Assembly (NCBI RefSeq): GCF_000058485.1
Contig: NC_008278.1
Location: forward strand, 5,016,962 to 5,080,961
Length of the DNA stretch: 64,000 nucleotides
Origin: Frankia alni ACN14a
GTDB lineage: Bacteria > Actinomycetota > Actinomycetes > Frankiales > Frankiaceae
Direction of reading: 5' to 3'
In this document: positions 1-64,000 of the stretch, piece after piece
How the letters are laid out: every line of letters starts with the position of its first letter
Position numbering within the stretch: the first letter of the stretch is position 1
Notes under the pieces: model-generated
Told to the model about the DNA's origin: nothing
The model's database searches: none
What the model saw: the letters and a program-made list of their open reading frames with translations, nothing else
Program-made: the position numbers and the translations under genes

Positions 1-445
1 TCTTCCTGGCCTCGAGCCGGCCCTGCAGGTCCTCGACCTCGGCCTCCAGGCTCACGATCTCCGTGAACCGGCTCATCGCCATCTCGATCGTGGGCAGCAG
101 GTCCTTCTTCTGGAACGGCTTGACGACGTAGGCCATGGCGCCGGCCTCACGGGCCCGCTCGACCAGCTCCCGCTGACTGAACGCGGTGAGGATGACCACG
201 GGGGCGATGCGGTCCTTGGCGATCTTCGCGCCGGCCTCGATCCCGTCCATCCTGGGCATCTTCACGTCGAGGATGCACAGGTCGGGCCGGAGCTTGCCGG
301 CGAGGTTGACGGCCATCTCGCCGTCGCCGGCCTCCCCGACAACCTCGTAACCCTCCTCTTGCAGCATCTCCCTGAGGTCGAGCCGGATCAGCGCTTCGTC
401 CTCGGCGATCAGAACCCGGCGCGGGTTCGAGGAGGGTTGGCTCAT
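1..445 (-). CDS. PdtaR-like ANTAR response regulator (3' end outside window)
   Basis: The visible 148 residues form a CheY-like receiver domain followed by the start of a linker or coiled coil. The acidic pocket (EDE), the phospho-acceptor Asp in LCILDVKMP, the Thr of LTAF and the Lys of VVKPF are all present. In the PdtaR/AmiR-NasR family such a receiver is followed by an ANTAR RNA-binding domain that acts as a transcription antiterminator. That part lies beyond the window edge, so ANTAR is inferred from the receiver type and the helical linker (SLEAEVEDLQGRL). The ATG at 445 is the only start giving a normal receiver N-terminus. About 40 bases upstream an inverted repeat (489-495 with 512-518) could be regulatory. 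The call is firm for a response regulator and likely for the ANTAR class. Confidence 0.85.
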   Translation of the reverse strand, partial: MSQPSSNPRRVLIAEDEALIRLDLREMLQEEGYEVVGEAGDGEMAVNLAGKLRPDLCILDVKMPRMDGIEAGAKIAKDRIAPVVILTAFSQRELVERAREAGAMAYVVKPFQKKDLLPTIEMAMSRFTEIVSLEAEVEDLQGRLEARK

Positions 446-669
446 CGAGTCGTACTCCTGGTCTCGGAGGTGTGACCCTAGTGTGACAGGGCAGGGGAGT
501 CAGATTGACATCCTGCCCGAGCAGAGGAGGGCGGGAGGTCGAAACGCACCCTACCCGGATAGAGTCGTGGACGAGACGTTCCGGACCGGATCGATCACGA
601 TCCCTTCGTCCAGCTCCGCCCGGTCGTCTCCGCAGCGGCCCCGCCCGCTCGACCACGCTCCACCCGCCG

Positions 670-742
670 GCCCCGGTACTCCAACGGCAGAGAGACGGTG
701 CTCAAACCACCGACAGTGTGGGTTCGAATCCCACCCGGGGTA
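670..742 (+). tRNA. tRNA with CAA anticodon (Leu-type anticodon, short variable loop)
   Basis: The sequence folds by hand into a full cloverleaf. The acceptor stem pairs 670-676 with 735-741 (first pair G-T). A 3-bp D stem pairs 679-681 with 692-694. The anticodon stem pairs 696-700 with 708-712 around loop CTCAAAC, giving anticodon CAA (703-705). The T arm is 718-734 with loop TTCGAAT. The discriminator is A742 and no CCA is encoded. CAA reads the Leu codon UUG, but leucine tRNAs normally have a long class II variable arm and here only five bases (713-717) separate the two stems. It could be an unusual class I tRNA or a tRNA with another identity. Part of its 3' half recurs upstream of three DUF2637 copies later in the window. 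Confidence 0.75.
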
Positions 743-857
743 CGTACAGCTTCCACGCGCCGTGGATGCCCAGTGGCTGCCGGGTGCGGTCCGGGGGCGG
801 CGGTCACTTCCGCCAGATGGGCAACCTTGTCGAGGTCTGCCACCGGAATCTTGATCA

Positions 858-2900
858 TCATGTGCACCTCCTGCCTTTCGTGATCGAGGTGGACGGTGAG
901 CTGAGTTCGGCGACCGACCACTGGCCGGGTCCCCGGTCGGTCAGCGCGGTGCAGGTGCCGCGGGGGTGGTGGGCTCGGACGCCGAGCCGGCGGGTCAGGG
1001 TCAGGATTTGGCCGGGGCCGAACCGGTTGGTGCGTTTGGGTGGGCGAAGGCCGTCGGTGTTGAGCTGGTCGGCGATCTGCCGGCTCGACAGGCCGCGGTC
1101 GGCGAGCTCGGTGACGCGCCGGACCAGCTGCGGGTAGTAGGACAGCTGGTCGAGGCGGGCGACCGGGCGGACGGCCTGCCCGGTGGTGTGGTGGCCGCCG
1201 GCCCAGGTGATGGTGACGTCGACCCGTTCACTGTCGCCGACGACCGCCACGGTGATCGTGTCGATGACCGTACGCAGCAGTTCCTTGCGTTCGGTCGCGG
1301 TGGTGGTCGGGGCGCGCCAGACCGCCGGGAGATCATTGGCGAGGGTGCGGATCGCGTCGCGTTCCCGGGCGGTCAGGGTGAGCGGCTGGGTCTCGGTGAA
1401 CCGCCGATACTCGACGTCCAGGTGGTCGACCTGCGCCAGCGTGGCCTCCCAGTCGGTTTCCAGCTGTCGGGTGACCAGCCGGTTCTCCGGCTCGGCCAGC
1501 TGATATTGGCGCCGGGCACGGTCGGCGGCGTACCGGGCGCGCTCCAGCCGCTGACGCCACAGCGTGTCCAGGGTGGCCCGTTCGGCTTCGGCCTGCCCGG
1601 CGGCCTGGACGGAGACCTCCAGCGCGGCCGGGGCGACCGCGTCCAACAGCTGGGTGGTCACGTACCGGTCCAGGGCGGGTCCGGCGATGTGCTGACACAC
1701 CTCGCCGGTGCCGTAGTTGGCGTTGTCGTAGCCGCAGACGTAGCTGTGGGCGGGGCTGCCGCCGGTCGGCGTGTGGTAGCGGACCGTCATCCGATGGCCG
1801 CCGCACAACCCGCACCGCAGCAGGCCGGCCAGCAGCGCCGGTCCCGCCCGCGGGGCATCCGGAGACTCGGCGATCTGCCGGTTCGCAGCCATCCGGGCAA
1901 GGTTCGCCTCGTACCGTTCGGCCGTGATGTAGGCGGGCATCCGATCCGGGAGAGCCACCAGCCACTCGTCCATCGCGCGCACCACCCGTCCGGTACTCGG
2001 TCGGCCGGGCATCTTCCGCCGCGGATCGACCCGGCGCCGCCCGTAGGCGTAGTACCCGGCGTAGATCGGATTGTGCAGCATGATCTGCAGGGTTTCCCGC
2101 GACGGGCGACGCCACTGCAACTCGCCTTTCTCCAGTCCGCTGTGGGCCCGCACCGGAAGCCGCACCCCATGGTCGACGAAGTAGCGCAGCACGGCGTTGA
2201 GCGTCCCCAACCGGTCGAAGGTGTCGAAGGCCAGCCGTACCACCGTCCGGGCCTGGGAGTCCGGGTCGACCACGACCTCGCCCGACGAGCGGCGCACGTA
2301 GCCGATCGGCACCGGGATCGCCAGCTCCCCCCGTTCGGCCTTCGCCAGCCGCCCGGAAGCCATCCGCTGCCTGATCAGGTAAAGCTCCGCCTCGCCCATC
2401 GTCCCTTTCAACCCCAACAGCAGCCTGTCGTTGTAGAAACCAGGGTCATAGACCCCGTCGGCATCCGCGAGCAGGGCACCCGACAACGAACACAGTTCCA
2501 GCAGCTGATGCCAGTCCCGGCCGGTCCGGGCCAGCCGGGACATCTCGATGCCCAGCACGATCCCGACCCGTCCCATCGTCACCTCGGTGACGAGCTTGGC
2601 GAAACCGGGCCGACAGTCCGCGATCGCCGCCGAACGCCCCAGATCGTCATCGATCACCACGACCTTCGAGCGTGCCCAGCCCAACGCCACCGCCCGCTCC
2701 ACCAGGGCGTACTGCAACCGCGTCGACTCCCCGTGGTCGAGGACCTGCTGCTTCGAGGACTGCCGCACGTACACAACCGCCGCGAGATCACAATGTTCGG
2801 GTCGGATCTTCCCCTCGGATTGTCCCCACGGCCGGCACGTCGTCACGTTCACCACGACCGCCCCCGCCCGCTGCCACCGCAGCTCGGGCTGCCAGCACAC
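858..2900 (-). CDS. Large serine recombinase (resolvase/invertase family)
   Basis: This is a site-specific DNA recombinase of the large serine type, the kind that integrates or excises mobile elements. An N-terminal catalytic domain (about residues 38-190) shows the nucleophile context YVRQSS and the LGIEMSRLARTGRDW motif. A recombinase domain follows (about 200-330), then a zinc ribbon (CGLCGG, with further cysteines in YVCGYDN and GEVCQH), a charged helical stretch and a C-terminal HTH-like segment ending in LTLTRRLG. The tail after that is not family-like, so the natural stop may have been lost. The ATG at 2900 gives a long unlikely leader; an internal GTG nearer the catalytic domain is more probable. 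The gene ends 116 bases from the tRNA, typical of an integrated element, but no intact partner element is visible. Confidence 0.75.
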   Translation of the reverse strand: MCWQPELRWQRAGAVVVNVTTCRPWGQSEGKIRPEHCDLAAVVYVRQSSKQQVLDHGESTRLQYALVERAVALGWARSKVVVIDDDLGRSAAIADCRPGFAKLVTEVTMGRVGIVLGIEMSRLARTGRDWHQLLELCSLSGALLADADGVYDPGFYNDRLLLGLKGTMGEAELYLIRQRMASGRLAKAERGELAIPVPIGYVRRSSGEVVVDPDSQARTVVRLAFDTFDRLGTLNAVLRYFVDHGVRLPVRAHSGLEKGELQWRRPSRETLQIMLHNPIYAGYYAYGRRRVDPRRKMPGRPSTGRVVRAMDEWLVALPDRMPAYITAERYEANLARMAANRQIAESPDAPRAGPALLAGLLRCGLCGGHRMTVRYHTPTGGSPAHSYVCGYDNANYGTGEVCQHIAGPALDRYVTTQLLDAVAPAALEVSVQAAGQAEAERATLDTLWRQRLERARYAADRARRQYQLAEPENRLVTRQLETDWEATLAQVDHLDVEYRRFTETQPLTLTARERDAIRTLANDLPAVWRAPTTTATERKELLRTVIDTITVAVVGDSERVDVTITWAGGHHTTGQAVRPVARLDQLSYYPQLVRRVTELADRGLSSRQIADQLNTDGLRPPKRTNRFGPGQILTLTRRLGVRAHHPRGTCTALTDRGPGQWSVAELSSPSTSITKGRRCT

Positions 2901-3109
2901 CCAGCAGACGTACCGTCGCCATCCGCCGATCGACCGGGATCCTCATCCACACCCGGGGCTGGGGGGCTCGACTCCGTCACCGGACATCCAGACCCACCCC
3001 CCGCCTCATCCGCCGGGGACCGCAGCCGCTCGACCAGATCGACCAGATCGACCAACCGCAGCAACGCCTCCCCATCGATTATCGCCCCATCCTGCGAGGA
3101 GGTACCCGC

Positions 3110-3415
3110 TTCAGGGGCGTCATGGGTGGCGCACTGAACACGACTACCGCGAACTGAAAGACGGCCTCGGCCTCGACCACTTCGAAGGCCGCACCTTCAC
3201 CGGCTGGCACCACCACGTCACCCTCGTCTCCCTCGCCCAGGCGATCTGCACCCAGCTCCGCCGCGACCCAAAAGCCCCTGCGCCGGCCTGACCCTCTACG
3301 GAGTCCTCCACACCCTCCAGGCCCTGCTCGCCATCTGGACCGGCGCCTGACCCACCTGCCAACGATCCTTCAACCACACACCCAACGTCACCCCGCAACT
3401 ATCAGGAGCCACCTA
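3110..3415 (+). pseudogene. IS701-family transposase, C-terminal remnant
   Basis: A short stretch with RTEHDYRELKDGLGLDHFEG followed by TGWHHHVTLVSLAQAICTQL is characteristic of the C-terminal end of IS701-type DDE transposases. The frame is open only to 3291. Residues resembling the normal C-terminal extension (LTLYGVLHTLQALLAIWTG) continue after the stop, so the remnant carries an extra lesion. The rest of the gene is missing. The sequence ending near 3430 may be the old element terminus. Nothing functional is expected. Confidence 0.7.
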
Positions 3416-3430
3416 ACGAAGTCCTACTAG

Positions 3431-4075
3431 AGGAGCGCCGGGTCCGGAAGTCTTCTGTCGCCTCCCTGACACCAGTGCAACCCTCAGTGACGCGTTACCG
3501 CGGACATCAACGGATACGGAGGATGAATCCCAACACAACGAGCTACCAGTCGATCATGGAACCTCACCATGCGATGCGATTTACCTGCGGAGATATAAAG
3601 TGGCAACACAAAGGAGGTGCGGCGGGATGCCACTTCCGAACACGCACGGTGATTGCACAAAGTTGCATACTCAAGAAATCTGACCCGAGCCCATCGCCAC
3701 AACGACCACTCTCTGTAATCTTGCGATTTGACAATCTCTGCCCCTCTCGATTCCTGCCGGTTGACAGACACTTGCACCGCCTCGTAGAGTTTATTCATGT
3801 TTCGCCCGATGCTGTTTGCGCCGAAGCACCATCTCAAAACGAGCGGCCCTTTCCCTGGAGGGTCGACACCCCTCGATCAGCAGCCATCGTGAGACGCCAC
3901 CAACCCCGTATCAAGGAAAAATCTTCCCGGTTTCCGTGTCGGCCGTAGCGGGATTTCACGAGATCCCGACGATACTCTCGCCCATATTTCGCCGAGAGCA
4001 GGAGACGACCGCGGCGGGATCATTCGAGTCAACATACCGTAATCATGCCGATCGACGGACCTTGATCGACAGTCA
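3431..4075. other. No recognisable gene; possible promoter and leader sequence
   Basis: No convincing protein was found here on either strand, and the base composition is visibly less GC-rich than the surroundings. Two small signals stand out. A strong Shine-Dalgarno (AAAGGAGGTG, 3610-3619) precedes an ATG at 3627 that opens only an 18-codon frame. A promoter-like pair is listed separately at 3761-3790. The stretch may be the leader of the broken DUF2000 gene downstream or unrelated debris. Confidence 0.4.
3761..3790 (+). promoter_or_regulatory. Putative sigma-70-type promoter upstream of the DUF2000 remnant
   Basis: A consensus TTGACA (3761-3766) is followed after 18 bases by TAGAGT (3785-3790), a good actinobacterial -10. 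It points toward the DUF2000 remnant about 290 bases away, with no better candidate gene in between. This is seen by eye only and has no transcript support. Confidence 0.35.
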
Positions 4076-4560
4076 ATGTTGATCGATCAAGATGGAAACC
4101 AAATTACTGCGGGTGACCACATGACAGGGAATGGCGACGTACTAGCGATGTCGACAGCCTGGAGAATTGTCGCCGTCCTGAACAAGAAGGTTGAGTTCGG
4201 CCCGCTTCTGAACGTACTTGGGCACCTGATGACAGGGCTGGCGGGCGGCATTCCTGACAGGACCGGCCTCGACCTGCAACAATATTTCGATGGAGATGGC
4301 GATATCCATCCCGACATCAGCTGTCATCCGGTTATCGTGCTGCGGGCCGACCGCTCGAACCAACTGCGGGCCCTACGCGCGCGGCTACGCGACGTCAAAT
4401 ATTCGGGTAGTCGATTTCGTCCATACCATGACCGAGGGCGGCACAGCGACGCAGCTCGCCCGTACGCAGGAAACTCCGGCCGCGGAGCTGGAGTATCTGG
4501 GCATCGCCTTCATGGGCGATCGCGCCACTCTGGACTCGTTTACCAGGACGCGAGGCACGG
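4076..4560 (+). pseudogene. DUF2000-family protein, single-base frameshift
   Basis: The first frame reads a typical DUF2000 start: WRIVAVLNKKVEFGPLLNVL, then GHLMTGLAGG and SCHPVIVLRAD. At about 4398-4405 the family-like sequence jumps to another frame (NIRVVDFVHTMTEGGTATQL, then ELEYLGIAFMGDRATLDSFT). One extra A in the short A-run of GTCAAATATT would rejoin the halves. The likely natural start is the ATG at 4121, close to the domain edge. DUF2000 proteins are small, resemble the peptidyl-tRNA hydrolase PTH2 fold, and have no settled function. The lesion could be a real mutation or a sequencing error. After 4560 the frame drifts into unrecognised sequence. Confidence 0.6.
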
Positions 4561-4740
4561 ACCGACGAAATGATCAGGGACGTGCTGGAACGGCTCCTGC
4601 CGCGGCGGAGCAGTGTGCAGGTCGCGCTCGACTATCTCGCGGGGCTGGCGGATCCGCCGCCCGATCGGCCGTGACCACAACAACCTGACCTTCTACCTGG
4701 CCTGGGCGCCGTCCGACCGGCCCGCGACCAGGACCTGCGT

Positions 4741-4768
4741 CATCACCATCACCATCACCATCACCATC
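4741..4768. repeat. Hexanucleotide tandem repeat (CATCAC) x4.5
   Basis: Four perfect copies of CATCAC and a diverged fifth lie in a stretch without a supported gene. One frame would read poly-His and another alternating Ile-Thr. It is a simple sequence repeat, probably slippage-born, and no function is assigned. Confidence 0.9.
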
Positions 4769-4929
4769 GCCGACGCCGGAATCAGGCCGTCGCACGCTGG
4801 CACCACTACAGCGCCCGGCTCGCTCTCGTCGCCGGCCCGGACTGACCGCCCGACGACCGGAAGTAGGTAATGCAGTGTGACTCTCATTCACCCGCGCCAC
4901 ATCACGCTACGCGGTAGTGGCATCCCGAA

Positions 4930-5321
4930 GCGGAGAACCGAGACTGCAACAGGACGTCCGCCGTTATCCGCCGTGAGGAGTCCGACCTCGACGGCAACCG
5001 CCTCACCAAAGGATGCACCTTCATCATCACCAGCCCACGCGGGAACCGCACCGCTCCGGCCGCCATCCACATCTATATTCGCCTGCACCGACGAATCGAA
5101 AACCGCGTGCACTGCGTCCGCGACACCGCCTGGCAGGAGGATGCCTATCACGCACATCGAGGAAATGGCCCACGAAACCTCGCTGTCTCCGCAACCTAGC
5201 CCTCAGCCTCCTTCGCCTCCATGGCGCCACAAAGATCAAGGAGACCCTGGAATACATTGCCGGGGACGGTAACCGGGCATTCCAGCTTCTCGCTACCAAG
5301 AGTAGCCGATTCCTATGCTGA
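4930..5321 (+). pseudogene. ISAs1-family (H-repeat) transposase, C-terminal remnant
   Basis: One frame contains IENRVHCVRDTAWQEDAYHA followed by RGNGPRNLAV, matching the conserved ISAs1/H-repeat transposase C-terminus that includes the catalytic Glu region. The family sequence then continues in a second frame (NLALSLLRLHGATKIKETLE, then AFQLLATKSSRF) to a stop at 5321. A frameshift therefore sits near 5195-5205. The N-terminal two thirds are absent. It is dead IS debris. Confidence 0.65.
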
Positions 5322-5817
5322 GCAACCTTCATACATCCCTGCGACAGCGCTGTCCGGGTGCCGCCGTGCCGCGTAGTAATTCACCAGTCAAATAGCCGCA
5401 GATGTATCGCATCCTGGATGAAGATGATACTCTTGGGACATCTGCACGACCGGACTGCCGCAGGCCGTGGTCAGGTTGTCCTTTGCGCTCAGGCCTGCGA
5501 CTGGTTCGGTTGGTCGAGAGGCAAGGGAAAGGGGTTGTCGGCCGGTACGGATGATGCGGTCCCGGAGATAATGGCCGGTGGTCCGGTCGGATTCGCCGGA
5601 GTGAACTCGACCTTTATCGATGTGCGTGTTGCGGTAGCTGTCGCGAACTGCCATGCGGACCGGGGACATCGATATGCCGCGAAAGTCTGGTCCCGCGAAT
5701 CACTTCTTGGCTGCTCCGCGCTCCGCGCACAACCTGAACCTTCGTGGCAGCATGCCCGGGCAGTGGACCTCCCTCGGTATAGAGACTGTAGCTCTCGATA
5801 CCAGAAATGAGATTCCA
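5322..5817. other. Intergenic region upstream of the LmbU-like gene
   Basis: No gene recognised. A continuous frame runs into the next gene from an ATG at 5653, but its extra 55 residues do not look like family sequence. The promoter of the regulator should lie here; no clear -35/-10 pair was found by eye. Confidence 0.4.
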
Positions 5818-6480
5818 ATGCAGCGATTCGCCAATGATGACACGCAGCGCGGAGGTGCGCGCTCCGGCGCGAACTATCGGAGGAGCGGTCTGTCGAATCG
5901 CGCAGATGGGGCCCAGATCCTCACCACGCGAGTCGGTCTGCGGATACCAGGCGCGCTCACCTTCGAACGATGGCAGGATACCGGTTCCCAGATCTCCCGT
6001 CTAGTCGATTCCTCGGCTTGGTGTCTTGGCGACTGGCTGGTCTACGGCCAGAAAGAGTTTTCGGACCGCTACCTGCGGGCCATCGAGGTCTGCGGCCTCG
6101 ATTACCAGACCCTTCGTAACTATGCCTGGGTTGCGCGGAAGTTCGATCTTGACCGCCGCCGTGAGACGCTGAGCTTTCAGCATCACGTCGAGGTGAGCTC
6201 CCTGCCGCCACACGAGCAGGACAGATGGCTCGATTTGGCCGACGAGTTCAACTGGTCGCGCAACGAGCTTCGTCGAAACATCCGTGCCCACCGCCAGCCC
6301 GACGAGAAGGGGGCGGCACGCCCGAGCGGCTCCCTGCCCAAACTCACGGTTCCCGCCGAACGCCTTCTTCAGTGGCGCAGAGCGGCCGATCTCAGCGGAG
6401 AGAAGTTCGAGCAGTGGGTACTCCGGGCACTCGATGAGGCGGCCACGGCCAGTCTTCACGAATCGGGCCCGGCCTCCTGA
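5818..6480 (+). CDS. LmbU-family transcriptional activator
   Basis: The protein has the hallmark LmbU core: SSAWCLGDWLVYGQKEFSDR, then GLDYQTLRNYAWVARKFDL, SFQHHVEVSSLP and FNWSRNELRRNIR. LmbU (lincomycin), NovE (novobiocin) and HrmB (hormaomycin) are regulators of this family that act within antibiotic clusters. The HTH is in the central region, roughly residues 60-155 of 220. The start at 5818 is chosen because family similarity begins near LTTRVGLRIPG; a longer frame from 5653 is possible. It is the only intact regulator beside cluster 1, about 3.4 kb from its nearest gene, with IS debris in between. It is a good candidate activator of that cluster; this is inference from position and family. 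Confidence 0.8.
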   Translation: MQRFANDDTQRGGARSGANYRRSGLSNRADGAQILTTRVGLRIPGALTFERWQDTGSQISRLVDSSAWCLGDWLVYGQKEFSDRYLRAIEVCGLDYQTLRNYAWVARKFDLDRRRETLSFQHHVEVSSLPPHEQDRWLDLADEFNWSRNELRRNIRAHRQPDEKGAARPSGSLPKLTVPAERLLQWRRAADLSGEKFEQWVLRALDEAATASLHESGPAS

Positions 6481-6598
6481 CCTCTCCGGTGCGCTCGGCG
6501 GGTATCCACCGGCCCTGTTCAAGGCGGTTCAGGGGTCGAGTGCGGCGCCTGGCCAATGGCCATGCTTTAGCTGATCGTCGTGCGGGTAGGGTTGTGAT

Positions 6599-6712
6599 GT
6601 GCCGCATGACGCGAGTGAGGGGCTGTCGCCGGAGGGCTGGTTGCCGGACCGAGTGACGGTGGGGGCGTTGACGGGGGTGTTCCCGCCGGAGCTGGTGGAT
6701 GGGGTGCTTGAT
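6599..6712 (+). pseudogene. IS4-type transposase, N-terminal remnant
   Basis: From a GTG at 6599 the frame reads GLSPEGWLPDRVTVGALTGV followed by FPPELVDGVL, the conserved start of a group of actinobacterial IS4-family transposases. It breaks off at about 6712 where IS3-type sequence begins. The matching C-terminal part appears at about 8950-9610 on the same strand, so one transposase gene seems to have been split and gutted by later insertions. Confidence 0.6.
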
Positions 6713-6750
6713 CGGCCCTGCGTTTTCCGGACACATTCTATCAGTCGGTT

Positions 6751-7206
6751 TTAGGCCGCATCATTGCGGTTCAGGAATTCGTTGTGGACTTCTTGCGGTG
6801 TTCTGTAGCCGAGTCCAGAGTGGAGTCGGCGGGTGTTGTAGTGAACTCGATGTACCGGGTGATGTCTCGGCGTGCGTGTTCGCGGGTGGGGTAGGAGGTG
6901 CGGTGGACCCGCTCGTTCTTCAGGGCGGCGAAGAACGACTCCGCCAATGCGTTATCGTAGCATATTCCGGTTCGTCCGACCGAGTGTCGGAGGCCGAGTG
7001 TGACAAGGGTCCTCGCGAACTCCTCCGAGGTGTAGTTACTCCCTCGATCGGTGTGGAAGATCGCGCCTGGGGCGAGCGGGATGGTGCGGACCGCATTGAT
7101 GATCGCTGCGGAAATCAGCGGGGTTCTGTAGTGGTCATCCATGGCATAACCGATGATCGCTTTGGTGTGGCAGTCGATGACGGTGGCGATTCTGCGGAAT
7201 CCGGCT
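6751..7206 (-). pseudogene. IS3-family transposase (OrfB integrase core), truncated and frameshifted
   Basis: The minus strand encodes IATVIDCHTKAIIGYAMDDH, the tract with IFHTDRGSNYTSEEFA, and DNALAESFFAALKNERVHR: the DDE integrase core of IS3-type transposases, including the second Asp and the catalytic Glu region. Near YIEF a one-base deletion shifts the frame; the correct C-terminus (HYNTRRLHSGLGYRTPQE) continues in another frame to a TAA at 6751. The N-terminal half is missing because the sequence joins the integrase remnant at about 7207. It is inactive. Confidence 0.75.
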
Positions 7207-7208
7207 TG

Positions 7209-8925
7209 TCAGGTGTGTCCTGGTTTGGCGTTTCGGACGTCGACGATGGGGAGGAGGTTCGCCGCTGGGCGGGCCGCGAGTTCGCGTGGTGTGGCGCCGG
7301 CTGGGGTCGGGACGTCGGCGAGGCGGTCGAGTAGCGCGTCGAGGGCGGTCTGGCCGTCGTCGACGGCGGCGCGTTCGTCGTCGGTGAGGGGGATCGTGGC
7401 GAGCATGCGTTGCAGGTTTTCCATGGCTTCGAGGAGCTGGGCCTTGCTGGAGCCCTTCGGGGTGTAGAAGTCGCAGCGGGCGCAGGCCATCCGGTGAGGG
7501 CACTGCTCGAAGAACGTGTAGGTGCACCAGCCGTGGCCGAGGTCGTAGTGCTGCCAGGGCTCGCCTGACGCGGCGGTGCCGGCGGTGACGGCGTCGCGGT
7601 CGAGGAGGACCTCGATGGTCCGGACGTTGCGGGCGAAGTAGCCGGCCTCGGTGTATGCCTTGGTGAGAGCGTTCGGGGTGATCTTCGCGTAGTGCTGGGT
7701 GGTGTTCGGGGTGCGGTGCCCGAGCCAGGCCTGCAGCTCGAACAGGGTCATCGGCTCCTTGGCGTTGTAGAGCTGGCTGGCGATCGTCGACCGGGCGCGG
7801 TGGCTGGTGATGTTGCCTCGGATGTCGGCGGTGGGGACGCCGGCCTTGCGGCAGAGTGCCGGGATGATCGTGCGGTTGATGTAGTACTTGGCGACGGGGT
7901 GGGCGCGGACGCTGAAGAGCAGGTCGACGTACTCGTTGGTCTTGCGATCCAGGCGTTGGGGCTGGGCCGGCCGGAGGGCCTGCCGGGCCTCGATGGCGTG
8001 GCCGACGATCGGGTCGACCGGTTTGGTGAACGCGGTGCCGGTCTTGTGGACGGGCACGTCGAGCAGGCAGACGGCGTCCTGGGCGAGGACGTCGCGGGAG
8101 TCGCCGGGCACCGGAGAGCCGTTGTGCTGCCAGCGGATGCAGCCGAGGCGCAGCCGGGAGATCTCGTCGCTGCGCAGGCCGCTGAACAGCCAGGTCAACG
8201 TGACAGCGCGGATCAGTTCCAGGGGTAGTAGCTGCCGGCGGAGGTGCCGGGCAGGTCGGTGGCCGCCAGGTTCAGGCCGGCCCAGAGCAGCTTGGCCCAC
8301 ACGTCGTCGGCGATCACGCGGGGGTCGGTGCCGGTCAGCGCCGCGACGCTGCGCGGGACGGCGAGCGCGCGGGCGGGGTCGAACCGGCGGGGGATCCACT
8401 CCCATTCCTGGCAGTCCCGGAAGAACGTGCGGGTGTCCATCAGGATGTGGGCCTTGGTGCGCGGGGCGATCGGTGTCCCGGCGCGGCCGACGAGGGCGTC
8501 ACGGCGTTGGACGTAGTCGCCGACGGCCATCCGGTCGACGGCGGCGACCCAGGCAGCGCAGGTGACCCGGGTCCACTGGCCGGGTTCGGTGATGCCCGGG
8601 TGGTCGGCGGCCAGCCACCGTCCGGCCTTGGCCATCAGGGTGCGGATGACGGCGCGGACCTTCGGGGTCAGCGTCGAGGTGGCGTGCCAGCGTTCGACCG
8701 ACGCGGTCCAGGCCGGGTCGGCGCAATGACCGGGGCATGGTTGCGGCCTGGGCGCACGGGTGCCTGGCAGTGGCCGAGATCGGCGACCACGCGCTGCAGC
8801 GCATAGAGCGCCGAGTGGTGGTGGGCGCCGGTGGCCGGGTGGGCGTGCAGCCGGTCGAACGCCTCGGTGGTCAGGTCCGCCAGCGCGGGGCTGCGGTTGA
8901 GCAGGAGCGCCTGGCCAGGCACGCC
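7209..8925 (-). pseudogene. Tyrosine-type site-specific integrase, broken by frameshifts
   Basis: Three overlapping frames carry successive parts of one protein: an N-terminal segment (8922 to about 8720), a middle SAM-like/core-binding segment (ending GTSAGSYYP near 8215) and a catalytic domain. The catalytic domain shows the Arg of LFSGLRSDEISRL, HRAR, the LGH box (WLGHRTPNTTQHYAKI) and a probable Tyr nucleophile. At 8215-8220 a lost base in the C-run after TACTAC separates the middle and catalytic frames. A second shift lies near 8720. A Cys-rich patch (CPHRMACARCDFYTPKG) follows the catalytic domain. The family is phage-like integrases and large transposon recombinases. It lies between the two halves of an IS4 gene. 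Confidence 0.7.
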
Positions 8926-8949
8926 CGGGCAGCCGGTGACGGTGCTCGT

Positions 8950-9610
8950 CGCGGACCTGGCTGCGGTAGCCCCACCGGTCCAGGACCAGGCTCCCTACCT
9001 GGCCCGGCTGAACCCGGCCCGTAAGACCGACGGCCCGGCGCTGACCGTCCGGGTGATCGAGTACACCGTGCACACCACCGGCCCCGGTGGCACGGCCAGC
9101 TCGGAGCTGTTCTGCCTGGTCACCGACCTCCTCGACATCGAGAAGTGGCCGGCGTTGGACCTGGCCTGCGCCTACCGCGACCGGTGGGGCGTGGAGACCG
9201 TGATCGGCCACCACAAGACCGACCTCGGCGAGGGCCAGGCGGTCCTGCGTAGCCGCGACCCTGAGGGCGTCGCCCAGGAGATGTGGGCCCTTTTCGCCGT
9301 CTACCAGGCGTTGCACCGGCTCATGGGCACCTCCGCCGACGCCACCGGCCTACCCCCCTCAACGATCAGTTTCCGGCACACCCTGACCGCCGCGACCGAC
9401 TCGATCGGCGCGGCCTTTCCCCCCTGACCAGGCACTCCTCAGCTTCCTACTCCAACTCGTCGAACCAGCCTTCACCCTCCGCGACCGGCCCCCACGCACC
9501 ACACCCCGCACAAGCAAAAGACCCGGCGCCTACCCCACCCGCCAACCCGGCGACCCAGGCACCAGCCCAGTCGAACACCGCCTCGAGCTCCACTGCCTCC
9601 ACCCCAGACG
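8950..9610 (+). pseudogene. IS4-type transposase, C-terminal remnant
   Basis: The frame ending at 9426 reads LNPARKTDGPALTVRVIEYT, CAYRDRWGVETVIGHHKTDL and AQEMWALFAVYQALHRLM, the typical C-terminal half of an IS4 transposase with the catalytic Glu in the VETVIGHHK region. After a frameshift at the C-run near 9420 the family tail continues in another frame (LLSFLLQLVEPAFTLRDRPP). It is the probable partner of the N-terminal piece at 6599. The central part of the gene is missing. Confidence 0.65.
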
Positions 9611-9871
9611 GTCACCCTGAACACAAATCTCCAAGCAATCCCTTAAAGCATGTCCATTGGGCGGGCGCCTCGCGCGGCGAACGCGTCCGCACGGCGACGG
9701 CCGCCCTCGACCACGTTGCAGATCACCCATCCCACGCATCGCCTCATCAGTGAATTGACAAAAACGGCCGATACGCGTGGCGATGCTCTGCCTGCTCTCG
9801 GGTGAGTGGCGCCGTCGCTAGTATGTGAATGCATGTCCGGAGTTGCCGCCGCAGAGTGGAGGACCTGTCAG

Positions 9872-10648
9872 ATGACAAACAAGGAAACACGCGTCGCCGT
9901 GGTGACCGGCGCAGGCCGCGGAATCGGCCTTGCAATCGTGCAGGCCCTGGTCAGGGAGGGCTATGCCGTCGTCGCGGCGAGCCGCACGATCACCGGCGCG
10001 CTGAAGGAGTTGGCGCCAGACGCCCTCGAAATGGACCTTGGTACTCCCGAGGCGCCGGAACAGCTGGTTCGTCACGCTCTGGACCGACACGGCAGAATTG
10101 ATCTGCTTGTCAACAACGTCGCGGGTACCTCGACGCCTCCGGGCGGTTTCCTGCAACTCGACGACGACGCGTGGCAGCACACGTTCACCATGACGCTCAT
10201 GCCGACGGTCCGGACCACACGCGCGGCGCTCCCGAGCCTGCTGGAGCACCGCGGCGCGGTGGTGAACATCAGCTCGGTCAACGCCAGGCTGCCGCAGCCG
10301 CGGCTCGTGGCACAGTCAGCGCTCAAGGCGGCGGTGTCGAACCTGGGCAAGGCGCTGGCGGAGGAGTTCGGCGGCCGCGGGCTGCGGGTGAACACGATCT
10401 CTCCCGGTCCGGTGCTGACGGACCTGTGGACGGCGCCGGGCGGCCCGGGCGACATGTTCGCCCGCCGGGCCGGCGTCCCGCTTGAGGACTACATCGACCA
10501 GATCCCGTCGTCCATCGGTGTATCGACAGGCCAGTTCACCCGCCCGGAGGAGATCGCCGACCTGGTGGTCTTTCTGGCCTCAGGACGGGTCGCCAACATG
10601 AGCGGCACGGAACTTGTGATCGACGGTGGCATGCTGAAGTCCGTCTGA
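9872..10648 (+). CDS. SDR-family oxidoreductase lacking the catalytic Tyr
   Basis: This 258-residue protein has a short-chain dehydrogenase/reductase fold. TGAGRGIG is the cofactor loop, NNVAG follows beta-4, and NISS carries the catalytic Ser. PGPVLTDLW and the C-terminal substrate loop are also normal. In the active-site helix, however, the usual YSxxK reads AQSALK, so the Tyr is Gln while the Lys stays. Such changes usually remove classical dehydrogenase activity or mark a non-redox member. It stands alone on the plus strand, convergent with the halogenase gene and sharing a hairpin terminator. It is probably part of cluster 1 as a cyclitol-modifying enzyme, but its position outside the operon leaves that open. 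Confidence 0.8.
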   Translation: MTNKETRVAVVTGAGRGIGLAIVQALVREGYAVVAASRTITGALKELAPDALEMDLGTPEAPEQLVRHALDRHGRIDLLVNNVAGTSTPPGGFLQLDDDAWQHTFTMTLMPTVRTTRAALPSLLEHRGAVVNISSVNARLPQPRLVAQSALKAAVSNLGKALAEEFGGRGLRVNTISPGPVLTDLWTAPGGPGDMFARRAGVPLEDYIDQIPSSIGVSTGQFTRPEEIADLVVFLASGRVANMSGTELVIDGGMLKSV

Positions 10649-10671
10649 CACAGAACCGTCCGACCATGGAA

Positions 10672-10715
10672 CCGCCGGCTCCGAGAGAACTCGCACCCGG
10701 GGCCGGCGGCCTTTT
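10672..10715. terminator. Hairpin terminator between convergent SDR and halogenase genes
   Basis: An 11-base arm (10672-10682) pairs with 10699-10709, with one G-T pair, around a 16-base loop. It is followed by CCTTTT on the plus strand. It lies in the 92-base gap between two converging genes and could stop transcription from the SDR side, and possibly from both. Confidence 0.6.
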
Positions 10716-10740
10716 GCGTCGATATCCCTCTCGCCGCTTC

Positions 10741-12246
10741 CTACTGGAGGTTGGCGAGCCCCAGCCGGGGCCTCGTCACCACGTACAACCCCTGCCCGCC
10801 CTGCGGAACAGGCCCCAGCACCCGTTGCATGGCGGTGTCGAAGAACCGGGCTCGGGCCGCCGCCAGCTCGCGTTCCCCCGGCGCGAGGGAATCAATGTCC
10901 TGGGAGCCGTCCAGCGCCTTTTTCCACTCTGATTCGGTCAGCTCGGAGTGGTTGAGTGCCGATGGGTTCCAGTGCCAGCCGTCCCACTGAGCCATCGCCA
11001 TACCTGTGGCCTCGACGGCGGTGTCGAGTGTCGCCTGGGCGTCGCGCAGATCCTCGATCCCGGACACGACGTCCACGAACGCCTGCTTGATCTCGTCCGG
11101 GTTGGCGTCGCGGAGAGTGAGGCGTTGCGCCTCCCAGAAGTACGAGTCCTTCCCCTGGTTCTGCTGGTACAGGTTCGACACGACCACGAGCAGGCGAAGG
11201 TACGCCTGGCGGTACGACCGGTCATACAGGTCCCGTGCCGCCTCCTCACCGAATTCGCCACGTAGGACGCTTGCCAGGCTCGCCGCCGCGAGCAGCGCGC
11301 TGTACATGGCGAGGTGCACGCCCGTGGACAACAGCGGGTCCAGAAAGCAGGCAGCATCACCGACGAGAAAATATCCCGGCCCGGAGAATCGCTCAGAGGT
11401 ATAGGAGTAGTCCTGCTCGGCGCGCAGGGAGGACACCAGCTCGGCGGAGGGTAGCAGATTCTCGATCACGGGGCTCTCCCGGATCGCCGCGTGATAGATC
11501 GACTCAAGGCTCTCGCCGTTCTGGCGCCTGGAGTTGAAGACGTCCCGGTGCGTCACCAGGCCGACGCTGAGCTGCCCGTCACCGAGAGGAATTCCCCACA
11601 GCCAGCCGTCGGGTACATAGCAGATCGCAATCGCGCCCTCCGGCCCGGCGGGGAGCGGCGTCGCATTTTTCCAGTAACCCCAGACCGCGATGTTCCGGAA
11701 CACCTCGTGGTAACGGCGGGTGCGGAGATGGCGTGTCGTCATGAGGCCGGAGCGACCCGAGGCGTCAATGACGTGATCGAAGGTGATCTCGGCGTTGGTG
11801 ATTCCCGCGCCGGGCTGGGACCAGACCGCTGACCGCGGCCGATCACCGTCGAACGTGAGGCGCTGTACCTCCGCTCCCTCGAAAGCAGTCACTCCGAGCT
11901 CCCTGGCGTGCTCCAGCAGCACCTGGTCGAAGTCCGAACGCAGGACCTGATACGAGGAGGCACGGTCGTCCGTCGGATCCCCGAACGTGACGTCCCATTT
12001 CTCTCCCGCCCAGTCGAAATACGCTCCACGCTTGCGCTGGTAGCCTCGGCTCTCCACCTTCTCCCGGACGCCGAGCAGCTCCAGGATGGGCTGGCAGGAG
12101 GGTAGCAGGGACTCGCCGATGTGGTAGCGCGGGAACGTCTCCTTCTCCATCAGGGTGACGGAAATCCCTTCGCGGGCGAGGAGGCCGGCGGTGGTGGCGC
12201 CCCCTGGACCTCCACCGATCACAAGAACCTGCGTGGAATTCTCCAT
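10741..12246 (-). CDS. FAD-dependent halogenase (phenol/pyrrole type)
   Basis: The 501-residue protein starts with the FAD motif VIGGGPGGATTAG and carries the flavin-halogenase signature WxWxIP as WLWGIP at residues 215-220. GDAACFLDPLLSTGVHLAM is the second FAD segment. The family transfers chloride (or bromide) to an activated aromatic ring using FADH2, O2 and halide. Overall layout and length resemble the non-tryptophan group, such as the PltA, CndH and CmlS types. A salicyl group bound to the cluster's carrier protein, or the finished salicylamide, is the natural aromatic substrate here (inference). The ATG at 12246 has a good ribosome-binding site (GAAGGGAG). It is preceded by its own promoter-like sequence and separated by about 465 bases from the oxidase gene. 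No separate flavin reductase gene is seen in the window. Confidence 0.85.
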   Translation of the reverse strand: MENSTQVLVIGGGPGGATTAGLLAREGISVTLMEKETFPRYHIGESLLPSCQPILELLGVREKVESRGYQRKRGAYFDWAGEKWDVTFGDPTDDRASSYQVLRSDFDQVLLEHARELGVTAFEGAEVQRLTFDGDRPRSAVWSQPGAGITNAEITFDHVIDASGRSGLMTTRHLRTRRYHEVFRNIAVWGYWKNATPLPAGPEGAIAICYVPDGWLWGIPLGDGQLSVGLVTHRDVFNSRRQNGESLESIYHAAIRESPVIENLLPSAELVSSLRAEQDYSYTSERFSGPGYFLVGDAACFLDPLLSTGVHLAMYSALLAAASLASVLRGEFGEEAARDLYDRSYRQAYLRLLVVVSNLYQQNQGKDSYFWEAQRLTLRDANPDEIKQAFVDVVSGIEDLRDAQATLDTAVEATGMAMAQWDGWHWNPSALNHSELTESEWKKALDGSQDIDSLAPGERELAAARARFFDTAMQRVLGPVPQGGQGLYVVTRPRLGLANLQ

Positions 12247-12373
12247 GTTGCTCCCTTCGACAGCCTGTCCGAGAGGAACTGGGGTGATCTGCGCTGGGCG
12301 ACAGAGCGCTGCCGGCAGGGCGGAGATCGCCCGGGAACCTCATCACGACGCATATCGCGATTTCGGTTTGTTC

Positions 12374-12402
12374 AGGCTATGAGTCCCGATCGCATTTCTC
12401 AA
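12374..12402 (-). promoter_or_regulatory. Putative promoter of the halogenase gene
   Basis: On the minus strand TTGAGA (12402-12397) is followed after 17 bases by TAGCCT (12379-12374), about 120 bases before the halogenase start. The rest of the 12247-12711 gap shows no gene. An 8-bp inverted repeat (12672-12679 with 12691-12698) just after the upstream oxidase gene could be a weak terminator. Together these suggest that the halogenase gene is transcribed separately. Confidence 0.4.
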
Positions 12403-12711
12403 CCTGCGGCTGTGCGAGACCGTGCAGGCGGCGCGGCCGGAACGGGGCGCTCCGGGTGTGACGACGGCACCAGGACGCGACGGGGCGGCGCTACCGACTC
12501 CGGGAGCACAGCTCGACAGAACGGGATGGGCGGTGACGGGAACGAGCACAGGGCCTCTGTGGGGGAGCCGTGTCCCGCCGGCGAGACACGAACCGGTACC
12601 GGCGCTCTCCACCCGGCCCGGGCCGAACGAGCAGGCCGGGCCGGCTGGGAGCGAAGGCCGTGAGGCGGCCGGCGCCCCGATCGGTGCAACCGGGGCGCGA
12701 CGGTGGCGCCG

Positions 12712-14412
12712 TTATCCGGGAAGCTCGATCGACTGGGAGTGACGGAAGACGTTCTTCGGATCCCACCGCGCCTTGACCTGCTGCAGCTTGGGATAGTTTT
12801 CCTTGTAGTACAGGTCGTGCCAGGGGACCTTTGAGGAGTTGTAGGCCGGATCGGACAGGTCGGTGTCCGCGTAGTTGATGTAGCACCCGTCGGTCCGGTC
12901 ATTGGGAACGGGCACGCCACCGGTCGCGGCGTAGACGTCGGAGTAGAAACCACGAACCCAGGCAAGGTTCTTGGCGTCGTCGGCGGGGTCCGACCAGAAG
13001 CTCTGGTACAGCGCCTGCATCACGGAGCTACGATGCGGAAAAGCGGTTGCCGATGGCTGTGTCGCGTTGATGTTCCCGCCGAACGGCAGGAGCAGCAGCA
13101 TCGAGTTCGGGTTGGTGCTGTCGCTCGTGAGGTACTTGTAGATGGTTGCAGTCTCGGCAGCGGTGAACGATTTCCGCAGGTAGGCCGACTTGTGGTCGGC
13201 GCGAAGTGTGGGATTGGTCAGCACCGGGGAGTTGGTCGCGAGATAGCGAACAGACTGCAGCCAGGGCAGGTGCTGGGCCTTGACGATCTCCGGCATGGGG
13301 CCGAGCTCGCCGGTCGGCCTGATCATCGGTCCCGTCTCGGCGGCAACCCCGTTCCGAATCTCGTTGATGAAATCGGTCAGCACCTTCTCCGGGCTCGGTA
13401 TGCTCCCCTCCACCAGGGTGAAGATACTCACGCTTCCGTTGGATTTGTGGTTCAGGGCGAGCGAGCTGACGACCGCGACGCCGGGCGAGTCCGGGGCGCT
13501 GTTCCGCTCGTGCCATCCGCCGAAGTTCTGCAGGAGCCTGCTCAGCTTGTTCTGGTCGAGGTCGGACCAGGAGAAGGAGAGACCGTTCATGAGCATCGTG
13601 GCCGGCGGCTTCGGCAGCAGGGAGCCTGGATCGTCGGATTTTGCCGCGGGCGAGCGCATCCAGTAGCGGGTGACGATACCGTAGTTCCCGCCGCCGCAGC
13701 CGGTGTGCGCCCACCACAGGTCACGATTGGGGTCGTTGTCCTCCCTGGTGGCGACGACGCTTCGCGCCGTACCCGACTTGTCGACCACCACGATCTCGAT
13801 GGCGTACAGGTGGTCGACGACTATGCCGAACCGGCGAGAAAGCGGGCCGTCGCCGCCACCACAGATGTGCCCGCCAGCGCCCACGGAGTAACAGCGCCCA
13901 CCCGGTATGGTGACACCCCAGCCTCGGTACAGTGCCTCATACACGTTGAGAAGCCTGGCTCCGGCCTCCACGGCGAAAGCCTTCATTGCACTGTCGTAGT
14001 AGACCGCGTTCATCGCGGACATGTCGATCACTACCCGTACCGCGGAGTTGGCGACGAAGTCCTCGTAGCAGTGGCCGCCGCTTCGTACCGAGAGCTGCAG
14101 CCCGTTCCGGACGGCGGTCTGGACGGCGTCCACCACCTGTTGGGTCGAGCCGACCAGCTGGATGTAGTCGGGAGAGCCGACCCAACGCTGGTTGTCTCCG
14201 GTGATGAGAGCGCCGTAGCGTTGATCATCGGACTTGATCGTGACCGGTCCGAATCCGTGGCTCGTCGAGGTCGGTGCCGCGGGGGCCGTGCTGGCGGCCC
14301 GCGCCGTCCCGGCATCGACGAGCGACAGCGCACCAGATCCCATGGCAAGCCCCGCGGAGTTGCGCAGGAACGCGCGTCGATCCCGTATTTCGCCGGCGGA
14401 CTTCTCGTTCAT
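12712..14412 (-). CDS. Tat-exported berberine-bridge-type FAD oxidase
   Basis: This 566-residue flavoenzyme has an FAD-binding PCMH domain and a C-terminal BBE segment (YINYADTDL, then YKENYPKLQQVKARWDPKNV). H114 in RSGGHCYEDF and C184 in GGHICGGGDG sit where bicovalent enzymes such as AknOx and GilR attach FAD through His and Cys. The N-terminus MNEKSAGEIRDRRAFLRN plus a hydrophobic stretch ending in ARAA is a twin-arginine signal, so the enzyme should fold with its flavin and be exported. That signal is the reason for choosing the ATG at 14412 over an in-frame start at 14544. Such oxidases often do late alcohol-to-ketone or ring oxidations using O2. It may carry out the last step of cluster 1 outside the cell (inference). 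Confidence 0.85.
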   Translation of the reverse strand: MNEKSAGEIRDRRAFLRNSAGLAMGSGALSLVDAGTARAASTAPAAPTSTSHGFGPVTIKSDDQRYGALITGDNQRWVGSPDYIQLVGSTQQVVDAVQTAVRNGLQLSVRSGGHCYEDFVANSAVRVVIDMSAMNAVYYDSAMKAFAVEAGARLLNVYEALYRGWGVTIPGGRCYSVGAGGHICGGGDGPLSRRFGIVVDHLYAIEIVVVDKSGTARSVVATREDNDPNRDLWWAHTGCGGGNYGIVTRYWMRSPAAKSDDPGSLLPKPPATMLMNGLSFSWSDLDQNKLSRLLQNFGGWHERNSAPDSPGVAVVSSLALNHKSNGSVSIFTLVEGSIPSPEKVLTDFINEIRNGVAAETGPMIRPTGELGPMPEIVKAQHLPWLQSVRYLATNSPVLTNPTLRADHKSAYLRKSFTAAETATIYKYLTSDSTNPNSMLLLLPFGGNINATQPSATAFPHRSSVMQALYQSFWSDPADDAKNLAWVRGFYSDVYAATGGVPVPNDRTDGCYINYADTDLSDPAYNSSKVPWHDLYYKENYPKLQQVKARWDPKNVFRHSQSIELPG

Positions 14413-14886
14413 TATGGTGGCAGCTCCATTGTTGGCGAAGAAAGCTCGTGAGGGCATGAGAGCTGCCAGGGTCTCGCTGCCCGGCGCTCCGCCACGTTCG
14501 CGGACGTCAGACGCACCGCAAGGCTTTGTGAGACTCGCGACCACAGCCCCATGCGACTCCAGCCAATCGCAGTCTCAGGCGGTTCGGCAAGAAGCGGGTG
14601 AACGCTGCGCGCCGCCGCGCGAGTGGGGCAGCACGGACGAGCTCGCCGCCATCAGCGCCCGTGTGCCCGGTTGCCGAGAATGCGTTCGGTCAGATCAGGG
14701 CGCACTGAAGGAGACCGGCCCCCGGGGTCATCGACCTACCCCGAACCCGGGCTACCCAGAACCCGGGAGATGATGATCGAAAGTTGTGTTGGATCTCGTT
14801 GACACCCGGCTTTCCGGGTGCATGTTCGCCCGATGGGCGGCGCCGGCCCGGGCCGTTCAGGGCCGGGCGGGCCAGCTTGGACCCAG
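14413..14886. other. 474-base gap between cupin and oxidase genes, with a hairpin
   Basis: No gene is supported here. A perfect 7-bp hairpin (14803-14809 with 14814-14820, loop CTTT) lies about 67 bases after the cupin stop codon and lacks a T-run; it may be a terminator or RNA stabiliser for the 13-gene operon. Two direct copies of GAACCCGGG lie near 14740-14765. The promoter of the oxidase gene should be in this gap but was not identified. Confidence 0.45.
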
Positions 14887-15390
14887 CTACCCCTCGTCCT
14901 CCTCCAGCGACGGCTGCCACCCGTAGCGAGTGGCGATCTCTACTGCCCGGGGATAGTCCTCGGGTCCCCAGCGCGGAATGGGCCTGCCGGGCTCGGCCGG
15001 CTCGCCGGCCTCCACGAAGAAGTTTTCGAAGCCGCCGGGCGTGTAGAGGAAAACCATACGAACGGCGTGCACACCGTTATTCCGGAACGAATGACCGACT
15101 CCGCGTGGCACATGGATGAAGTCGCCCGTGCCCACCTGCCGGCTCTGCCCGCCGCTGCGGAACTCCAGACTGCCGGAGAGGATGTAGAACGCCTCGTCCT
15201 CAAGGGTGTGGATGTGCGGCGGCGGCCCGCTCCCGGGCGGGATCGAAGCTTCCAGAAAGGACAGCGAACCGCCGGTGCTATCCCGGCTCGCCTTGATGGT
15301 GTAGGCGTCGCCGTCGAACCAGGTTGTCGGCCCCTTTCCGGCGGGTACATGGTTGATCCGCAGTTTCTGTTCCGACGCCTGGTCATCCAT
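14887..15390 (-). CDS. Single-domain cupin protein
   Basis: The 167-residue protein has a classic cupin_2 barrel. Motif 1 reads PPHIHTLEDEAFYILSGSLE with His, His and Glu metal ligands, and motif 2 reads VPRGVGHSFRNNG with the final His. It ends the 13-gene operon and overlaps the preceding VOC gene by 8 bases. Cupins of this quercetinase-like form can be dioxygenases, isomerases or dehydratases; a role in tailoring the cyclitol ring is inferred. It is distinct in sequence from the five cupin genes further upstream in the operon. Confidence 0.85.
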   Translation of the reverse strand: MDDQASEQKLRINHVPAGKGPTTWFDGDAYTIKASRDSTGGSLSFLEASIPPGSGPPPHIHTLEDEAFYILSGSLEFRSGGQSRQVGTGDFIHVPRGVGHSFRNNGVHAVRMVFLYTPGGFENFFVEAGEPAEPGRPIPRWGPEDYPRAVEIATRYGWQPSLEEDEG

Positions 15391-15988
15391 TGTGCGCCAC
15401 CGGTCCCTCGTTGTTCCATGGCTGATCCGGGCGGTAGAGGCGGGCCCGTACCTGCTGTTCGTAGGGGATTCCCACGGGCAGGTTGATCAGTTCCATCTGC
15501 ATTCCCCACGGCGTGAGAAAGTACACCCAGCGGTCGCCCGCGATGGGACCGTCGGTGATGGTTTCCGGCTCACCGAGTACGTGCACTCCAGGCCAGGAGC
15601 GCAGGTAGGCAGCGGCGAGGTCCACGTCCTCCACGTGTATCGCCAGATGATGTCCGCCCCAGTCACTGTTGCGGGGAATCTGCCTGCGCTGGTCCGGGGC
15701 GGTGTACTCGAAGAGCTCCAGGTTCGTCACGGCGCCGAGACGCAGCATGGCGACATGCGCACGGGCGTCCGCAGCCACGCCGAGCTTGCGGGTCATCCAG
15801 TCACCCGTGGGGTCCTCCACCGGTCCCTGGACGTAGAGAAGCTCCGCGCCCAGGGCCTCGGTGAAGAATCGGACCGCCTGGTCGAGATCGGGGACGGTGT
15901 AGGCGACATGGTGAACCGCGTTCGCGCCCGGGATGCCACGGGGCCGACCGGATGGTGCGACGGCGCTCCGCCGCGGGCTGATGTTCAC
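15383..15988 (-). CDS. VOC-family protein, probable cyclitol epimerase (CetB-like)
   Basis: This vicinal-oxygen-chelate (glyoxalase/bleomycin-resistance fold) protein has 201 residues. HHVAYTVPDLDQAVRFFTEA starts the first module and HHLAIHVEDVDLAAAYLRS the second. Metal-ligand candidates are the His of each module and the Glu of NLELFEY and MQMELINLP. In the cetoniacytone cluster a VOC protein, CetB, epimerises 2-epi-5-epi-valiolone to 5-epi-valiolone. This gene lies directly after and overlaps a C7-cyclase gene (15985-15988), so the same role is the best guess. Other VOC functions remain possible. Confidence 0.8.
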   Translation of the reverse strand: MNISPRRSAVAPSGRPRGIPGANAVHHVAYTVPDLDQAVRFFTEALGAELLYVQGPVEDPTGDWMTRKLGVAADARAHVAMLRLGAVTNLELFEYTAPDQRRQIPRNSDWGGHHLAIHVEDVDLAAAYLRSWPGVHVLGEPETITDGPIAGDRWVYFLTPWGMQMELINLPVGIPYEQQVRARLYRPDQPWNNEGPVAHNG

Positions 15989-17649
15989 GCGACGCCTCCC
16001 CCGGCCGATGCCTCGTCCGGCCAGATGGTGGAATTGAGCAGGCCGTGGAACTCGAGCAGTAGCCAGTTCAGATCGTCAGCGCCGTGATTTCGCACGTGGT
16101 GCACTGCCGAGGGCCCGGCGACCACCAGATGGCCCGGACGGAGCGGATGCGACTCCTCGCCGAGGAGCAACTCGCCCTCGCCGGCGAGGATGAAGTAGAG
16201 CTTCGGCGCAAAGCCCGGCGCCTTCTCCACGCAGGCGGCGCCGGGAGGCAGCGACGACCACCGGATGCTCTCCCAGACGACGCTCGACGCGTCGCAGGCG
16301 ATCACATGGTCGCGGTGCGCTGCTTCGGCGCCGTCAGGCACGTCGCCGAGTTCGCCGATGTCATACACGTCGGTGACGATGGGGTGGCCGTGCCCGCCTA
16401 CGTCCGACAGCCGCGGGGCCGCGCGGGTGGGCAGGTCGAGGTCGCGGAGAACCTCGGCCGCTCGTGTGACCTCCTCGTGGGTCAGGTCACTGACGAAGCG
16501 GGCGTCGCCGATCCCGACCGGTAGCGGGATGCGCTGCAGCCCGTCGCGGTGCCGGGTGGTCTCGCGCAGCGCGTGTGCCAGCAGGTCCGTCCCGCACAGC
16601 GGATGCCAGACCGGCAGGCGGAGACGTTTCATCAGGTTGAACACCCGCGCGCGATCCGGCGCGGAGATCAGACCACGTCGTTCGGCGACAATCGTGGTGA
16701 GCGCCATGTCGACGCTGACGGCCTCGCCGTGCAGCAGCGCCGGCAGGGCGCGCATCTCCAGTGTGGGGCTGAAGGAATGCCCGTAGTCGACCCGGCGCTC
16801 GAGGTTCCTCTCCCACAGGTTCGGCTGAAGCTCCCTCAGCATGCCGTCGACAGCCCGTCTGATCACCTCGCGGCCGACGGCGTCGCCGACAGCCGTCCGT
16901 CCCGTGAGACGCTCGGCCAGCAACGTCTCGGCATGCTCCTCGAGAAGGTCGAACAGATGCGCGTCCAGGACAAGGGAGATCTTGAGGATCTCCGCCAGCC
17001 CGTTGCTCACGTAACGATCGCCAAGGGTTGCCAGGAAACCGCGGTCCAGCAGAGCGACGGACGGCGCGAAGTAGCTGCCCAGCCGATTTTTGTGGCCGTT
17101 GAAGTTCACGCCCGTCTTGATCCCAACGCCGGCATCGACGAGTCCGAGCAGTGACGTGGGGACGCGGATGTAGGGAGTGCTGCGGCGGTAGAGGCTGCTG
17201 GCGAGGCCGACGACGTCCAGGATGATTCCGCCACCGATGCCGATGATCGGCTCGTTCCGCCGGGAGATGCCGAAGGAGTCCAGCCCCTGCACCAATGTGA
17301 GGACGGACTGCATGTTCTTGGCCTCTTCGGAGGCGGGCAGGACACACAGTTCGTAGTCGCAGTCGTTGCTGTCAAGATATCGATGAATATCACGCCCGTA
17401 GAGCGCGTGGATGTTGGCATCCACGACCACGAAGCGGCGGACGCGGTGTACGGACCCCGGGGATCCCGCTTCGATCAGTGCCCTGTTCTCCGGATCGAGA
17501 ACACCGTCGGTGATGCGTACGTCGTAGCTCACGGTCAGTTCGTTCCGAACCGTCCAGCGGGGGAACGGATCGGCTGGCCCGGGCCCGTCCGGCTGTCGTC
17601 CCGTAGACCCAGGGAGCGCCGGAAACCGGCTGTCCGGGGACCCGGTCAT
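15985..17649 (-). CDS. Sedoheptulose-7-phosphate cyclase (EEVS-type) fused to a C-terminal cupin
   Basis: Residues about 30-420 are a sugar-phosphate cyclase of the dehydroquinate-synthase superfamily. The NAD site GIGGGIILDVVGL, the strand VPTSLLGLVDAGVGIKTG, the substrate segment NGHKNRLGSYFAP and the zinc ligands (Glu in NGLAEILK, His in DYGHSFSPTLEM, His in LLHGEAVSVDMA) are present. GHSFSP and the overall form are those of C7-cyclitol synthases rather than AroB, so 2-epi-5-epi-valiolone is the expected product. Residues about 425-554 are an extra cupin domain (PGFAPKLYFILAGEGELLLG and a His-bearing second motif). Normal EEVS proteins end near 400 residues, so this is a fusion. The start overlaps the aminotransferase stop by 4 bases. 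The cupin may act on the cyclase product (inference). Confidence 0.85.
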   Translation of the reverse strand: MTGSPDSRFPALPGSTGRQPDGPGPADPFPRWTVRNELTVSYDVRITDGVLDPENRALIEAGSPGSVHRVRRFVVVDANIHALYGRDIHRYLDSNDCDYELCVLPASEEAKNMQSVLTLVQGLDSFGISRRNEPIIGIGGGIILDVVGLASSLYRRSTPYIRVPTSLLGLVDAGVGIKTGVNFNGHKNRLGSYFAPSVALLDRGFLATLGDRYVSNGLAEILKISLVLDAHLFDLLEEHAETLLAERLTGRTAVGDAVGREVIRRAVDGMLRELQPNLWERNLERRVDYGHSFSPTLEMRALPALLHGEAVSVDMALTTIVAERRGLISAPDRARVFNLMKRLRLPVWHPLCGTDLLAHALRETTRHRDGLQRIPLPVGIGDARFVSDLTHEEVTRAAEVLRDLDLPTRAAPRLSDVGGHGHPIVTDVYDIGELGDVPDGAEAAHRDHVIACDASSVVWESIRWSSLPPGAACVEKAPGFAPKLYFILAGEGELLLGEESHPLRPGHLVVAGPSAVHHVRNHGADDLNWLLLEFHGLLNSTIWPDEASAGGGVA

Positions 17650-18908
17650 GTCCTCCTCTTATCCGCGACCGGCTTCTCAGTCACTTCGTTGACGGCCGTA
17701 TGCAGGGCATCGGCGACGGAGGCGATGTCGTCGGCTGACGAGAAGGGATCTATGCCGAATCCGGAGCCGAGGTAGGAGTCGACCACTCCGACCGACAGGG
17801 CGACCGAACGGGCCAGGATATCGTCCGTACGCGGCAGCATGTGGGCACGGTAGCGGTGGGCCGTGGGATGTGCGGCGCACCCGAACGGGCATTCCGTTTT
17901 CGTCGGCATCCGCCGACCGAGCAACTGGGGCATGTTCCCGTAGTAGTGCCGCCCCGAGTTGATCAGGGTGGTGGAGCCGATCCGGGAACTCACGGCCTCG
18001 GCCACTGTGATCGACTCGAATCGGAGCACCAGGAGGGAGCAGCAGTCGCCGGCAGGGTCGTTGAGCCGCCGGCGGGCCACACCCGGTATCTCGCCGATCG
18101 CGTCGGTAAGTCGCTCCTTCTGTCGCCGGAGCGTGGCGAGGATGGTGTCGATCTTGCGGAGTTGGGCCAGGGCGACCGCTCCGCTCAGCTCGTGCATCCG
18201 CAGGTTCATTCCGAACAGCGAGTCAGCGTCGACCACGCCCTGGCGAAGAGGACGGAACCCGTGGTCGTGGAAGGCGAAGGCCCGCTCGTACACCTCGTCG
18301 TCCGCGCAGGTCAGCAGACCGCCGTCGCCGCCTGTGATGACCTTGAAGGGGTTGAGCGAGAAGGCGCCCGCCGCGCCGATCGTGCCGAGGCTGCGCCCCC
18401 GGTAGGAGCCGCCGCAGGCCTGGGCCACGTCCTCGACCAGGGCCAACCCGTGGGCGTCGGTGATTGCCCGCAGCTCGTCCATGGCGCAGGGCGCGCCCAG
18501 CATGTGCACGGCGATCACAGCCTTCGTCCTCGGAGTGATCCGACGGGCCACGTCCTCGGGGTCGAGGGTGAGGGACTCGTCGATCTCGGCGAGAACGGGA
18601 ACGGCCCCGCGGTGGACGACGGCGGCGATGGTGGCGACGAAGGTGTAACCGGGCACGATCACCTCGTCGCCCGGGCCAACACCGAGGGCGGCAAGCGATG
18701 CGAGGATCGCGGACGTTCCACTGTTGACGGCGATGCAGTGGCGGGCACCGAAGCGGTGTTCAATCTCGCGTTCGAGCGTGAACACCATCGACTCGTCGCC
18801 CGGATCCGCGACGTCGGAACGGTACCGGCTGAGGCGGCGACTGGTTAGCACGCGCTGCACCAACGCGGCCTCCTCCTCGCCGAGGAAAAACTGCCCTGGA
18901 CCCGACAT
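17646..18908 (-). CDS. DegT/DnrJ/EryC1-family aminotransferase
   Basis: This PLP-dependent aminotransferase (420 residues) transfers an amino group to a keto-sugar or keto-cyclitol. VNSGTSAILASLAALGVGPG is the cofactor-phosphate region, VEDVAQACGGSYRGRSLG holds the PLP Asp, and the Schiff-base Lys is in FSLNPFKVITGGDGG. The ATG at 18908 follows a clear AAAGGAGAG site. It lies in line with the cyclase, epimerase candidate and GMC oxidase genes, just as CetM accompanies CetA, CetB and CetL in the cetoniacytone cluster, so it probably installs the ring nitrogen that later carries the acyl group. Confidence 0.9.
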   Translation of the reverse strand: MSGPGQFFLGEEEAALVQRVLTSRRLSRYRSDVADPGDESMVFTLEREIEHRFGARHCIAVNSGTSAILASLAALGVGPGDEVIVPGYTFVATIAAVVHRGAVPVLAEIDESLTLDPEDVARRITPRTKAVIAVHMLGAPCAMDELRAITDAHGLALVEDVAQACGGSYRGRSLGTIGAAGAFSLNPFKVITGGDGGLLTCADDEVYERAFAFHDHGFRPLRQGVVDADSLFGMNLRMHELSGAVALAQLRKIDTILATLRRQKERLTDAIGEIPGVARRRLNDPAGDCCSLLVLRFESITVAEAVSSRIGSTTLINSGRHYYGNMPQLLGRRMPTKTECPFGCAAHPTAHRYRAHMLPRTDDILARSVALSVGVVDSYLGSGFGIDPFSSADDIASVADALHTAVNEVTEKPVADKRRT

Positions 18909-18934
18909 GTGCTCTCCTTTCTCCGCGCCCGGGG

Positions 18935-20443
18935 TTATCCGGTCGACAGGAGTCGATGACCGTTGTCGATGCTCCGATGGGTGTGGGAGAGAATGCCCCG
19001 GGCCGCCCGCAGCGCCATGGCCACGCTGGTCAGCGTCGGATTGCTTGCGCTGCCGGTCGGGATCAGGCCGTTGCCGCCGAGATACAGGTTGTCAATGCCC
19101 CAGACCCTCGCGTCGGGGTCGACCACGCTCGTGTCCGCGTCTGTTCCCATCCGAACGGTCCCCGTGACGTGCAGCGGCGGTGCGGGCACCACGAAGCGGG
19201 GCGGAGAAGCCGGCAGATGACCCCCGAGAGCGCGGGTCGCCCGGCGGAGATCGACCATCATCGACCACTGGCGCGCCAGATCATTGCTGCTGAGAGAGAA
19301 CTCGAACTCCGGCTGCGGCATCCCGAAGATGTCCCGGGTGGTATCCGAGAAGAGCAGCCGGTTCTCGGGCCGTGGATCGACGAGCCCGAACCACCGTAGA
19401 TCGACGACCGAACTGCTGTCGATCCCCCGGTGCGGTTCCACGTCGTCGTAGGGCAGGTCTCGATGGATCTGGCAGTGCCAGGGACGTCCCTCGGAGACGG
19501 GGATCCACACATTGGGGTCGGGGTCCTGCTCCGGAGCCGTTCCCGGATCACTCGGGAGTACTGTCTGGGCGAAGGCGACTGGCTGCTCGGTCAAATAACG
19601 CCCGAGCGCGTCAGGGCGGACACCGGAGGCGTACAGCAGCTGCGGCGTGAGCACGGCGCCACAGGCGATGATGTACGTTTCTGCCTCGACCCGGATGTTC
19701 CGCCAGCGCGTGTGGTCCTCGATCTCGGCGTACTCGATCCGCGTGCCGCCGGCAGCCGGCTGGAGGCGGCGGCACAGATGCTGCTCACGTAGTGAGAACT
19801 CGCCCCGTTCATGGGAGCCGTCGGCGAGCGGGCCCAGAATCGTGTCGGCTCCGCTCCACCGCACCAGCCGGGGATTGTCGGTGCGGCGCTGCGCCGCCAG
19901 GGGGAGATGCTGGACCCCGTAGGGTTCGGGCAGGTCGCTGTACTCCCTGCTGAGTGCGTCGAGCACAGTCTGGTGGCCAACTGAATCCGCCGACAGATCA
20001 GTGCGCGTGCCCAGCAGCATTTCCGCCTGTCCGTAGAACTCCTCCCAGTCGGCAGCCGGGATGCAACCGGCACGTTCCACGGTCGGGTGGTGCCGCGGAG
20101 TCACCCCGGTCCAGTGCGTGGCCATCCCGCCGACCGCGTAGGTCACGAGGGCGGAGTCGATCCTGGCCGGGAGGTCTCCCGGCTGGTCGATGCGATCCGG
20201 TGGGGAGGGCGACAGTCGCTGCAGATGGCCGCTGACCAGGTTGCCGTATCGCTCGACGTCCCGCTGGTAGAGGAAGGTGTTCCGCAGATGCTCTCCCGGC
20301 CGGCCGGACAGCTGCGGTCCGGCGTCGACCATGAGCACGCTCTGACCGCCCTCGACGAGGATCCGGGCGAACGTACAGCCCACCGGTCCGGATCCCACGA
20401 TCAGTGCATCGACCCTGAGGCGGTCGTCGCGCTGTTGTGCCAT
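18935..20443 (-). CDS. GMC / pyranose-oxidase-like flavoprotein
   Basis: The 502-residue protein starts with an FAD motif (ALIVGSGPVGCTFARILVEG) and ends with the GMC active-site pair: His in PPLHVTGTVRMG and Asn in GSASNPTLTSVAMALRAARG. Length and motifs resemble pyranose 2-oxidase-type GMC enzymes more than choline dehydrogenases. In the cetoniacytone cluster a pyranose oxidase homologue (CetL) is proposed to oxidise a ring hydroxyl to the ketone used for transamination. The same task before the DegT enzyme is likely here. The start codon has a strong AAAGGAGACG site 36 bases after the preceding cupin stop. Confidence 0.85.
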   Translation of the reverse strand: MAQQRDDRLRVDALIVGSGPVGCTFARILVEGGQSVLMVDAGPQLSGRPGEHLRNTFLYQRDVERYGNLVSGHLQRLSPSPPDRIDQPGDLPARIDSALVTYAVGGMATHWTGVTPRHHPTVERAGCIPAADWEEFYGQAEMLLGTRTDLSADSVGHQTVLDALSREYSDLPEPYGVQHLPLAAQRRTDNPRLVRWSGADTILGPLADGSHERGEFSLREQHLCRRLQPAAGGTRIEYAEIEDHTRWRNIRVEAETYIIACGAVLTPQLLYASGVRPDALGRYLTEQPVAFAQTVLPSDPGTAPEQDPDPNVWIPVSEGRPWHCQIHRDLPYDDVEPHRGIDSSSVVDLRWFGLVDPRPENRLLFSDTTRDIFGMPQPEFEFSLSSNDLARQWSMMVDLRRATRALGGHLPASPPRFVVPAPPLHVTGTVRMGTDADTSVVDPDARVWGIDNLYLGGNGLIPTGSASNPTLTSVAMALRAARGILSHTHRSIDNGHRLLSTG

Positions 20444-20479
20444 CGGACGTCTCCTTTCCTCTCGTCGGTCGGGACTGGT

Positions 20480-20866
20480 TCACGAGACGGGGGCGCGAGG
20501 CGGCAGGCTTCGGCTTATCGAGGCGGGCATCATCGCGAGAAGCAGCAGCTCCAGCGGAGTATCAAAAGGCGCGCGCCAGTGGCCGCGGGCCGTCTGCGGA
20601 CAGATGAGCAGGTCGCCCGTGTGCACCGGCCGGGCACCTGATCCAGCGTCAAGGTACGTCCCCTCACCGGCAAGCACGAACCAGACCTCCTCGATCTCAT
20701 CCCGACCGCGACCATCGAGGGAGGCACCCGGTGCGAGCCGGGCGTAGTCGAACGACTCGCACTCGCTGTACAGCATTCCTCGCCGACCAAGGCAACGCCA
20801 GGCGGTCTCGCCGATACCGTCGTCCACGGACAGGGTGAGGCCGCCGGAAATGCTGGACACGATCAT
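20480..20866 (-). CDS. Small cupin-like protein, type A, copy 2
   Basis: This 128-residue cupin-fold protein starts MIVSSISGGLTLSVDDG and is clearly homologous to the protein at 21569-21964 (shared ETAWRCLGRRGMLYSECESF-like start, EEVWFVLAGEG strand, GDLLICPQ-type motif). The classical HxH motif is poorly kept: the first motif has ARLAPGASLDGRGRDEIEEV with few His. Metal binding is therefore uncertain and it may be a partner subunit. The ATG overlaps the stop of the fused bicupin by 4 bases. Its function in cluster 1 is unknown. Confidence 0.75.
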   Translation of the reverse strand: MIVSSISGGLTLSVDDGIGETAWRCLGRRGMLYSECESFDYARLAPGASLDGRGRDEIEEVWFVLAGEGTYLDAGSGARPVHTGDLLICPQTARGHWRAPFDTPLELLLLAMMPASISRSLPPRAPVS

Positions 20867-21576
20867 CTTTTCCTGCCCGGTGTCAACTCGACGGCAAGAC
20901 TGACGACAAAGAACTCCAGGCCCTCGCGGCCGGCCTCCACCCTGATGCTGCCGTGGAAGGGCACGCTCACCGAGACGCCCTGCCGCAGGCGAACGGAAGT
21001 CGAGGCGTTTGCCGCTACTCCAGCGCCGCTCAACGTGTACAGAACATGTTCCTCGGCGTCGGCCAGGAGTGATTCGCTCGCGCCCGGATCCAGCCGGACC
21101 AGTCTGGCCCGGCGCAGCGGGCCGGAAAGCACTTCCGTAGGGTCGATCTCGCCGGCCTCGCGCATCCTGATCACAGCCGCTCCAGCGCCGGGTGGTCCGG
21201 GTCGTGCGGTGCCCAGCACCGGACCCGGCACTTCCGTTACAAGCCAGACGAGCTCGTCCGAACCCGCATTGCGCAGACCATGCCGGGTTCCGAGCGCGGT
21301 CAACACCACGTCACCCGCGGTGACGAACCGATCTCGGCCGTCGATCGTCATCACGCCCGCGCCAGAGACGATGTAGTCGAGTTGCTCGGTGCGGCTGTGC
21401 AGATGTTCTCCGCTGGCTCCCCCGGGGGGCAGCCAGGCCCATTCCACCGCCTCCCAGGGCCCGAACATGTTGTTGCGGCGGGCCAGACACTTCCACTGCG
21501 CGCGCTTTTCGCCGCCGTGCATTCCGTAGACGAACGAGGGGTCGTCCACGGTGGTTGTCACGACCCGGTCAACCAT
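20863..21576 (-). CDS. Bicupin, fused form (type B, copy 2)
   Basis: The 237-residue protein contains two parts. The first half (FGPWEAVEWAWLPPGGASGE, HLHSRTEQLDYIVSGAG, LGTRHGLRNAG) is a cupin with HxH, Glu and His ligands. The second half (VIRMREAGEIDPTEVLSGPL onward) is a second beta-barrel lacking these ligands. The two halves match the separate proteins at 22308-22700 and 21981-22286. The ATG at 21576 follows GGAGGCCCTC; a much longer frame upstream is only the shadow of the neighbouring gene. It overlaps the preceding type A cupin by 8 bases. The first half could be an active metalloenzyme and the second a structural or substrate-binding domain. Confidence 0.8.
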   Translation of the reverse strand: MVDRVVTTTVDDPSFVYGMHGGEKRAQWKCLARRNNMFGPWEAVEWAWLPPGGASGEHLHSRTEQLDYIVSGAGVMTIDGRDRFVTAGDVVLTALGTRHGLRNAGSDELVWLVTEVPGPVLGTARPGPPGAGAAVIRMREAGEIDPTEVLSGPLRRARLVRLDPGASESLLADAEEHVLYTLSGAGVAANASTSVRLRQGVSVSVPFHGSIRVEAGREGLEFFVVSLAVELTPGRKR

Positions 21577-21964
21577 GAGGGCCTCCAGTACGCGGGGTTC
21601 GAGGACTGCGCACGGGCAGTTGTCGGGAGACGGCGGCAGGCAGGACCGCGAGGCCCAGAAGCTCGAGCGAGCTCTCGGTGTCGCTGCGCAGCCAGCCGCC
21701 CGGGCCGCCGGCCCACAGGACGAGATCGCCCGGACGCACCGGTATCCAGCGGTCAGCGTCATCACGGAAATGACCATGACCATCGAGCACGAACCACGCC
21801 TCCTCGACGCCGCTGCGGCCGCGGCCGTCACGGACGGCGCCGAGTCCCAGCCGCATGTAGTCGATGGCCTCGCATTCGCAGTGCAGCATTCCGCGGCGGG
21901 CAAGACAGCGCCAGCCGATGTCGCCCGCGGTCGTGCTGAGACCGAGCACGGTCGAAACAATCAC
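21569..21964 (-). CDS. Small cupin-like protein, type A, copy 1
   Basis: This 131-residue homologue of the protein at 20480-20866 starts at a GTG (21964) preceded by an ideal GGAGG six bases away. That start gives MIVSTVLGLSTTAGDIGWRC, which aligns with the start of its paralogue. Core strands are CECEAIDYMRLGLG, EEAWFVLDGHG and PVRPGDLVLWAGG. As in the paralogue, few metal-ligand His residues are visible. It lies between the split and the fused bicupin genes and ends inside the start of the fused one. Its function is unknown. Confidence 0.75.
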   Translation of the reverse strand: MIVSTVLGLSTTAGDIGWRCLARRGMLHCECEAIDYMRLGLGAVRDGRGRSGVEEAWFVLDGHGHFRDDADRWIPVRPGDLVLWAGGPGGWLRSDTESSLELLGLAVLPAAVSRQLPVRSPRTPRTGGPHG

Positions 21965-21980
21965 GTCGACCTCCGGTGTC

Positions 21981-22286
21981 TCAGGGCACGCTGAGGCTGG
22001 CGATGAACAGCTCCAGCCCCTCCGCGCCCGCCTCGGCGGTGACACTGCTGCCGAGCGGCAGAGTCAGGGCCACGCCACGCTTCAACGGCACGGTCGTGGA
22101 GCCGGTCACGGCACTTCCGCTTCCGTCGACCGTGAACAGGGTGTGCTCCTCGGTGTCCGCGACCAACGTCGTGCGTTCACCCGGCGCAAGCCGGGGCAGA
22201 CGGATCCGGCCCAGCGGCCCGCTGAGGAATTCACCCGCGTCGATCTCACGCACCTCGCGAAGATTGATCACAATGGAGTTTGCCAC
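21981..22286 (-). CDS. Stand-alone second half of the type B bicupin (copy 1)
   Basis: This 101-residue protein starts at a GTG after GAGGGGTGAAC. It aligns with the C-terminal half of the fused bicupin: REVREIDAGEFLSGPLGRIR against MREAGEIDPTEVLSGPLRRA, then ADTEEHTLFTVDGSG against ADAEEHVLYTLSGAG. It lacks HxH metal ligands. It lies 21 bases after the stand-alone first half, so the two probably form a complex equivalent to the fused protein. Confidence 0.8.
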   Translation of the reverse strand: MANSIVINLREVREIDAGEFLSGPLGRIRLPRLAPGERTTLVADTEEHTLFTVDGSGSAVTGSTTVPLKRGVALTLPLGSSVTAEAGAEGLELFIASLSVP

Positions 22287-22307
22287 CGTTCACCCCTCAG
22301 ATCGGTA

Positions 22308-22700
22308 CTACTGCCGGAAACCAGACAGGGCCGCGGTCGCCGCCGGCCCCAGCACCTCGATGACGAGCCAGCCCAGTTCGTGTCGGCCCGTGTTCCGCAG
22401 GCCATGGACCGTGCCGAGACCGGTGAGAACAAGGTCGCCAGCACCGACGGGATGATTTTTCCCGTCGATGGTCATCACACCAGTGCCAAACACGATGAAG
22501 TACAGCTCCTCGGTGCGGCTGTGAAGATGCTCGCCGCTGACCCCGGCGGGGGGTAGCCACGCAAACTCCACCGCCTCCCAGGGCCCGAAGAGACTGCTTC
22601 TGCGGACAAGACACTTCCACCGCGAAAGCCCGGCGGCACCGTGGACACCATGGACGTATGACGGTTCGTCGAGGTCCGCAACGACTGCTGCCTCGGTCAA
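22308..22700 (-). CDS. Stand-alone first half of the type B bicupin (copy 1)
   Basis: This 130-residue cupin starts at a TTG (22700) preceded by AAGGAGG about ten bases away; a longer frame with a non-family leader exists. It contains FGPWEAVEFAWLPPAGVSGE, HLHSRTEELYFIVFGTG and GLGTVHGLRNTG with the two His, Glu and final His expected for a metal-binding cupin. It matches the N-terminal half of the fused bicupin almost motif for motif. It is the first cupin after the carrier protein gene in the operon. Confidence 0.8.
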   Translation of the reverse strand: MTEAAVVADLDEPSYVHGVHGAAGLSRWKCLVRRSSLFGPWEAVEFAWLPPAGVSGEHLHSRTEELYFIVFGTGVMTIDGKNHPVGAGDLVLTGLGTVHGLRNTGRHELGWLVIEVLGPAATAALSGFRQ

Positions 22701-22740
22701 TTCCTTTTCCCTCCTTCGGACGCTCGCGGAAGGATGGTGA

Positions 22741-23001
22741 CTAGCGCGCCCGCAGGCTGTCGAGATACGCAAGCCAATCACTGAGAGTGGGCGCGGAGGC
22801 CAGTTCCTCGAAGGCCACGGGAAAGCCCGCGCGACGCCAGCGACCTACCATGCGCATGATCTCGATCGAGGTCAGCCCGAGCAGGATGAGATTGACATCA
22901 GGCGGGACGTCCTCGGGCGGGCTCCCGATCAACTTCGCGATCATCTCTCGTAGCTCCGGCTCGCCCGGCAGGTCCGTGGTTGCCTTGGAATTGGTCGCCA
23001 T
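22741..23001 (-). CDS. Aryl/acyl carrier protein
   Basis: This 86-residue carrier protein has the phosphopantetheine site LGLTSIEIMRM (Ser45), close to the GLDSIR-like sites of aryl carrier proteins. It starts at an ATG with a strong GAGGAGGG site and overlaps the end of the AMP-ligase gene by 104 bases. The ligase should load it with salicylate, and the KAS III-like protein should move the aroyl group on. The halogenase could act on the carrier-bound aryl group (inference). Confidence 0.9.
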   Translation of the reverse strand: MATNSKATTDLPGEPELREMIAKLIGSPPEDVPPDVNLILLGLTSIEIMRMVGRWRRAGFPVAFEELASAPTLSDWLAYLDSLRAR

Positions 23002-24631
23002 GTTCGCCCTCCTCGTGGGCTGTCGATGGCCGGTCCCGGCTGGTCATAGACGCCAACGCCTTCTTGTCGATCTTTCCCAGCGGTGTGACGGGGAGTTCGT
23101 CGACGAACTCGACCTGGTCGGGAAACTTGTACTCGGCCAGTCCGCGCTGCTGAAGACCCTGGTTGAGCTCGTGCCGTGACGGGCGCGTGCCGGCCGTGAC
23201 GAGAAAGGCGCCGATTCGTTCGCCAAGCAGCTCGTCGGGAAGGCCGACGACGGCAGCACGCAGTATCCCCGGAAGGGTGAGCAGGTGTTCCTCCAGCTCC
23301 GCCGCCGAGGTCTTGTTGCCGCCGCGGATCACGACGTCCTTGATCCTTCCTTCGATGACCAGATCGCCGTTCGCGGTCAGGCGGGCAAGGTCACCGGTGC
23401 GGTAGAAGCCGTCGGCCGTGAATGCACGGGTGTTGTGCTCGGCGGCGCGGTAGTAGCCCCGCAGGGTGTACGGCCCGCGGACAAGGAGTTCACCCACCTC
23501 TCCGCCGGGCAGATCCCGCTCGTCCTCGCCGACGATCCGAATCTCGTCCTCCTCGGACAGCGGCGTGCCAGTCGTACCAAGGACCGTCTCCGGAGGATCG
23601 CCCTGCCTGGTGAGGGTAAGCAGACCCTCGGCCATGCCGAAGACCTGCTGCAGCTCGCAGCCGAAGGCGGGGCCGATCCGTTCGACAAGAGATCGCGCAG
23701 GCCGCGCGCCGCCGAGCTGCACCAGGCGCAGGCTCGACAGGTCACGGGTGTTCCACTCCGTCGCCTCCAGCCACAGCTGGGCGAGGGTGGGGACCAGAGA
23801 GGTCACGGTGACCCGGCATCGCTCGATCGTGGCGAAGCAGTCGTCGGTGGTGGGATCGTCTGCCAGCACGACGGTGCCCCCGGACAGCAACGTTCCGATG
23901 ACGCCGGGACAACCCCAGGTGAAGTTGAACTCCAGCGGCAGCACCGCCAGGTAGACGTCCGCCGCGGTGAAGCCGATAAGGTCCGCCGTCGCGCGGCACT
24001 GGTAGGCGTAGTCGTCGTGCGTGCGCGGGATGATCTTCGGGATGGCCGTCGTTCCGCCGGAAAGCAGGAAGAACGCAACATCCGATGCGTCCTGCTCCGG
24101 AAGCCTCCCGGCTTCGCCGTCCACAGTGGACAGATCGATGAGGTCGTCACCCGCGTCGCCGAGGGCGAACAGCAACCTCAGGCCGTGTGTACCCGCCCGA
24201 ATCTCCCGGGCCAGCGCTGGGTGATCAAATCCTCGGTGGCGCCCGGGAAACACGTAGGCGGCGGCGCCGGTGATGTCGCACAGGTACGCGATCTCCCGCG
24301 ACCGGTGCGCCGTCAGCGCGAACACGGGCTTGGCCCCGAGCCGAAACAACGCGAAGCAGGTGGCCACGAACTCCGGCACGTTGGGGAGTTGCACCACGAC
24401 CCGCTCGCCGGCGCGCAGGCCGTGGCCCGCGAAACCGCCGGCCAGCCGGTCGACCCAACGGTCGAGCTGGGCATAGGAGATTCGGCGCCCGCCGTGCACC
24501 AGGGCGGGAGCCGGCCCGTGCCGCTCCGCCGCGGTGCGCAGCAGCCCGCCCAGCGACTCCCCACGCCATAGGCCCCGTGACCGGTAGCGCTCGGCCGCCT
24601 CATCCGGCCACGGAATGCATCCGGCCAGCAC
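22898..24631 (-). CDS. Salicylate-type aryl-AMP ligase (DhbE/YbtE family)
   Basis: This stand-alone adenylation enzyme activates an ortho-hydroxy aromatic acid and loads it on a carrier protein. LLSGGTTAIPKIIPRTHDDY is the A3 P-loop, QQVFGMAEG the A5 region, YRTGDLARL A7 and the terminal Lys is in PLGKIDKKAL. In the pocket, NFTWGC aligns N236 with Asn235 of DhbE, which binds the 2-hydroxyl. It aligns C241 with Ser240, a position reported as Ser for 2,3-dihydroxybenzoate and Cys for salicylate enzymes. Salicylate is therefore predicted. The GTG at 24631 follows GGAGGGCTGAC directly behind the KAS III stop. The last 35 or so residues are non-family and overlap the carrier gene. Confidence 0.9.
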   Translation of the reverse strand: MLAGCIPWPDEAAERYRSRGLWRGESLGGLLRTAAERHGPAPALVHGGRRISYAQLDRWVDRLAGGFAGHGLRAGERVVVQLPNVPEFVATCFALFRLGAKPVFALTAHRSREIAYLCDITGAAAYVFPGRHRGFDHPALAREIRAGTHGLRLLFALGDAGDDLIDLSTVDGEAGRLPEQDASDVAFFLLSGGTTAIPKIIPRTHDDYAYQCRATADLIGFTAADVYLAVLPLEFNFTWGCPGVIGTLLSGGTVVLADDPTTDDCFATIERCRVTVTSLVPTLAQLWLEATEWNTRDLSSLRLVQLGGARPARSLVERIGPAFGCELQQVFGMAEGLLTLTRQGDPPETVLGTTGTPLSEEDEIRIVGEDERDLPGGEVGELLVRGPYTLRGYYRAAEHNTRAFTADGFYRTGDLARLTANGDLVIEGRIKDVVIRGGNKTSAAELEEHLLTLPGILRAAVVGLPDELLGERIGAFLVTAGTRPSRHELNQGLQQRGLAEYKFPDQVEFVDELPVTPLGKIDKKALASMTSRDRPSTAHEEGEHGDQFQGNHGPAGRAGATRDDREVDREPARGRPA

Positions 24632-24632
24632 G

Positions 24633-25676
24633 TCAGCCCTCCACGATCGGTTCACAGGGCGTGAGGATCTCCACCACCGCGCAGCCGGCACACGCACCGG
24701 CGCCCGCGCTGACCAACAGCACACGGTCGCCAGGGACCACCTGGCCGGTCGTCCACAGGTGTTCCAGGCCGAGGAGGACCTCCGTGACGCTGGCGTGTCC
24801 GACCTGGCGGATGTACTCCCAGACCCCGCGATCGAGATCGACGCCGAGCGGTTCGAGGAACAACGTCTCGAGCCCGTCCCGGTTGAACCCGGGATGCGCG
24901 ACTCTGGTGATCTCGTCGAGAGTGAGACCTGCCTCCTTCAGTGTGAGCTCGGTGACCGCGGCCACCGCGTCGCCGAAATGACCGATTGGCGGTGCGATTC
25001 CCTGTGCCCACTGCTGACGCATGAAATCGCGGCGGCTCTCGAAGTCGAGTGGCCGCCCAGTGGTTATGCCGGGCGGGAACAACGGCTCGTCCCCTCGATC
25101 CAGAGCCTCCATCCGCGACTCGGACATCGACCTGATGGCGAGAAGCCTGGCGAAGCCGTCGATCCGGGACAGCACGACGGACGATGCGGAATCGGCCAGC
25201 ACGAAGGCCGATGACGACCGCCAGCGGTCGACGAGCGGCGTGGAGAAGTTGTCCGCCGCCGTGACCAGCGCGGCGGGGTGGGAGGAGTTCGCGACCAGTC
25301 GGTTCGCACCAGCCTCGATCGCGGCCAGCATGCCCAGGCAGGCCTGCCGGATCTCCACGGCCGGCACCGGGCGGTCCAGGGTCTTCCGCAGGATGTAGTG
25401 CGACGGTGACCATCCTTCCGGACCCTGATGGTGGGTGTAGCTGTGCAGGAGGATCCCGAAGTCGTCCTCGTCGAGTCCCGAGCGGCGGACTGCGGTACGG
25501 GCGGCAGCAACGGCCATGTCGGGGGCAGGCACCGACCCGCCGACCGCAACCGAGACGATGCCCGACCTTCGCCGGGTGGCCTCCTCGTACCAGCCCTGTG
25601 CCACCGCGTGATCGGTACTGACCCGCTCCGGCACGATGCTGCCGATTCCGGCGAGGTAAAGGCCCTCGGTCCTCAT
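24633..25676 (-). CDS. KAS III-like acyltransferase
   Basis: This thiolase-fold protein of 347 residues resembles FabH. The nucleophile is Cys113 in RQACLGMLAAIEAG and the His is His261 in VAHPGFNRD. The third catalytic residue, normally Asn, is His294 in QVGHASVTEV. KAS III relatives in antibiotic clusters (ChlB3, PtmR and CerJ types) transfer acyl or methylsalicyl groups from a carrier protein to a sugar or cyclitol instead of making a C-C bond. Placed between salicylate synthase and salicylate ligase genes, this one probably transfers salicyl to the aminocyclitol. It overlaps the salicylate synthase stop by 4 bases. Confidence 0.85.
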   Translation of the reverse strand: MRTEGLYLAGIGSIVPERVSTDHAVAQGWYEEATRRRSGIVSVAVGGSVPAPDMAVAAARTAVRRSGLDEDDFGILLHSYTHHQGPEGWSPSHYILRKTLDRPVPAVEIRQACLGMLAAIEAGANRLVANSSHPAALVTAADNFSTPLVDRWRSSSAFVLADSASSVVLSRIDGFARLLAIRSMSESRMEALDRGDEPLFPPGITTGRPLDFESRRDFMRQQWAQGIAPPIGHFGDAVAAVTELTLKEAGLTLDEITRVAHPGFNRDGLETLFLEPLGVDLDRGVWEYIRQVGHASVTEVLLGLEHLWTTGQVVPGDRVLLVSAGAGACAGCAVVEILTPCEPIVEG

Positions 25677-27019
25677 GCATCGACCTCTTCCCTGATCTCG
25701 TTGGCAACCAGGAAGCGCGCCACGCTGTCGAGCTTCTCGCAGGTCTCCTCGAATTCCCTGGCTGGCTGTGACTGACCGACTATCCCGGCACCCGCACGCA
25801 GCCAGGTGCGACCGTTCTCGCGGAAGACCGTGCGCAGGACCAGTGCGGCGTCCAGCGCGCCGGAACTGTCGACGGTCAGGACTGCGCCGCCGTAGAGGCC
25901 GCGACGGTCCCCCTCGTGGCGTCGAATCGCGGCGAAGGCCGCTTCCTTTGGTACTCCCGACACGGTGACCGCGGGAAAGACAGCCGTGAAGGCGTCCCAG
26001 GCGTCCGCCCCGGCCGCCAGCTTTCCGGTCACCTGGGAGGCGAGATGCTGGACGCTACCCCTTTCCTCGACCGACATGAGGTCGCGAACTCCCACCGAGT
26101 TCGGTTCGCAGACCGTGAGCAATTCGTCATGGCCGATCTTGACGGAGATGGCGTGCTCATAGATCTCCTTCGCGGACGACAGGAGTTCCAGGCGCCGGCG
26201 GGTGTTCTCCGCGGCGCTCTCCGTGAATGCCCTCGTGCCGGCAAGCGGGTGGCTGACGACCGTGCCGTCCACGTCGACGCTGACCACGATCTCCGGGCTG
26301 AAACCGGCTGCTTCCAGCCCGTCCAACCGCAGCAGGAAGGACCGGGCGGGATTGTTCCTACGCCTGCCAAGAACATAGGAGGCGGCCAGGTCGATGTCGC
26401 TGTCAATCTCGATCTTCCGCGACAGGATGACCTTCTGCAACACATCTGCAGTGATCTCCTGGACGGCGCTCGCGACTGACGCGCAGTACTCGTCTCGGCC
26501 GATGTTCCGCACGTTGATCGGCGCCGCCCGGCGGTGGGCACTGTCCGCCCGCGTGGAAAGCAGGTCGACGAGCGTCGCAAGGGTGCCGGGGTCGCTGGAA
26601 CGCACGTGAGCCACGCCGGCGTGCAGACGCACCTCGCTTCGCGGCACGATGAGGTGTAGAAGCCGCTCGTTGTCTAGACGCTCCCGGCTGCCGTCCCTCG
26701 CGTAGGAAAGTTCGAACGCGGCCCAGCCATACACTCGCCACTGCGGCAGCGGCAGCATGGCGAGCAGCTCACTGACCCGCCGCAGCGGCCGGCCGTCCCA
26801 GGCAAACTCCGCCTCCCGCACACCTCGCAGCGTCGCGCCGTCGCGGTCGAGGCGAATATCGGCGAGAATGCCGCCCGCATAGCACCAGATGCTCTCGTTC
26901 TCATAGACGACGAACTCGTGGTGGGGACCGGACTCGGCCAGTCGGGCCATGACGGCCAGGGGATCTTCCGATGTCTTGACTCTGGCTTCGACGTAACACG
27001 GCGAGCCCATGTTGTCCAT
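25673..27019 (-). CDS. Salicylate synthase (MbtI/Irp9-type, chorismate-utilising)
   Basis: This 448-residue enzyme belongs to the anthranilate/isochorismate synthase family. VLQKVILSRKIEI carries the Lys general base, HPLAGTR and SAKEIYEH carry Mg-binding and substrate residues, and FPAVTVSGVPKEAAF and AGAGIVGQSQPAREFEETCEKL-like C-terminal segments match MbtI and Irp9. Those convert chorismate to salicylate in one protein, so no separate lyase is needed and none is seen. The start MDNMG at 27019 is chosen because earlier residues in the open frame are not family-like. It is the first gene of the 13-gene operon. Confidence 0.9.
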   Translation of the reverse strand: MDNMGSPCYVEARVKTSEDPLAVMARLAESGPHHEFVVYENESIWCYAGGILADIRLDRDGATLRGVREAEFAWDGRPLRRVSELLAMLPLPQWRVYGWAAFELSYARDGSRERLDNERLLHLIVPRSEVRLHAGVAHVRSSDPGTLATLVDLLSTRADSAHRRAAPINVRNIGRDEYCASVASAVQEITADVLQKVILSRKIEIDSDIDLAASYVLGRRRNNPARSFLLRLDGLEAAGFSPEIVVSVDVDGTVVSHPLAGTRAFTESAAENTRRRLELLSSAKEIYEHAISVKIGHDELLTVCEPNSVGVRDLMSVEERGSVQHLASQVTGKLAAGADAWDAFTAVFPAVTVSGVPKEAAFAAIRRHEGDRRGLYGGAVLTVDSSGALDAALVLRTVFRENGRTWLRAGAGIVGQSQPAREFEETCEKLDSVARFLVANEIREEVDA

Positions 27020-27173
27020 CCCGGCTGACCTCGATTCCGTGAGCGGCGGCGGCAGAAAGGGGAGATGGCCGATGCGGTGGCGGGCAATGCCCGGCGCGGG
27101 GGAACTGCTTCTGCGAGCTGGCGAGTAGGGCCCTGAATGTCTCGCCGGCGAGACAGACCGTCCGCCGCAGCCA

Positions 27174-27204
27174 AGGATAGTGCAACGGTGTCGGGTGGCG
27201 TCAA
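27174..27204 (-). promoter_or_regulatory. Putative promoter of the salicyl-aminocyclitol operon
   Basis: On the minus strand TTGACG (27204-27199) and TATCCT (27179-27174) are separated by 19 bases, about 150 bases ahead of the salicylate synthase start. No other gene lies in the 27020-27544 gap. The upstream edge of this region is cut by the IS630-type insertion at 27549, which may have removed distal regulatory sequence. Confidence 0.4.
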
Positions 27205-27548
27205 ACGACGCGGACATGCAGAAAAGGCGAGACGGGCGGCCCGCAGCACCGGATGACAGAAGACGGGGCATCGGTGGACGTCTCAATGAGCAGTGCAGTC
27301 GTCCTGGCGTCGGCGGCGAATTACTCTCGTCCACCACACAGCCGGCGTGATTGTTGTGGCCGGTGTGGTCGTGTGGTAATTCAGGCGGCACACGAGCAGG
27401 CGGACGGAGTCCGACCTGGTATAGCCGACCTGCTCGCTCGGCGCAGTCTCGTTGATTTCCGTGCTGGCCCGGCAGATTTTCCCACCGCGGGGTGCCATGG
27501 GTTGCCGTGACCGATCCACGGGCGGCGCTTCGGGGGTCTTCGAAGTTA

Positions 27549-28701
27549 CTGATCTTGAGTTCGTGGGGTGACGTCCGGATCTTGTGGGGTACCCCAGGCA
27601 TGTGAGGTATCCGGATGGCGGTGGATTGACCGCCGCCGGTCGTGCACGACGGGAACAGATCCGGCTGCGGGCCGCGGACCTGTTCGCCCGGGGGATGTCA
27701 CCACCGGAGGTGGTCAGGCGGCTGTGGGTGTCCCGCACGTCGGCGTATGCCTGGCATCAGCGGTGGGAGGCCGGCGGTCCGGACGCACTGCGTTCGGTGG
27801 GGCCGGGGTCACGGTGCCGGCTGGACGACGAGCAGCGGGTCCGGCTGGCGGCGGAGTTGGATCGCGGGCCGGTGGCGCACGGCTGGACCGTCGACCAGCG
27901 GTGGACCCTGGGCCGGTTTGCCACGCTGATCGCCCGGCTGTTCGGGGTGTCCTACACCCTGACCGGGGTGGACAAGCTGCTGTACCGCATGGGGTATTCC
28001 GCGTAGCGGCCGGTACACCGGGCGGTGGAACGCGACGAGACCGCGATCGTGACCTGGCGGCGGGAGGTGTGGCCGGAGGTAGAACAACGGCCGCGGCCCG
28101 CGGCGCCTGGATCTGCTTGCTCGACGAGACAGGCCAGGGGCTGAGGCCCCCGAAGGGACGGACCAGGTCCCGGCGCGGACATACCCCGATCGTGACCGTG
28201 GCCGGGCGGCGTTCCCCGCGGATCTCGATCGCCGGGATGGTCTGCGTCCGCCCGGGTCGCCGGCCCCGGCTGATCTATCGGCTGCTGGTCCACCGGGGCC
28301 GCCGCGGTGAGCGGAAGGGCTTCGTCGCCCGGGACTTCATCCGGTTGTTGACCGCCGCGTACCACCAGCTCGACGGGAAGATCATGGTGGTGTGGGACAA
28401 CCTGCCCGGCCATCATGCCCACGTGGTCGGTGAGTTCATCGACAGCCACGCGGACTGGTTGAGCGTGTACTGGCTGCCCTCCTACGCCCCGGAGATCAAT
28501 CCGGTGGAGGGCCTGTGGGCGCACCTGAAGACCGGTGTCCTGGCCAACCTCGCCGCACGCGGCCTGGACCACCTGATCCGCGTCATCAAGACCGCGCTGA
28601 AACGCGCCCAGTACCGCCCCGACCTGCTGTGGGGTTTCCTGGCCGAGACCGGACTCAGCCTGGAACCCCCGTAGCCTGTCACCCTACGAATTCAAGATCA
28701 G
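27549..28701. mobile_element. IS630-type insertion sequence with inactive transposase
   Basis: The element is bounded by a 28-base inverted repeat, 27545-27572 against 28678-28705, with 26 identical positions. The repeat core begins CTGATCTTGA. TA dinucleotides at 27547-27548 and 28702-28703 flank it, as expected for IS630/Tc1-type insertion with TA duplication. The total is about 1,153 bases. It lies between cluster 1 and the ATP-grasp operon. Confidence 0.8.
27602..28674 (+). pseudogene. IS630-family transposase (premature stop and frameshift)
   Basis: The first part has the HTH region LFARGMSPPEVVRRLWVSRT and ends at a TAG (28004-28006) in RMGYSA. The family sequence resumes after the stop (RPVHRAVERDETAIVTWRRE). 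A further frameshift near 28085-28100 leads to the DDE domain: CLLDETGQG with the first Asp, MVVWDNLPGHHAH with the second, and LPSYAPEINPVEGLWAHLK with the Glu. All three catalytic residues survive but cannot be read as one protein. Confidence 0.75.
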
Positions 28702-28705
28702 TAAC

Positions 28706-29406
28706 CTCCGCCACTTGGCCTGACGATGCGACCCCGATACAGCACGAAGCCTGACAACTCCCTCGCGGGCTCCCCGTGGCCTCAGGCTCGACCATGAACC
28801 TGCACGGTTACTCACCGCGTTCGAAGGGTAGCTCAACGTCTGATTTCGTACCTTGTTTGTCCGATTTGCTGGTCGAGAACCATGGCGATGAGGAGCGCCA
28901 ACGGGTCCTTGGTCAGCAGCTCGTCCGCCTCGTCGATCTGGCTCAGGTGAAGTCCCACGTCACAACGGTAGCTTCCTGGACTGCGGATGATCTCGTCCGG
29001 GTCCCGCCCGATCTCGGCGCAGTGGGACTTGAGGAGATCGTCGCGCTGCCGAAAGTGCTCCAACGGCGGGCCGGGGTAGTTCCCACGCAGACCGCACCCC
29101 TCAGACGGATGACCGGGCCGTCGTGGTCGAACGGATCGGCTTCGGCCCACACCCGGCGATGATCACGCGCGATTCGGCGAGGCCGCGGACAGCCTGACCG
29201 GCCGAGACCAGGGGCACGCCGTAGACCTCGAACGACTATTCAACGGCCCTGTGGGAACTCGTACGCGTTGTCACACACGGCGAGGTTCGGGTGTATCCCG
29301 TTGCAGCCCGCAGCGCGAGGACGCGGCTGCTTCTTCTCGGGAAGCCTGGCGTCCGCGACACGTCGGCGCCAGAAACTCGCCGACGCCAACACCATGCTCT
29401 TCAGGG
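28706..29406 (-). pseudogene. Remnants of an LLM F420-type oxidoreductase and an HhH-GPD protein
   Basis: On the minus strand, about 29152-28955 reads WAEADPFDHDGPVIRLRG, then in another frame LLKSHCAEIGRDPDEIIRS, then EATVVTWDF and a stop. This is the C-terminal end of a luciferase-like F420-dependent oxidoreductase with two frameshifts. Overlapping its stop, a GTG opens LHLSQIDEADELLTKDPLALL followed by IAMVLDQQI, the N-terminus of an HhH-GPD base-excision-repair family protein, cut off at about 28836. The pair looks like an ancestral gene neighbourhood broken by later insertions. The rest of the stretch shows nothing. Confidence 0.55.
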
Positions 29407-30654
29407 TCAGGTCAGATAGAGGTCAGTCTCCTCCAGAGCTCGAAGCTGTCGGTAGTCCCGGTCGACCGCCTGCGGGTCCGACGCGGCCAGATAGACGAAA
29501 CCGGGGGAGCTGGGAAGATCAATGGTGGCGCCGAGATGCTCCCCTGGCCGGAGGTGATGGCTGAGGGCGACGAAGGTGGGCAGCTCCTCCAGCCGAGCCG
29601 CCCACTCCAGCGAGCGCACGGTCCCGGCGGTGCGGCTGATCAGGGCGATGTTGCGCAGCGCCCCCAGCGAGCGGACTGTCCTGTCGTCGAACGCCGCGAC
29701 CCGGTCGGGGTCGAGCAGGGACTCGGCCAACAGACTGGTCTGGGAGACGCCGCAGTATTTCTCCACCACCCACGGCAGGGTGCCGCCGCCCAGCCGGGCG
29801 CCGGACTCCACCAGGACGGGCCCCCGGTTGGTGATCATTACCTCGGTGTGCGCGGCGCCGTGCCTGACGCCGAGCGCGTCGAGCACTGCCGGAACGAAAT
29901 CCCGCAGCGGCGCGGATTCCTCCGATCCGGCGGGGACGAGATCTTCGTGATCGTAAACAGGTCGACGGTCTGGACCGAGGCGCTTGGAATAGCGCCAGAC
30001 CTCGACGATGCGGTGCCGCCCGGCATGCGACACGGTGTTCGCGTAGTATTCGACCCCTCGCAGGCGCTCTTGGACCAGCACTGTCGGGTTCGGCTCGCGA
30101 TAGAGGTTGCGCGCGGCAAGCACCCGGGTGCAGGCCGTCCGCACCTCGTCTGGCGTCCGGCAGAACCACACGTTGTCGCTACCGGCGCTGCTCGGCGGTT
30201 TCACGACGACGTCTGTCAGCCGACGCCGCGCGTACCAGGTGCGTGCCTCGTCCGCGTCCGTGAAGCTCCAGGTGCGCGGAACCGTCAGACCCGCCTCAGC
30301 CGCCGCCCGACCCATCGTCGCCTTGTCCCGCCTGGCCGCCGACGTGGCCGGGTGATTGCCGTCGAGGCCCAGGTGGTGGGCCAGGATGTCGGCGAGCACG
30401 ACCCCCGACTCGGTACCTGCCACCACGCTGGTCACCCCGAGTGCCGCCAGCTCCCCGGCCAGCCGGGCGGGGTCGCCGGCGCCGGTCAGGCAGGCCTCGT
30501 AGTGCGTCGGATCGAACCCGTCGGTGAAGAACGCGGGCATGTCCTCGGAGCTCTGCACGTGCACACAGGACGCCCCGCGTCGGGTGAGCGCCGCGACGAG
30601 CGCCCGACCCGTCGAGTGGCCGTCGACCACTGCCACCCGCGCCTGCCCGCTCAC
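29407..30654 (-). CDS. ATP-grasp ligase (BacD/carbamoyl-phosphate-synthase-like fold)
   Basis: The 415-residue protein has the normal ATP-grasp order. A preATP-grasp domain (AVVDGHSTGRALVAALTRRG) comes first. VVKPPSSAGSDNVWFCRT forms the ATP lid with the Lys, and TVLVQERLRGVEYYANTVSH holds the adenine-binding and acidic part. GAAHTEVMITNRGPVLVESG has the Glu and Asn/Glu Mg ligands. Members such as BacD join two amino acids through an acyl-phosphate. The GTG at 30654 gives a proper N-terminus 37 bases after the preceding gene. It is the last gene of the nine-gene operon and probably forms a peptide or amide bond. Confidence 0.85.
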   Translation of the reverse strand: MSGQARVAVVDGHSTGRALVAALTRRGASCVHVQSSEDMPAFFTDGFDPTHYEACLTGAGDPARLAGELAALGVTSVVAGTESGVVLADILAHHLGLDGNHPATSAARRDKATMGRAAAEAGLTVPRTWSFTDADEARTWYARRRLTDVVVKPPSSAGSDNVWFCRTPDEVRTACTRVLAARNLYREPNPTVLVQERLRGVEYYANTVSHAGRHRIVEVWRYSKRLGPDRRPVYDHEDLVPAGSEESAPLRDFVPAVLDALGVRHGAAHTEVMITNRGPVLVESGARLGGGTLPWVVEKYCGVSQTSLLAESLLDPDRVAAFDDRTVRSLGALRNIALISRTAGTVRSLEWAARLEELPTFVALSHHLRPGEHLGATIDLPSSPGFVYLAASDPQAVDRDYRQLRALEETDLYLT

Positions 30655-30691
30655 TGGTATGCCATCCTCGGATCGGACATCACCAGGCAGC

Positions 30692-32110
30692 TCACGGGCG
30701 CTCCTCGTGAAAGCAGCAGCCGACCCGGGCGCCGCCCGACATGCTGACGACACCGACTGCGGGGTCGGTGCTGCCGCGCACAATGCAGCCGCCGTAACCA
30801 TCGCTGGCCCCGGTCACGTCAGGGTCGGACAGGAACACACCCCAGTTGAGGTACAGGTTTTCCGTACCGCGTCCGTCACCGTCCGCCGCGGCGAAGGGCT
30901 CCGGGCGGGGGCGTACCCGGCGCTGGAGCACGTAGGGCTGGCCCATCGCCTCGGTGACCCGTGCTCGCCACTGCTCGGGCGACACGGTCCAGCCGGGGAC
31001 GATACCGTTTCCGCCATGTAGCAGGGTCGGCTTGAGCACCAGATCGTCCTGGTCCGCGGCTGCGAACGTCATCAGCTCGTGCTCGGAGCCGTCGGTATCC
31101 GTCACCGTCGGTTGGACGGGGCGGGTCCACGGAAGAAAACGATCAAGACAGTCGCGTTCGGCTGGAGTGCAGGTCGCTCGGAACCGGTCGCCCGACAGCA
31201 GGGCCAGGGCGCCCTTGTTGCCGTACAGCTCGGCATCGAGCCGGCTGAACAGGCCGAGCGCGCCCCGGGTCGCGGCGTCCAGGATCGGCTCCACCGCGGC
31301 GAGATCGTCCTCGGTGACGATCTCCTCGACCAGGAAGAAGCGGAACACGACGTCGATGACCTGGTCTTCGAGCACCAGCCGGTCGCCTCGGGACCGCAGC
31401 TGTCCCACATGGCACGGAAGGGCGTCCAGGCCCATCTCGCCGAGCAGGGCCGCCATCACCCGCAGCCGCGGCTCGTAGGTCACGAAACTCGCCGGCCAGT
31501 CGGTGAGTGCGACAACCGGCCGCCGGCCGTCCGGGAGATTCGCCGCGCATTCTGCGCGCAGTGAGTCGACGATGTGCTGGAGCGTGTCGATGTAGCCGAG
31601 CCCGTGTTCGTCGGTGAACTCCCGCAGGGCGGGATGCTTGAGCATGGCGCGGTTGATATCGGCGTTCTCAAATCCGCCCAGGGCGCTTGTGATGTTGAGT
31701 TCGAGGAGCTTGAAGCCGTCGTTGTCCCGGTAGAGGTCGGACCGCGCCAGCGGGACCAGGGGCGCGCCGGTGTTCGCGCCCCGCAGCACTGCCGAGACCT
31801 GCTGGGGGTTCATGCCGACGGCCTGCGCGAACTGGCGCAGGTCGCCGTCGTGGAGCCGGTCCGGGATGTCCATCAGCATCGTGTAAAGGCAGCGCAGGTC
31901 AGCCGCTAGGCAGTCTCGTTCCGCCGCCGACAGGAAGACCGGCGAGGGCAGGAAGCGCCCGCGGTAGGCCACGGCCAGCAGTTCCGAGGCGTCCGCGTCC
32001 GAGGTGAGCGCCGCTGGATCGACGGTGAGCCGCACGAGATGGTCGAGGTACTTCCTGCCCAGATCGGCTGCGGGCAGGAAGTCCGTCGGTGATCGAACGG
32101 GCCTGTTCAA
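30692..32110 (-). CDS. Circularly permuted ATP-grasp-like protein 1
   Basis: The 472-residue protein resembles the glutathionylspermidine-synthase-like, circularly permuted ATP-grasp group. ELNITSALGGFENADINRA lies in the substrate half, FRFFLVEEIV in the middle, FSRLDAELYGNKGALALLS ahead of the ATP site, and DDLVLKPTLLHGGNGIVPG is the nucleotide-binding Lys and glycine loop. LNWGVFLSDPD is in the last strand. It starts at a TTG with a strong GGAGG site and overlaps the M20 peptidase stop by 4 bases. It shares layout with the protein at 35544-36944. It probably forms an amide bond; the substrate is unknown. Confidence 0.75.
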   Translation of the reverse strand: MNRPVRSPTDFLPAADLGRKYLDHLVRLTVDPAALTSDADASELLAVAYRGRFLPSPVFLSAAERDCLAADLRCLYTMLMDIPDRLHDGDLRQFAQAVGMNPQQVSAVLRGANTGAPLVPLARSDLYRDNDGFKLLELNITSALGGFENADINRAMLKHPALREFTDEHGLGYIDTLQHIVDSLRAECAANLPDGRRPVVALTDWPASFVTYEPRLRVMAALLGEMGLDALPCHVGQLRSRGDRLVLEDQVIDVVFRFFLVEEIVTEDDLAAVEPILDAATRGALGLFSRLDAELYGNKGALALLSGDRFRATCTPAERDCLDRFLPWTRPVQPTVTDTDGSEHELMTFAAADQDDLVLKPTLLHGGNGIVPGWTVSPEQWRARVTEAMGQPYVLQRRVRPRPEPFAAADGDGRGTENLYLNWGVFLSDPDVTGASDGYGGCIVRGSTDPAVGVVSMSGGARVGCCFHEERP

Positions 32111-33291
32111 GGTCGAACCTCCGACGCTGGGTGCGGACCGATGTTCCGGAGCCTGTCGGGCGGAATCCCCGCGGCGTCCGCGAACAGGAAGCGGGCGAGC
32201 GCCGCGTGGCAGGCCGCCAGCTCAGCACCGCTGACGGTCTCGCGGCCGGTGTGGGCGAGCTCGGAATCCCCCGGACCGAAGTTGACGGCGGGAACGCCGT
32301 GGGCCGCGAACCGTCCGACGTCAGTCCAGCCGAGTTTCGGTCGCACGTCCACCCCGGCGCTCGCTCGCAGCGCCGCGAGCAGGGGATGCTCCAGATTGGG
32401 TGGCGCGGGCGGCGAGGACAGGACCACCTGGGTGCCGTCGGCGTCCCCGGCGAGGCCGACCACTGTGCCCAGCGCCTCCTCGCTGCTCAGGTTCGGCGCG
32501 TGCCGGAAGTTCACCCGTACCTGACAGGCATCCGGCACGACATTGCCCTGCACGCCGCTGCTCACCCCCACGACGGAAAGGGACTGCCGGTAGGTGAGTC
32601 CGTCGACGACCGCGGGGCCCGGTTCAAAACTCCCGAACCGGGCCAGGGCGGGAGTCGCACGATGAATGGCGTTGACGCCCCGCCATGGTCGCGCGGTGTG
32701 GGCGCGTGAGCCGTCATAGCGCAGCTCGACAACCAGATTGCCCTGGCAGCCCGCCTCGAGGAGGCCGCCGGTCGGCTCGAGCAGAATCGCCAGGTCGGCC
32801 TGGAGGAAATCCTGGTACCGGTCGAACAGCAGGGTCATCCCGCTGCGACGGGAGCCAACCTCCTCGTTGTCGTAGAAAACGAACGTGAGGTGATGGTCGG
32901 AGTCCTGCGCCCGTTCGGCCAGGACCAGCATCACGGCGAGACCGCCCTTCATGTCCACCGCGCCAAGCCCGGATACCGTTCCCGGTATTGCCGTGGGGTA
33001 ATTTTTCGCTGCTGGCACCGTGTCGAGATGGCCGGCCAGCACCACGTGCCGATCCCGCGCGGGTTTCCCCGCCTGTGCACCCCGCGTCGTCGCGATGATG
33101 TTGTTGCCGTCCCGGATCATCCGCAGACCGGGTGCGCGGGCCCGCAGGCGGTGCTCCACCAGCCCGGCCAGCAGGTGCTCGTCGCCGCTGACCGACGGCA
33201 CCTCCACCAGCGCCGCGGCCAACCGCAGCAGGTCCGTGCGCTCGAGCACCTCGACGCCGGCGGTCGGGTACCGCCCTGACTGCGAGTACAT
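32107..33291 (-). CDS. M20-family metallopeptidase (DapE/ArgE-like)
   Basis: The 394-residue enzyme keeps the di-zinc site: GHLDTVP (first His and Asp), GLGAVDMKGGLAVM (bridging Asp), YDNEEVGS (catalytic Glu), EPTGG, and FGPGDSELAHT with the last His. DGSRAHTARPW marks the dimerisation or lid domain. M20 members remove acyl or amino-acid groups from N-acyl amino acids or dipeptides (DapE: succinyl; ArgE: acetyl). In an ATP-grasp peptide operon it may remove a protecting group or trim a precursor (inference). The ATG at 33291 follows AGAGAGGAACTGG. Confidence 0.85.
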   Translation of the reverse strand: MYSQSGRYPTAGVEVLERTDLLRLAAALVEVPSVSGDEHLLAGLVEHRLRARAPGLRMIRDGNNIIATTRGAQAGKPARDRHVVLAGHLDTVPAAKNYPTAIPGTVSGLGAVDMKGGLAVMLVLAERAQDSDHHLTFVFYDNEEVGSRRSGMTLLFDRYQDFLQADLAILLEPTGGLLEAGCQGNLVVELRYDGSRAHTARPWRGVNAIHRATPALARFGSFEPGPAVVDGLTYRQSLSVVGVSSGVQGNVVPDACQVRVNFRHAPNLSSEEALGTVVGLAGDADGTQVVLSSPPAPPNLEHPLLAALRASAGVDVRPKLGWTDVGRFAAHGVPAVNFGPGDSELAHTGRETVSGAELAACHAALARFLFADAAGIPPDRLRNIGPHPASEVRP

Positions 33292-33361
33292 CCAGTTCCT
33301 CTCTGTGTCCGAGTCTGTGTGCGAGCTCTGCGTCTCTGTGTGCGAACTCGGCGTCCGAGAG

Positions 33362-34837
33362 CTACCGCGGATCGGAGATCCACCGGCGGCGGGCTCCCTC
33401 GGCGAGGCAGGCCGCGATCATCGTCATCAGCACCGCGCCGGCCGCGAACACGCTCGGCGTTCCGAACGCGGTGGACAGCAGCCCGCCGAGGGCCGCCCCC
33501 ACGGGCATGGCCCCCCAGGCGACGAGTCGATAGACACTGTTGACCCGGCCCTGCAACGGCCGGGGGATGCGGGTCTGGCGCAGCGCGACCACGACCACGT
33601 CCCAGGTCACCCCCGCGCAGGCGGCCGCCGCCAGCGCCAGGCCCACCCCTGTGCCCACCGGTACCAGCCAGACGGCCACATTCGCGGCGGCCATCGTGGC
33701 AGCCACGCAGACGAGCGCCTGCTCGTCGCCGAGCCGGCGCACCAGCCGCGGGGCCAACCGGGCGGCGAACACCGCCCCGACTGCCTGGCAGGCCAGCAAC
33801 AGGCCGTAACCGATGCTGCCGAGCCCAAGCACGGTATGCGCGTGCACGACCATCACCGCCAGCCCGGCGGTGAGCACCAGGTTGATTCCGCCGGCGGCCA
33901 GCGCCAGGCCTCGCAGCAACCGGTCCCGCAGCAACCACCGGGCGCCTGTTGTCATGTCGGCCAGCAGACCCGGCCGGGTGGCGCTGACCGGACCCGCACT
34001 GTCGACACCTGACCCGGGGGCTGCCGGTAGGTCGGCCGGCCGCTCGCTGGTCGATGGTCCGCCGGTCCGTCGGGTGCTCGGCTTCGCCGAGCGGACGCCG
34101 AGCAGGCTGGACAACAGCAGTGCCGACAGCAGGAAGCTGGCGGCGTCAATACCGAACGGCACCGCTGCGGCAATCGCGAACAACACCGAGCCGAGCAACG
34201 GGCCGACGAACTCGTTACCAGCCGTCTGCGCCGCGAGGAGCCGGCCGTTGGCATCGACGAGCAGCTTCCGGGGCACGACCGAGGGCACGATCACCTGCGA
34301 CGCGTTACGGAAGAACGTCTCGCAGGTGCCGATCAGGAAGAAGCAGATGTACAGGACCAGTAGATTGCCCCGGTCCAGGGCGACAGCCACCGCCAATGTC
34401 AGCAGCAGTAGCCCGCGGAACAGGTCGATGCCACGCATGGCGCGCAACAGGTCGACCCGGTCCACCAGTACGCCCGCTGGTAACCCGAACAGGACGTAGG
34501 GGAGGGTGAGCGCGGTGGTGACTCCGGCCACCAGCCGCGGGTCGTCGGTCAAGGTGTAGGCGAGCAGTGGCGCCGCCGTCAGCGACATCCCGTCGCCGAC
34601 CGCTGAGAGCGTGCTGGCGGTCCACAGCCGCGCGTACCGCCCGCCGAGCCCAGCACGCGCCGACGCCGGCTCTGTCTCGACGGCACCCGCGGTCCCGGGG
34701 CCGCTCACGGCTTCGGACCGGGCCACGGGCTCGGCGACCTCCGCCCCCGTGCACTGATCCGCCGGTGTCGGCGGTGTCCTGTCGGCGGGTGCCCGCGCTG
34801 GGCCAGGCGGCGTCGAGCCACTCGCCGTCCGGGTCAC
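33362..34837 (-). CDS. MFS exporter
   Basis: After a 40-50 residue hydrophilic N-terminus the protein (491 residues) has about twelve membrane segments in the major-facilitator pattern. Visible ones include LLLLTLAVAVALDRGNLLVL, LYICFFLIGTCETFFRNAS and LVLTAGLAVMVVHAHTVLGL. It is like drug and siderophore exporters of the DHA3/enterobactin-exporter type. The GTG start overlaps the RraA stop by 4 bases. The likely role is export of, and self-resistance to, the product of the ATP-grasp operon. Confidence 0.85.
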   Translation of the reverse strand: MTRTASGSTPPGPARAPADRTPPTPADQCTGAEVAEPVARSEAVSGPGTAGAVETEPASARAGLGGRYARLWTASTLSAVGDGMSLTAAPLLAYTLTDDPRLVAGVTTALTLPYVLFGLPAGVLVDRVDLLRAMRGIDLFRGLLLLTLAVAVALDRGNLLVLYICFFLIGTCETFFRNASQVIVPSVVPRKLLVDANGRLLAAQTAGNEFVGPLLGSVLFAIAAAVPFGIDAASFLLSALLLSSLLGVRSAKPSTRRTGGPSTSERPADLPAAPGSGVDSAGPVSATRPGLLADMTTGARWLLRDRLLRGLALAAGGINLVLTAGLAVMVVHAHTVLGLGSIGYGLLLACQAVGAVFAARLAPRLVRRLGDEQALVCVAATMAAANVAVWLVPVGTGVGLALAAAACAGVTWDVVVVALRQTRIPRPLQGRVNSVYRLVAWGAMPVGAALGGLLSTAFGTPSVFAAGAVLMTMIAACLAEGARRRWISDPR

Positions 34838-35547
34838 GCGTGGTTTCCCGTTGGCTGTCGAGCCGCCAGGTTGTAGCCATGCCGCTTCCGCGCGTCCCGC
34901 AGGCGGCCACCTGCTCGGACCTCCTCGAGCACCTGTTGTTCCATGGCGGCGATCCGGTCAACCGATGCCGCGACCTCAGCCAGGGACGCCGCCGGTACGA
35001 CCGTGACGCCGCTGCCGTCGGCACAGATGATGTCGCCGGGACGTACCGTGCGAGATTCCTCGCCCCGCCCAAGTTCCACTGCCTGCTGTACGGCGGCCAT
35101 GCGCAGCCGGTTCTTTCCACTGCGCATGAAGGCACCGTGCGCCCACAGAGAGTAATCAAACTCGCGGATCCCGTCGATGTCCCGGCAAAGGCCGTCGATG
35201 ACGGTGCCCGCCACCCCTCTGGCCAGTGCCACCTCGGCGAGGATGTCTCCCCATACGGTGCAGGTGGCGCTGCCAGCGGCGAGAACGACCACGGCGCCGG
35301 ATGGCACATCGTCGAGAAAGTCCGCAGCCGCGGCCGGCGTTCCGGGTTCGACCCGCTCGAACCGCACGGTGAAGGCCGGGCCGACAACCGGACCGTGCCC
35401 GGAGAGGCGTCGGGGGCCCCAGAGCTGCCCGTCGATGCCGGCCAGGTCAAGCGCGTCGCTCACCACCGCCGTACCGTGCGCCGCCAGCACCCGGAGGTAT
35501 GCGGCGTCGTGCAGGGTAGCCGATGGGACCGATATTTCATCGCTCAA
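34834..35547 (-). CDS. RraA-family protein (possible oxo-acid aldolase/decarboxylase)
   Basis: The 237-residue protein has the RraA fold. VSDALDLAGIDGQLWGPRRL is near the start, the glycine motif is ARGVAGTVIDGLCRDIDGI (Arg and Asp of the active site), and RPGDIICADGSGVTVVP is the conserved end. Some RraA-like proteins are class II aldolases for 4-hydroxy-4-methyl-2-oxoglutarate or decarboxylate oxaloacetate. The TTG at 35547 has a GGGAGGTTC site and overlaps the upstream stop. Together with the HMGL-type aldolase in the same operon it suggests chemistry on pyruvate-derived oxo-acids. Confidence 0.8.
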   Translation of the reverse strand: MSDEISVPSATLHDAAYLRVLAAHGTAVVSDALDLAGIDGQLWGPRRLSGHGPVVGPAFTVRFERVEPGTPAAAADFLDDVPSGAVVVLAAGSATCTVWGDILAEVALARGVAGTVIDGLCRDIDGIREFDYSLWAHGAFMRSGKNRLRMAAVQQAVELGRGEESRTVRPGDIICADGSGVTVVPAASLAEVAASVDRIAAMEQQVLEEVRAGGRLRDARKRHGYNLAARQPTGNHA

Positions 35548-36944
35548 GGTGAACCTCCCGCAAACACGTGAACGGCCAGTTTCCGACCCCCCTGGAAGAT
35601 GTTGACTTTTGCGTTGTGACTGGCCTTGGACCCGAATCCGGCCAACTGACCGCCGAACAGGAAGGAATCGAGGCTGATGGTCATCGACTCCGCCCGCGGC
35701 GATCCCGCGGTGAGCACGGGATACCGCAAGGGTGTGACGCGCTTCTGCGCGACAGCGCCATCGGCGGCGGCCCGAGACAGGGCCGCACACCAGGTGCTGC
35801 GACTTACGTCGGCGCCGATGGTGACTCCGTCGCCACGGATGTCGTACGGCTCCTTCAGCACGTAGCGCGTCTGCTGCTCCTGCAGTTCATCGAGCAGCGA
35901 CGTCTTCCCGTCGGCTGCCGTGGCGACGGGGGTGATCCGCCGGGTCCATGGCAACAGGGCCGCCGCCAACCGCCGCTGGCTGTCCGTGAACAGGTCGGCG
36001 AACTGTGGATCCTGCACGAAGGCCAGGCAGAGTTTGCTCTCCGCGACATACCTGGCCGCGAACGGGTTGACATGAACCAGGGGCGTGTCGCGTAGCGCCC
36101 GCTCCCAGGTACGCACGAACCCCGGGTCGGTCGCCATGTCGTTCCAGCGCACCGTATTGACCTTGTTCCAGCACAGGTCCGCGGCCCGGTCACCGAATCT
36201 GGCCTCCCCCCGGTCCACCCGCAGATCACGTGGATCGGCCAGGTACGCGTCGAGTCCGCGCGACCGGAACTCCGCCACGATTTCGCGGCTCTCCCGGCTG
36301 GCGGCATCGCTGGGTTGCAGCACCGCCACCCCGTCGAGCCGCGTCGACTTGCCGGTGACCCGGCTCGCCGCGGCGAGCGCCGCGGCCCGCAGCGCCGCCA
36401 GGAACCGGTCCTCACCCCGCGTCGGCAGGTAGGTCAGGTCGGACAGCTCGGGTGGCGCGGCGCCCGGGGTCTCGATCGCAAGCAGTTCGGTGACCTGCCG
36501 AACCGTGGCGTTGACCCGCGAGGTGAACAGGGTGCCGGCCGGTGCGTCGGCATTGTTTTCGAGCAGGACGAGTCGCTCCGTGTCCTGATCGAGATATCCG
36601 TCCAGTCGGCACACCCACGGCGCGTCGGATGGGCCGAGATCGGCGGCGATGAGCCGTTCAGCGCTTGCTGGCAGCCCGAACCAGGCCCGAACCTCGGCAT
36701 GTTCTCGGAAGTGGCGGACCACGTCACCGAGCAGGGCCACGTAGTCGGCGAGTGGCTCACGCAGCGACTCCGCGAAGGCGCTGTCCAACAGGACGGGCAG
36801 CGGAGCGAACGGGAAATCACGGTTGCGGAAGCAGGGCGCCTGCGCGAGCACAGCGGCGGTGACCTCTCGCAACCGCTCCGGTCGGCCGGCCAGCTGGCTG
36901 GCCGTCACGAGCGCGCGTGGCCAGTCGATGGACGTCGTCAGCAT
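35544..36944 (-). CDS. Circularly permuted ATP-grasp-like protein 2
   Basis: The 466-residue protein is of the same general class as the one at 30692-32110. LVLLENNADAPAGTLFTSRV lies in the first half, LCWNKVNTVRWNDMA in the middle, VNPFAARYVAESKLCLAFVQ near the hinge, and RYVLKEPYDIRGDGVTIG carries the ATP-binding Lys and glycine loop. TISLDSFLFGGQLAGFGSKA closes the barrel. The start ATG (36944) overlaps the aminotransferase stop by 7 bases; a longer in-frame leader upstream is a shadow of that gene. It probably acts as a ligase with an unusual amino acid substrate. Confidence 0.7.
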   Translation of the reverse strand: MLTTSIDWPRALVTASQLAGRPERLREVTAAVLAQAPCFRNRDFPFAPLPVLLDSAFAESLREPLADYVALLGDVVRHFREHAEVRAWFGLPASAERLIAADLGPSDAPWVCRLDGYLDQDTERLVLLENNADAPAGTLFTSRVNATVRQVTELLAIETPGAAPPELSDLTYLPTRGEDRFLAALRAAALAAASRVTGKSTRLDGVAVLQPSDAASRESREIVAEFRSRGLDAYLADPRDLRVDRGEARFGDRAADLCWNKVNTVRWNDMATDPGFVRTWERALRDTPLVHVNPFAARYVAESKLCLAFVQDPQFADLFTDSQRRLAAALLPWTRRITPVATAADGKTSLLDELQEQQTRYVLKEPYDIRGDGVTIGADVSRSTWCAALSRAAADGAVAQKRVTPLRYPVLTAGSPRAESMTISLDSFLFGGQLAGFGSKASHNAKVNIFQGGRKLAVHVFAGGSP

Positions 36945-37966
36945 CGCCCGTATCCGGGCTGCCCGACGGGGTCGGCCTGTTCGTCCGGCCCCGTGACCAG
37001 CCCATCCGGCCCGTCCTTCACCGACCAGGTGACCAGGTTCGAGGCCGCCGTCCCCCGGACCTGGTCGAAGTAGGCCGCGACGAGCTGGGCCGTGGCGGGC
37101 CGCTGCGGCCACCGCGCGGGTGTGTACCCTTCGACCTCACGGACCGGGCCGAACTCGATCCCGGTGCCGCACAGGAAGACCTCGTCCGCTTGGCGAATTC
37201 GGTCCGGAGTGACCGCCTCCTCGGCCACGCTCAGTCCGAGCCTGGGTGCCGTCGCCAGCACCCAGGCCCGGCTGATACCAGGCAGCACGGCGTCACCAAG
37301 TCTCGGGGTCACCAGCCGGGTGCCCTCCGCCAGAAACACCGTGGCGGTCGGAGCTTCGCTGACCAGCCCCTCCGCCGTGCACAGCAGGCAGGAGTCGAAC
37401 CCGGCGGCGACGGCCTGCGCGAGCGCGAGCCGCGGTCCGGCATAGGCGGAGATGTTCTTGGCCGCACTGGGGAAGACCGCCGACGAGGGACGCTGCCACG
37501 AACTGACGGTGAGCCTCAGGCCTTCGCCGTCACGTAGCCAACGCTTGCGGCCCGATGGCGTGACGGAGACTGTCAGCGCCGCCTCCGAGCCGTCCCCGAT
37601 GCCGCCGGCATCGACCGCACTCACCGCGATGCGGGCGTAACTGTCCACCTGCGTATCGTTCACCGCGACCAGTTCGTCGATGATTCGCGGAACATCGTCG
37701 CAGCAGGTGTCGTCGAGCAGCATCAGCCGACAGGAGTTCCGCAGCCGGTCGAGGTGCTGGTCGAGCAGCCACGGCCGTAGTCCCAGCCCGGGCGCCTCTT
37801 GGCGGTACAGACGGACACCCTCGAAGACCGAGATGCCGTAGCGCAGCGCGATGCTTCCCACCGGCAGCGTTGCCGCCTGCGCCGGAACGAGCTGCTCGCG
37901 GTGGTAAACGAGCGGGCCGGCGGGGGCGGGGCCTCCCGCCCCCGCCGGCCCAGCCTCACTCCCCAT
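36938..37966 (-). CDS. Class IV aminotransferase (branched-chain type)
   Basis: This fold-type IV PLP enzyme of 342 residues is like IlvE or D-amino-acid transaminase. RYGISVFEGVRLYR is near the start, the PLP Lys is in PSAAKNISAYAGPRLAL, EGLVSEAPTATVFLAEG binds the cofactor, and VLPGISRAWVLATAPRLGL and ADEVFLCGTGIEFGPV follow. It would turn a 2-oxo-acid into an amino acid, or the reverse. In this operon the oxo-acid made by the aldolase pair is the likely substrate. The gene overlaps both neighbours (11 and 7 bases). Confidence 0.85.
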   Translation of the reverse strand: MGSEAGPAGAGGPAPAGPLVYHREQLVPAQAATLPVGSIALRYGISVFEGVRLYRQEAPGLGLRPWLLDQHLDRLRNSCRLMLLDDTCCDDVPRIIDELVAVNDTQVDSYARIAVSAVDAGGIGDGSEAALTVSVTPSGRKRWLRDGEGLRLTVSSWQRPSSAVFPSAAKNISAYAGPRLALAQAVAAGFDSCLLCTAEGLVSEAPTATVFLAEGTRLVTPRLGDAVLPGISRAWVLATAPRLGLSVAEEAVTPDRIRQADEVFLCGTGIEFGPVREVEGYTPARWPQRPATAQLVAAYFDQVRGTAASNLVTWSVKDGPDGLVTGPDEQADPVGQPGYGRC

Positions 37967-38711
37967 GACGAAAGACAGGTTCGGTGGGGTCGTAACCGGT
38001 GGCGAGAATCATGTCGAAGTGCCGGTGCCGCAACTCCAGGGACGTCGCGAGGGCGTCGACGGCCTGCGCCCGCAGGATGTCCGTGGTGCAGTAACGATGG
38101 AGCAGGTCGCGGACCGCGTCCGCGTGCTCCTCCTCCAGCTCGCTCACCGCGTCCCGGCCGACATCCGTCGAGGCGTGGTGCACGAAGAACTCATACCCCT
38201 CCGGCGGAAGGCCGTACACGTCCCGCATCACCGCGAGCATGCTCGAACCGTCGGGGTTGACGATGGGGGGCTGGCCCTCCATCAGAAGCAGGACCGCGGC
38301 CGCACCACTGGTGAAGTGTGCCTCGCGGCCGTTACAGACGCGGATGTTGTGCGCGACGAGAGCGGCGGTCTCCGCCGCCAGCGGAGCGGCCTGAAGTTCC
38401 TCGGCGCTTACTCCGACAGTCCGACCGAAGGCGGCAAAGGTTTCCAGATGGCGGCCGGAGCCGGAAAGCGCGCCGGTCTCCTCCTCGTACACGTTCTCGA
38501 CCAGATGCCGGCGGATCTGATAGTCGTCGACATCCGACGCGACACCGAGAACATTCCGGGTCCACATACTCTTGATGGGCCAGCGGTGCACCACGAATTC
38601 ACGCAGAAGCCGCCGGGTCGCCTTACCACTGAGGATAAGCTGGTAGAGGGGACTCGTCATCTTCTTGCGCTCGACGATCATTCGGTCCAGGGTGGTGACG
38701 ATGTCGGACAT
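37956..38711 (-). CDS. Heme-oxygenase-fold (HDO/TenA-like) probable di-iron oxidase
   Basis: This all-helical protein of 251 residues belongs to the TenA/PqqC superfamily. It shows a set of acidic and His residues expected for the heme-oxygenase-like di-iron group: Glu76-78 in VYEEETG with His88, Glu145 in LLLMEGQPP, His179 and Asp183 in HHASTDVGRD, and His231 in LRHRHFDMIL. Relatives (UndA, BesC and SznF types) oxidise fatty acids, fragment amino-acid side chains or hydroxylate N atoms. It would oxidise the amino acid or peptide made in this operon. The ATG follows an excellent AAGGAGG. Confidence 0.75.
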   Translation of the reverse strand: MSDIVTTLDRMIVERKKMTSPLYQLILSGKATRRLLREFVVHRWPIKSMWTRNVLGVASDVDDYQIRRHLVENVYEEETGALSGSGRHLETFAAFGRTVGVSAEELQAAPLAAETAALVAHNIRVCNGREAHFTSGAAAVLLLMEGQPPIVNPDGSSMLAVMRDVYGLPPEGYEFFVHHASTDVGRDAVSELEEEHADAVRDLLHRYCTTDILRAQAVDALATSLELRHRHFDMILATGYDPTEPVFRHGE

Positions 38712-38771
38712 CGGGATCCTCCTTGGATCTTGTTGCCGGCTCCTGCGATCGTTCGCCGGGCGGTCTGCGGC

Positions 38772-39779
38772 CTAGACCTGGCCTGCCACCTGCGATGTCT
38801 CCAGGACGGACTGGCCACGCAGCAGAGCGTCATAGCCATGCCGGGCCGTCTGCTCCCGAAGCAGGCGGGACTGGTCAAGGCTGACGTCGAGCAGGCCGGA
38901 GAGCACATTCTCCGCACTGAACTCCGCGAGCATCCGAATTCGGGTCGAGACGGTGCTCTGGTCTTTCACCAGTGGGTCGAGCGAGAAGTCCGCCCCAAGG
39001 TGGAGCGTGAGATGTGCGGCGATCAGCTCGAGTCTGAGGTTGCCGCCGCCCTTGCCGATACCTCCGATTGAGGCATCCAGGGCGGTCGCCCCGGCGTCCA
39101 GCGCCGCGCACGAGTTCGCGAAGGCGAGACCCAGGTTGTCGTGCGCGTGAAAGCCGATCACCGGACCGGGACCCTGCTCCGTAGCGGCGTGCACCGCGGC
39201 GGAGACTCTCCGGGTCACGTCCTCCGGGTAGAGGCTTCCATTCGAGTCAGCGAGGTACACCAGCCCCGCCCCAGCCTGGGCCGCCCGGCTCACGGCGAGC
39301 GCAAGCCGGGCGGGATCCGCTCTGCTGGTGTGGGTGAGGTTCACCGCGGTGAGCAGCCCGGCGTCGCGGGCCGCCGCGAGGTACGGCAGCGCGGGCACGA
39401 GGTCGAGGCCCGGCGCCAGCACCCGGACCAGACCGACCCCGAGATCGCCGAGGGGCGCCAGCGCGGCGGGATCGACCTCGCCGGGCCGTACCATGACGGC
39501 GAGCCGCGTTCGGTGTACCTCCGCGGCGAGCGTCCGCAAGTAGTCCGGCTCGCATCGGGCGGCGGGACATAACGCGTTGCCCGTCGGGGTTCGGAGATAT
39601 CCGACCTCCACGAACGGAATCCTGGCTTCTTCGACAGCGCGCACGACGGACGACGCTTCGTCAACTGACCATCGATGATCGTTTACGTATCCACCATCTC
39701 GGAGAGTCACGTCGAGAAGGATGGGTCGTCGGCTGGCCTCATTGCCACGTTCTTCGTTTGGAGTGCTTTTCGGGGTCAC
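38772..39779 (-). CDS. HMGL-like (DmpG-type) pyruvate aldolase
   Basis: The 335-residue TIM-barrel protein starts LLDVTLRDGGYVNDHRWSVD after a short leader and keeps the metal and catalytic motifs: Arg/Asp in TLRDGG, the HxH-D site in GFHAHDNLGLAFANS, and DASIGGIGKGGGNLRLE. It is nearest to 4-hydroxy-2-oxovalerate aldolases and related homocitrate-synthase-like enzymes. It would join pyruvate to an aldehyde, or split such a product. The only in-frame start giving the whole domain is the GTG at 39779. It is the first gene of the nine-gene operon, 60 bases before the HDO gene. Confidence 0.8.
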   Translation of the reverse strand: MTPKSTPNEERGNEASRRPILLDVTLRDGGYVNDHRWSVDEASSVVRAVEEARIPFVEVGYLRTPTGNALCPAARCEPDYLRTLAAEVHRTRLAVMVRPGEVDPAALAPLGDLGVGLVRVLAPGLDLVPALPYLAAARDAGLLTAVNLTHTSRADPARLALAVSRAAQAGAGLVYLADSNGSLYPEDVTRRVSAAVHAATEQGPGPVIGFHAHDNLGLAFANSCAALDAGATALDASIGGIGKGGGNLRLELIAAHLTLHLGADFSLDPLVKDQSTVSTRIRMLAEFSAENVLSGLLDVSLDQSRLLREQTARHGYDALLRGQSVLETSQVAGQV

Positions 39780-39932
39780 ATCGGCACCCTTGCTTCGAAG
39801 ATTCCCGAAGTTTCATTGCATCATCGCGGTCAGAACGGAAACGGATTGTCTGCGGCATGCAGCCACTTTTAGCGGACGCAGTCATTCGTGCCACATCAAG
39901 CCGCACAGATTGGTGCAACGGCCGGCTCCGAT

Positions 39933-40238
39933 ATGTACCACCTTGAGGATATATCACCGCGCGAAAAGGTGTCAACCGCAGCCGACGGGACGCCGCGACC
40001 ATGGGACCCCGAGCAACGGAGAGTGACCAAAATAACCGGAGTCGGGGCGATCGTTCACCCCGACTCGCACACGCGGCCTATCACGCTGTGTATACAATTT
40101 TATTCGACGGCGGCGGCAGGTCCTCCGCGGAGAATCAAGTCCTTCCTGGTCTACGGCGTCGATCCGTATGACCCGAGAAAGTTCGGGAAGCTCTCAGTAT
40201 TCGCTTCCTGTGCTCTTGTTGTAGAATCAACTAAATGA
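39933..40238 (+). CDS. Small unrecognised protein, divergent from the ATP-grasp operon
   Basis: An open frame (from 39888; ATG at 39933 preferred) ends with a normal-looking stop 22 bases before the IS66 terminus. It encodes about 101 residues with no family I recognise. The segment KSFLVYGVDPYDPRKFGKLS faintly recalls the DPYAV stretch of SsgA-like sporulation proteins, but the rest does not. Third-position GC is lower than in the operon next door. It may be a small regulator, a remnant, or a chance frame. The remaining 39780-39932 sequence should hold the ATP-grasp operon promoter, which was not identified. Confidence 0.3.
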   Translation: MYHLEDISPREKVSTAADGTPRPWDPEQRRVTKITGVGAIVHPDSHTRPITLCIQFYSTAAAGPPRRIKSFLVYGVDPYDPRKFGKLSVFASCALVVESTK

Positions 40239-40259
40239 TCGTTGTATACAGTGGTTGTA

Positions 40260-41891
40260 ACTGGTCAGGTGTCTTTTGATCGACAGTGACGGTTAGTTAC
40301 GCGGTAGCAGTGAGGGTCGGGCTGGTTTCGGGCAGCCAGGGACGGCCCGCGGTGAGGCGGGCGAGGGCGTCGAGCATGCCGAGGTCGTTCTTGCGGGCTG
40401 TCGACAGGTAGCTGCGCAGCGCGCAGAAGTGCCGGGCCCCGGCGAGCGAGCGCAGGCAGCCGGAGATCTTCTGCCTCAGCTTGACCATCCGAATGTCGCG
40501 CTCCGACCCGTTGTTATCGGCCGGTACGGCCAGGTCAGTGAGGAACCGCAGGTAGTCGGCCTCGCGGGAGGCGAGGCGGTCGGCGAGGTTGTTCTCGGTG
40601 CGCATCGCCTTCGTGGCGCGGGCCGCGGTCTGGCTGATCCCGGCCTGCACGGCGCTGCGCAGCCGGTGACGGCCATCGGCGCTGGTCGCGAGGTGGATGG
40701 CACCAAGGCCGGCGGCGCGGGCGTCGGCGGCGAGTCGCTGCAGGTCGACGAGGGCCTCGATGGCCTGGGTCGCCCAGCACCAGGCCGCGGGGTCCTCCCG
40801 CTCGGCGACCGCGACCAGTTCACGGACCACGTGTGCGCAGCAGAGCTGGTGGTCGGCGCTGAGGAAGACGTCGTAGGCCGCCCAGCAGTCGTGCACGGGC
40901 GTGCCGGTGAACGCGGGCAGGACGTCGGCGGCGGTGATACCCAGCCGGCCGCGGCGCGGGTGGATCGTGACCAGGGTCAGCCTGTCCGTACGGGCGCAGT
41001 GCACCCAGTGCAGCTTCCCCTCGACCCGCAGGCCGGTCTCGTCGGCGCCGAGCACGTCGGCGCGGGTGAGCAGGTCACGCAGCAGCGGCAGGAACGCCTT
41101 TTCGAGCGTGGCGATCGCCCGCGCCTGGATCGCGACGATCGTGCCGGCCGACAACCGGATCCCGAACAGCTCGGACATCGCCTGCGCGGTGCGGTCCTTC
41201 GAGAGGAACTGTCCGCCGTACAGATAGAGGGCCAGGGCGCGGACCTGTTCGCCGTACTGGACCGGCGCGTCCACCCCGTGCGGCGCCGCCGCCCTCGTCC
41301 GGGCACCGCAGCCGGCGCACTCCCGCTCGAGCAGGGCGGTGTTCGGTGACCGTCCGGCCCGCCGGGAGCACCACGTCGACGACCTGGCGGCGCTCGAGAC
41401 CGGTCACCGGCGCGAGCAGCAACGCGTCCCCGCACCGCCGGCAGCACTCCGGCTCGTGCAGCACCGTCCGATCCGGATCCGCGACCAGCACGAGCGTCGA
41501 GCCAGGATGACCGGGCTGGCCACCCGGCGACCGGGCGCTCTTCTCCCGGCGCGACTTCGGCGCCGGCTTGGCCAGCCCCTCGCTGCTCGGAGGCTTCGAA
41601 GAGTTCCTCGAGTTCTTCCCGAGCCGCGCCTTCAGCTCCGAGATCTCCGCCGTCGCCTGCGCGAGGGCCTCCACCGCGTCCGCCGCCTGCCGGCGTGCCT
41701 CGGCCACTTCCTGACGCAGCATGCCGATCAACGCCACGAGCTCGTCATACGACGGCGCAGGCTGATCGGCGGATGACACGCGATCAACCTACAGGGCGGT
41801 CACTCACCGCGAACATCCCGCCCGCCACAGCGGATGCCGCCCACACGACCCGACCTGCGACAACGCTAAACGAATGAGATACCTGACCAGT
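40260..41891. mobile_element. IS66-type insertion sequence (frameshifted transposase)
   Basis: The ends carry a short imperfect inverted repeat: ACTGGTCAGGTGTC at 40260-40273 and its counterpart ACTGGTCAGGTATC read inward from 41891. One transposase gene nearly fills the element, without the accessory TnpA/TnpB genes of classical IS66. Flanking 8-base target duplications were not evident by eye. Confidence 0.7.
40297..41779 (-). pseudogene. IS66-family transposase, one frameshift
   Basis: The N-terminal half (starting MSSADQPAPSYDELVALIGM) has a coiled coil, the basic linker KNSRNSSKPPSSEGL and a zinc-finger region (CCRRCGDALL). Near 41335 the frame changes; the second half continues LLERECAGCGARTRAAAP, then YLYGGQFLSKDRTAQAMSEL, the DDE parts (ADETGLRVEGKLHWVH, HDCWAAYDVF) and NNGSERDIRMVKLRQKISG. 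Both halves are otherwise complete. A single-base change separates them, so this may be recent decay or a sequencing error. Confidence 0.75.
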
Positions 41892-42400
41892 AATCGGTTC
41901 CTATTGTGGTGCGTTAGGTCCACAAGCTGGCCCGCCGTGGTCGCTGGACCTTGTCCAGCTTCCCGGTGGGCCGCGATGTTTTCGGGGGGGGCGACCCTCC
42001 GGTCCCCCCGTCCGGCCGGCGTAGGTCTGGCTTGGTGATGGTCGGTGCGGTGGTGTCAGGCGAGCCAGGGGTTGGAGTCCCCTCAGCTATCTCGGCGTGT
42101 CGCTGCTTTCTGGGCTCGAACCGAGATCCTCACTTGTCAGCGGCTCACGTCTCGGCGTGGGTGGCGGGGCTGGAGCGGGCGTGACCTGCGCCGTGAGGCA
42201 CAGGGCAGCGTGATCGCTGAGGCCGCGCGGTGGCGGGGGACATGGACGTAGTCGCAGCCTGTCAGCTGGAGCCGGCCGAAGGTGAAGAAGGTGACGCTGC
42301 TGGCCGACAGCGCCTGAGGCGCATCCCATGTCTTCCGACCTCAGGGCCATCGTCCGACCGCGGCGAGCACACCCGATCCGACCGGCTGCATCGGACCGAG
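41892..42400. other. No recognisable gene
   Basis: GC-rich sequence between the IS66 element and the first DUF2637 repeat. Several short frames exist on both strands, but none shows family motifs, a good ribosome-binding site or conserved partners. It is probably debris. Confidence 0.4.
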
Positions 42401-43340
42401 GCCGACCACGTCGACACCGTCCGGATCGCTATCCGACGAACCGACCGCGGGTGGATCGGCTACAGGCGGATCGCCTTCGGGCGGATCAGCCGTCGGAGCT
42501 TGCTCTTCCAGTATCCGGTGGGCCTCGGCGCGGAGCTGCACGACCAGACTCCGGGCCCTCTTCGACCCGACCCGCAGCCGCTTCCGTAGCTCGTCCGCCG
42601 AGATCGGCCGGCGATGCTCCTCCCAGTAACAGGCATCCTCGCGGCGCGCCCGGTCAAGAAGCGCACCGTCCACCACGGCCGCTGCGCGTCGGCCGGACTT
42701 ACGCTGCGCTGGCACAGCCGACGACGCCACACCGGCGCCATGAACGCCGTCCTGCTGCTCCGCCAGGACCTGAACGGGTGCCACCCGCCCACCAGCCACT
42801 TCCGGCTCAGACCGCGAAACCGGGACGACCGCGAAACCGGGACGACCGCGAAACCGGGACGTGGACGTTCGCGCGGACGCCATCGGACTCGTTCGTCTGA
42901 CCCGCGCCACCCGCCGAGATCGACTGCTTGACCGATGGCGTGGAGCCTGCCTGGCCGGCCTCGTGCATGGCCTGAAGCAGACCGGGGCCGACATGGGCCC
43001 AGCCGATCAGCAGCCAGCACCCCACACTGTCGAAAGCGGCCTTGCCGCACTCCCCCGCGATCATCGGCTCGGACACGTTCAACGCCAACGTCACCACGCT
43101 CGCGAACACCAGCAACCTCCCTGCCGGCCGCAGTTGCCCAGGATCGGCATCGTGCGCGGCCAGGAACCGGATACCCAGAAGCAGCCCGGCCACGGACAGA
43201 TCGACCGCCGGAGCAACCAACGGCGCCACATAGACGGGCACGCCGAGCCGTAGCGCGAGCAGCCACACATTGCCGAACGCGAACAGGAAACTCAAAGCGA
43301 CAACCACAACCATGATCGCCGTGACCAGCCGGACGGTCAC
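42341..43340 (-). pseudogene. DUF2637 membrane protein, copy 1, split by a 17-bp repeat expansion
   Basis: The N-terminal part (from the GTG at 43340) reads TVRLVTAIMVVVVALSFLFA, then NVWLLALRLGVPVYVAPLVA, VDLSVAGLLLGIRFLA and LLVFASVVTLALNVSEPMIA. These are several membrane segments typical of actinobacterial DUF2637, a family common on plasmids and integrative elements. It stops at 42807. A second frame carries the C-terminal half (EDACYWEEHRRPISADELRK, then LRVGSKRARSLVVQLRAEA), an HTH-like tail. The break coincides with three copies of a 17-base unit (42810-42860); with one unit the two frames would be continuous. The ATG used by copy 3 is ACG here. Confidence 0.7.
42810..42860. repeat. 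Three perfect 17-bp tandem repeats inside DUF2637 copy 1
   Basis: The unit GACCGCGAAACCGGGAC occurs three times without a mismatch (42810-42826, 42827-42843, 42844-42860). Copy 3 of the gene has a single diverged unit at the equivalent place. Two extra units add 34 bases and shift the frame by one. Confidence 0.95.
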
Positions 43341-43375
43341 CGCCCGCGCCTCCGCCGGCCCTCCCCCGCCGGCCG

Positions 43376-43471
43376 TCAGAGCTTCCCGCCTGCACCACCG
43401 ACACCAGCAGGATCACCGCCGAGATCCTCACGGCGACGGCGACCCATCTGGATCTCCGCCCGAGCAGTCAC
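43376..43471 (-). CDS. Conserved micro-ORF upstream of DUF2637 copy 1 (31 aa)
   Basis: A GTG-started frame encodes a small basic then Gly-rich peptide with the core EIQMGRRRREDLGGDPAG, ending where the membrane protein begins. Equivalent frames occur before copy 2 (46779-46877) and copy 3 (52478-52585), with the stop overlapping the DUF2637 ATG as TGATG or ATGA. Conservation of frame in three diverged copies suggests it is, or was, translated, perhaps coupled to the membrane protein gene. No known function. Confidence 0.45.
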   Translation of the reverse strand: MTARAEIQMGRRRREDLGGDPAGVGGAGGKL

Positions 43472-43511
43472 AATCGGTTCAGATCGCTTACCGGACCATG
43501 AGGATGTCGAA

Positions 43512-43530
43512 CGAACCTCACCCGGGGTAC
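43512..43530. repeat. tRNA-3'-like sequence at the border of DUF2637 repeat 1
   Basis: CGAACCTCACCCGGGGTAC matches 725-743 of the tRNA gene at 17 of 19 positions (both differences are transitions). The same sequence occurs at 46918-46936, and a shorter form at 52626-52643. Each lies at the same place relative to a DUF2637 copy. It may be a relic of an attachment site. Confidence 0.5.
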
Positions 43531-43545
43531 ACAGAGTGTAGCCAC

Positions 43546-44031
43546 CGAGTCACACCAGCATCCGAATCGGAGATGATCGCCCACGCCGCCCACCGCAGGG
43601 AGTCGACCCGTAACCCTCGGCCGAGCTTAAGGTTCAGCTCTACCAGCTCTCGAATATAAGATCTTCGTTCGGTTGTGCGGGTTCAGACGGCTGCGCTCAG
43701 ACTCGATCCGACTGCTAGCCCGGGGGCGCGTCGACATGGTGGGCGGGAAGCTGTCTGTCGAGGACCCGCGGATAGACCGGAGCGCCCGACGGGTCGTCAC
43801 GTCAAGCCGGTCGGCCGATACAGGCAGACCCCGGCCGACGACTTTCACCGACGTCTCCTCTTTGAACCACCTGCCCCGGCGAGTGCCTACACGGCCGGGC
43901 AGCGTCGTCGAGCAGCAGGGTGAGCCACCGCGCCCTTGAGTGAGCAGCGTCGCCGACGTCCAGACCACGTGCGCAAAAAGCTCCCCAAGGTCGCAGTAGG
44001 AACCGCACCAATCGGTTCGTGCATCGTGTAA
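43546..44031. other. No recognisable gene
   Basis: Sequence between DUF2637 copy 1 and the kinase gene end. Frames on both strands lack family motifs and plausible starts. Nothing further seen. Confidence 0.4.
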
Positions 44032-46149
44032 TCAGCGGGCAATTGTGTTGATCCGGCCCGCGGGGTCGATTTTCCGAATTCGCTTGTTTCCCTCGTCCGC
44101 TATATAGACGCTACCGTCACTGCCGACCGCTATTGCGGAGGGTTGATTCATTTGAGCGCGGGTGGCTGGACCGCCGTCGCCGGAGAACCCGCCAGTACCA
44201 TTGCCCGCGAAAAGGGTAATCCGCCCGGAAGGGTCGACCTTCCGGACATCATTGGCGTCGTCAAGAATGTAGACACTGCTATCCGGACCGACCGCCACCT
44301 GAAGCGGATACATCATCTGGGCTTGGATGGCGAGGCCGCCATCGCCAGCGAATCCGAGGCTCCCGTTACCTGCGATAGTGCTGATCCGTCCCGCCTGGTC
44401 GACCTTCCGGATTCGGTTGTTGCCCTCGTCGGCGATGTAAACGCTGCCATCCGCGCCGACTGCCACCCCGCAGGCGTTCCCACAGTCCAGCTGGGCACGG
44501 GTGGCTGGACCGCCGTCACCGAAGAACCGACTGGGCGAGGGGCTGGTGCCGGCACCGGCGAAGGTGCTGATCAGCCCGGCCCGGTCGACCCGTCGGATCC
44601 GGTTGCTAGCTTCGTCGGCTAGATAGACAACACCGTCAGCACCGACCGCCAGCGCACCCACTCCAGACAGTGGAGAGTCGAGGGCTGGGCCGCCGTCGCC
44701 GGAGGACCCGGACTCGCCGAGGTCAACCGCCCTGCCGTTGCCAGCGATAGTGCTGATTCGTCCTGCCCCGTCGATTTTACGAATCCGGCTCTCATCGAGG
44801 TCCAGGTTGCTGTCGACCATGTAGACGCTGCTGTCAGCACCGACCGCAAGTGCCGCCACCCAGTTCACCTGAGCTCGATTCGCTGGGCCGCCGTCGCCGG
44901 AGAACCCGGCGGTGCCGGTACCAGCGAGGGTGCTCATGCGCCCGGCCCGGTCGACCTTCCAGACCCGATGTTCCTCGATGTCGGCGATGTACACACTTCC
45001 ATCACCACCAACAGCCACTCCTGCCGGCCTGCTCAGCGGGCCCACCGCAACCGCCGCAGGTCCGGGTGCGGGTGTGGGTGTGGGTGTGTTGAACGTTCCA
45101 CTACTGGTAGGGCTGGACCCGTTGTTCGATCGCAGGGCGACAAGCGTGCTGGTCGCCGCCAGTGCTGCAAGGGCAACCGCCACAACCCATCGGGGGCGGA
45201 AGCGAGTCCGGCCAACGGCCGGACTGCTGCGATGGCGAGACGCCATGCCAGATGGCGGCCTGATCGGTGCGGGCATGAGGTTCGCGGTAGAGCGGATGTC
45301 CGCGTCAAGACGCAACGGGATCCCGGCCCAGCCGGGTCCGTAGACGGTGGCGGCCGCGGCGGCCAGTTCCAGCGCGAAGGTACGAGCGTCGGGCTGGCGG
45401 TCGGCTGACTTCTTCGCCAGGGCTCGCAGGACCACGGCGGCGAGCGGAGCAGGAACATCGATCATCGGAGGAGGCGGGTCAGTAAGGTGCTGGCGCCACA
45501 GCCGGCTCACGGATTGCCTTGGATCGAAAGGCGGGGCGCCGGTAAGCAGCTGGTACATGACGACTCCAAGCGCATAGAGATCGGTAGCGGGGCCGAGCCG
45601 GCCGCCGTCGATCTGCTCGGGTGCCATGTACATAGGAGTGCCGGATCGGCTGCTGGCCGTGGCCCCGGAGCCTTCGAGCAATTTCGCGATGCCGAAGTCG
45701 GTGACCTTCGCGATGCCATCGGCGGTGAACAGGATGTTGTCGCCCTTGATGTCGCGATGCAGCACTCCAAAGCTGTGAGCATGCTCGAGTGCGGCGGCGA
45801 CGGCCAGTCCCACCGCGCAGCCAGCCTGCGGCGTCATACCCGCACGTCTGCGGCTGAGAGTGCCACCGGCGAGCAGTTCCATCACGACCAGACACAGGCC
45901 CTCTGCTTCGACATAGTCGTACGCCTTGACCACATGGGGATGGTCGAAGCCGGCGAGCACCCGGGCCTCGGCGGCGAAGTCCAACGACCTCCCCTCAGGC
46001 CCTTCGGCCTGCATCACCTTGATCGCGACCGGACGACCCAGCCGTCGATGCTTCCCAGCCAGGACCAGGCCGAACGCCCCCGAGCCCAGCTCGGCGCCGA
46101 GGGCGTAGCCCGGCAACGCCTTCTGTACCCGCCTCCGGTCAATGATCAT
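44032..46149 (-). CDS. Membrane Ser/Thr protein kinase with extracellular NHL repeats
   Basis: An N-terminal PknB-type kinase domain (about residues 14-270) shows GAELGSGAFGLVLAG, the VAIKVM Lys, HRDIKGDN, DFGIAKLL and GTPMYMAPEQIDGG. All the residues needed for activity are present. One membrane segment (WVVAVALAALAATSTLVAL) is followed by a Thr/Pro linker (NTPTPTPAPGP). Then come about six NHL-type repeats of the form VAVGADGSVYIADEGNNRIR with intervening GNGSLGFAGDGG, forming an extracellular propeller. It is a sensor kinase whose ligand is unknown. The start at 46149 (MIIDRRRVQ) is nearest the domain; the frame extends to 46224. The gene lies between two direct copies of the DUF2637 repeat. 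Confidence 0.85.
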   Translation of the reverse strand: MIIDRRRVQKALPGYALGAELGSGAFGLVLAGKHRRLGRPVAIKVMQAEGPEGRSLDFAAEARVLAGFDHPHVVKAYDYVEAEGLCLVVMELLAGGTLSRRRAGMTPQAGCAVGLAVAAALEHAHSFGVLHRDIKGDNILFTADGIAKVTDFGIAKLLEGSGATASSRSGTPMYMAPEQIDGGRLGPATDLYALGVVMYQLLTGAPPFDPRQSVSRLWRQHLTDPPPPMIDVPAPLAAVVLRALAKKSADRQPDARTFALELAAAAATVYGPGWAGIPLRLDADIRSTANLMPAPIRPPSGMASRHRSSPAVGRTRFRPRWVVAVALAALAATSTLVALRSNNGSSPTSSGTFNTPTPTPAPGPAAVAVGPLSRPAGVAVGGDGSVYIADIEEHRVWKVDRAGRMSTLAGTGTAGFSGDGGPANRAQVNWVAALAVGADSSVYMVDSNLDLDESRIRKIDGAGRISTIAGNGRAVDLGESGSSGDGGPALDSPLSGVGALAVGADGVVYLADEASNRIRRVDRAGLISTFAGAGTSPSPSRFFGDGGPATRAQLDCGNACGVAVGADGSVYIADEGNNRIRKVDQAGRISTIAGNGSLGFAGDGGLAIQAQMMYPLQVAVGPDSSVYILDDANDVRKVDPSGRITLFAGNGTGGFSGDGGPATRAQMNQPSAIAVGSDGSVYIADEGNKRIRKIDPAGRINTIAR

Positions 46150-46369
46150 GTCCGGTGGGAGCGGACCCGCCGCCCCGCTCCTGAAGTCCGTGTCACAAGC
46201 GAGCAAGCCTAACCAAGCTGCCACGAACGGTTACAGAACCGTCGCATGCGGGACAGGTGGACCGGCCGTTACGCAGTATCGGTTGATCCATTTTCGTCCA
46301 GCCGCAGGACCTCCAGGGAGCTCGACGTGGCGAGCCGCTTCACGACCGCGGGGCGGTCTCCGGTAACGG

Positions 46370-46782
46370 TCTGGCCTGAAGGAGACCGGGGCCGACGTGG
46401 GCCCAGCCGATCAGCAGCCAGCACCGCACACCGTCAAAGGCGGCCTTGCCAACTCCCCCGCGATCATCGGATTGGACACGTCCAACGCCAAGGTCACCAC
46501 GCTCGCGAACACCAGCAACCTCCGGGCCGGCCGCAACTGCCCAGGATCGGCACCGCGCATGGCCAGGAACCGGATACCCAGAAGCAGCCCGGCCACGGAC
46601 AGGTCGACCGCCGGAGCGACCAACGGCGCCACATAGACAGGGACGCCAAGCCGTAGCGCGAGCAGCCACACGTCGCCGAACGCGAACAGGAAACTCGAGG
46701 CGACGACCACCACCATGATCGCCGTAACCAGGCGGACGGTCAGCGCCCGCGCCTCCGCCGACGGCCCTCCGCCGCCGGTCAT
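46370..46782 (-). pseudogene. DUF2637 membrane protein, copy 2, truncated
   Basis: From the ATG at 46782 it reads MTGGGGPSAEARALTVRLVT, then the same membrane segments as copy 1 up to NPMIAGELARPPL. There a one-base loss relative to copy 1 leads to an early stop (46411). The remaining family sequence (RCWLLIGWAHVGPGLLQA) is in another frame and ends at about 46370, where similarity stops. The C-terminal half is missing. A micro-ORF precedes it at 46779-46877. Confidence 0.7.
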
Positions 46783-46877
46783 CTGACCTTCCCGCCTGCA
46801 CTACCGACACCGGCAGGATCACCGTCGAGATCCCCACGGCGACGGCGACCCATCTGGATCTCCGCCCGAGCAGTCAC
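46779..46877 (-). CDS. Conserved micro-ORF upstream of DUF2637 copy 2 (32 aa)
   Basis: Equivalent of the small frame before copy 1, with the core EIQMGRRRRGDLDGDPAG. Its stop overlaps the ATG of the membrane protein (ATGA), the arrangement expected for translational coupling. Low confidence as an expressed gene because the downstream copy is broken. Confidence 0.35.
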   Translation of the reverse strand: MTARAEIQMGRRRRGDLDGDPAGVGSAGGKVR

Positions 46878-46945
46878 AATCAGTTCAGATCGCTTACCGG
46901 ACCATGAGGATGTCGAACGAACCTCACCCGGGGTACACGCGATGT

Positions 46946-47340
46946 AGTCTCATGATCACAATTCGCTTCGGCTGAACGCAGACTTGCGCCCCCCTCTTCG
47001 CGAAGGTGGCCTCCACTCTCCGTTGAACTCAAGGCGCCGGCTCAGATACTCGATCGGATGAACCGCCATTCGGCCCTGTGGCTTCGCGCCCGATCCCCCC
47101 TCGACGCACCAAGCGCCCGGGGCCGGCTTGATCCGACGGCACCCGGCGGCCGACAGTGACCGCTGTGGTTAGCTTCGCTGGGGCCGCCGCGCTGATGCTG
47201 GTCGTCGACACCGGCACCACTGGCAGGGATCGCGGCTGCCTGACGTTCCGCCCGTAGAGACGACCGTCCGGGCGCCGCGGACCGGGGTCCGCGGCATCGG
47301 TCCTCCGTGATCCAGAGGCAAGGTGGTCGGCGAATTTCGG
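46946..47340. other. No recognisable gene
   Basis: Sequence between DUF2637 copy 2 and an IS630 transposase fragment. No motifs, repeats or convincing starts were seen; it probably contains the scrambled end of the IS630 gene. Confidence 0.35.
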
Positions 47341-47593
47341 CAAGTCGCTCGATTCGTGTCGCCGAACCACGCCTTGGCGCCGACACCCGGCACCACGCCA
47401 CCAGGTCCTCGGACGTGAAGGTCACCTGTGCGATCTTCGGGACGGGCATCCACTGCGCGGCCAGCAGGATCATCTGCGCCCGCCGCCACGGCACCACCGA
47501 CCGGCTGCCGCGGCGCACGACGCTTGACAGGCGCGGGCCCTCCTCGTCGTCGATCGCCCGCACCTGCACCCGTTCGCCACCGGCCAGCCTCAA
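47341..47593 (-). pseudogene. IS630-family transposase, N-terminal remnant
   Basis: The frame reads RAIDDEEGPRLSSVVRRGSR, then SVVPWRRAQMILLAAQWMPV and PKIAQVTFTSEDLV, the usual N-terminal HTH region of a second, different IS630 group. It loses the family sequence after TFTSED, with pieces continuing in another frame. Truncated and inactive. It is unrelated to the IS630 element at 27.5 kb, whose transposase starts differently. Confidence 0.6.
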
Positions 47594-47929
47594 CCACCCC
47601 GCCGGCCCACCAGCGAAACCCCCGGCGTGTCCTCACGACAGGTCCACGGTAGGGCCAACCTCCCCAATGGGGTACTAGCTTGTCGGCGGCTCCCAGGGCG
47701 GCGGGCCAGGGGTGGCCCGCGCGATCCGCGGGGCCGGCTGGGGCGACCGCGAGGCCAGCCGGACGGCCTAGCCGACCGGTCAGCGTGGCGGGCAGGTTTG
47801 GGCCCGCGCCCAAGGCGCACCACTTCAGGTAGGTGTCCGATGGGCCGCCCACGCGGGTGTCCTCGTCGAGGGGCTTGCCTGCGGCGTCGAATCGGTTCAC
47901 CGCTGCTGTCACCTGCTGAGGAGCGCCTC
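47594..47929. other. Intergenic region before the eRF1-like gene
   Basis: No gene supported. A frame continuous with the downstream gene starts at 47627, but its sequence is not family-like. The promoter of the downstream gene should be here; none was clear. Confidence 0.35.
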
Positions 47930-49186
47930 ATGGACACGAGCGAGCTGCGCAGCCTGTATGACTTCGATGGTCCGGTCGTGACCGTGTACGCCAGTACAGA
48001 TCATGCCCGTGAGAACGCCGCCCGGCTCTACGACCTGCGGTGGACCGACATCCTCGCCGATCTCGAAGGCCAGGGAGTCGGTCCCGCCACCCGCGACGCG
48101 CTGCTCGCCGAGCGGGGCGACTCCCATTACCGTGACAGTGGGACGCGCGTGGTCGTGGCCGTCGGCGAGGGTGGATCCGCCCACGTCCCGTTTGCGCGAT
48201 GGCTTCCTGGGCGGTCGGATGTCGACGTCGTCGCGGTCGGACCGCTGCCACACCTGCTGCCGCTGCTCGACTGGGCCGACGGTCGGATCCCACACGTGAT
48301 CGCCCTGGTCGATCGGCGCGGGGTCGATGTGCTCGCCTACACCGACGGTCCCCTGCCGGCCGGCGGCGTCTCCCAGGACACGACCAGGCCGCCATGGCAC
48401 AAGGCACACACCGGAGGCTGGGCCCAGCGACGCTATGAGAGCCGCGTCGAGGAGCATTGGAAGCACGGTGCGAAGGACGACGCCGATCGCATCGTCCGGG
48501 CCGCGCACGACATCGCCGCCGAGGTGGTGATCCTGGCCGGCGAGCCGAAGGAGCTCTCGCTGGTCCGCGAGAAGCTGCCGGTCGAGGTCGCGACCAGGGT
48601 CGTGGTCGTCGAGGGTAGCCGCGCCCGGGACGGGTCCGACGACCATCTGGCCGGTCGCGTCATGGACGTGCTCGCCGAGCAGCGGACCCGGCGGACGGCG
48701 AGCCTGCTGGCCGAGTTCGAGCAGTATCGCCGCCGCGCGACCTCGCTGGTCGGGGCGGCGAGTGGGACGGTTCCGAGATCCCTCGGATCAGTGTCCGCGG
48801 CGGGCGTCGGCCACCTGGAAGGGTCGGGTGTTACGGACAGGAGCGGTGGACCGCGATCCGGAGACCGGATCGCGTTGGATGCCGCTGACGGGCCGCGGGC
48901 CACGGTCGCTGCCCTGCGTCTGGCCCAGGTGAGCGACCTGCTGCTGGCCGAAGGGATCCCCGCCGGCGCGCCGGCCTGGATCGGGCCGGACCTCAGCGAG
49001 GTCGCGCTGGATCCCGCGGACCTGCCGGCGGTCGCCCACCCGATCCGGGCTGGGCGGGTGGATGCGCTCATCCGGGCCGCGTTGGGCACCGGAGCCGCCG
49101 TCCACAGCGTCCCGGCCGACGTGCCGGAATCACCGACCGAACGGGTCGGCGCGCTGCTGCGTTACACCCTTTCGACGCCCGGCTGA
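47930..49186 (+). CDS. Bacterial/archaeal eRF1-like (baeRF) protein, Rv2629-like
   Basis: The 418-residue protein resembles the actinobacterial Rv2629 group of eRF1-fold proteins (also called Vms1-like). VVTVYASTDHARENAARLYD is near the start, the middle has the diagnostic HKAHTGGWAQRRYESRVEEH, and the C-terminal domain holds AEVVILAGEPKELSLVREKL and a late DVPESPTERVGALLRYTL. Such proteins are thought to work on stalled ribosomes or in hypoxia and dormancy responses. The ATG at 47930 has a GAGGAG site eight bases upstream. It is apparently a single-gene unit. Confidence 0.8.
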   Translation: MDTSELRSLYDFDGPVVTVYASTDHARENAARLYDLRWTDILADLEGQGVGPATRDALLAERGDSHYRDSGTRVVVAVGEGGSAHVPFARWLPGRSDVDVVAVGPLPHLLPLLDWADGRIPHVIALVDRRGVDVLAYTDGPLPAGGVSQDTTRPPWHKAHTGGWAQRRYESRVEEHWKHGAKDDADRIVRAAHDIAAEVVILAGEPKELSLVREKLPVEVATRVVVVEGSRARDGSDDHLAGRVMDVLAEQRTRRTASLLAEFEQYRRRATSLVGAASGTVPRSLGSVSAAGVGHLEGSGVTDRSGGPRSGDRIALDAADGPRATVAALRLAQVSDLLLAEGIPAGAPAWIGPDLSEVALDPADLPAVAHPIRAGRVDALIRAALGTGAAVHSVPADVPESPTERVGALLRYTLSTPG

Positions 49187-49275
49187 GGAACGACGCCCGG
49201 CTCTCGTCGACATCCGACCGTAAAGGGCATGCGGTCGCAGGCCGGACAGGGGCCGCTGTTCTGATCAGCGAGAGC

Positions 49276-51603
49276 TCAAGCACGCAAGCCGGGCGGTGGC
49301 ACGGCCGTGGCGGCGCCGGCGGCGATCAGCTCGTCGATCGTTTCGCGGGCGATCCCGACTTCGGTGAGCACCTCGATCGTGTGCTCGCCGAGTACCGGCG
49401 GGGCCAGATGCAGCTGGGTCGTCAGGTCGCCCAGGTCCCACAGTGCGCCCGGCTGCTCGAAGCCGCCCCAGTCGTGGTGGCGGTAGCGGGCGATCAGTCC
49501 CGCGGCGTCGTTGTCGGCCGAGTCGAAGAACGCGTCGCGCTGGTCGAGCCGGACCTCCTCGGCCGCCACACCCGCCCCGGCGAGCAGATCGAGCACCTCA
49601 CCGGCCGGGCGGACGGCGGCCGCCGCCGCGAGCTGCGCCGCACTCCCGCAACCGAGCGCCCGGCAGGCCGCCGCGACGTCGCTGTCAGCGGTCGCGGCCA
49701 TCGCGACCCACCCCTGCGCGCAGGCCAGCAGGCGCCGGCCCGGTGTCGTGGTCAGCTGCGCCTGGTCGAGCATCGGCACCGGGGCGAGGGCGCCGTCTGG
49801 TTGCAGGTAGGTCTCGCTCGTGGTGAGCACCCCGGCACCCAGCAGGGACGCGGCGACCGAACTCGCCCGACCGGTCCGGTCCCGGGCCAGGACCGCCCAC
49901 AGCGTCGCGGCCGCGGACGACAATGCGCACTGGTGGTCCATGAACCCGAAGCGGTGCCACATCGGCGGGTTGCCCTCGCCGCCGCCCATCTGCTCCCATC
50001 CCAGCGACGACTGGAACAACTGGTCGTAGCCGGGCCAGTTGGCGCGTGCGCCGTCCGGACCGTACGAGCTCGTGTGACAGAACACCACGTCCGGATTCAC
50101 CGCACGGACGGCCTGCTCGTCCAGGCCGAGCCGGCGGGCGGCCGGGACGCGCAGGTTGTGGTGCACGACGTCGGCCCAGCGCAGCAGGGCTTCGACGGCC
50201 GGCCGGGCGGCCTCGGACTTGAGGTCGAGGGCCACGGCGCGCTTGCCGCGCTGGCAGCCGACAAACGGCCAGTCGCCCCAGCGGCCGGGTTCGCCGGCCA
50301 CCGGTTCGACCTTCACGACGTCGGCGCCCAGGTCGGCGAACAGCATCGGCGCGAACGGCCCGGCCAGGAACGCGCCGAAGTCCAGCACCCGTAAACCCTG
50401 GAGCGGGAAACGCAGCGACTCGACCGGCCCGCCTGCCGCGGAGTCTGCGTCGCCGTGGCCGCGGTCGCGGTCGGTGGCCGTGCTGCGGGGCGTCCAGTGC
50501 CTGGCGGCCACGTCCTGGTGCTCACCGAGCCGGGGGGCCGGATTGCGGACGGTCGCAGGCGGGTCCAGGGTGACGGGATGGCCGGGCACGGTGATGCGGC
50601 CGGCCTCGGGGTCGTCGAGCTGGGTGACGTACCGGTTGACCTTCGCCTGCTCGTCGTCGAGGACCGCGCCGAGCGGCAGCACGGGCTGCGCCGGCCGGTC
50701 GTTGGACCACAGCTCGGCCAGCCACTCGGCCGCGGGCCGGCGGCGGAACGCCTCGACGTTGGCTCCCCAGTTCGGGAACGCTCTGGCCATGATCCCCCCG
50801 GCGTGGCGCCGGTTGGCCTCGGCGACCGCGTCGGCACCCATCTCGTCGAACACCCGCTTCGTCAACGGCAGGTCGTCGGGGCACGGCGGCATGACGTGGA
50901 TCCATTCGCCGTCGGCGCACTCGAACAGTGGTGTCACCGCCCCGTCCTTGGGCATGCCCGCCGCGAGCAGGGCCGACGGCGCCTCAGCCCGGTGCCAGTG
51001 CATCATCATCGGAGCGAGCGCGCCCTGGACGAGGCTGGTATGCACCGGCCCGCCCCGGCCGGTCCGCCCCCGTGCCACCAGCCGGGCCGCGATCCCGGTC
51101 GCGCACAGCCACATGGCCCCCCAGCTGCCGAGCGGGAACCGGACGTGGACCGGCCCCGGCCGGTGCCCCTGCTGCTCGTCGAGGATGCCCAGTCGCGCCA
51201 GCGCCAGCAGGTCGTCAACCGGACGGTCCGCGTCGACGTGGTTGGCCGGCCACGCGAGCACCGACGAGACGACCAGCGCGGGGTAGCGGCTCCCGACGGT
51301 GGCGTCGTCGAGGCCGAGCCGGGCCGCCGTCGTGGGACCGTATGAGTGGACGAGCACGTCGGCGCCGCGCAGCAGCTCGTCGAGCCGTAATCGCCCCTCG
51401 GGGGAGTCGACGTCCAGCACCAGCGACTGCTTGGAACGGGCCCAGGTACGGAAGCCGGGCAGGGCCCGGTCGGGGTGGCCGCCGGGCGGCTCGACCAGGA
51501 CGACCTCCGCGCCCGCCTCGGCCATCAGCATCGTCACCGTCGGCCCGGCGACACCGGTCGACAGGTCGACGACCCGGATTCCGTCAAGCAGTGCTTCGGG
51601 CAT
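49276..51603 (-). CDS. Fused double CaiB/BaiF (family III) CoA-transferase
   Basis: The 775-residue protein consists of two family III CoA-transferase modules in tandem. The first starts LLDGIRVVDLSTGVAGPTVT with the VEPPGGHP stretch. The second starts at about residue 385 with LQGLRVLDFGAFLAGPFAPM, VVKVEPVAGEPGRWGDWPF and GKRAVALDLKSEAARPAVEA. Family enzymes move CoA between carboxylic acids and are usually dimers of one module, so this chain may fold as an intramolecular dimer. The ATG at 51603 follows AAGGGGAG. A dienelactone-hydrolase remnant lies just upstream. Confidence 0.85.
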   Translation of the reverse strand: MPEALLDGIRVVDLSTGVAGPTVTMLMAEAGAEVVLVEPPGGHPDRALPGFRTWARSKQSLVLDVDSPEGRLRLDELLRGADVLVHSYGPTTAARLGLDDATVGSRYPALVVSSVLAWPANHVDADRPVDDLLALARLGILDEQQGHRPGPVHVRFPLGSWGAMWLCATGIAARLVARGRTGRGGPVHTSLVQGALAPMMMHWHRAEAPSALLAAGMPKDGAVTPLFECADGEWIHVMPPCPDDLPLTKRVFDEMGADAVAEANRRHAGGIMARAFPNWGANVEAFRRRPAAEWLAELWSNDRPAQPVLPLGAVLDDEQAKVNRYVTQLDDPEAGRITVPGHPVTLDPPATVRNPAPRLGEHQDVAARHWTPRSTATDRDRGHGDADSAAGGPVESLRFPLQGLRVLDFGAFLAGPFAPMLFADLGADVVKVEPVAGEPGRWGDWPFVGCQRGKRAVALDLKSEAARPAVEALLRWADVVHHNLRVPAARRLGLDEQAVRAVNPDVVFCHTSSYGPDGARANWPGYDQLFQSSLGWEQMGGGEGNPPMWHRFGFMDHQCALSSAAATLWAVLARDRTGRASSVAASLLGAGVLTTSETYLQPDGALAPVPMLDQAQLTTTPGRRLLACAQGWVAMAATADSDVAAACRALGCGSAAQLAAAAAVRPAGEVLDLLAGAGVAAEEVRLDQRDAFFDSADNDAAGLIARYRHHDWGGFEQPGALWDLGDLTTQLHLAPPVLGEHTIEVLTEVGIARETIDELIAAGAATAVPPPGLRA

Positions 51604-51644
51604 GCGGGCTCCCCTTTTCCTCGGGCTCTTCTCGGACGCGGGTG

Positions 51645-51905
51645 TCACAGCCAGCTGGTCAGACAGTCGAGCGCGTGGTCCCAGGACTGGTCGCGGATCG
51701 TCTCGTCGAACCAGTCGTTTCCCTCCTCGTCCACATCATGCGACCAGAACGCGTGGGTGACGCCAGGGTAGAGCTCGACCTGCCAGTCGACCTACCAGTC
51801 CTCGATCCGCCTGCGGAGCTCGGCCAGCAATCGTGGCGGCATGATCGGGTCCTGGTCTCCGTGGACGACCAGGGCGGGTGCGTGACTGTTCCAGATCAGG
51901 TCCAT
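51645..51905 (-). pseudogene. Dienelactone hydrolase, C-terminal fragment with internal stop
   Basis: The minus strand encodes HAPALVVHGDQDPIMPPRLL (with the catalytic Asp), an amber TAG after RRRIEDW, then VELYPGVTHAFW with the catalytic His and a natural stop at 51645. The N-terminal two thirds are missing: similarity stops at about 51905, where the third DUF2637 repeat begins. An insertion of that repeat probably cut the gene. Confidence 0.65.
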
Positions 51906-52478
51906 CGGGATCCGACGAACCGACCGCGGGTGGATCGGCGGCAAGCGGGTCGCTCTCGGGCGGATCAGTCGTCGGCACCACCACCTCGACGGTGCCCTGA
52001 TCGAACCTGCGCTGCGGAGACACGGTCAACGACGGCGCGCCCTCGTCGCCGGCTCGCTGTTCCGCCGGGACTTCGGCGGGCGCGACGGGCACACCAGCCG
52101 ACTCTGGCTCAGCATGCGAGACCGGGACGTGGACGGTCGTGCAGATGTCATCGGCCGCCTTCAACTGACCCGTGCCACCCGCCGAGATCGACTGCTCGAC
52201 CGATGACGTGGAGCCTGCCTGGCCGGCCTCGTGCATGGCCTGAAGCAGGCCGGGGCCGACGTGGGCCCAGCCGATCAGCAGCCAGCACCGCACACTGTCA
52301 AAGGCGGCCCCGCCGACTCCCCCGCGATCATCGACTCGGACACGCCGAGCCGTAGCGCGAGCAGCCACACATTGCCGAACGCAAAAAGGAAACTCAAGCC
52401 GACGACCACGACCATGATCGCCGTGACCAGCCGGACAGTCACCGCCCGCGCCTCCGCCGGCCCTCCCCCGCCGGCCAT
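51906..52478 (-). pseudogene. DUF2637 membrane protein, copy 3, with internal deletion
   Basis: From the ATG at 52478 it reads MAGGGGPAEARAVTVRLVTA, then NVWLLALRLGV followed at once by SESMIAGE. Relative to copy 1 about 190 bases between these points are gone; the junction has a short shared CACG. It carries the same downstream one-base shift as copy 2 (stop at 52275). The C-terminal frame continues to about 51906 with a single 17-base unit and the VGSSDPDGP tail. It is not functional as it stands. Confidence 0.7.
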
Positions 52479-52585
52479 CAGAGCTTCCCGCCTTCACCAC
52501 CGGCACCACCGGCACCACCGGCAGGATCACCGTCGAAATCCCCACGGCGACCGCGACCCATCTGGATCGCCACCCGAGCGGTCAC
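52478..52585 (-). CDS. Conserved micro-ORF upstream of DUF2637 copy 3 (35 aa)
   Basis: Third copy of the small frame, core AIQMGRGRRGDFDGDPAG, with a few extra Gly-Ala residues. Its TGA overlaps the ATG of the membrane protein (TGATG read on the minus strand). It is kept open although the downstream gene is broken. Confidence 0.35.
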   Translation of the reverse strand: MTARVAIQMGRGRRGDFDGDPAGGAGGAGGEGGKL

Positions 52586-52689
52586 AACCAGTTCCGATCG
52601 CTTACCGGACCATGAGGATGTCGAACGAACCTCCCCCGGGTACGTACATGGTCCTCGCGCTGAAGTAGCTGCGTGGATGCTTCCTGTGA

Positions 52690-53160
52690 TGTTGCAGCGC
52701 CGCCGCCGCCCGGGGCCCGTCGGTTCCAGGCCAACAGCGGCACCCCAGCCCGTTCCAGCGCCCGCTCGACGGAGAGGTTCCCGTACATCCGCCGGGCGAT
52801 ACGGGACATCGACTTGTAGATCACCACGTCGAACCGGGCGACGTCCGCACCGCGGCCCCGGACAGCCGGTTCCCCACGATCGGACTCGACATCGCGGCAA
52901 TGCGCGGCGATCACCCAAGGACTCCGGCGACGCCGACGTGGCGTGGCGTGGTCTAGTTGCCGCATCAGCGACTGACGCGGATCCTGGTGCTCCTCCGTCG
53001 GGGTTCGGCCCGCGAAGGCCACCCTCACCTCACCACGGAGCAGGCTCAACGGCATCCCGAGCGACGAATCCGCAAGATCCGAAAGGCCACTCAGCCCAGG
53101 CTCCACCGGGTCGATGCCGGAACGCCGCGCCCGGCTCACGCCGCCCGCCCCGCCGTTCTC
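52690..53160 (-). pseudogene. Serine recombinase, N-terminal remnant
   Basis: The frame contains LRGEVRVAFAGRTPTEEHQD, the start of a resolvase domain (RTST-type Ser position replaced by GRTPT here), then FDVVIYKSMSRIARRMYGNL and LERAGVPLLAWN. Later parts of the family are missing and the middle is scrambled. It lies directly next to DUF2637 copy 3, so it may belong to the same decayed mobile element. It differs from the recombinase at 0.9-2.9 kb. Confidence 0.5.
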
Positions 53161-53271
53161 CCCGCCGTCGGGCCGGAGCCTCAGGCGACGTTCGCCTGTG
53201 CGACGACTGACCACGTCGCTTCCGCGAAGGAGGTAAGCACCTCACGCCTCATGCGGGCCGCCGAATCCGGG

Positions 53272-54096
53272 TCACGGGTTGGCCGCCCACAACAGTCGAA
53301 TGTCGTGCTGCGTCCGACGCGCCATCACACGCAGCGCGTCGTTCAGAATCACGGCCCGATCGTAGACAATCGGCGTGCCGGCCGAGTCGAAGGTCGTGCG
53401 CTGGGCCACCATCGCCACTCCGCCGCCCGGAACTCCCGCCGCCCGTGCCGTGTTCCTGGGCATCGGCTTGGCCTGGAAGTCCTCCTCGGCCGTCGCGAGC
53501 AGCAGCGAGCACCGGCCGCGGAGGGACTGGTAGAGCGAGTGTTGACTGAAGTCGACGTCCCTGAGCTGTTCGGCCCAGGGCAGCGGCACCCACGACACCT
53601 GGTGGACGACGGGTCGCCGACCAATCTTACGAAGGCGCTCGAGGCGCAGGGCGCGTTCCCCGTACTCCCGGGACAGTGCCAGCGCCGCTGGCCTGGTCAT
53701 CGGCCGGAATCCGTCGGTCAGCACCTGCGTGGTCAGGTCGACGCCCTGCACCCGCATGTCGGCGGCGAGGCTGTTCAGGGAGCGCAGATCGAGAACGGCC
53801 GGCCCGGGCGTGACGAAGGTGCCCCTTCCCCGCGCCTGGACGATCAGACCGTCCTTCTCCAGGCTGTGCAGCGCCTGGCGAAGGGTCATGAGGGTGACGC
53901 TGTAGTGGCGGCTCAGTGATGCCTGGGAGGGGAGTGCCTGGCCCGCGGTGAACTCCTTCCGCTGGATGCGGTCGAGCAGGTCGCTCTTGATCTCCAGGTA
54001 TCTCGGTACTCGCGAGCCGGGCAAGTCGGGGCCCCTTCCGTCTGATGGCAATGCTGCAGCCTGCCAGCTTCCACGAGACCGTTGCGGGCGCACCAT
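53272..54096 (-). CDS. GntR/HutC-family transcriptional regulator
   Basis: The 274-residue protein has a winged-helix GntR domain at about residues 31-98 (RVPRYLEIKSDLLDRIQRKE, QALPSQASLSRHYSVTLMTL, KDGLIVQARGRGTFVTPG) followed by a UTRA ligand-binding domain (GERALRLERLRKIGRRPVVH to YDRAVILNDALRVM). HutC-type regulators are usually repressors released by a small metabolite. The gene is divergent from trpB-trpA, and the shared 350-base gap carries a symmetric repeat cluster that is the likely operator. The start at 54096 is a compromise; the domain itself begins about 28 codons later and a longer frame exists. Confidence 0.8.
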   Translation of the reverse strand: MVRPQRSRGSWQAAALPSDGRGPDLPGSRVPRYLEIKSDLLDRIQRKEFTAGQALPSQASLSRHYSVTLMTLRQALHSLEKDGLIVQARGRGTFVTPGPAVLDLRSLNSLAADMRVQGVDLTTQVLTDGFRPMTRPAALALSREYGERALRLERLRKIGRRPVVHQVSWVPLPWAEQLRDVDFSQHSLYQSLRGRCSLLLATAEEDFQAKPMPRNTARAAGVPGGGVAMVAQRTTFDSAGTPIVYDRAVILNDALRVMARRTQHDIRLLWAANP

Positions 54097-54287
54097 CGTG
54101 CATAGGGCAAACACCAGTGGCTTCGGGTGGATACGTGTGGTTCGAGGAGGATCGCGGTCCACTGTCCCCGGGCCCGCAGGCACGAATACGCCTGCCGTCG
54201 CCGTCGGACACCTGCGCTTCCGGCGGACGGACCACCGAGCAGATCACAGACGAGATGCTTCGGCGGGAGTCGAGCTCTCGACCCCGC

Positions 54288-54352
54288 AAGAGTTCTAGAT
54301 GTGTTGACGCGCAGGCTGCTACGATCGCGATCAGCAGTCGAAGAGTTCTAGA
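54288..54352. promoter_or_regulatory. Putative GntR operator: paired TTCTAG sites around an inverted repeat
   Basis: The 12-mer AAGAGTTCTAGA occurs twice, at 54288-54299 and 54341-54352, 53 bases apart. The second extends to the near-palindrome AGTTCTAGAAG. Between them lies an inverted repeat (54316-54337) with arms CTGCT/AGCAG and GATCG/CGATC. CTAG-centred palindromes are typical targets of HutC-type GntR proteins such as DasR. The site lies in the divergent gntR-trpB region. The assignment is by pattern only. Confidence 0.5.
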
Positions 54353-54446
54353 AGACTTTGGATCATTGGCCTGCGGCAACCCCGGCCGGCGAGGCCTGGT
54401 CCTGTGGCGGCGCGGCGCCTGGCCGCGCCAGACGGGCGGAGGTGCC

Positions 54447-55718
54447 ATGACGCCGGCGCTAGGAACCGGACGCACGATTCACGAGTCCGCCGCACGAGTC
54501 GGCGGTCTGAGCAGGCTCGCGGACCGTGAAGCCACGATCATTCTCGGCGCCGAGTCGGCGATGTCCGACCCGGGAGTCTCCGGACGCTTCGGCGAGTTCG
54601 GCGGGCGATACGTGCCGGAGGCACTCGTCTCGGCATGCGAGGACCTCGAAGCCGCCTACCGTGACGCTCGCTCGGACCCGAGTTTCACGCAGCAGTTGGA
54701 TCATCTGCTGTCCGTGTACGCGGGCCGCCCGACGCCCGTCACGCCCGCGAACCGGCTGTCCGAGGAGCTCGGCGTGCACCTGCTGCTGAAGCGCGAGGAT
54801 CTGGCCCACACCGGGTCCCACAAGATCAACAACGTCCTGGGGCAGGGACTCCTCGCCCAACGGATGGGGAAGAAGCGACTGCTCGCCGAGACCGGCGCGG
54901 GGCAGCACGGCGTCGCGACGGCCACCATCGGCGCCCTTCTCGGCTTGGACGTGGTCGTCTACATGGGCGAGGCGGACATCCAGCGCCAGGCATTGAACGT
55001 CTTTCGCATGGAGCTGCTCGGCGCCACGGTGGTGCCGGTGACAAGCGGCACGCGGACGCTCAAGGACGCCTGTAGCGAGGCGCTGCGGCAGTGGGTCACG
55101 CAGGTCGACGAGGCCCACTACTGCATCGGATCCACCATGGGCCCTCATCCCTACCCGTGGATGGTGCGCGAGTTCCAGCGAGTGATCGGAACCGAGGCGC
55201 GGGCGCAGTGCGCCGGACTCCTCCGCCAGGGCGTGCCCGACGTCGTGACCGCCTGTGTCGGCGGTGGGTCGAACGCCGCGGGGACGTTCGCCGGGTTCGT
55301 CGACACGCCGGCCAGGCTGGTCGGCGTGGAGGCAGCCGGAGGCGCCGCGATGACCGACGGCCTGCCCGGTATTCTCCACGGCTTCTACTCGAACATCCTC
55401 CAGGACGAGGACGGCCAGGTCCGGGAGGCTCACTCCATCTCGGCGGGGCTGGACTATCCGGGAATCGGACCCGAACATGCCGGGCTCGGCACCTCGGGCC
55501 GCGCCGAATATGTGACGGCGAACGATGAGGAGGTCGTCTCCGCGGTGGTCCGGCTGGCCAGGGCCGAGGGCATCCTGCCCGCACTCGAGTCCGCCCATGC
55601 TCTCGCGTGGATCATTCGGGCCGCCGAGTCCGGCGAGATCCCGTATGGATCGACGGTCCTGATGACCCTGTCCGGACGGGGCGACAAGGACGCCGAACAA
55701 CTGAGGAGGCTCGTGTGA
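54447..55718 (+). CDS. trpB: Tryptophan synthase beta chain
   Basis: This PLP enzyme joins indole and serine to make tryptophan. RFGEFGGRYVPEAL is the start of the core, the PLP Lys is in KREDLAHTGSHKINN, AETGAGQHGVATA holds the catalytic Glu, GGGSNAAGTFAGF binds phosphate, and SAGLDYPGIGPEHA and LSGRGDKD close the site. It looks fully active. The ATG at 54447 with GGCGGAGG gives 423 residues, some 38 more than usual; the ATG at 54561 gives the ordinary length. It is coupled to trpA and not accompanied by other trp genes, which argues for a specialised or extra copy. Confidence 0.9.
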   Translation: MTPALGTGRTIHESAARVGGLSRLADREATIILGAESAMSDPGVSGRFGEFGGRYVPEALVSACEDLEAAYRDARSDPSFTQQLDHLLSVYAGRPTPVTPANRLSEELGVHLLLKREDLAHTGSHKINNVLGQGLLAQRMGKKRLLAETGAGQHGVATATIGALLGLDVVVYMGEADIQRQALNVFRMELLGATVVPVTSGTRTLKDACSEALRQWVTQVDEAHYCIGSTMGPHPYPWMVREFQRVIGTEARAQCAGLLRQGVPDVVTACVGGGSNAAGTFAGFVDTPARLVGVEAAGGAAMTDGLPGILHGFYSNILQDEDGQVREAHSISAGLDYPGIGPEHAGLGTSGRAEYVTANDEEVVSAVVRLARAEGILPALESAHALAWIIRAAESGEIPYGSTVLMTLSGRGDKDAEQLRRLV

Positions 55719-56572
55719 CCACCCCCCACCCTGCCGGGTTCGGCACCGTCGAGCGCGCCATGCAAGCGCGGCGGGACGTGGGCGGCAAGTGCCTCGTACC
55801 GTACGTCACCGCGGGGATCACGGAAAGTTGGCTCGACTACGTGGCCGCCGCTCAGGACGGTGGCGCGGACGCGGTCGAGATCGGGTTGCCGTTCTCGGAC
55901 CCCATGCTGGACGGCCCCATCATCCAGGCAGCCTCGTCACGGGCACTGGTTCGAGGCAGCACCGTCGGGGGGCTGCTCGACGAGCTGGCCGGCTTCCGCG
56001 CCGAGGTCCCGCTGATCGTCATGACCTACAGCAACATTGCCCGGCGGCACGGATACGACGATTTCTGCCACCGGCTGGCGGAGGCGGGCCTGGCCGGACT
56101 GATCGTCGCGGACACCCCGGTCGACGAGGTCCGCCCTCTTGTCGACTCCGCCACGAGCGCCGGGCTCGAGCTGACGATGCTGGTCGCACCGTCGACCAGC
56201 CCGGACCGCGTTCGGCAGATCGGGGCGACCAGCCGGGGCTTCGTGTATGTGGTCAGCATCATGGGAGTCACCGGCGTGCGCGACACCGTATCGGACTCGA
56301 TCGTCGGGACGGTGCAGGGTGTCCGAGACGCCACCATGATGCCCGTACTGGTGGGTTTCGGCGTCTCGACCCCCGAACAGGCGGCCACGGTCGCAAGCGT
56401 GGCAGACGGTGTTGTCGTGGCGTCGGCCCTCATGCGTTCGATTCTCGACGGCGCCCCCGCGGGCGGGATTCGACGCGAGGTCGACGCCCTGCGCGTCGCC
56501 GTCGACTCCGCAGCCGCAGTCCGACCGACCGACATCGCGCCGGGGAGGAGGGCCCCGACGGGGAACCGATGA
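55715..56572 (+). CDS. trpA: Tryptophan synthase alpha chain
   Basis: This TIM-barrel enzyme of 285 residues releases indole from indole-glycerol phosphate and passes it to TrpB. The catalytic Glu and Asp are present in DAVEIGLPFSDPMLDGPIIQ, and the phosphate loop is near PVLVGFGVSTPEQAATVAS and DGVVVASALM. The GTG at 55715 overlaps the trpB stop (GTGA) and is preceded by AGGAGG. The last 25 residues (VRPTDIAPGRRAPTG) are an extra tail. It pairs with the adjacent TrpB as an apparently intact synthase. Confidence 0.9.
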   Translation: MTTPHPAGFGTVERAMQARRDVGGKCLVPYVTAGITESWLDYVAAAQDGGADAVEIGLPFSDPMLDGPIIQAASSRALVRGSTVGGLLDELAGFRAEVPLIVMTYSNIARRHGYDDFCHRLAEAGLAGLIVADTPVDEVRPLVDSATSAGLELTMLVAPSTSPDRVRQIGATSRGFVYVVSIMGVTGVRDTVSDSIVGTVQGVRDATMMPVLVGFGVSTPEQAATVASVADGVVVASALMRSILDGAPAGGIRREVDALRVAVDSAAAVRPTDIAPGRRAPTGNR

Positions 56573-56595
56573 TCCCCGCCGTGGGTTCGGCATGC

Positions 56596-56673
56596 CGGCC
56601 CGCCTGCGCACAGGCCGGATCCCGGCGGTCAGGCACTTCTCGCGACGACCCTTCCTCCGCCGCCCGTGGCGGA
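56596..56673. terminator. Hairpins between convergent trpA and carB
   Basis: The 106-base convergent gap holds two inverted repeats: GCCTG/CAGGC around CGCA at 56602-56614 (with further pairing to 56596-56618), and TCCGCC/GGCGGA at 56656-56673. Neither has a T-run. Position makes a bidirectional terminator likely. Confidence 0.4.
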
Positions 56674-56678
56674 ACCCC

Positions 56679-59600
56679 TCACCGTGCCGCGTCCAGCTGC
56701 TGTCCGTATTCCTGAAGCGAACGCACATCAATGTCACCGTGAGCGATGGCACCAATGCCCTGGACGGCCGCGGTCAGCGCCTGCATGGTAGTCAGGCACG
56801 GCACCCCCCGGGCAGCGGCGACGGCGCGAATACCGTGGCCGTCGCGCCGCCCTTCGGCGCCGGACGGCGTGTTGATGATGAGGTCGACCTCGCCCTTCTG
56901 TATCAGCGTCAGAATGGTGGGTTCGCCGTCCGGCCCCGGGCCTTCGCTCTGTTTGCGGACCACCCGCGCCTCGATCCCGTGACGCCGCAGGATCTCCGCG
57001 GTGCCGGAGGTGGCCAGCAGCTCGAAACCGTGGGCGATCAGTTCACGTGCGGGAAAGATCAACGCTCGTTTGTCGCGGGCGGAGACCGAGACGAAGGCGC
57101 GCCCCTTGACGGGCAGCGCCCCGTAGGCACCGGCCTGCGACTTGGCGTAGGCGGTGCCGAAGGCCGTGTCGATGCCCATGACTTCGCCGGTGGAGCGCAT
57201 CTCGGGGCCGAGGACGGTGTCGACGCCGCGGCCTTGCGGATCACGGAACCGATGCCAGGGCAGCACCGCCTCCTTCACCGAGATCGGCGTGTCCAGCGGC
57301 AGCGTGCCGCCGTCGCCGGAGGGCGGCAACAGGCCCTCCACGCGCAGTGCGGCGATGGTCGTGCCCAGCGAGATCCTGGCAGCGGCCTTGGCCAGCGGAA
57401 CCGCGGTCGCCTTGGATGTGAACGGTACGGTTCGCGACGCGCGCGGGTTGGCCTCCAGCACATAAAGGATGTCCCCAGCCAGCGCGAACTGGATGTTGAT
57501 CAGGCCGCGTACGCCGACTCCGAGCGCGATGGCCTCGGTGAAGGCCCGCAGCCGCTTGATGTCATGCTCACCCAAAGTGATCGGCGGCAGCACACACGCC
57601 GAGTCGCCGGAGTGGATGCCGGCCTCCTCGATATGTTCCATCACACCGCCGAGATACAGCTCACGGCCGTCATAGAGCGCGTCCACGTCGATCTCGATCG
57701 CGTCGTCCAGGAACCGGTCGACCAGCACTGGACGGTTCAGGCCGATCTCGGTGGACTCGGCGATGTACGAGGCCATGCGTGTCTCGTCGTCTATGACCTC
57801 CATGCCGCGTCCACCGAGCACGTAGGAGGGGCGGACGAGAACGGGGTAGCCGATCTCGTCGGCGATGGCCTTGGCACCGGGAAACGATGTGGCGGTGCCG
57901 TGCTTGGGCGCGGGCAGGCCCGCTTCGGCGAGCACTTGGCCGAAGGCACCGCGGTCCTCGGCGAGGTGGATGGCCTCGGGTTGGGTACCGACGATGGGCA
58001 CGCCGTTGTCCTTGAGTGCCTGGGCGAGGCCCAGCGGGGTCTGGCCACCGAGCTGCACGATGACGCCGGCGACCGGGCCGGCCTGCGTCTCGGCGTGCAC
58101 GATCTCCAGAACGTCCTCCAGAGTCAGCGGCTCGAAGTAGAGCCGGTCGGAGGTGTCGTAGTCGGTGGACACGGTTTCCGGGTTGCAGTTCACCATCACG
58201 GTCTCGTAGCCGGCGTCGTGCAGCGCGAAGGAAGCGTGCACGCAGGAGTAGTCGAACTCGATGCCCTGACCGATGCGGTTGGGGCCGGAACCCAGGATGA
58301 TCACAGCGGGATTCTCGCGCGCCGCTACCTCGGACTCCTCGTCATAGCAGGAGTAGAAGTACGGGGTACTGGCGGCGAATTCGGCGGCGCAGGTGTCGAC
58401 GGTCTTGTAAACGGGGCGGAGGTCGAGCGCGTGCCTGGCCTCGCGGACGATCTCCTCGCGCAGACCCCGGATGCCGGCGATCTGGACGTCGGAGAAGCCG
58501 TGCCGCTTGACACCGGCGAGCAGGTCCGGGTCGAGCCGGTCGGCCTCGGCCAGCTCGTCCGCGTATTCCTTGATCAGGAAAAGCTGATCCACGAACCAGG
58601 GGTCGATCTTCGTGACATCGAAGATCTCCTGAGAGTCGGCCCCCGCGCGGATGGCCGCCATGACAGTGTTGATCCGGCCATCGGTGGGCACCGCGGCCCT
58701 GGCGAGCAGGTCGTCCTTGTCGCCGGGCGCGGTGACGAAGTCGAACTGCGAGCCTTCCTTCTCCAGCGACCGCAGCGCCTTGTTCAACGCCTCGGCGAAG
58801 TTGCGGCCGATGGCCATGGCTTCGCCGACCGACTTCATGGCAGTGGTGAGAGTGGCGTCAGCGGCCGGGAACTTCTCGAAGGCGAAACGCGGCACCTTCA
58901 CCACGACGTAGTCGAGGGTGGGTTCGAAGGATGCCAGGGTCTGCTTGGTGATGTCGTTGGGGATCTCGTCCAGAGTGTAACCGACGGCGAGCCTCGCAGC
59001 GATCTTGGCGATCGGGAAGCCGGTGGCCTTGGATGCGAGCGCGGAGGATCGCGATCCCCGGGGGTTCATCTCGATTACGATAACTCGGCCGTCATCCGGG
59101 TTGACAGCGAACTGGATGTTGCAGCCGCCGGTATCCACCCCGACCTCGCGCATCACAGCAATGCCGATGTCGCGAAGGATCTGGTATTCGCGGTCGGTCA
59201 GCGTCATCGCGGGCGCCACCGTGATGGAGTCACCAGTGTGCACGCCCAGCGGATCGACGTTCTCGATGGAGCAGACCACCACGACGTTGTCGTTCCTGTC
59301 ACGCATCAGCTCCAGCTCGTACTCCTTCCAGCCCAGGATGGACTCCTCCAGCAGTACCTCGCTGGTCGGCGACAGAGTGAGACCCTGCCCGGCGATACGA
59401 CGCAGTTCCTCCTCGTCGTGGGCAAAACCGGAGCCGGCACCACCCATGGTGAAGGAGGGGCGGACCACGACCGGGTAACCGCCGAGCGTGTCGACGCCGA
59501 CGAGCACGTCGTCCATGGAGTGGCAGAGAACCGAGCAGGCCGATTCACCGTGCCCGATCTTCCGCCGGACGGCCTCGACAACGGCCTTGAACCGCTCGCG

Positions 59601-59984
59601 ATTCTCGCCCTTGTGAATGGCCTCGACGTTGGCGCCGATCAGTTCGACGCCGTACTTCACGAGTATGCCGCTCTCGTGCAGGGCGATCGCGGTGTTGAGC
59701 GCGGTCTGGCCACCGAGGGTGGGCAGCAGCGCGTCGGGCCGCTCCCGGGCAATGATCCTGCCGACGAACTCCGGGGTGATCGGCTCGACGTAGGTGGCAT
59801 CGGCGATCTCCGGATCGGTCATGATCGTGGCCGGGTTGGAGTTGACCAGGATGACCCGCAGACCCTCGGACTTCAGCACGCGGCACGCCTGGGTGCCGGA
59901 GTAGTCGAACTCGGCTGCCTGGCCGATGACGATCGGGCCGGAGCCGATGACCAGAACGGACTGGATATCGGTGCGTCTAGGCAC
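56679..59984 (-). CDS. carB: Carbamoyl-phosphate synthase large chain
   Basis: The 1,101-residue enzyme has two ATP-grasp halves. The first is [20 protein letters not shown] to [15 protein letters not shown]. The second is [20 protein letters not shown] with [20 protein letters not shown] and [22 protein letters not shown]-terminal allosteric domain follows ([20 protein letters not shown] to [14 protein letters not shown]). It makes carbamoyl phosphate from bicarbonate, ammonia and two ATP. The GTG at 59984 after GGAGAGCCAGC lies inside the end of carA. Standard in length and motifs, but placed downstream of ATP-grasp genes rather than in a pyr operon. Confidence 0.92.
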
Positions 59985-61128
59985 GCTGGCTCTCCATGAG
60001 GGAGACGAAGCGGTCGAAAAGATGCACGGCGTCGTGCGGACCCGCGGCCGCCTCGGGGTGGTACTGGACGCTGAACGCCGGCCGGTCGAGCAGCCGCAGG
60101 CCCTCGACCACATCGTCGTTGAGGCAGACGTGGCTGACCTCGACGCGACCGTACGGTGTGCCGCTCACCGCGTCGAGAGGGGCTTCGACGGCGAAGCCGT
60201 GGTTGTGCGCGGTGATCTCGATCTTGCCGGTGGAACGGTCCTGGACCGGCTGATTGATGCCACGATGGCCGTATTTGAGCTTGTACGTACTGAAGCCAAG
60301 CGCTCTGCCGAGGAGTTGGTTACCGAGGCAGATGCCGAACAGCGGGGTGCCACGTTCGAGGACGGCCCGGATGACGGTGAGATCGGCCGTGCCGGGATCT
60401 CCTGGACCGTTGGGCAGAAACACCCCGTCGGGGACGACCGTGTAGACGTCCTCGACCGTGGCATCGGCCGGCAGCACATGCACCTCGATGCCGCGCTCGG
60501 CCATGCGGTGCGAGGTCGTTCCCTTGATACCGAGGTCGATCGCGGCGACCGTGAACCGCCTGGTGCCGACGGCGGGGACGACATACGGCTGCGTGGTGGT
60601 GACCTGACCGACCAGGTCGGCGCCGGTCATCTCGGGTGCCCGGCGGACCTCGGCGAGCAGGGTGCCCGCATCGATCGGGCTCTCGGTAGAGCCACCGGCG
60701 AGCGCGGAGCCGGAGAAGATGCCCACCCGCATCACGCCGCGTTCACGCAGGTGTCGGGTGAGCGCGCGGGTGTCAATGCCACTGATACCGACGACGCCCT
60801 GGGCGGCCAGTTCGTCGTCGAGGGAGCGCCGCGCGCGCCAGTTGGACGAGACGCGGGCAGGGTCACGTACGACGTAGCCCGCCACCCAGATGCGGGACGA
60901 CTCGGCGTCGTCGTCGTTGACTCCGGTGTTTCCGACGTGCGGAGCAGTCATGACGACGACCTGGCGGTGGTACGAGGGGTCGGTCAGCGTCTCCTGATAG
61001 CCGGTCATGCCGGTGGAGAACACCGCCTCCCCGAAGGTCTTTCCCACCGCGCCGTAGGCTCGGCCGCGAAAGGTGCGGCCGTCCTCCAGTACGAGGAAGG
61101 CGGGCGTGGCGGCCGGCCGGGTGATCAT
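59977..61128 (-). CDS. carA: Carbamoyl-phosphate synthase small (glutaminase) chain
   Basis: The 383-residue protein has the CarA N-terminal domain ([40 protein letters not shown]) and a class I glutamine amidotransferase domain with the Cys in [13 protein letters not shown] and the His and Glu in [14 protein letters not shown]. It supplies ammonia to CarB. The ATG overlaps the stop of the preceding ATP-grasp gene by 4 bases (ATGA), so it is translationally coupled to that gene. Confidence 0.92.
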
Positions 61129-62390
61129 CGGTTCGATCCGCGCACTGTGCGTCCTCCTCCGACCAGGAACGGCATGTCAGGCTCGCACTCCAGGCGGAAC
61201 CGGGCGGCGGTGGCGGCGACGGCCTTCTCCACGTCGCTGCTGGAGTCGCCACGGAACCGGAACCGGGCGCCGACGTGCTCATATCCGCCCACGCGCGGGA
61301 TCACCTGGCCGACCGTGGGGATCACGGACGCGTACGGACCTTCACCAGAGCCCAGCGGCCCGGGAAGATCCCAGGAGATCACGCGGCAGGGCGCCGGGAC
61401 CGGGGACGGCACCAGCAGCCAGCCACCCGTACGCCAACGGGACGGCACGGGAAGTTCCGGGCGACGACCGAGCTGGATATCCGCGGCGGCGCGCATCAGG
61501 TCGACGCCGTGCACCTCTCGCCAGACGAAGGGGATCTCCGCCCCTCCGACTCGACAGCCCGCCTCCAGAAACCGGATCACCGGCGACCTCTCGGGGGACG
61601 TGCCGACGAACGCCTCCAGATGGAAGACCCAGGGCTGCGAGCTCAGCGCACCCGCGAGCCTGGCCGTGAACTCGCCCAGTGGCCCCAGAAGTTCGGGATC
61701 GTCGACCTCGACCGAGCCAAGCGTGTGGCCCTCGGCGAAGTCCACGCAGGTGCTGACATACCGGGAGGCCCGCCAGGGGCCGAGCCGGTCGCCGGTCCAC
61801 AGGCCATCGATGTGGAAGATCTCGTCGGCGCAGAACTGCTGCACCAGGCGCGGCTCCGGTGGCGCTCGGTGCAGCAGCGGCAGATCGGCTGCAGAGTCGA
61901 GGCGTACGACGCCCCGACTGGCTGTCCCCCGGCGGGGCTTGACGATGACGGGCCAGCCGTGGGTGTCGGCGAACTCCCGGACCGCCGTCTCGTCGGGCGC
62001 GTCCGCGAAGGCGGGGGCGGGTATTCCCGCGGCTTCGGCGACCTGGTTCATGACGAGCTTGTCGCGGAAACGAGCGAGCTGGCCAGGCGTCTGGCCCGCG
62101 CAGCCGAGCCATTCGCGGACGAGTGCGGCGGTGTCCAGATCACCTTCGTTGAGTGCCACCACGCGCCGAGGAGCCCCGAACCGGGCACTTAGTCCGGTCA
62201 CCGCCTGCCGTACTGCGTCGAGGTCGTCGGTGGCCGGGACCACCCGGGTAGCCGCCGCACTGCTGGGGACGGAGGACATGCCCAGCTCTGTGGTCACGTA
62301 GCTGACCCGGTGCGTGCCGTGGTCGAGGTAGTCCTCGTAGTGGGCGTGCTGATCGCGCCAGCGGTGCAGGACGATGATGTGTCCGCTCAT
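61125..62390 (-). CDS. ATP-grasp ligase upstream of carA
   Basis: The 421-residue protein has the order of amino-acid ligases. The preATP domain includes [19 protein letters not shown], the ATP-binding Lys is in [20 protein letters not shown], and [20 protein letters not shown] and [20 protein letters not shown] with [12 protein letters not shown] supply the acidic and Arg residues. Relatives act in dapdiamide-like and other peptide pathways. Its start overlaps the stop of the small protein gene by 4 bases, and it ends in an overlap with carA. It may use carbamoyl phosphate-derived or arginine-derived substrates, but this is a guess from context. Confidence 0.8.
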
Positions 62391-62689
62391 ACCCGCTCCG
62401 TCCCGGGCATCGACATGTCATGGATCCGGCCAACCGCGAAGGTTGCCGACACCACCGCGGCGCGGGCTGAGCTGAGCGCGCCGCGGGCGGCGTCGAGATT
62501 TCCTCCCGGTAGCTGTGCCACGATGTCCGTCGCGCAGTCGATCAGGTGGAGCGCGGCCCGGGTGAGCGGCTGCTCGCAGGTGTACTGCTCCTCCACCAGC
62601 CGCCGGACGGAGTTCAGCCGGGTGACGGGGTCCTGCGCCAGATCGTCCGTCGGGGCAGCAGAAGCGATCGTATTCACGGGCGATTCCAT
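62387..62689 (-). CDS. Small helical protein of unknown function (100 aa)
   Basis: I do not recognise a family. The sequence is probably all-helical: DPVTRLNSVRRLVEEQYTCE, LTRAALHLIDCATDIVAQLP and AARGALSSARAAVVSATFAV would form three amphipathic helices. No Ser in a carrier-protein context, no signal peptide, no leader-peptide motif. It lies between two ATP-grasp genes and overlaps the second by 4 bases, so it is likely a partner or substrate-binding protein of these ligases. The ribosome-binding site is weak. Confidence 0.6.
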   Translation of the reverse strand: MESPVNTIASAAPTDDLAQDPVTRLNSVRRLVEEQYTCEQPLTRAALHLIDCATDIVAQLPGGNLDAARGALSSARAAVVSATFAVGRIHDMSMPGTERV

Positions 62690-62837
62690 CCCAGGGGTCG
62701 GAGTGGACTGAGGGCGCCCCGCCTAACCGGACGCCCGTGGGCAGGGAGAAACGGCGGCTGAGACCGGGGCCTCGGACTCAGCCGCCCGGCACGGCCAGAG
62801 CGAAACAGAGGAGTGGGAACCTCGAGAGGGCCGGCCG

Positions 62838-64000
62838 TCAGCTCGTCTCGATGCGGATCCTGGCGTTCGCGGCCTCGCACTTGGCCACGGCATCGTTCGC
62901 GTCGCGGCCGGAGGCGATGACATATCCGGAGACGCAGTCGGCTACCGTCAGCAACGGCGGTACCGTCTCGCCCACGTTCTTACCGATCACTACCGCCACC
63001 TCGGCGTTCGTGAACTCGTCCAGGTAGGGCAGGAAGACGTACGGCACCTCGCCCTGAGGGACCCGGCGAATCTCGTCGGCCACGTCGTCGGGCACCTGGA
63101 TGGCAGTGATCGTGCCCGGCTCCGGGGTGAGAAACCGGACCGCGGCGCCACCCAGCGGCTCGGGCGAAATCGCCGGCAACTCGTCGATGCCCAGCGGTAC
63201 GGTGAGGAACATCCGGTTCAGGTTCAGTCCGAATGCGCGACGTACCAGCTCGGGCGCACCGCTGCCAGCCAGCCGCGCGTGCGATTCGAGTACGCGCGGC
63301 CCCTTGCTCGTGAGCACGAACTCGCTGTGCGAGGGACCTTCGGTTAGGCCCACGGCGTCAAGCAGTTTCGGGGTAAGCGCGCGGAGTTCGGCGAGCTGGG
63401 GAACGGCGTAGCGGCTGGGGGTGCTTACCTCCCACTCGACGTACTTGTCGTTCATGCGGTATTCGGAGTACCCGATGACGAGGTGCCGTCCCGCGTGCGA
63501 GAAGGAGTCCACGCTGACGACGGGACCGTGCAGATATTCCTCGGCGATGGCCGCGGAGATGCCCGCATCCTGTAGCGCCTGCCAGGCATGCTCCGCGTCC
63601 CGCGAACCGCTCACCGGATGAATGTGCAGGCTCGCCACACCGTCCACCGGCTTGACGATGATCTGGTCACCAAGCTCGGCCTGGAACTCGGCGACCTCGG
63701 CAGCGCTGTGCACGATGCGATACCGCACCGGGCTCAGCCCGTGCTTGTCCAGCAGTTCCCGGGTCAACGCCTTGTCCTTGAGCGCGCGGGCTGTGGCCTC
63801 AGTGACGCCGGGCAGACCAAGCGAGTCCACGACGAACCCGGTGGACTCGGCGGCCGGCTCGGTGGTGGTCAGAACGCGGTCGAAGGGGCGCTCCTCATGC
63901 AGCGCCCTCAGTACGTCGAGGATGGCTTGGCCATCGGCGATGGGTGCGTGCACGATCCGCTCGCAGTGTTCTGCGATGCTCACGTCGTAGGCGCCCTCCT
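62838..64000 (-). CDS. ATP-grasp ligase (5' end outside window)
   Basis: The reading frame is open to the window edge, and the visible N-terminus (EGAYDVSIAEHCERIVHAPI) looks like the middle of a preATP-grasp domain, so the start lies outside. ATP-grasp features are LGDQIIVKPVDGVASLHIHP, AIAEEYLHGPVVSVDSFSHA, PSHSEFVLTSKGPRVLESHA and a C-terminal domain with AAVRFLTPEPGTITAIQVPD. This is the same general group as the ligase at 29407-30654. It is followed after 148 bases by the small protein gene. It probably forms an amide or peptide bond. Confidence 0.85.
   Translation of the reverse strand, partial: EGAYDVSIAEHCERIVHAPIADGQAILDVLRALHEERPFDRVLTTTEPAAESTGFVVDSLGLPGVTEATARALKDKALTRELLDKHGLSPVRYRIVHSAAEVAEFQAELGDQIIVKPVDGVASLHIHPVSGSRDAEHAWQALQDAGISAAIAEEYLHGPVVSVDSFSHAGRHLVIGYSEYRMNDKYVEWEVSTPSRYAVPQLAELRALTPKLLDAVGLTEGPSHSEFVLTSKGPRVLESHARLAGSGAPELVRRAFGLNLNRMFLTVPLGIDELPAISPEPLGGAAVRFLTPEPGTITAIQVPDDVADEIRRVPQGEVPYVFLPYLDEFTNAEVAVVIGKNVGETVPPLLTVADCVSGYVIASGRDANDAVAKCEAANARIRIETS

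Follow-up and report, generated by a model that had tools for sequence, protein, structure and literature searches.

Gene content of the locus

We analysed a 64,000-nt window of Frankia alni ACN14a, a nitrogen-fixing root symbiont (NC_008278.1, 5,016,962-5,080,961), in which a gene cluster lies within positions 9872 to 27019 (Table 1). The minus-strand operon runs from a salicylate synthase through a KAS III-like enzyme, an AMP ligase, an aryl carrier protein (ArCP), cupins, a pyranose-oxidase-like protein, a DegT aminotransferase and an EEVS-type cyclase to a VOC protein, followed by a BBE oxidase and a halogenase. An SDR gene diverges from it, and its ATG is the first position of the stretch described in the initial annotation. 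Pfam, NCBIfam and PDB searches confirmed the gene families (KAS III-like, BBE, VOC, DegT, halogenase), and all genes named in that annotation are present; it had missed, however, the five cupin ORFs that extend from 20480 to ~22.7 kb and the additional cupin that forms part of the cyclase protein.

Table 1. Features of the cluster and its flank, in window coordinates.
Feature	Position	Strand	Remarks
SDR oxidoreductase, divergent	9872..10648	+	orthologue in 6/6 related clusters, 75-79% identity
FAD-dependent halogenase, DklH (FRAAL4634)	10741..12246	-	L48, K72, F88, L306
BBE-type flavin oxidase	12712..14412	-	Tat motif RRAFL; start chosen by Tat motif and relatives
Cupin CUP1	14887..15390	-	HxH-E site intact; 58-64% in four scan loci with operon
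VOC protein, candidate CetB-like epimerase	15383..15988	-	73-80% in six relatives
EEVS-type sugar phosphate cyclase with C-terminal cupin fusion	15985..17649	-	cyclase residues ~30-405, cupin ~455-535
DegT/DnrJ-type PLP aminotransferase	17646..18908	-	71-79% in six relatives
Pyranose-oxidase-like GMC oxidoreductase (CetL-like)	18935..20443	-	TIGR02462, THW motif
Single cupin CUPe	20480..20866	-	HxH lost
Bicupin CUPd	20863..21579	-	metal ligands H59, H61, E65, H100 kept in family
Single cupin CUPc	21569..21964	-	resembles CUPe; Pfam E 4e-4, below cut-off
Lone second-half cupin CUPb	21981..22286	-	no Pfam match; probably FRAAL4644/cetJ3 (gene counting)
Cupin CUPa	22308..22694	-	HxH-E intact by eye; probably FRAAL4645/cetJ2 (gene counting); start unsure
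Aryl carrier protein	22741..23001	-	PF00550 E 1.3e-11; GLTS phosphopantetheine site
Salicylate-type AMP ligase	22898..24631	-	probably FRAAL4648
KAS III-like acyltransferase (ChlB3/CerJ group)	24633..25676	-	Cys113, His294
Salicylate synthase	25673..27019	-	ATG at 27019; TIGR03494 above cut-off
Transposase-like ORFs (by eye)	27568..28674	+	upstream of operon, at relatives' DAHP synthase position

We rejected the CUPb ORF as a carrier protein, since it encodes half of a cupin; the carrier sits at 22741-23001. For the transposase-like ORFs, 40 of the 334 first-look candidates were scored, which gave a single match in the genome.

Identity with the fralnimycin/DklH cluster

Its position and four published halogenase residues identify the locus as the fralnimycin/DklH cluster of F. 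alni ACN14a. The halogenase carries all four residues published for DklH, and interpolation between FRAAL4612 and FRAAL4744 gives it the label 4633.7, next to the published FRAAL4634. Carbamoyl-phosphate synthase subunits at 56.7-61.1 kb, published as FRAAL4683/4684, received the interpolated labels 4680.7 and 4684.1. Fralnimycin and fosmid 9B-A9 reportedly go back to work by Myronovskyi in 2018, and the 2009 cetoniacytone paper by Wu is said to have already indicated an analogous gene set in this strain.

According to the accessible text, fosmid 9B-A9, which carries this locus, gave fralnimycin on expression, and its halogenase was characterised (Molecules 2021 26:6220). This contradicts the initial annotation, in which no characterised cluster with the exact set was known. 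Fralnimycin is an ester of salicylate with tryptophol; a review calls its source cluster, in the passages available, an 'aminocyclitol-like BGC'. No tryptophol genes were found on the fosmid, and the same passages consider a host precursor to have likely been taken up. In the accessible literature, this salicylate ester of an indole alcohol, with no aminocyclitol, is the sole isolated product. In the AgLTP24 table, cetJ2 and cetJ3 are the names of two genes from this locus, and 'fralnimycin synthesis' is also written beside FRAAL6859, distant from it. According to a nodule proteome, secondary-metabolite proteins are mostly undetected or underabundant. The locus is already known, cloned and partly studied, its native product being a matter of inference. 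Beyond the ester and the halogenase found in the accessible record, we add a family of seven clusters, the cupin array and a proposed native route.

A family of seven clusters

A scan of genome contigs with an alignment query recovered four loci with the operon, where a single whole-cyclase query found nothing; orthologous clusters amount to six in all. Three are from genomes of the genus Amycolatopsis and the others from three further genera, so that the seven clusters span the Frankiaceae, Pseudonocardiaceae and Streptomycetaceae; the relatives include Amycolatopsis decaplanina, Actinophytocola oryzae, Actinokineospora pegani and Streptomyces sp. ODS25. Within the genus of A. decaplanina, 3 of 80 genomes hold the full cluster. 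Operon gene order is identical in the six other genomes, which argues against a chance assembly. As initially proposed, the cetoniacytone-like C7N set is joined to genes for salicylate loading and acyl transfer, and the whole is conserved as a unit. The salicylate synthase, KAS III-like enzyme, ligase, ArCP, cupins (CUP1 included), pyranose-oxidase-like protein, DegT, EEVS, VOC, BBE and SDR recur in all six relatives. The BBE gene falls outside the 21-kb loci; the upstream stretches of all six relatives contain both it and the SDR gene, on the opposite side of the operon compared with Frankia.

The description of the Frankia copy as complete-looking was too generous. It lacks a DAHP synthase, present in 6/6 relatives, and an MFS exporter, present in five of them; because both are missing, the copy may be impaired. 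Four of the six relatives also have a small regulator gene; Pfam assigned the single one checked to the Rrf2 family.

Salicylate loading and C7N ring genes

The salicylate synthase scored 442 bits with TIGR03494 (curated cut-off 325). The AMP ligase is of the DHB/salicylate type and scored 596 bits, below the curated DHB-model cut-off of 724. The signature of salicylate-type ligases is Cys at DhbE position 240 and Leu at position 337; both are present in the window copy, and among five orthologues including it Cys is found in all and Leu in four (Ile in ODS25). Together with the salicylate part of the heterologous product, as published in the text available, this supports the salicylate type initially assigned to the ligase. 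The aryl-acid pocket His (DhbE His234) is Phe in all five (AHN to EFN); because the pocket lacks this His and one orthologue lacks Leu, the acid could be a substituted salicylate. The best PDB relatives of the KAS III-like enzyme are 7vyu (422 bits), ChlB3 (281) and CerJ (158); relatives of this KAS III-like kind, CerJ among them, act as O-acyltransferases.

By its PDB scores the cyclase is of the EEVS type, with 428 bits for 4p53, which we take to be ValA, far above the 251 for 5tpr, the 139 for the next entry named as a dehydroquinate synthase and the 74 for the DOIS 2d2x. A tree of 97 rows, with the two AroB-like proteins of the genome as root and no DOIS row, places it among EEVS relatives, which agrees with the earlier assignment to the EEVS type. 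Five of the seven clusters contributed a cyclase to this tree, and these five share a single branch (SH-aLRT 100). The pyranose-oxidase-like protein matches TIGR02462 at E 4.9e-121, yet at 405 bits it stays below the curated cut-off of 545. EEVS, VOC, pyranose oxidase and aminotransferase are present together, as judged by protein family.

Cupins

The N-terminal barrel of the bicupin keeps HxH(x)3E and a distal His, which are invariant or at least 90% conserved in 44 sequences. Its structure model (pLDDT 92.5) has scattered fold matches, to oxalate decarboxylase, the ureidoglycine aminohydrolase type and seed proteins, and no reaction is singled out. The bicupin-plus-cupin pair accompanies EEVS and VOC in 47 of the 80 loci examined. 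The first bicupin is split, and we rejected decay as the explanation, the identical split being found in four scan relatives. The cupin domain fused to the cyclase has lost both HxH histidines in each of four fused copies that were read, and the Actinokineospora pegani cyclase has no such domain, so that a catalytic role appears disfavoured; the cyclase-cupin structure model is mediocre (pLDDT 70.5), and no argument rests on it. There is no obvious epoxidase among the cluster genes.

Halogenase and putatively exported oxidase

The match of the halogenase to 3e1t covers residues 7-401 of 501, and the published DklH template is CndH, at 78% cover. DklH is a promiscuous enzyme that halogenates flavonoids ortho to the 7-OH, with no salicyl substrate described in the accessible text (Molecules 2021 26:6220). 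Only two of the seven clusters have a halogenase beside them, those of Frankia and Streptomyces sp. ODS25. It is lacking from the other five: two genomes had no genome-wide match (E<=1e-20), two were searched within ~33 kb, and A. decaplanina has a 53% match elsewhere in its genome, outside the cluster.

The BBE oxidase carries the motifs RRAFL, RSGGHC and GRCYSVGAGG, giving a predicted Tat signal and the His and Cys that, as a motif rule, mark bicovalent FAD. RR[AS]FL occurs in the BBE proteins of six of the seven clusters, and a Tat motif was not seen in that of A. oryzae. The best PDB matches are 2wdw (a putative hexose oxidase), TamL, AknOx and CrmK.

A proposed native route and its alternatives

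Epoxyquinomicins are salicylamides of a C7N epoxy ring, some of them chlorinated. We consider it probable (roughly 0.6) that the native product of the fralnimycin/DklH locus is an epoxyquinomicin-type salicyl conjugate of a C7N aminocyclitol, fralnimycin being a shunt. The gene content and conservation observed here, together with the published salicylate in the heterologous product and the activity of the halogenase on flavonoids, as far as that text is accessible, leave the ring steps, the amide, the epoxide and the site of the BBE reaction as the parts that we infer. Chorismate would be converted to salicylate by the salicylate synthase, and ligase and ArCP would carry it via salicyl-AMP to the salicyl-carrier protein. 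In parallel, EEVS would turn sedoheptulose 7-phosphate into 2-epi-5-epi-valiolone, for which the VOC protein may serve in epimerisation, the pyranose-oxidase-like enzyme in ring oxidation and DegT in amination. Metal-bearing cupins might dehydrate, isomerise or epoxidise the ring, which is the weakest step. The KAS III-like enzyme would move salicyl from ArCP onto the ring amine and, in the Frankia strain, DklH would chlorinate ortho to the phenol. Finally, the Tat-signal BBE oxidase could convert the last alcohol to a ketone outside the cell, turning a quiet precursor into an active quinone-like antibiotic.

While fralnimycin is the compound isolated from the expressed fosmid, according to the accessible text, and enzymes of the ChlB3/CerJ group acylate hydroxyls, it is quite improbable that the locus is meant to yield compounds of this tryptophol-ester type, with the C7N genes making something separate or acting as mere helpers. 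The C7N genes share one operon with the salicylate genes in all seven clusters, and the five cyclases tested belong to one branch. The core, BBE and SDR are kept in relatives and the available passages place no tryptophol genes on the fosmid, their authors favouring uptake from the host, which suggests a shunt origin for fralnimycin: the pathway's own acyl-transfer enzymes would load salicyl onto host tryptophol. Alternatively, the C7N ring could carry salicyl as an O-ester, or be fully aromatised to a salicylamide or aminophenol, instead of ending as an epoxyquinone amide, with the cupins dehydrating or isomerising rather than epoxidising. We hold this to be unlikely, since DegT in all six relatives leads one to expect a ring amine, and both precedents, cetoniacytone and epoxyquinomicin, are epoxides. 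Siderophore pathways, too, typically have a salicylate synthase, an AMP ligase and an ArCP, and the small regulator would suit a salicylate-based metal chelator that borrows a cyclitol scaffold; yet the operon genes include no NRPS, hydroxamate or siderophore-uptake families, and a halogenase, a Tat-motif oxidase and C7N genes fit a chelator so poorly that we give this reading very little weight.

It is tempting to go beyond the salicyl conjugate of a C7N aminocyclitol and to see in the seven clusters an unrecognised epoxyquinomicin-type pathway, in which a salicylamide of a C7N epoxyquinol would be kept inside as a quiet alcohol until the Tat-signal BBE oxidase arms it outside the cell, fralnimycin would arise as a shunt because the salicyl transferase is relaxed, and the pair of bicupin and cupin would be an uncharacterised ring-tailoring machine for C7-cyclitols; this wider picture is tentative and rather doubtful. 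The comparison of the seven clusters tells which genes belong to the native pathway of a locus whose fralnimycin and DklH have, in the accessible literature, been described without an explained one, and the relatives supply the DAHP synthase and exporter missing from Frankia. The family becomes a candidate pathway for the epoxyquinomicins, and the role of EEVS-linked cupins a defined question.

Comparison with known systems

The cetoniacytone A cluster (CetA, CetB, CetL, CetM) follows the same logic of EEVS, VOC, pyranose oxidase (as which CetL is listed) and aminotransferase. In contrast, the Frankia locus has salicylate synthase, ligase, ArCP and KAS III in addition, and its cyclase is cupin-fused. 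The cetoniacytone product is an N-acetyl epoxy-cyclohexenone, and the salicyl module suggests an acyl group other than acetyl here. With the KAS III-like acyltransferases ChlB3, CerJ and DpsC the Frankia enzyme shares the family Cys, whereas the acceptor we propose would be a ring amine.

SfmCy2 and NapU are Tat-bearing BBE-like oxidases active in prodrug maturation, and the Frankia oxidase is likewise a Tat-motif BBE protein in an antibiotic-type cluster, a likeness by description. If epoxyquinomicins C and D are the reduced forms, an exported last oxidation would predict activity for A and B and almost none for C and D; in the accessible passages A and B are antibacterial and C and D nearly inactive. 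Epoxyquinomicin C is the parent of DHM2EQ. These passages contain no gene cluster for the epoxyquinomicins and give Amycolatopsis sulphurea MK299-95F4 as producer of A-D; Amycolatopsis is also a genus that holds the orthologous clusters, which may link them to this pathway.

Gene content and enzyme assignments

ORFs with third-position GC and family searches bore out the gene list of the initial annotation, which lies between 27019 and 10741 on the minus strand (window: bases 5,016,962–5,080,961 of a one-contig genome of 7,497,934 bases). The salicylate synthase scored 442 bits, above the curated cut-off of 325, and the EEVS-type cyclase matched PDB entry 4p53 at 428 bits and 5tpr at 251, followed by a dehydroquinate synthase at 139 and DOIS (2d2x) at 74. 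The pyranose oxidase model was hit at E 4.9e-121, yet with a score below its cut-off; the AMP ligase is of the DHB/salicylate kind and scores below the DHB model cut-off. The KAS III-like enzyme, with ChlB3 and CerJ among its best PDB relatives, is likely an acyltransferase. The BBE oxidase carries the flavin-linking His and Cys, and TamL, AknOx, and CrmK are among its best PDB matches. The carrier protein was placed by its PF00550 match in the ORF listed in the table.

In the ligase pocket, the window protein and its orthologues have Cys in 5/5 and Leu in 4/5, which we take to be diagnostic positions for salicylate. Phe replaces the usual His in all five, so the acid may be a modified salicylate.

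Features of the window with their coordinates
Feature	Position	Strand or context	Basis
tRNA-Leu	670-743		
Large serine recombinase	858-2900		
Phage-type integrase	7209-8405		
SDR (oxidoreductase)	9872-10648	divergent from minus-strand genes	ORFs and family searches
Carrier protein	22741-23001		PF00550
Second gene group	29407-39779	minus strand, adjoining the operon	
Further gene set	54045-63983		

Cupins

Absent from the initial list were five small cupin ORFs between the carrier protein and the pyranose oxidase, and an additional C-terminal cupin domain (PF07883) on the cyclase. In order, the ORFs encode a cupin, an isolated second half, a single cupin, an unbroken bicupin, and one more single cupin; the layout resembles a bicupin-plus-cupin cassette present twice, with the first bicupin split in two. 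This split is old, since it is also present in all four relatives read.

The cyclase-cupin fusion occurs in four of five cyclases read, that of Actinokineospora pegani ending cleanly without a cupin; two further relatives, outside this count, have a cupin match directly after the cyclase. By eye, both HxH histidines are missing in the four fused domains, so we read the domain as non-catalytic. The bicupin, in which H59, H61, E65, and H100 are invariant or at least 90% conserved over 44 sequences and whose model has a pLDDT of 92.5, is probably a working metal enzyme.

Relatives of the cyclase locus

Scanning with a five-sequence EEVS alignment found 128 relatives, and for the best 80 loci (L045–L124) neighbors were searched by tblastn (E<1e-8, up to 10 kb each side). 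As lower bounds, because some loci end at contig ends or at the 10-kb flank, we counted salicylate synthase, the aryl carrier protein, and DegT in 4/80 loci each, CUP1 (the cupin ORF beside the VOC gene) and DAHP synthase in 5/80 each, pyranose oxidase in 7/80, AMP ligase in 10/80, KAS III in 18/80, BBE in 26/80, SDR in 35/80, and the halogenase in none. Bicupin (50/80), single cupin (49/80), and VOC (53/80) occurred together in 47 of the 80; in 44/80 the bicupin start lies no more than 300 bases past EEVS. EEVS, bicupin, cupin, and VOC probably form a common C7-cyclitol module. Two myxobacterial loci (L049 and L053, Archangium) also have the set. Loci in Antribacter (L061) and Promicromonospora (L070) hold EEVS, an aryl-AMP ligase (44%), KAS III, and BBE, with no salicylate synthase match within the locus, and perhaps follow the same logic with a different aryl acid.

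Among 393 sampled genomes of the class, 20 had a cyclase at E<=1e-40, the best outside the window's genome being 57–58% identical, below the clade's 69–73%. A 97-row quick tree places the five salicylate-operon cyclases it includes on one branch (SH-aLRT 100); the rest of the tree has 35 open forks and several long branches.

The four salicylate loci (Actinokineospora pegani, Amycolatopsis decaplanina, Streptomyces sp. ODS25, and Actinophytocola oryzae) keep the operon order unchanged at 52–80% identity per gene to the window (47–48% for the fused cupin domain where present), with BBE and SDR just beyond the 10-kb flanks. In the genus of A. decaplanina, 5/80 genomes have a KAS III match at E<=1e-100 and three of these hold the full cluster; the other two have KAS III, ligase, and carrier protein, with no cyclase in the stretch. 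The window, the four loci, and two further genomes of that genus give seven clusters. BBE and SDR are present in all seven, and six of the BBE oxidases bear a Tat motif. A class II DAHP synthase lies directly upstream of salicylate synthase in six (PF01474 in the one tested), and an MFS transporter is found in five, a small regulator in four (Rrf2 family in the one tested), and the halogenase in two (window and ODS25). Within the window's own genus, 1/13 genomes has the KAS III gene, that of the window itself. A. pegani also holds another set of salicylate synthase, KAS III, and ligase (L136; 55, 53, and 61%), with no cyclase match in its stretch, suggesting that the salicyl-transfer module serves in other settings as well.

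The relatives' DAHP synthase, MFS, and regulator have no match in the window at E<1e-3. The DAHP synthase position is occupied by some 550 bases in which no gene was called, plus transposase-like ORFs, for which the genome has one match. A search of the genome found a single class II DAHP synthase, which matches at 42–48% identity in two pieces of one frame.

Surroundings

The tRNA-Leu, recombinase, and integrase genes (670-8405) perhaps mark a genomic island border beside the cluster. The second gene group encodes a dapdiamide-synthase-like ATP-grasp ligase, a DapE-like peptidase, MFS, IlvE-like and CADD-like proteins, an HMGL-like enzyme, and a protein that weakly matches glutathionylspermidine synthase. 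From its position, this group is expected to include FRAAL4656, whose level in nodules is reported as 0.03-fold. The further gene set, with PLP-dependent (tryptophan synthase beta-like) and tryptophan synthase alpha proteins, carbamoyl-phosphate synthase subunits, and an L-amino acid ligase, fits FRAAL4681-4687, several of which are reported at higher abundance on propionate than fumarate; it looks like another specialised pathway.

Prior knowledge of the locus

The initial annotation held that no characterised cluster with this exact gene set was known. This was mistaken, because the 2009 cetoniacytone paper reportedly described a comparable set of genes in F. alni ACN14a, and because the locus had been expressed from fosmid 9B-A9 and its halogenase, DklH, studied. 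Fralnimycin is described in a review as a salicylate-tryptophol ester. In Streptomyces albus, this F. alni ACN14a fosmid is reported to yield fralnimycin; it carries the halogenase FRAAL4634 (DklH), which chlorinates flavonoids, and the authors of that study propose Lys72 as the active residue, with attack ortho to the 7-hydroxyl, and place Leu48, Phe88, and Leu306 in the pocket of a homology model (PMC8539768). The window halogenase has all four residues as published, and its gene falls at 4633.7 when placed by the FRAAL4612 and FRAAL4744 coordinates (PMC10252897). The locus is the already known fralnimycin/DklH locus. The alder protein AgLTP24 reportedly induces 107 genes, including FRAAL4648 (AMP ligase), FRAAL4645 (cetJ2, a cupin labelled 'fralnimycin synthesis'), and FRAAL4644 (cetJ3), with log2 fold changes of 2.50, 2.48, and 2.42; the table also labels FRAAL6859 'fralnimycin synthesis' (PMC10520049).

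Proposed pathway

Salicylate synthase, ligase, and carrier protein would give salicyl-ArCP, and the formation of fralnimycin points to salicylate being produced and transferred in the heterologous host. In cetoniacytone biosynthesis, EEVS, VOC, pyranose oxidase, and DegT enzymes lead to a C7N amino ring, and their counterparts here would build such a ring by the same logic, the KAS III-like enzyme being the likely salicyl transfer step. That the locus instead makes an unrelated ester has one support, the isolated compound; against it speak the conservation of the seven clusters and the reported lack of tryptophol genes on the fosmid. We therefore favor a salicyl-C7N aminocyclitol as the product (probability about 0.6).

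This product may carry an epoxide and an amide, although the sequence favors neither amide over ester nor epoxide over aromatised ring. We propose that the BBE enzyme would form the active ketone outside the cell. The full reading, an epoxyquinomicin-type product with export, seems to us less likely than not. Epoxyquinomicins A and B are reported to act against Gram-positives, and C and D to show almost no activity (PMC8532670). SfmCy2 and NapU, described as active in prodrug maturation, are Tat-bearing (PMC11375781), as is the window BBE oxidase with its Tat motif.
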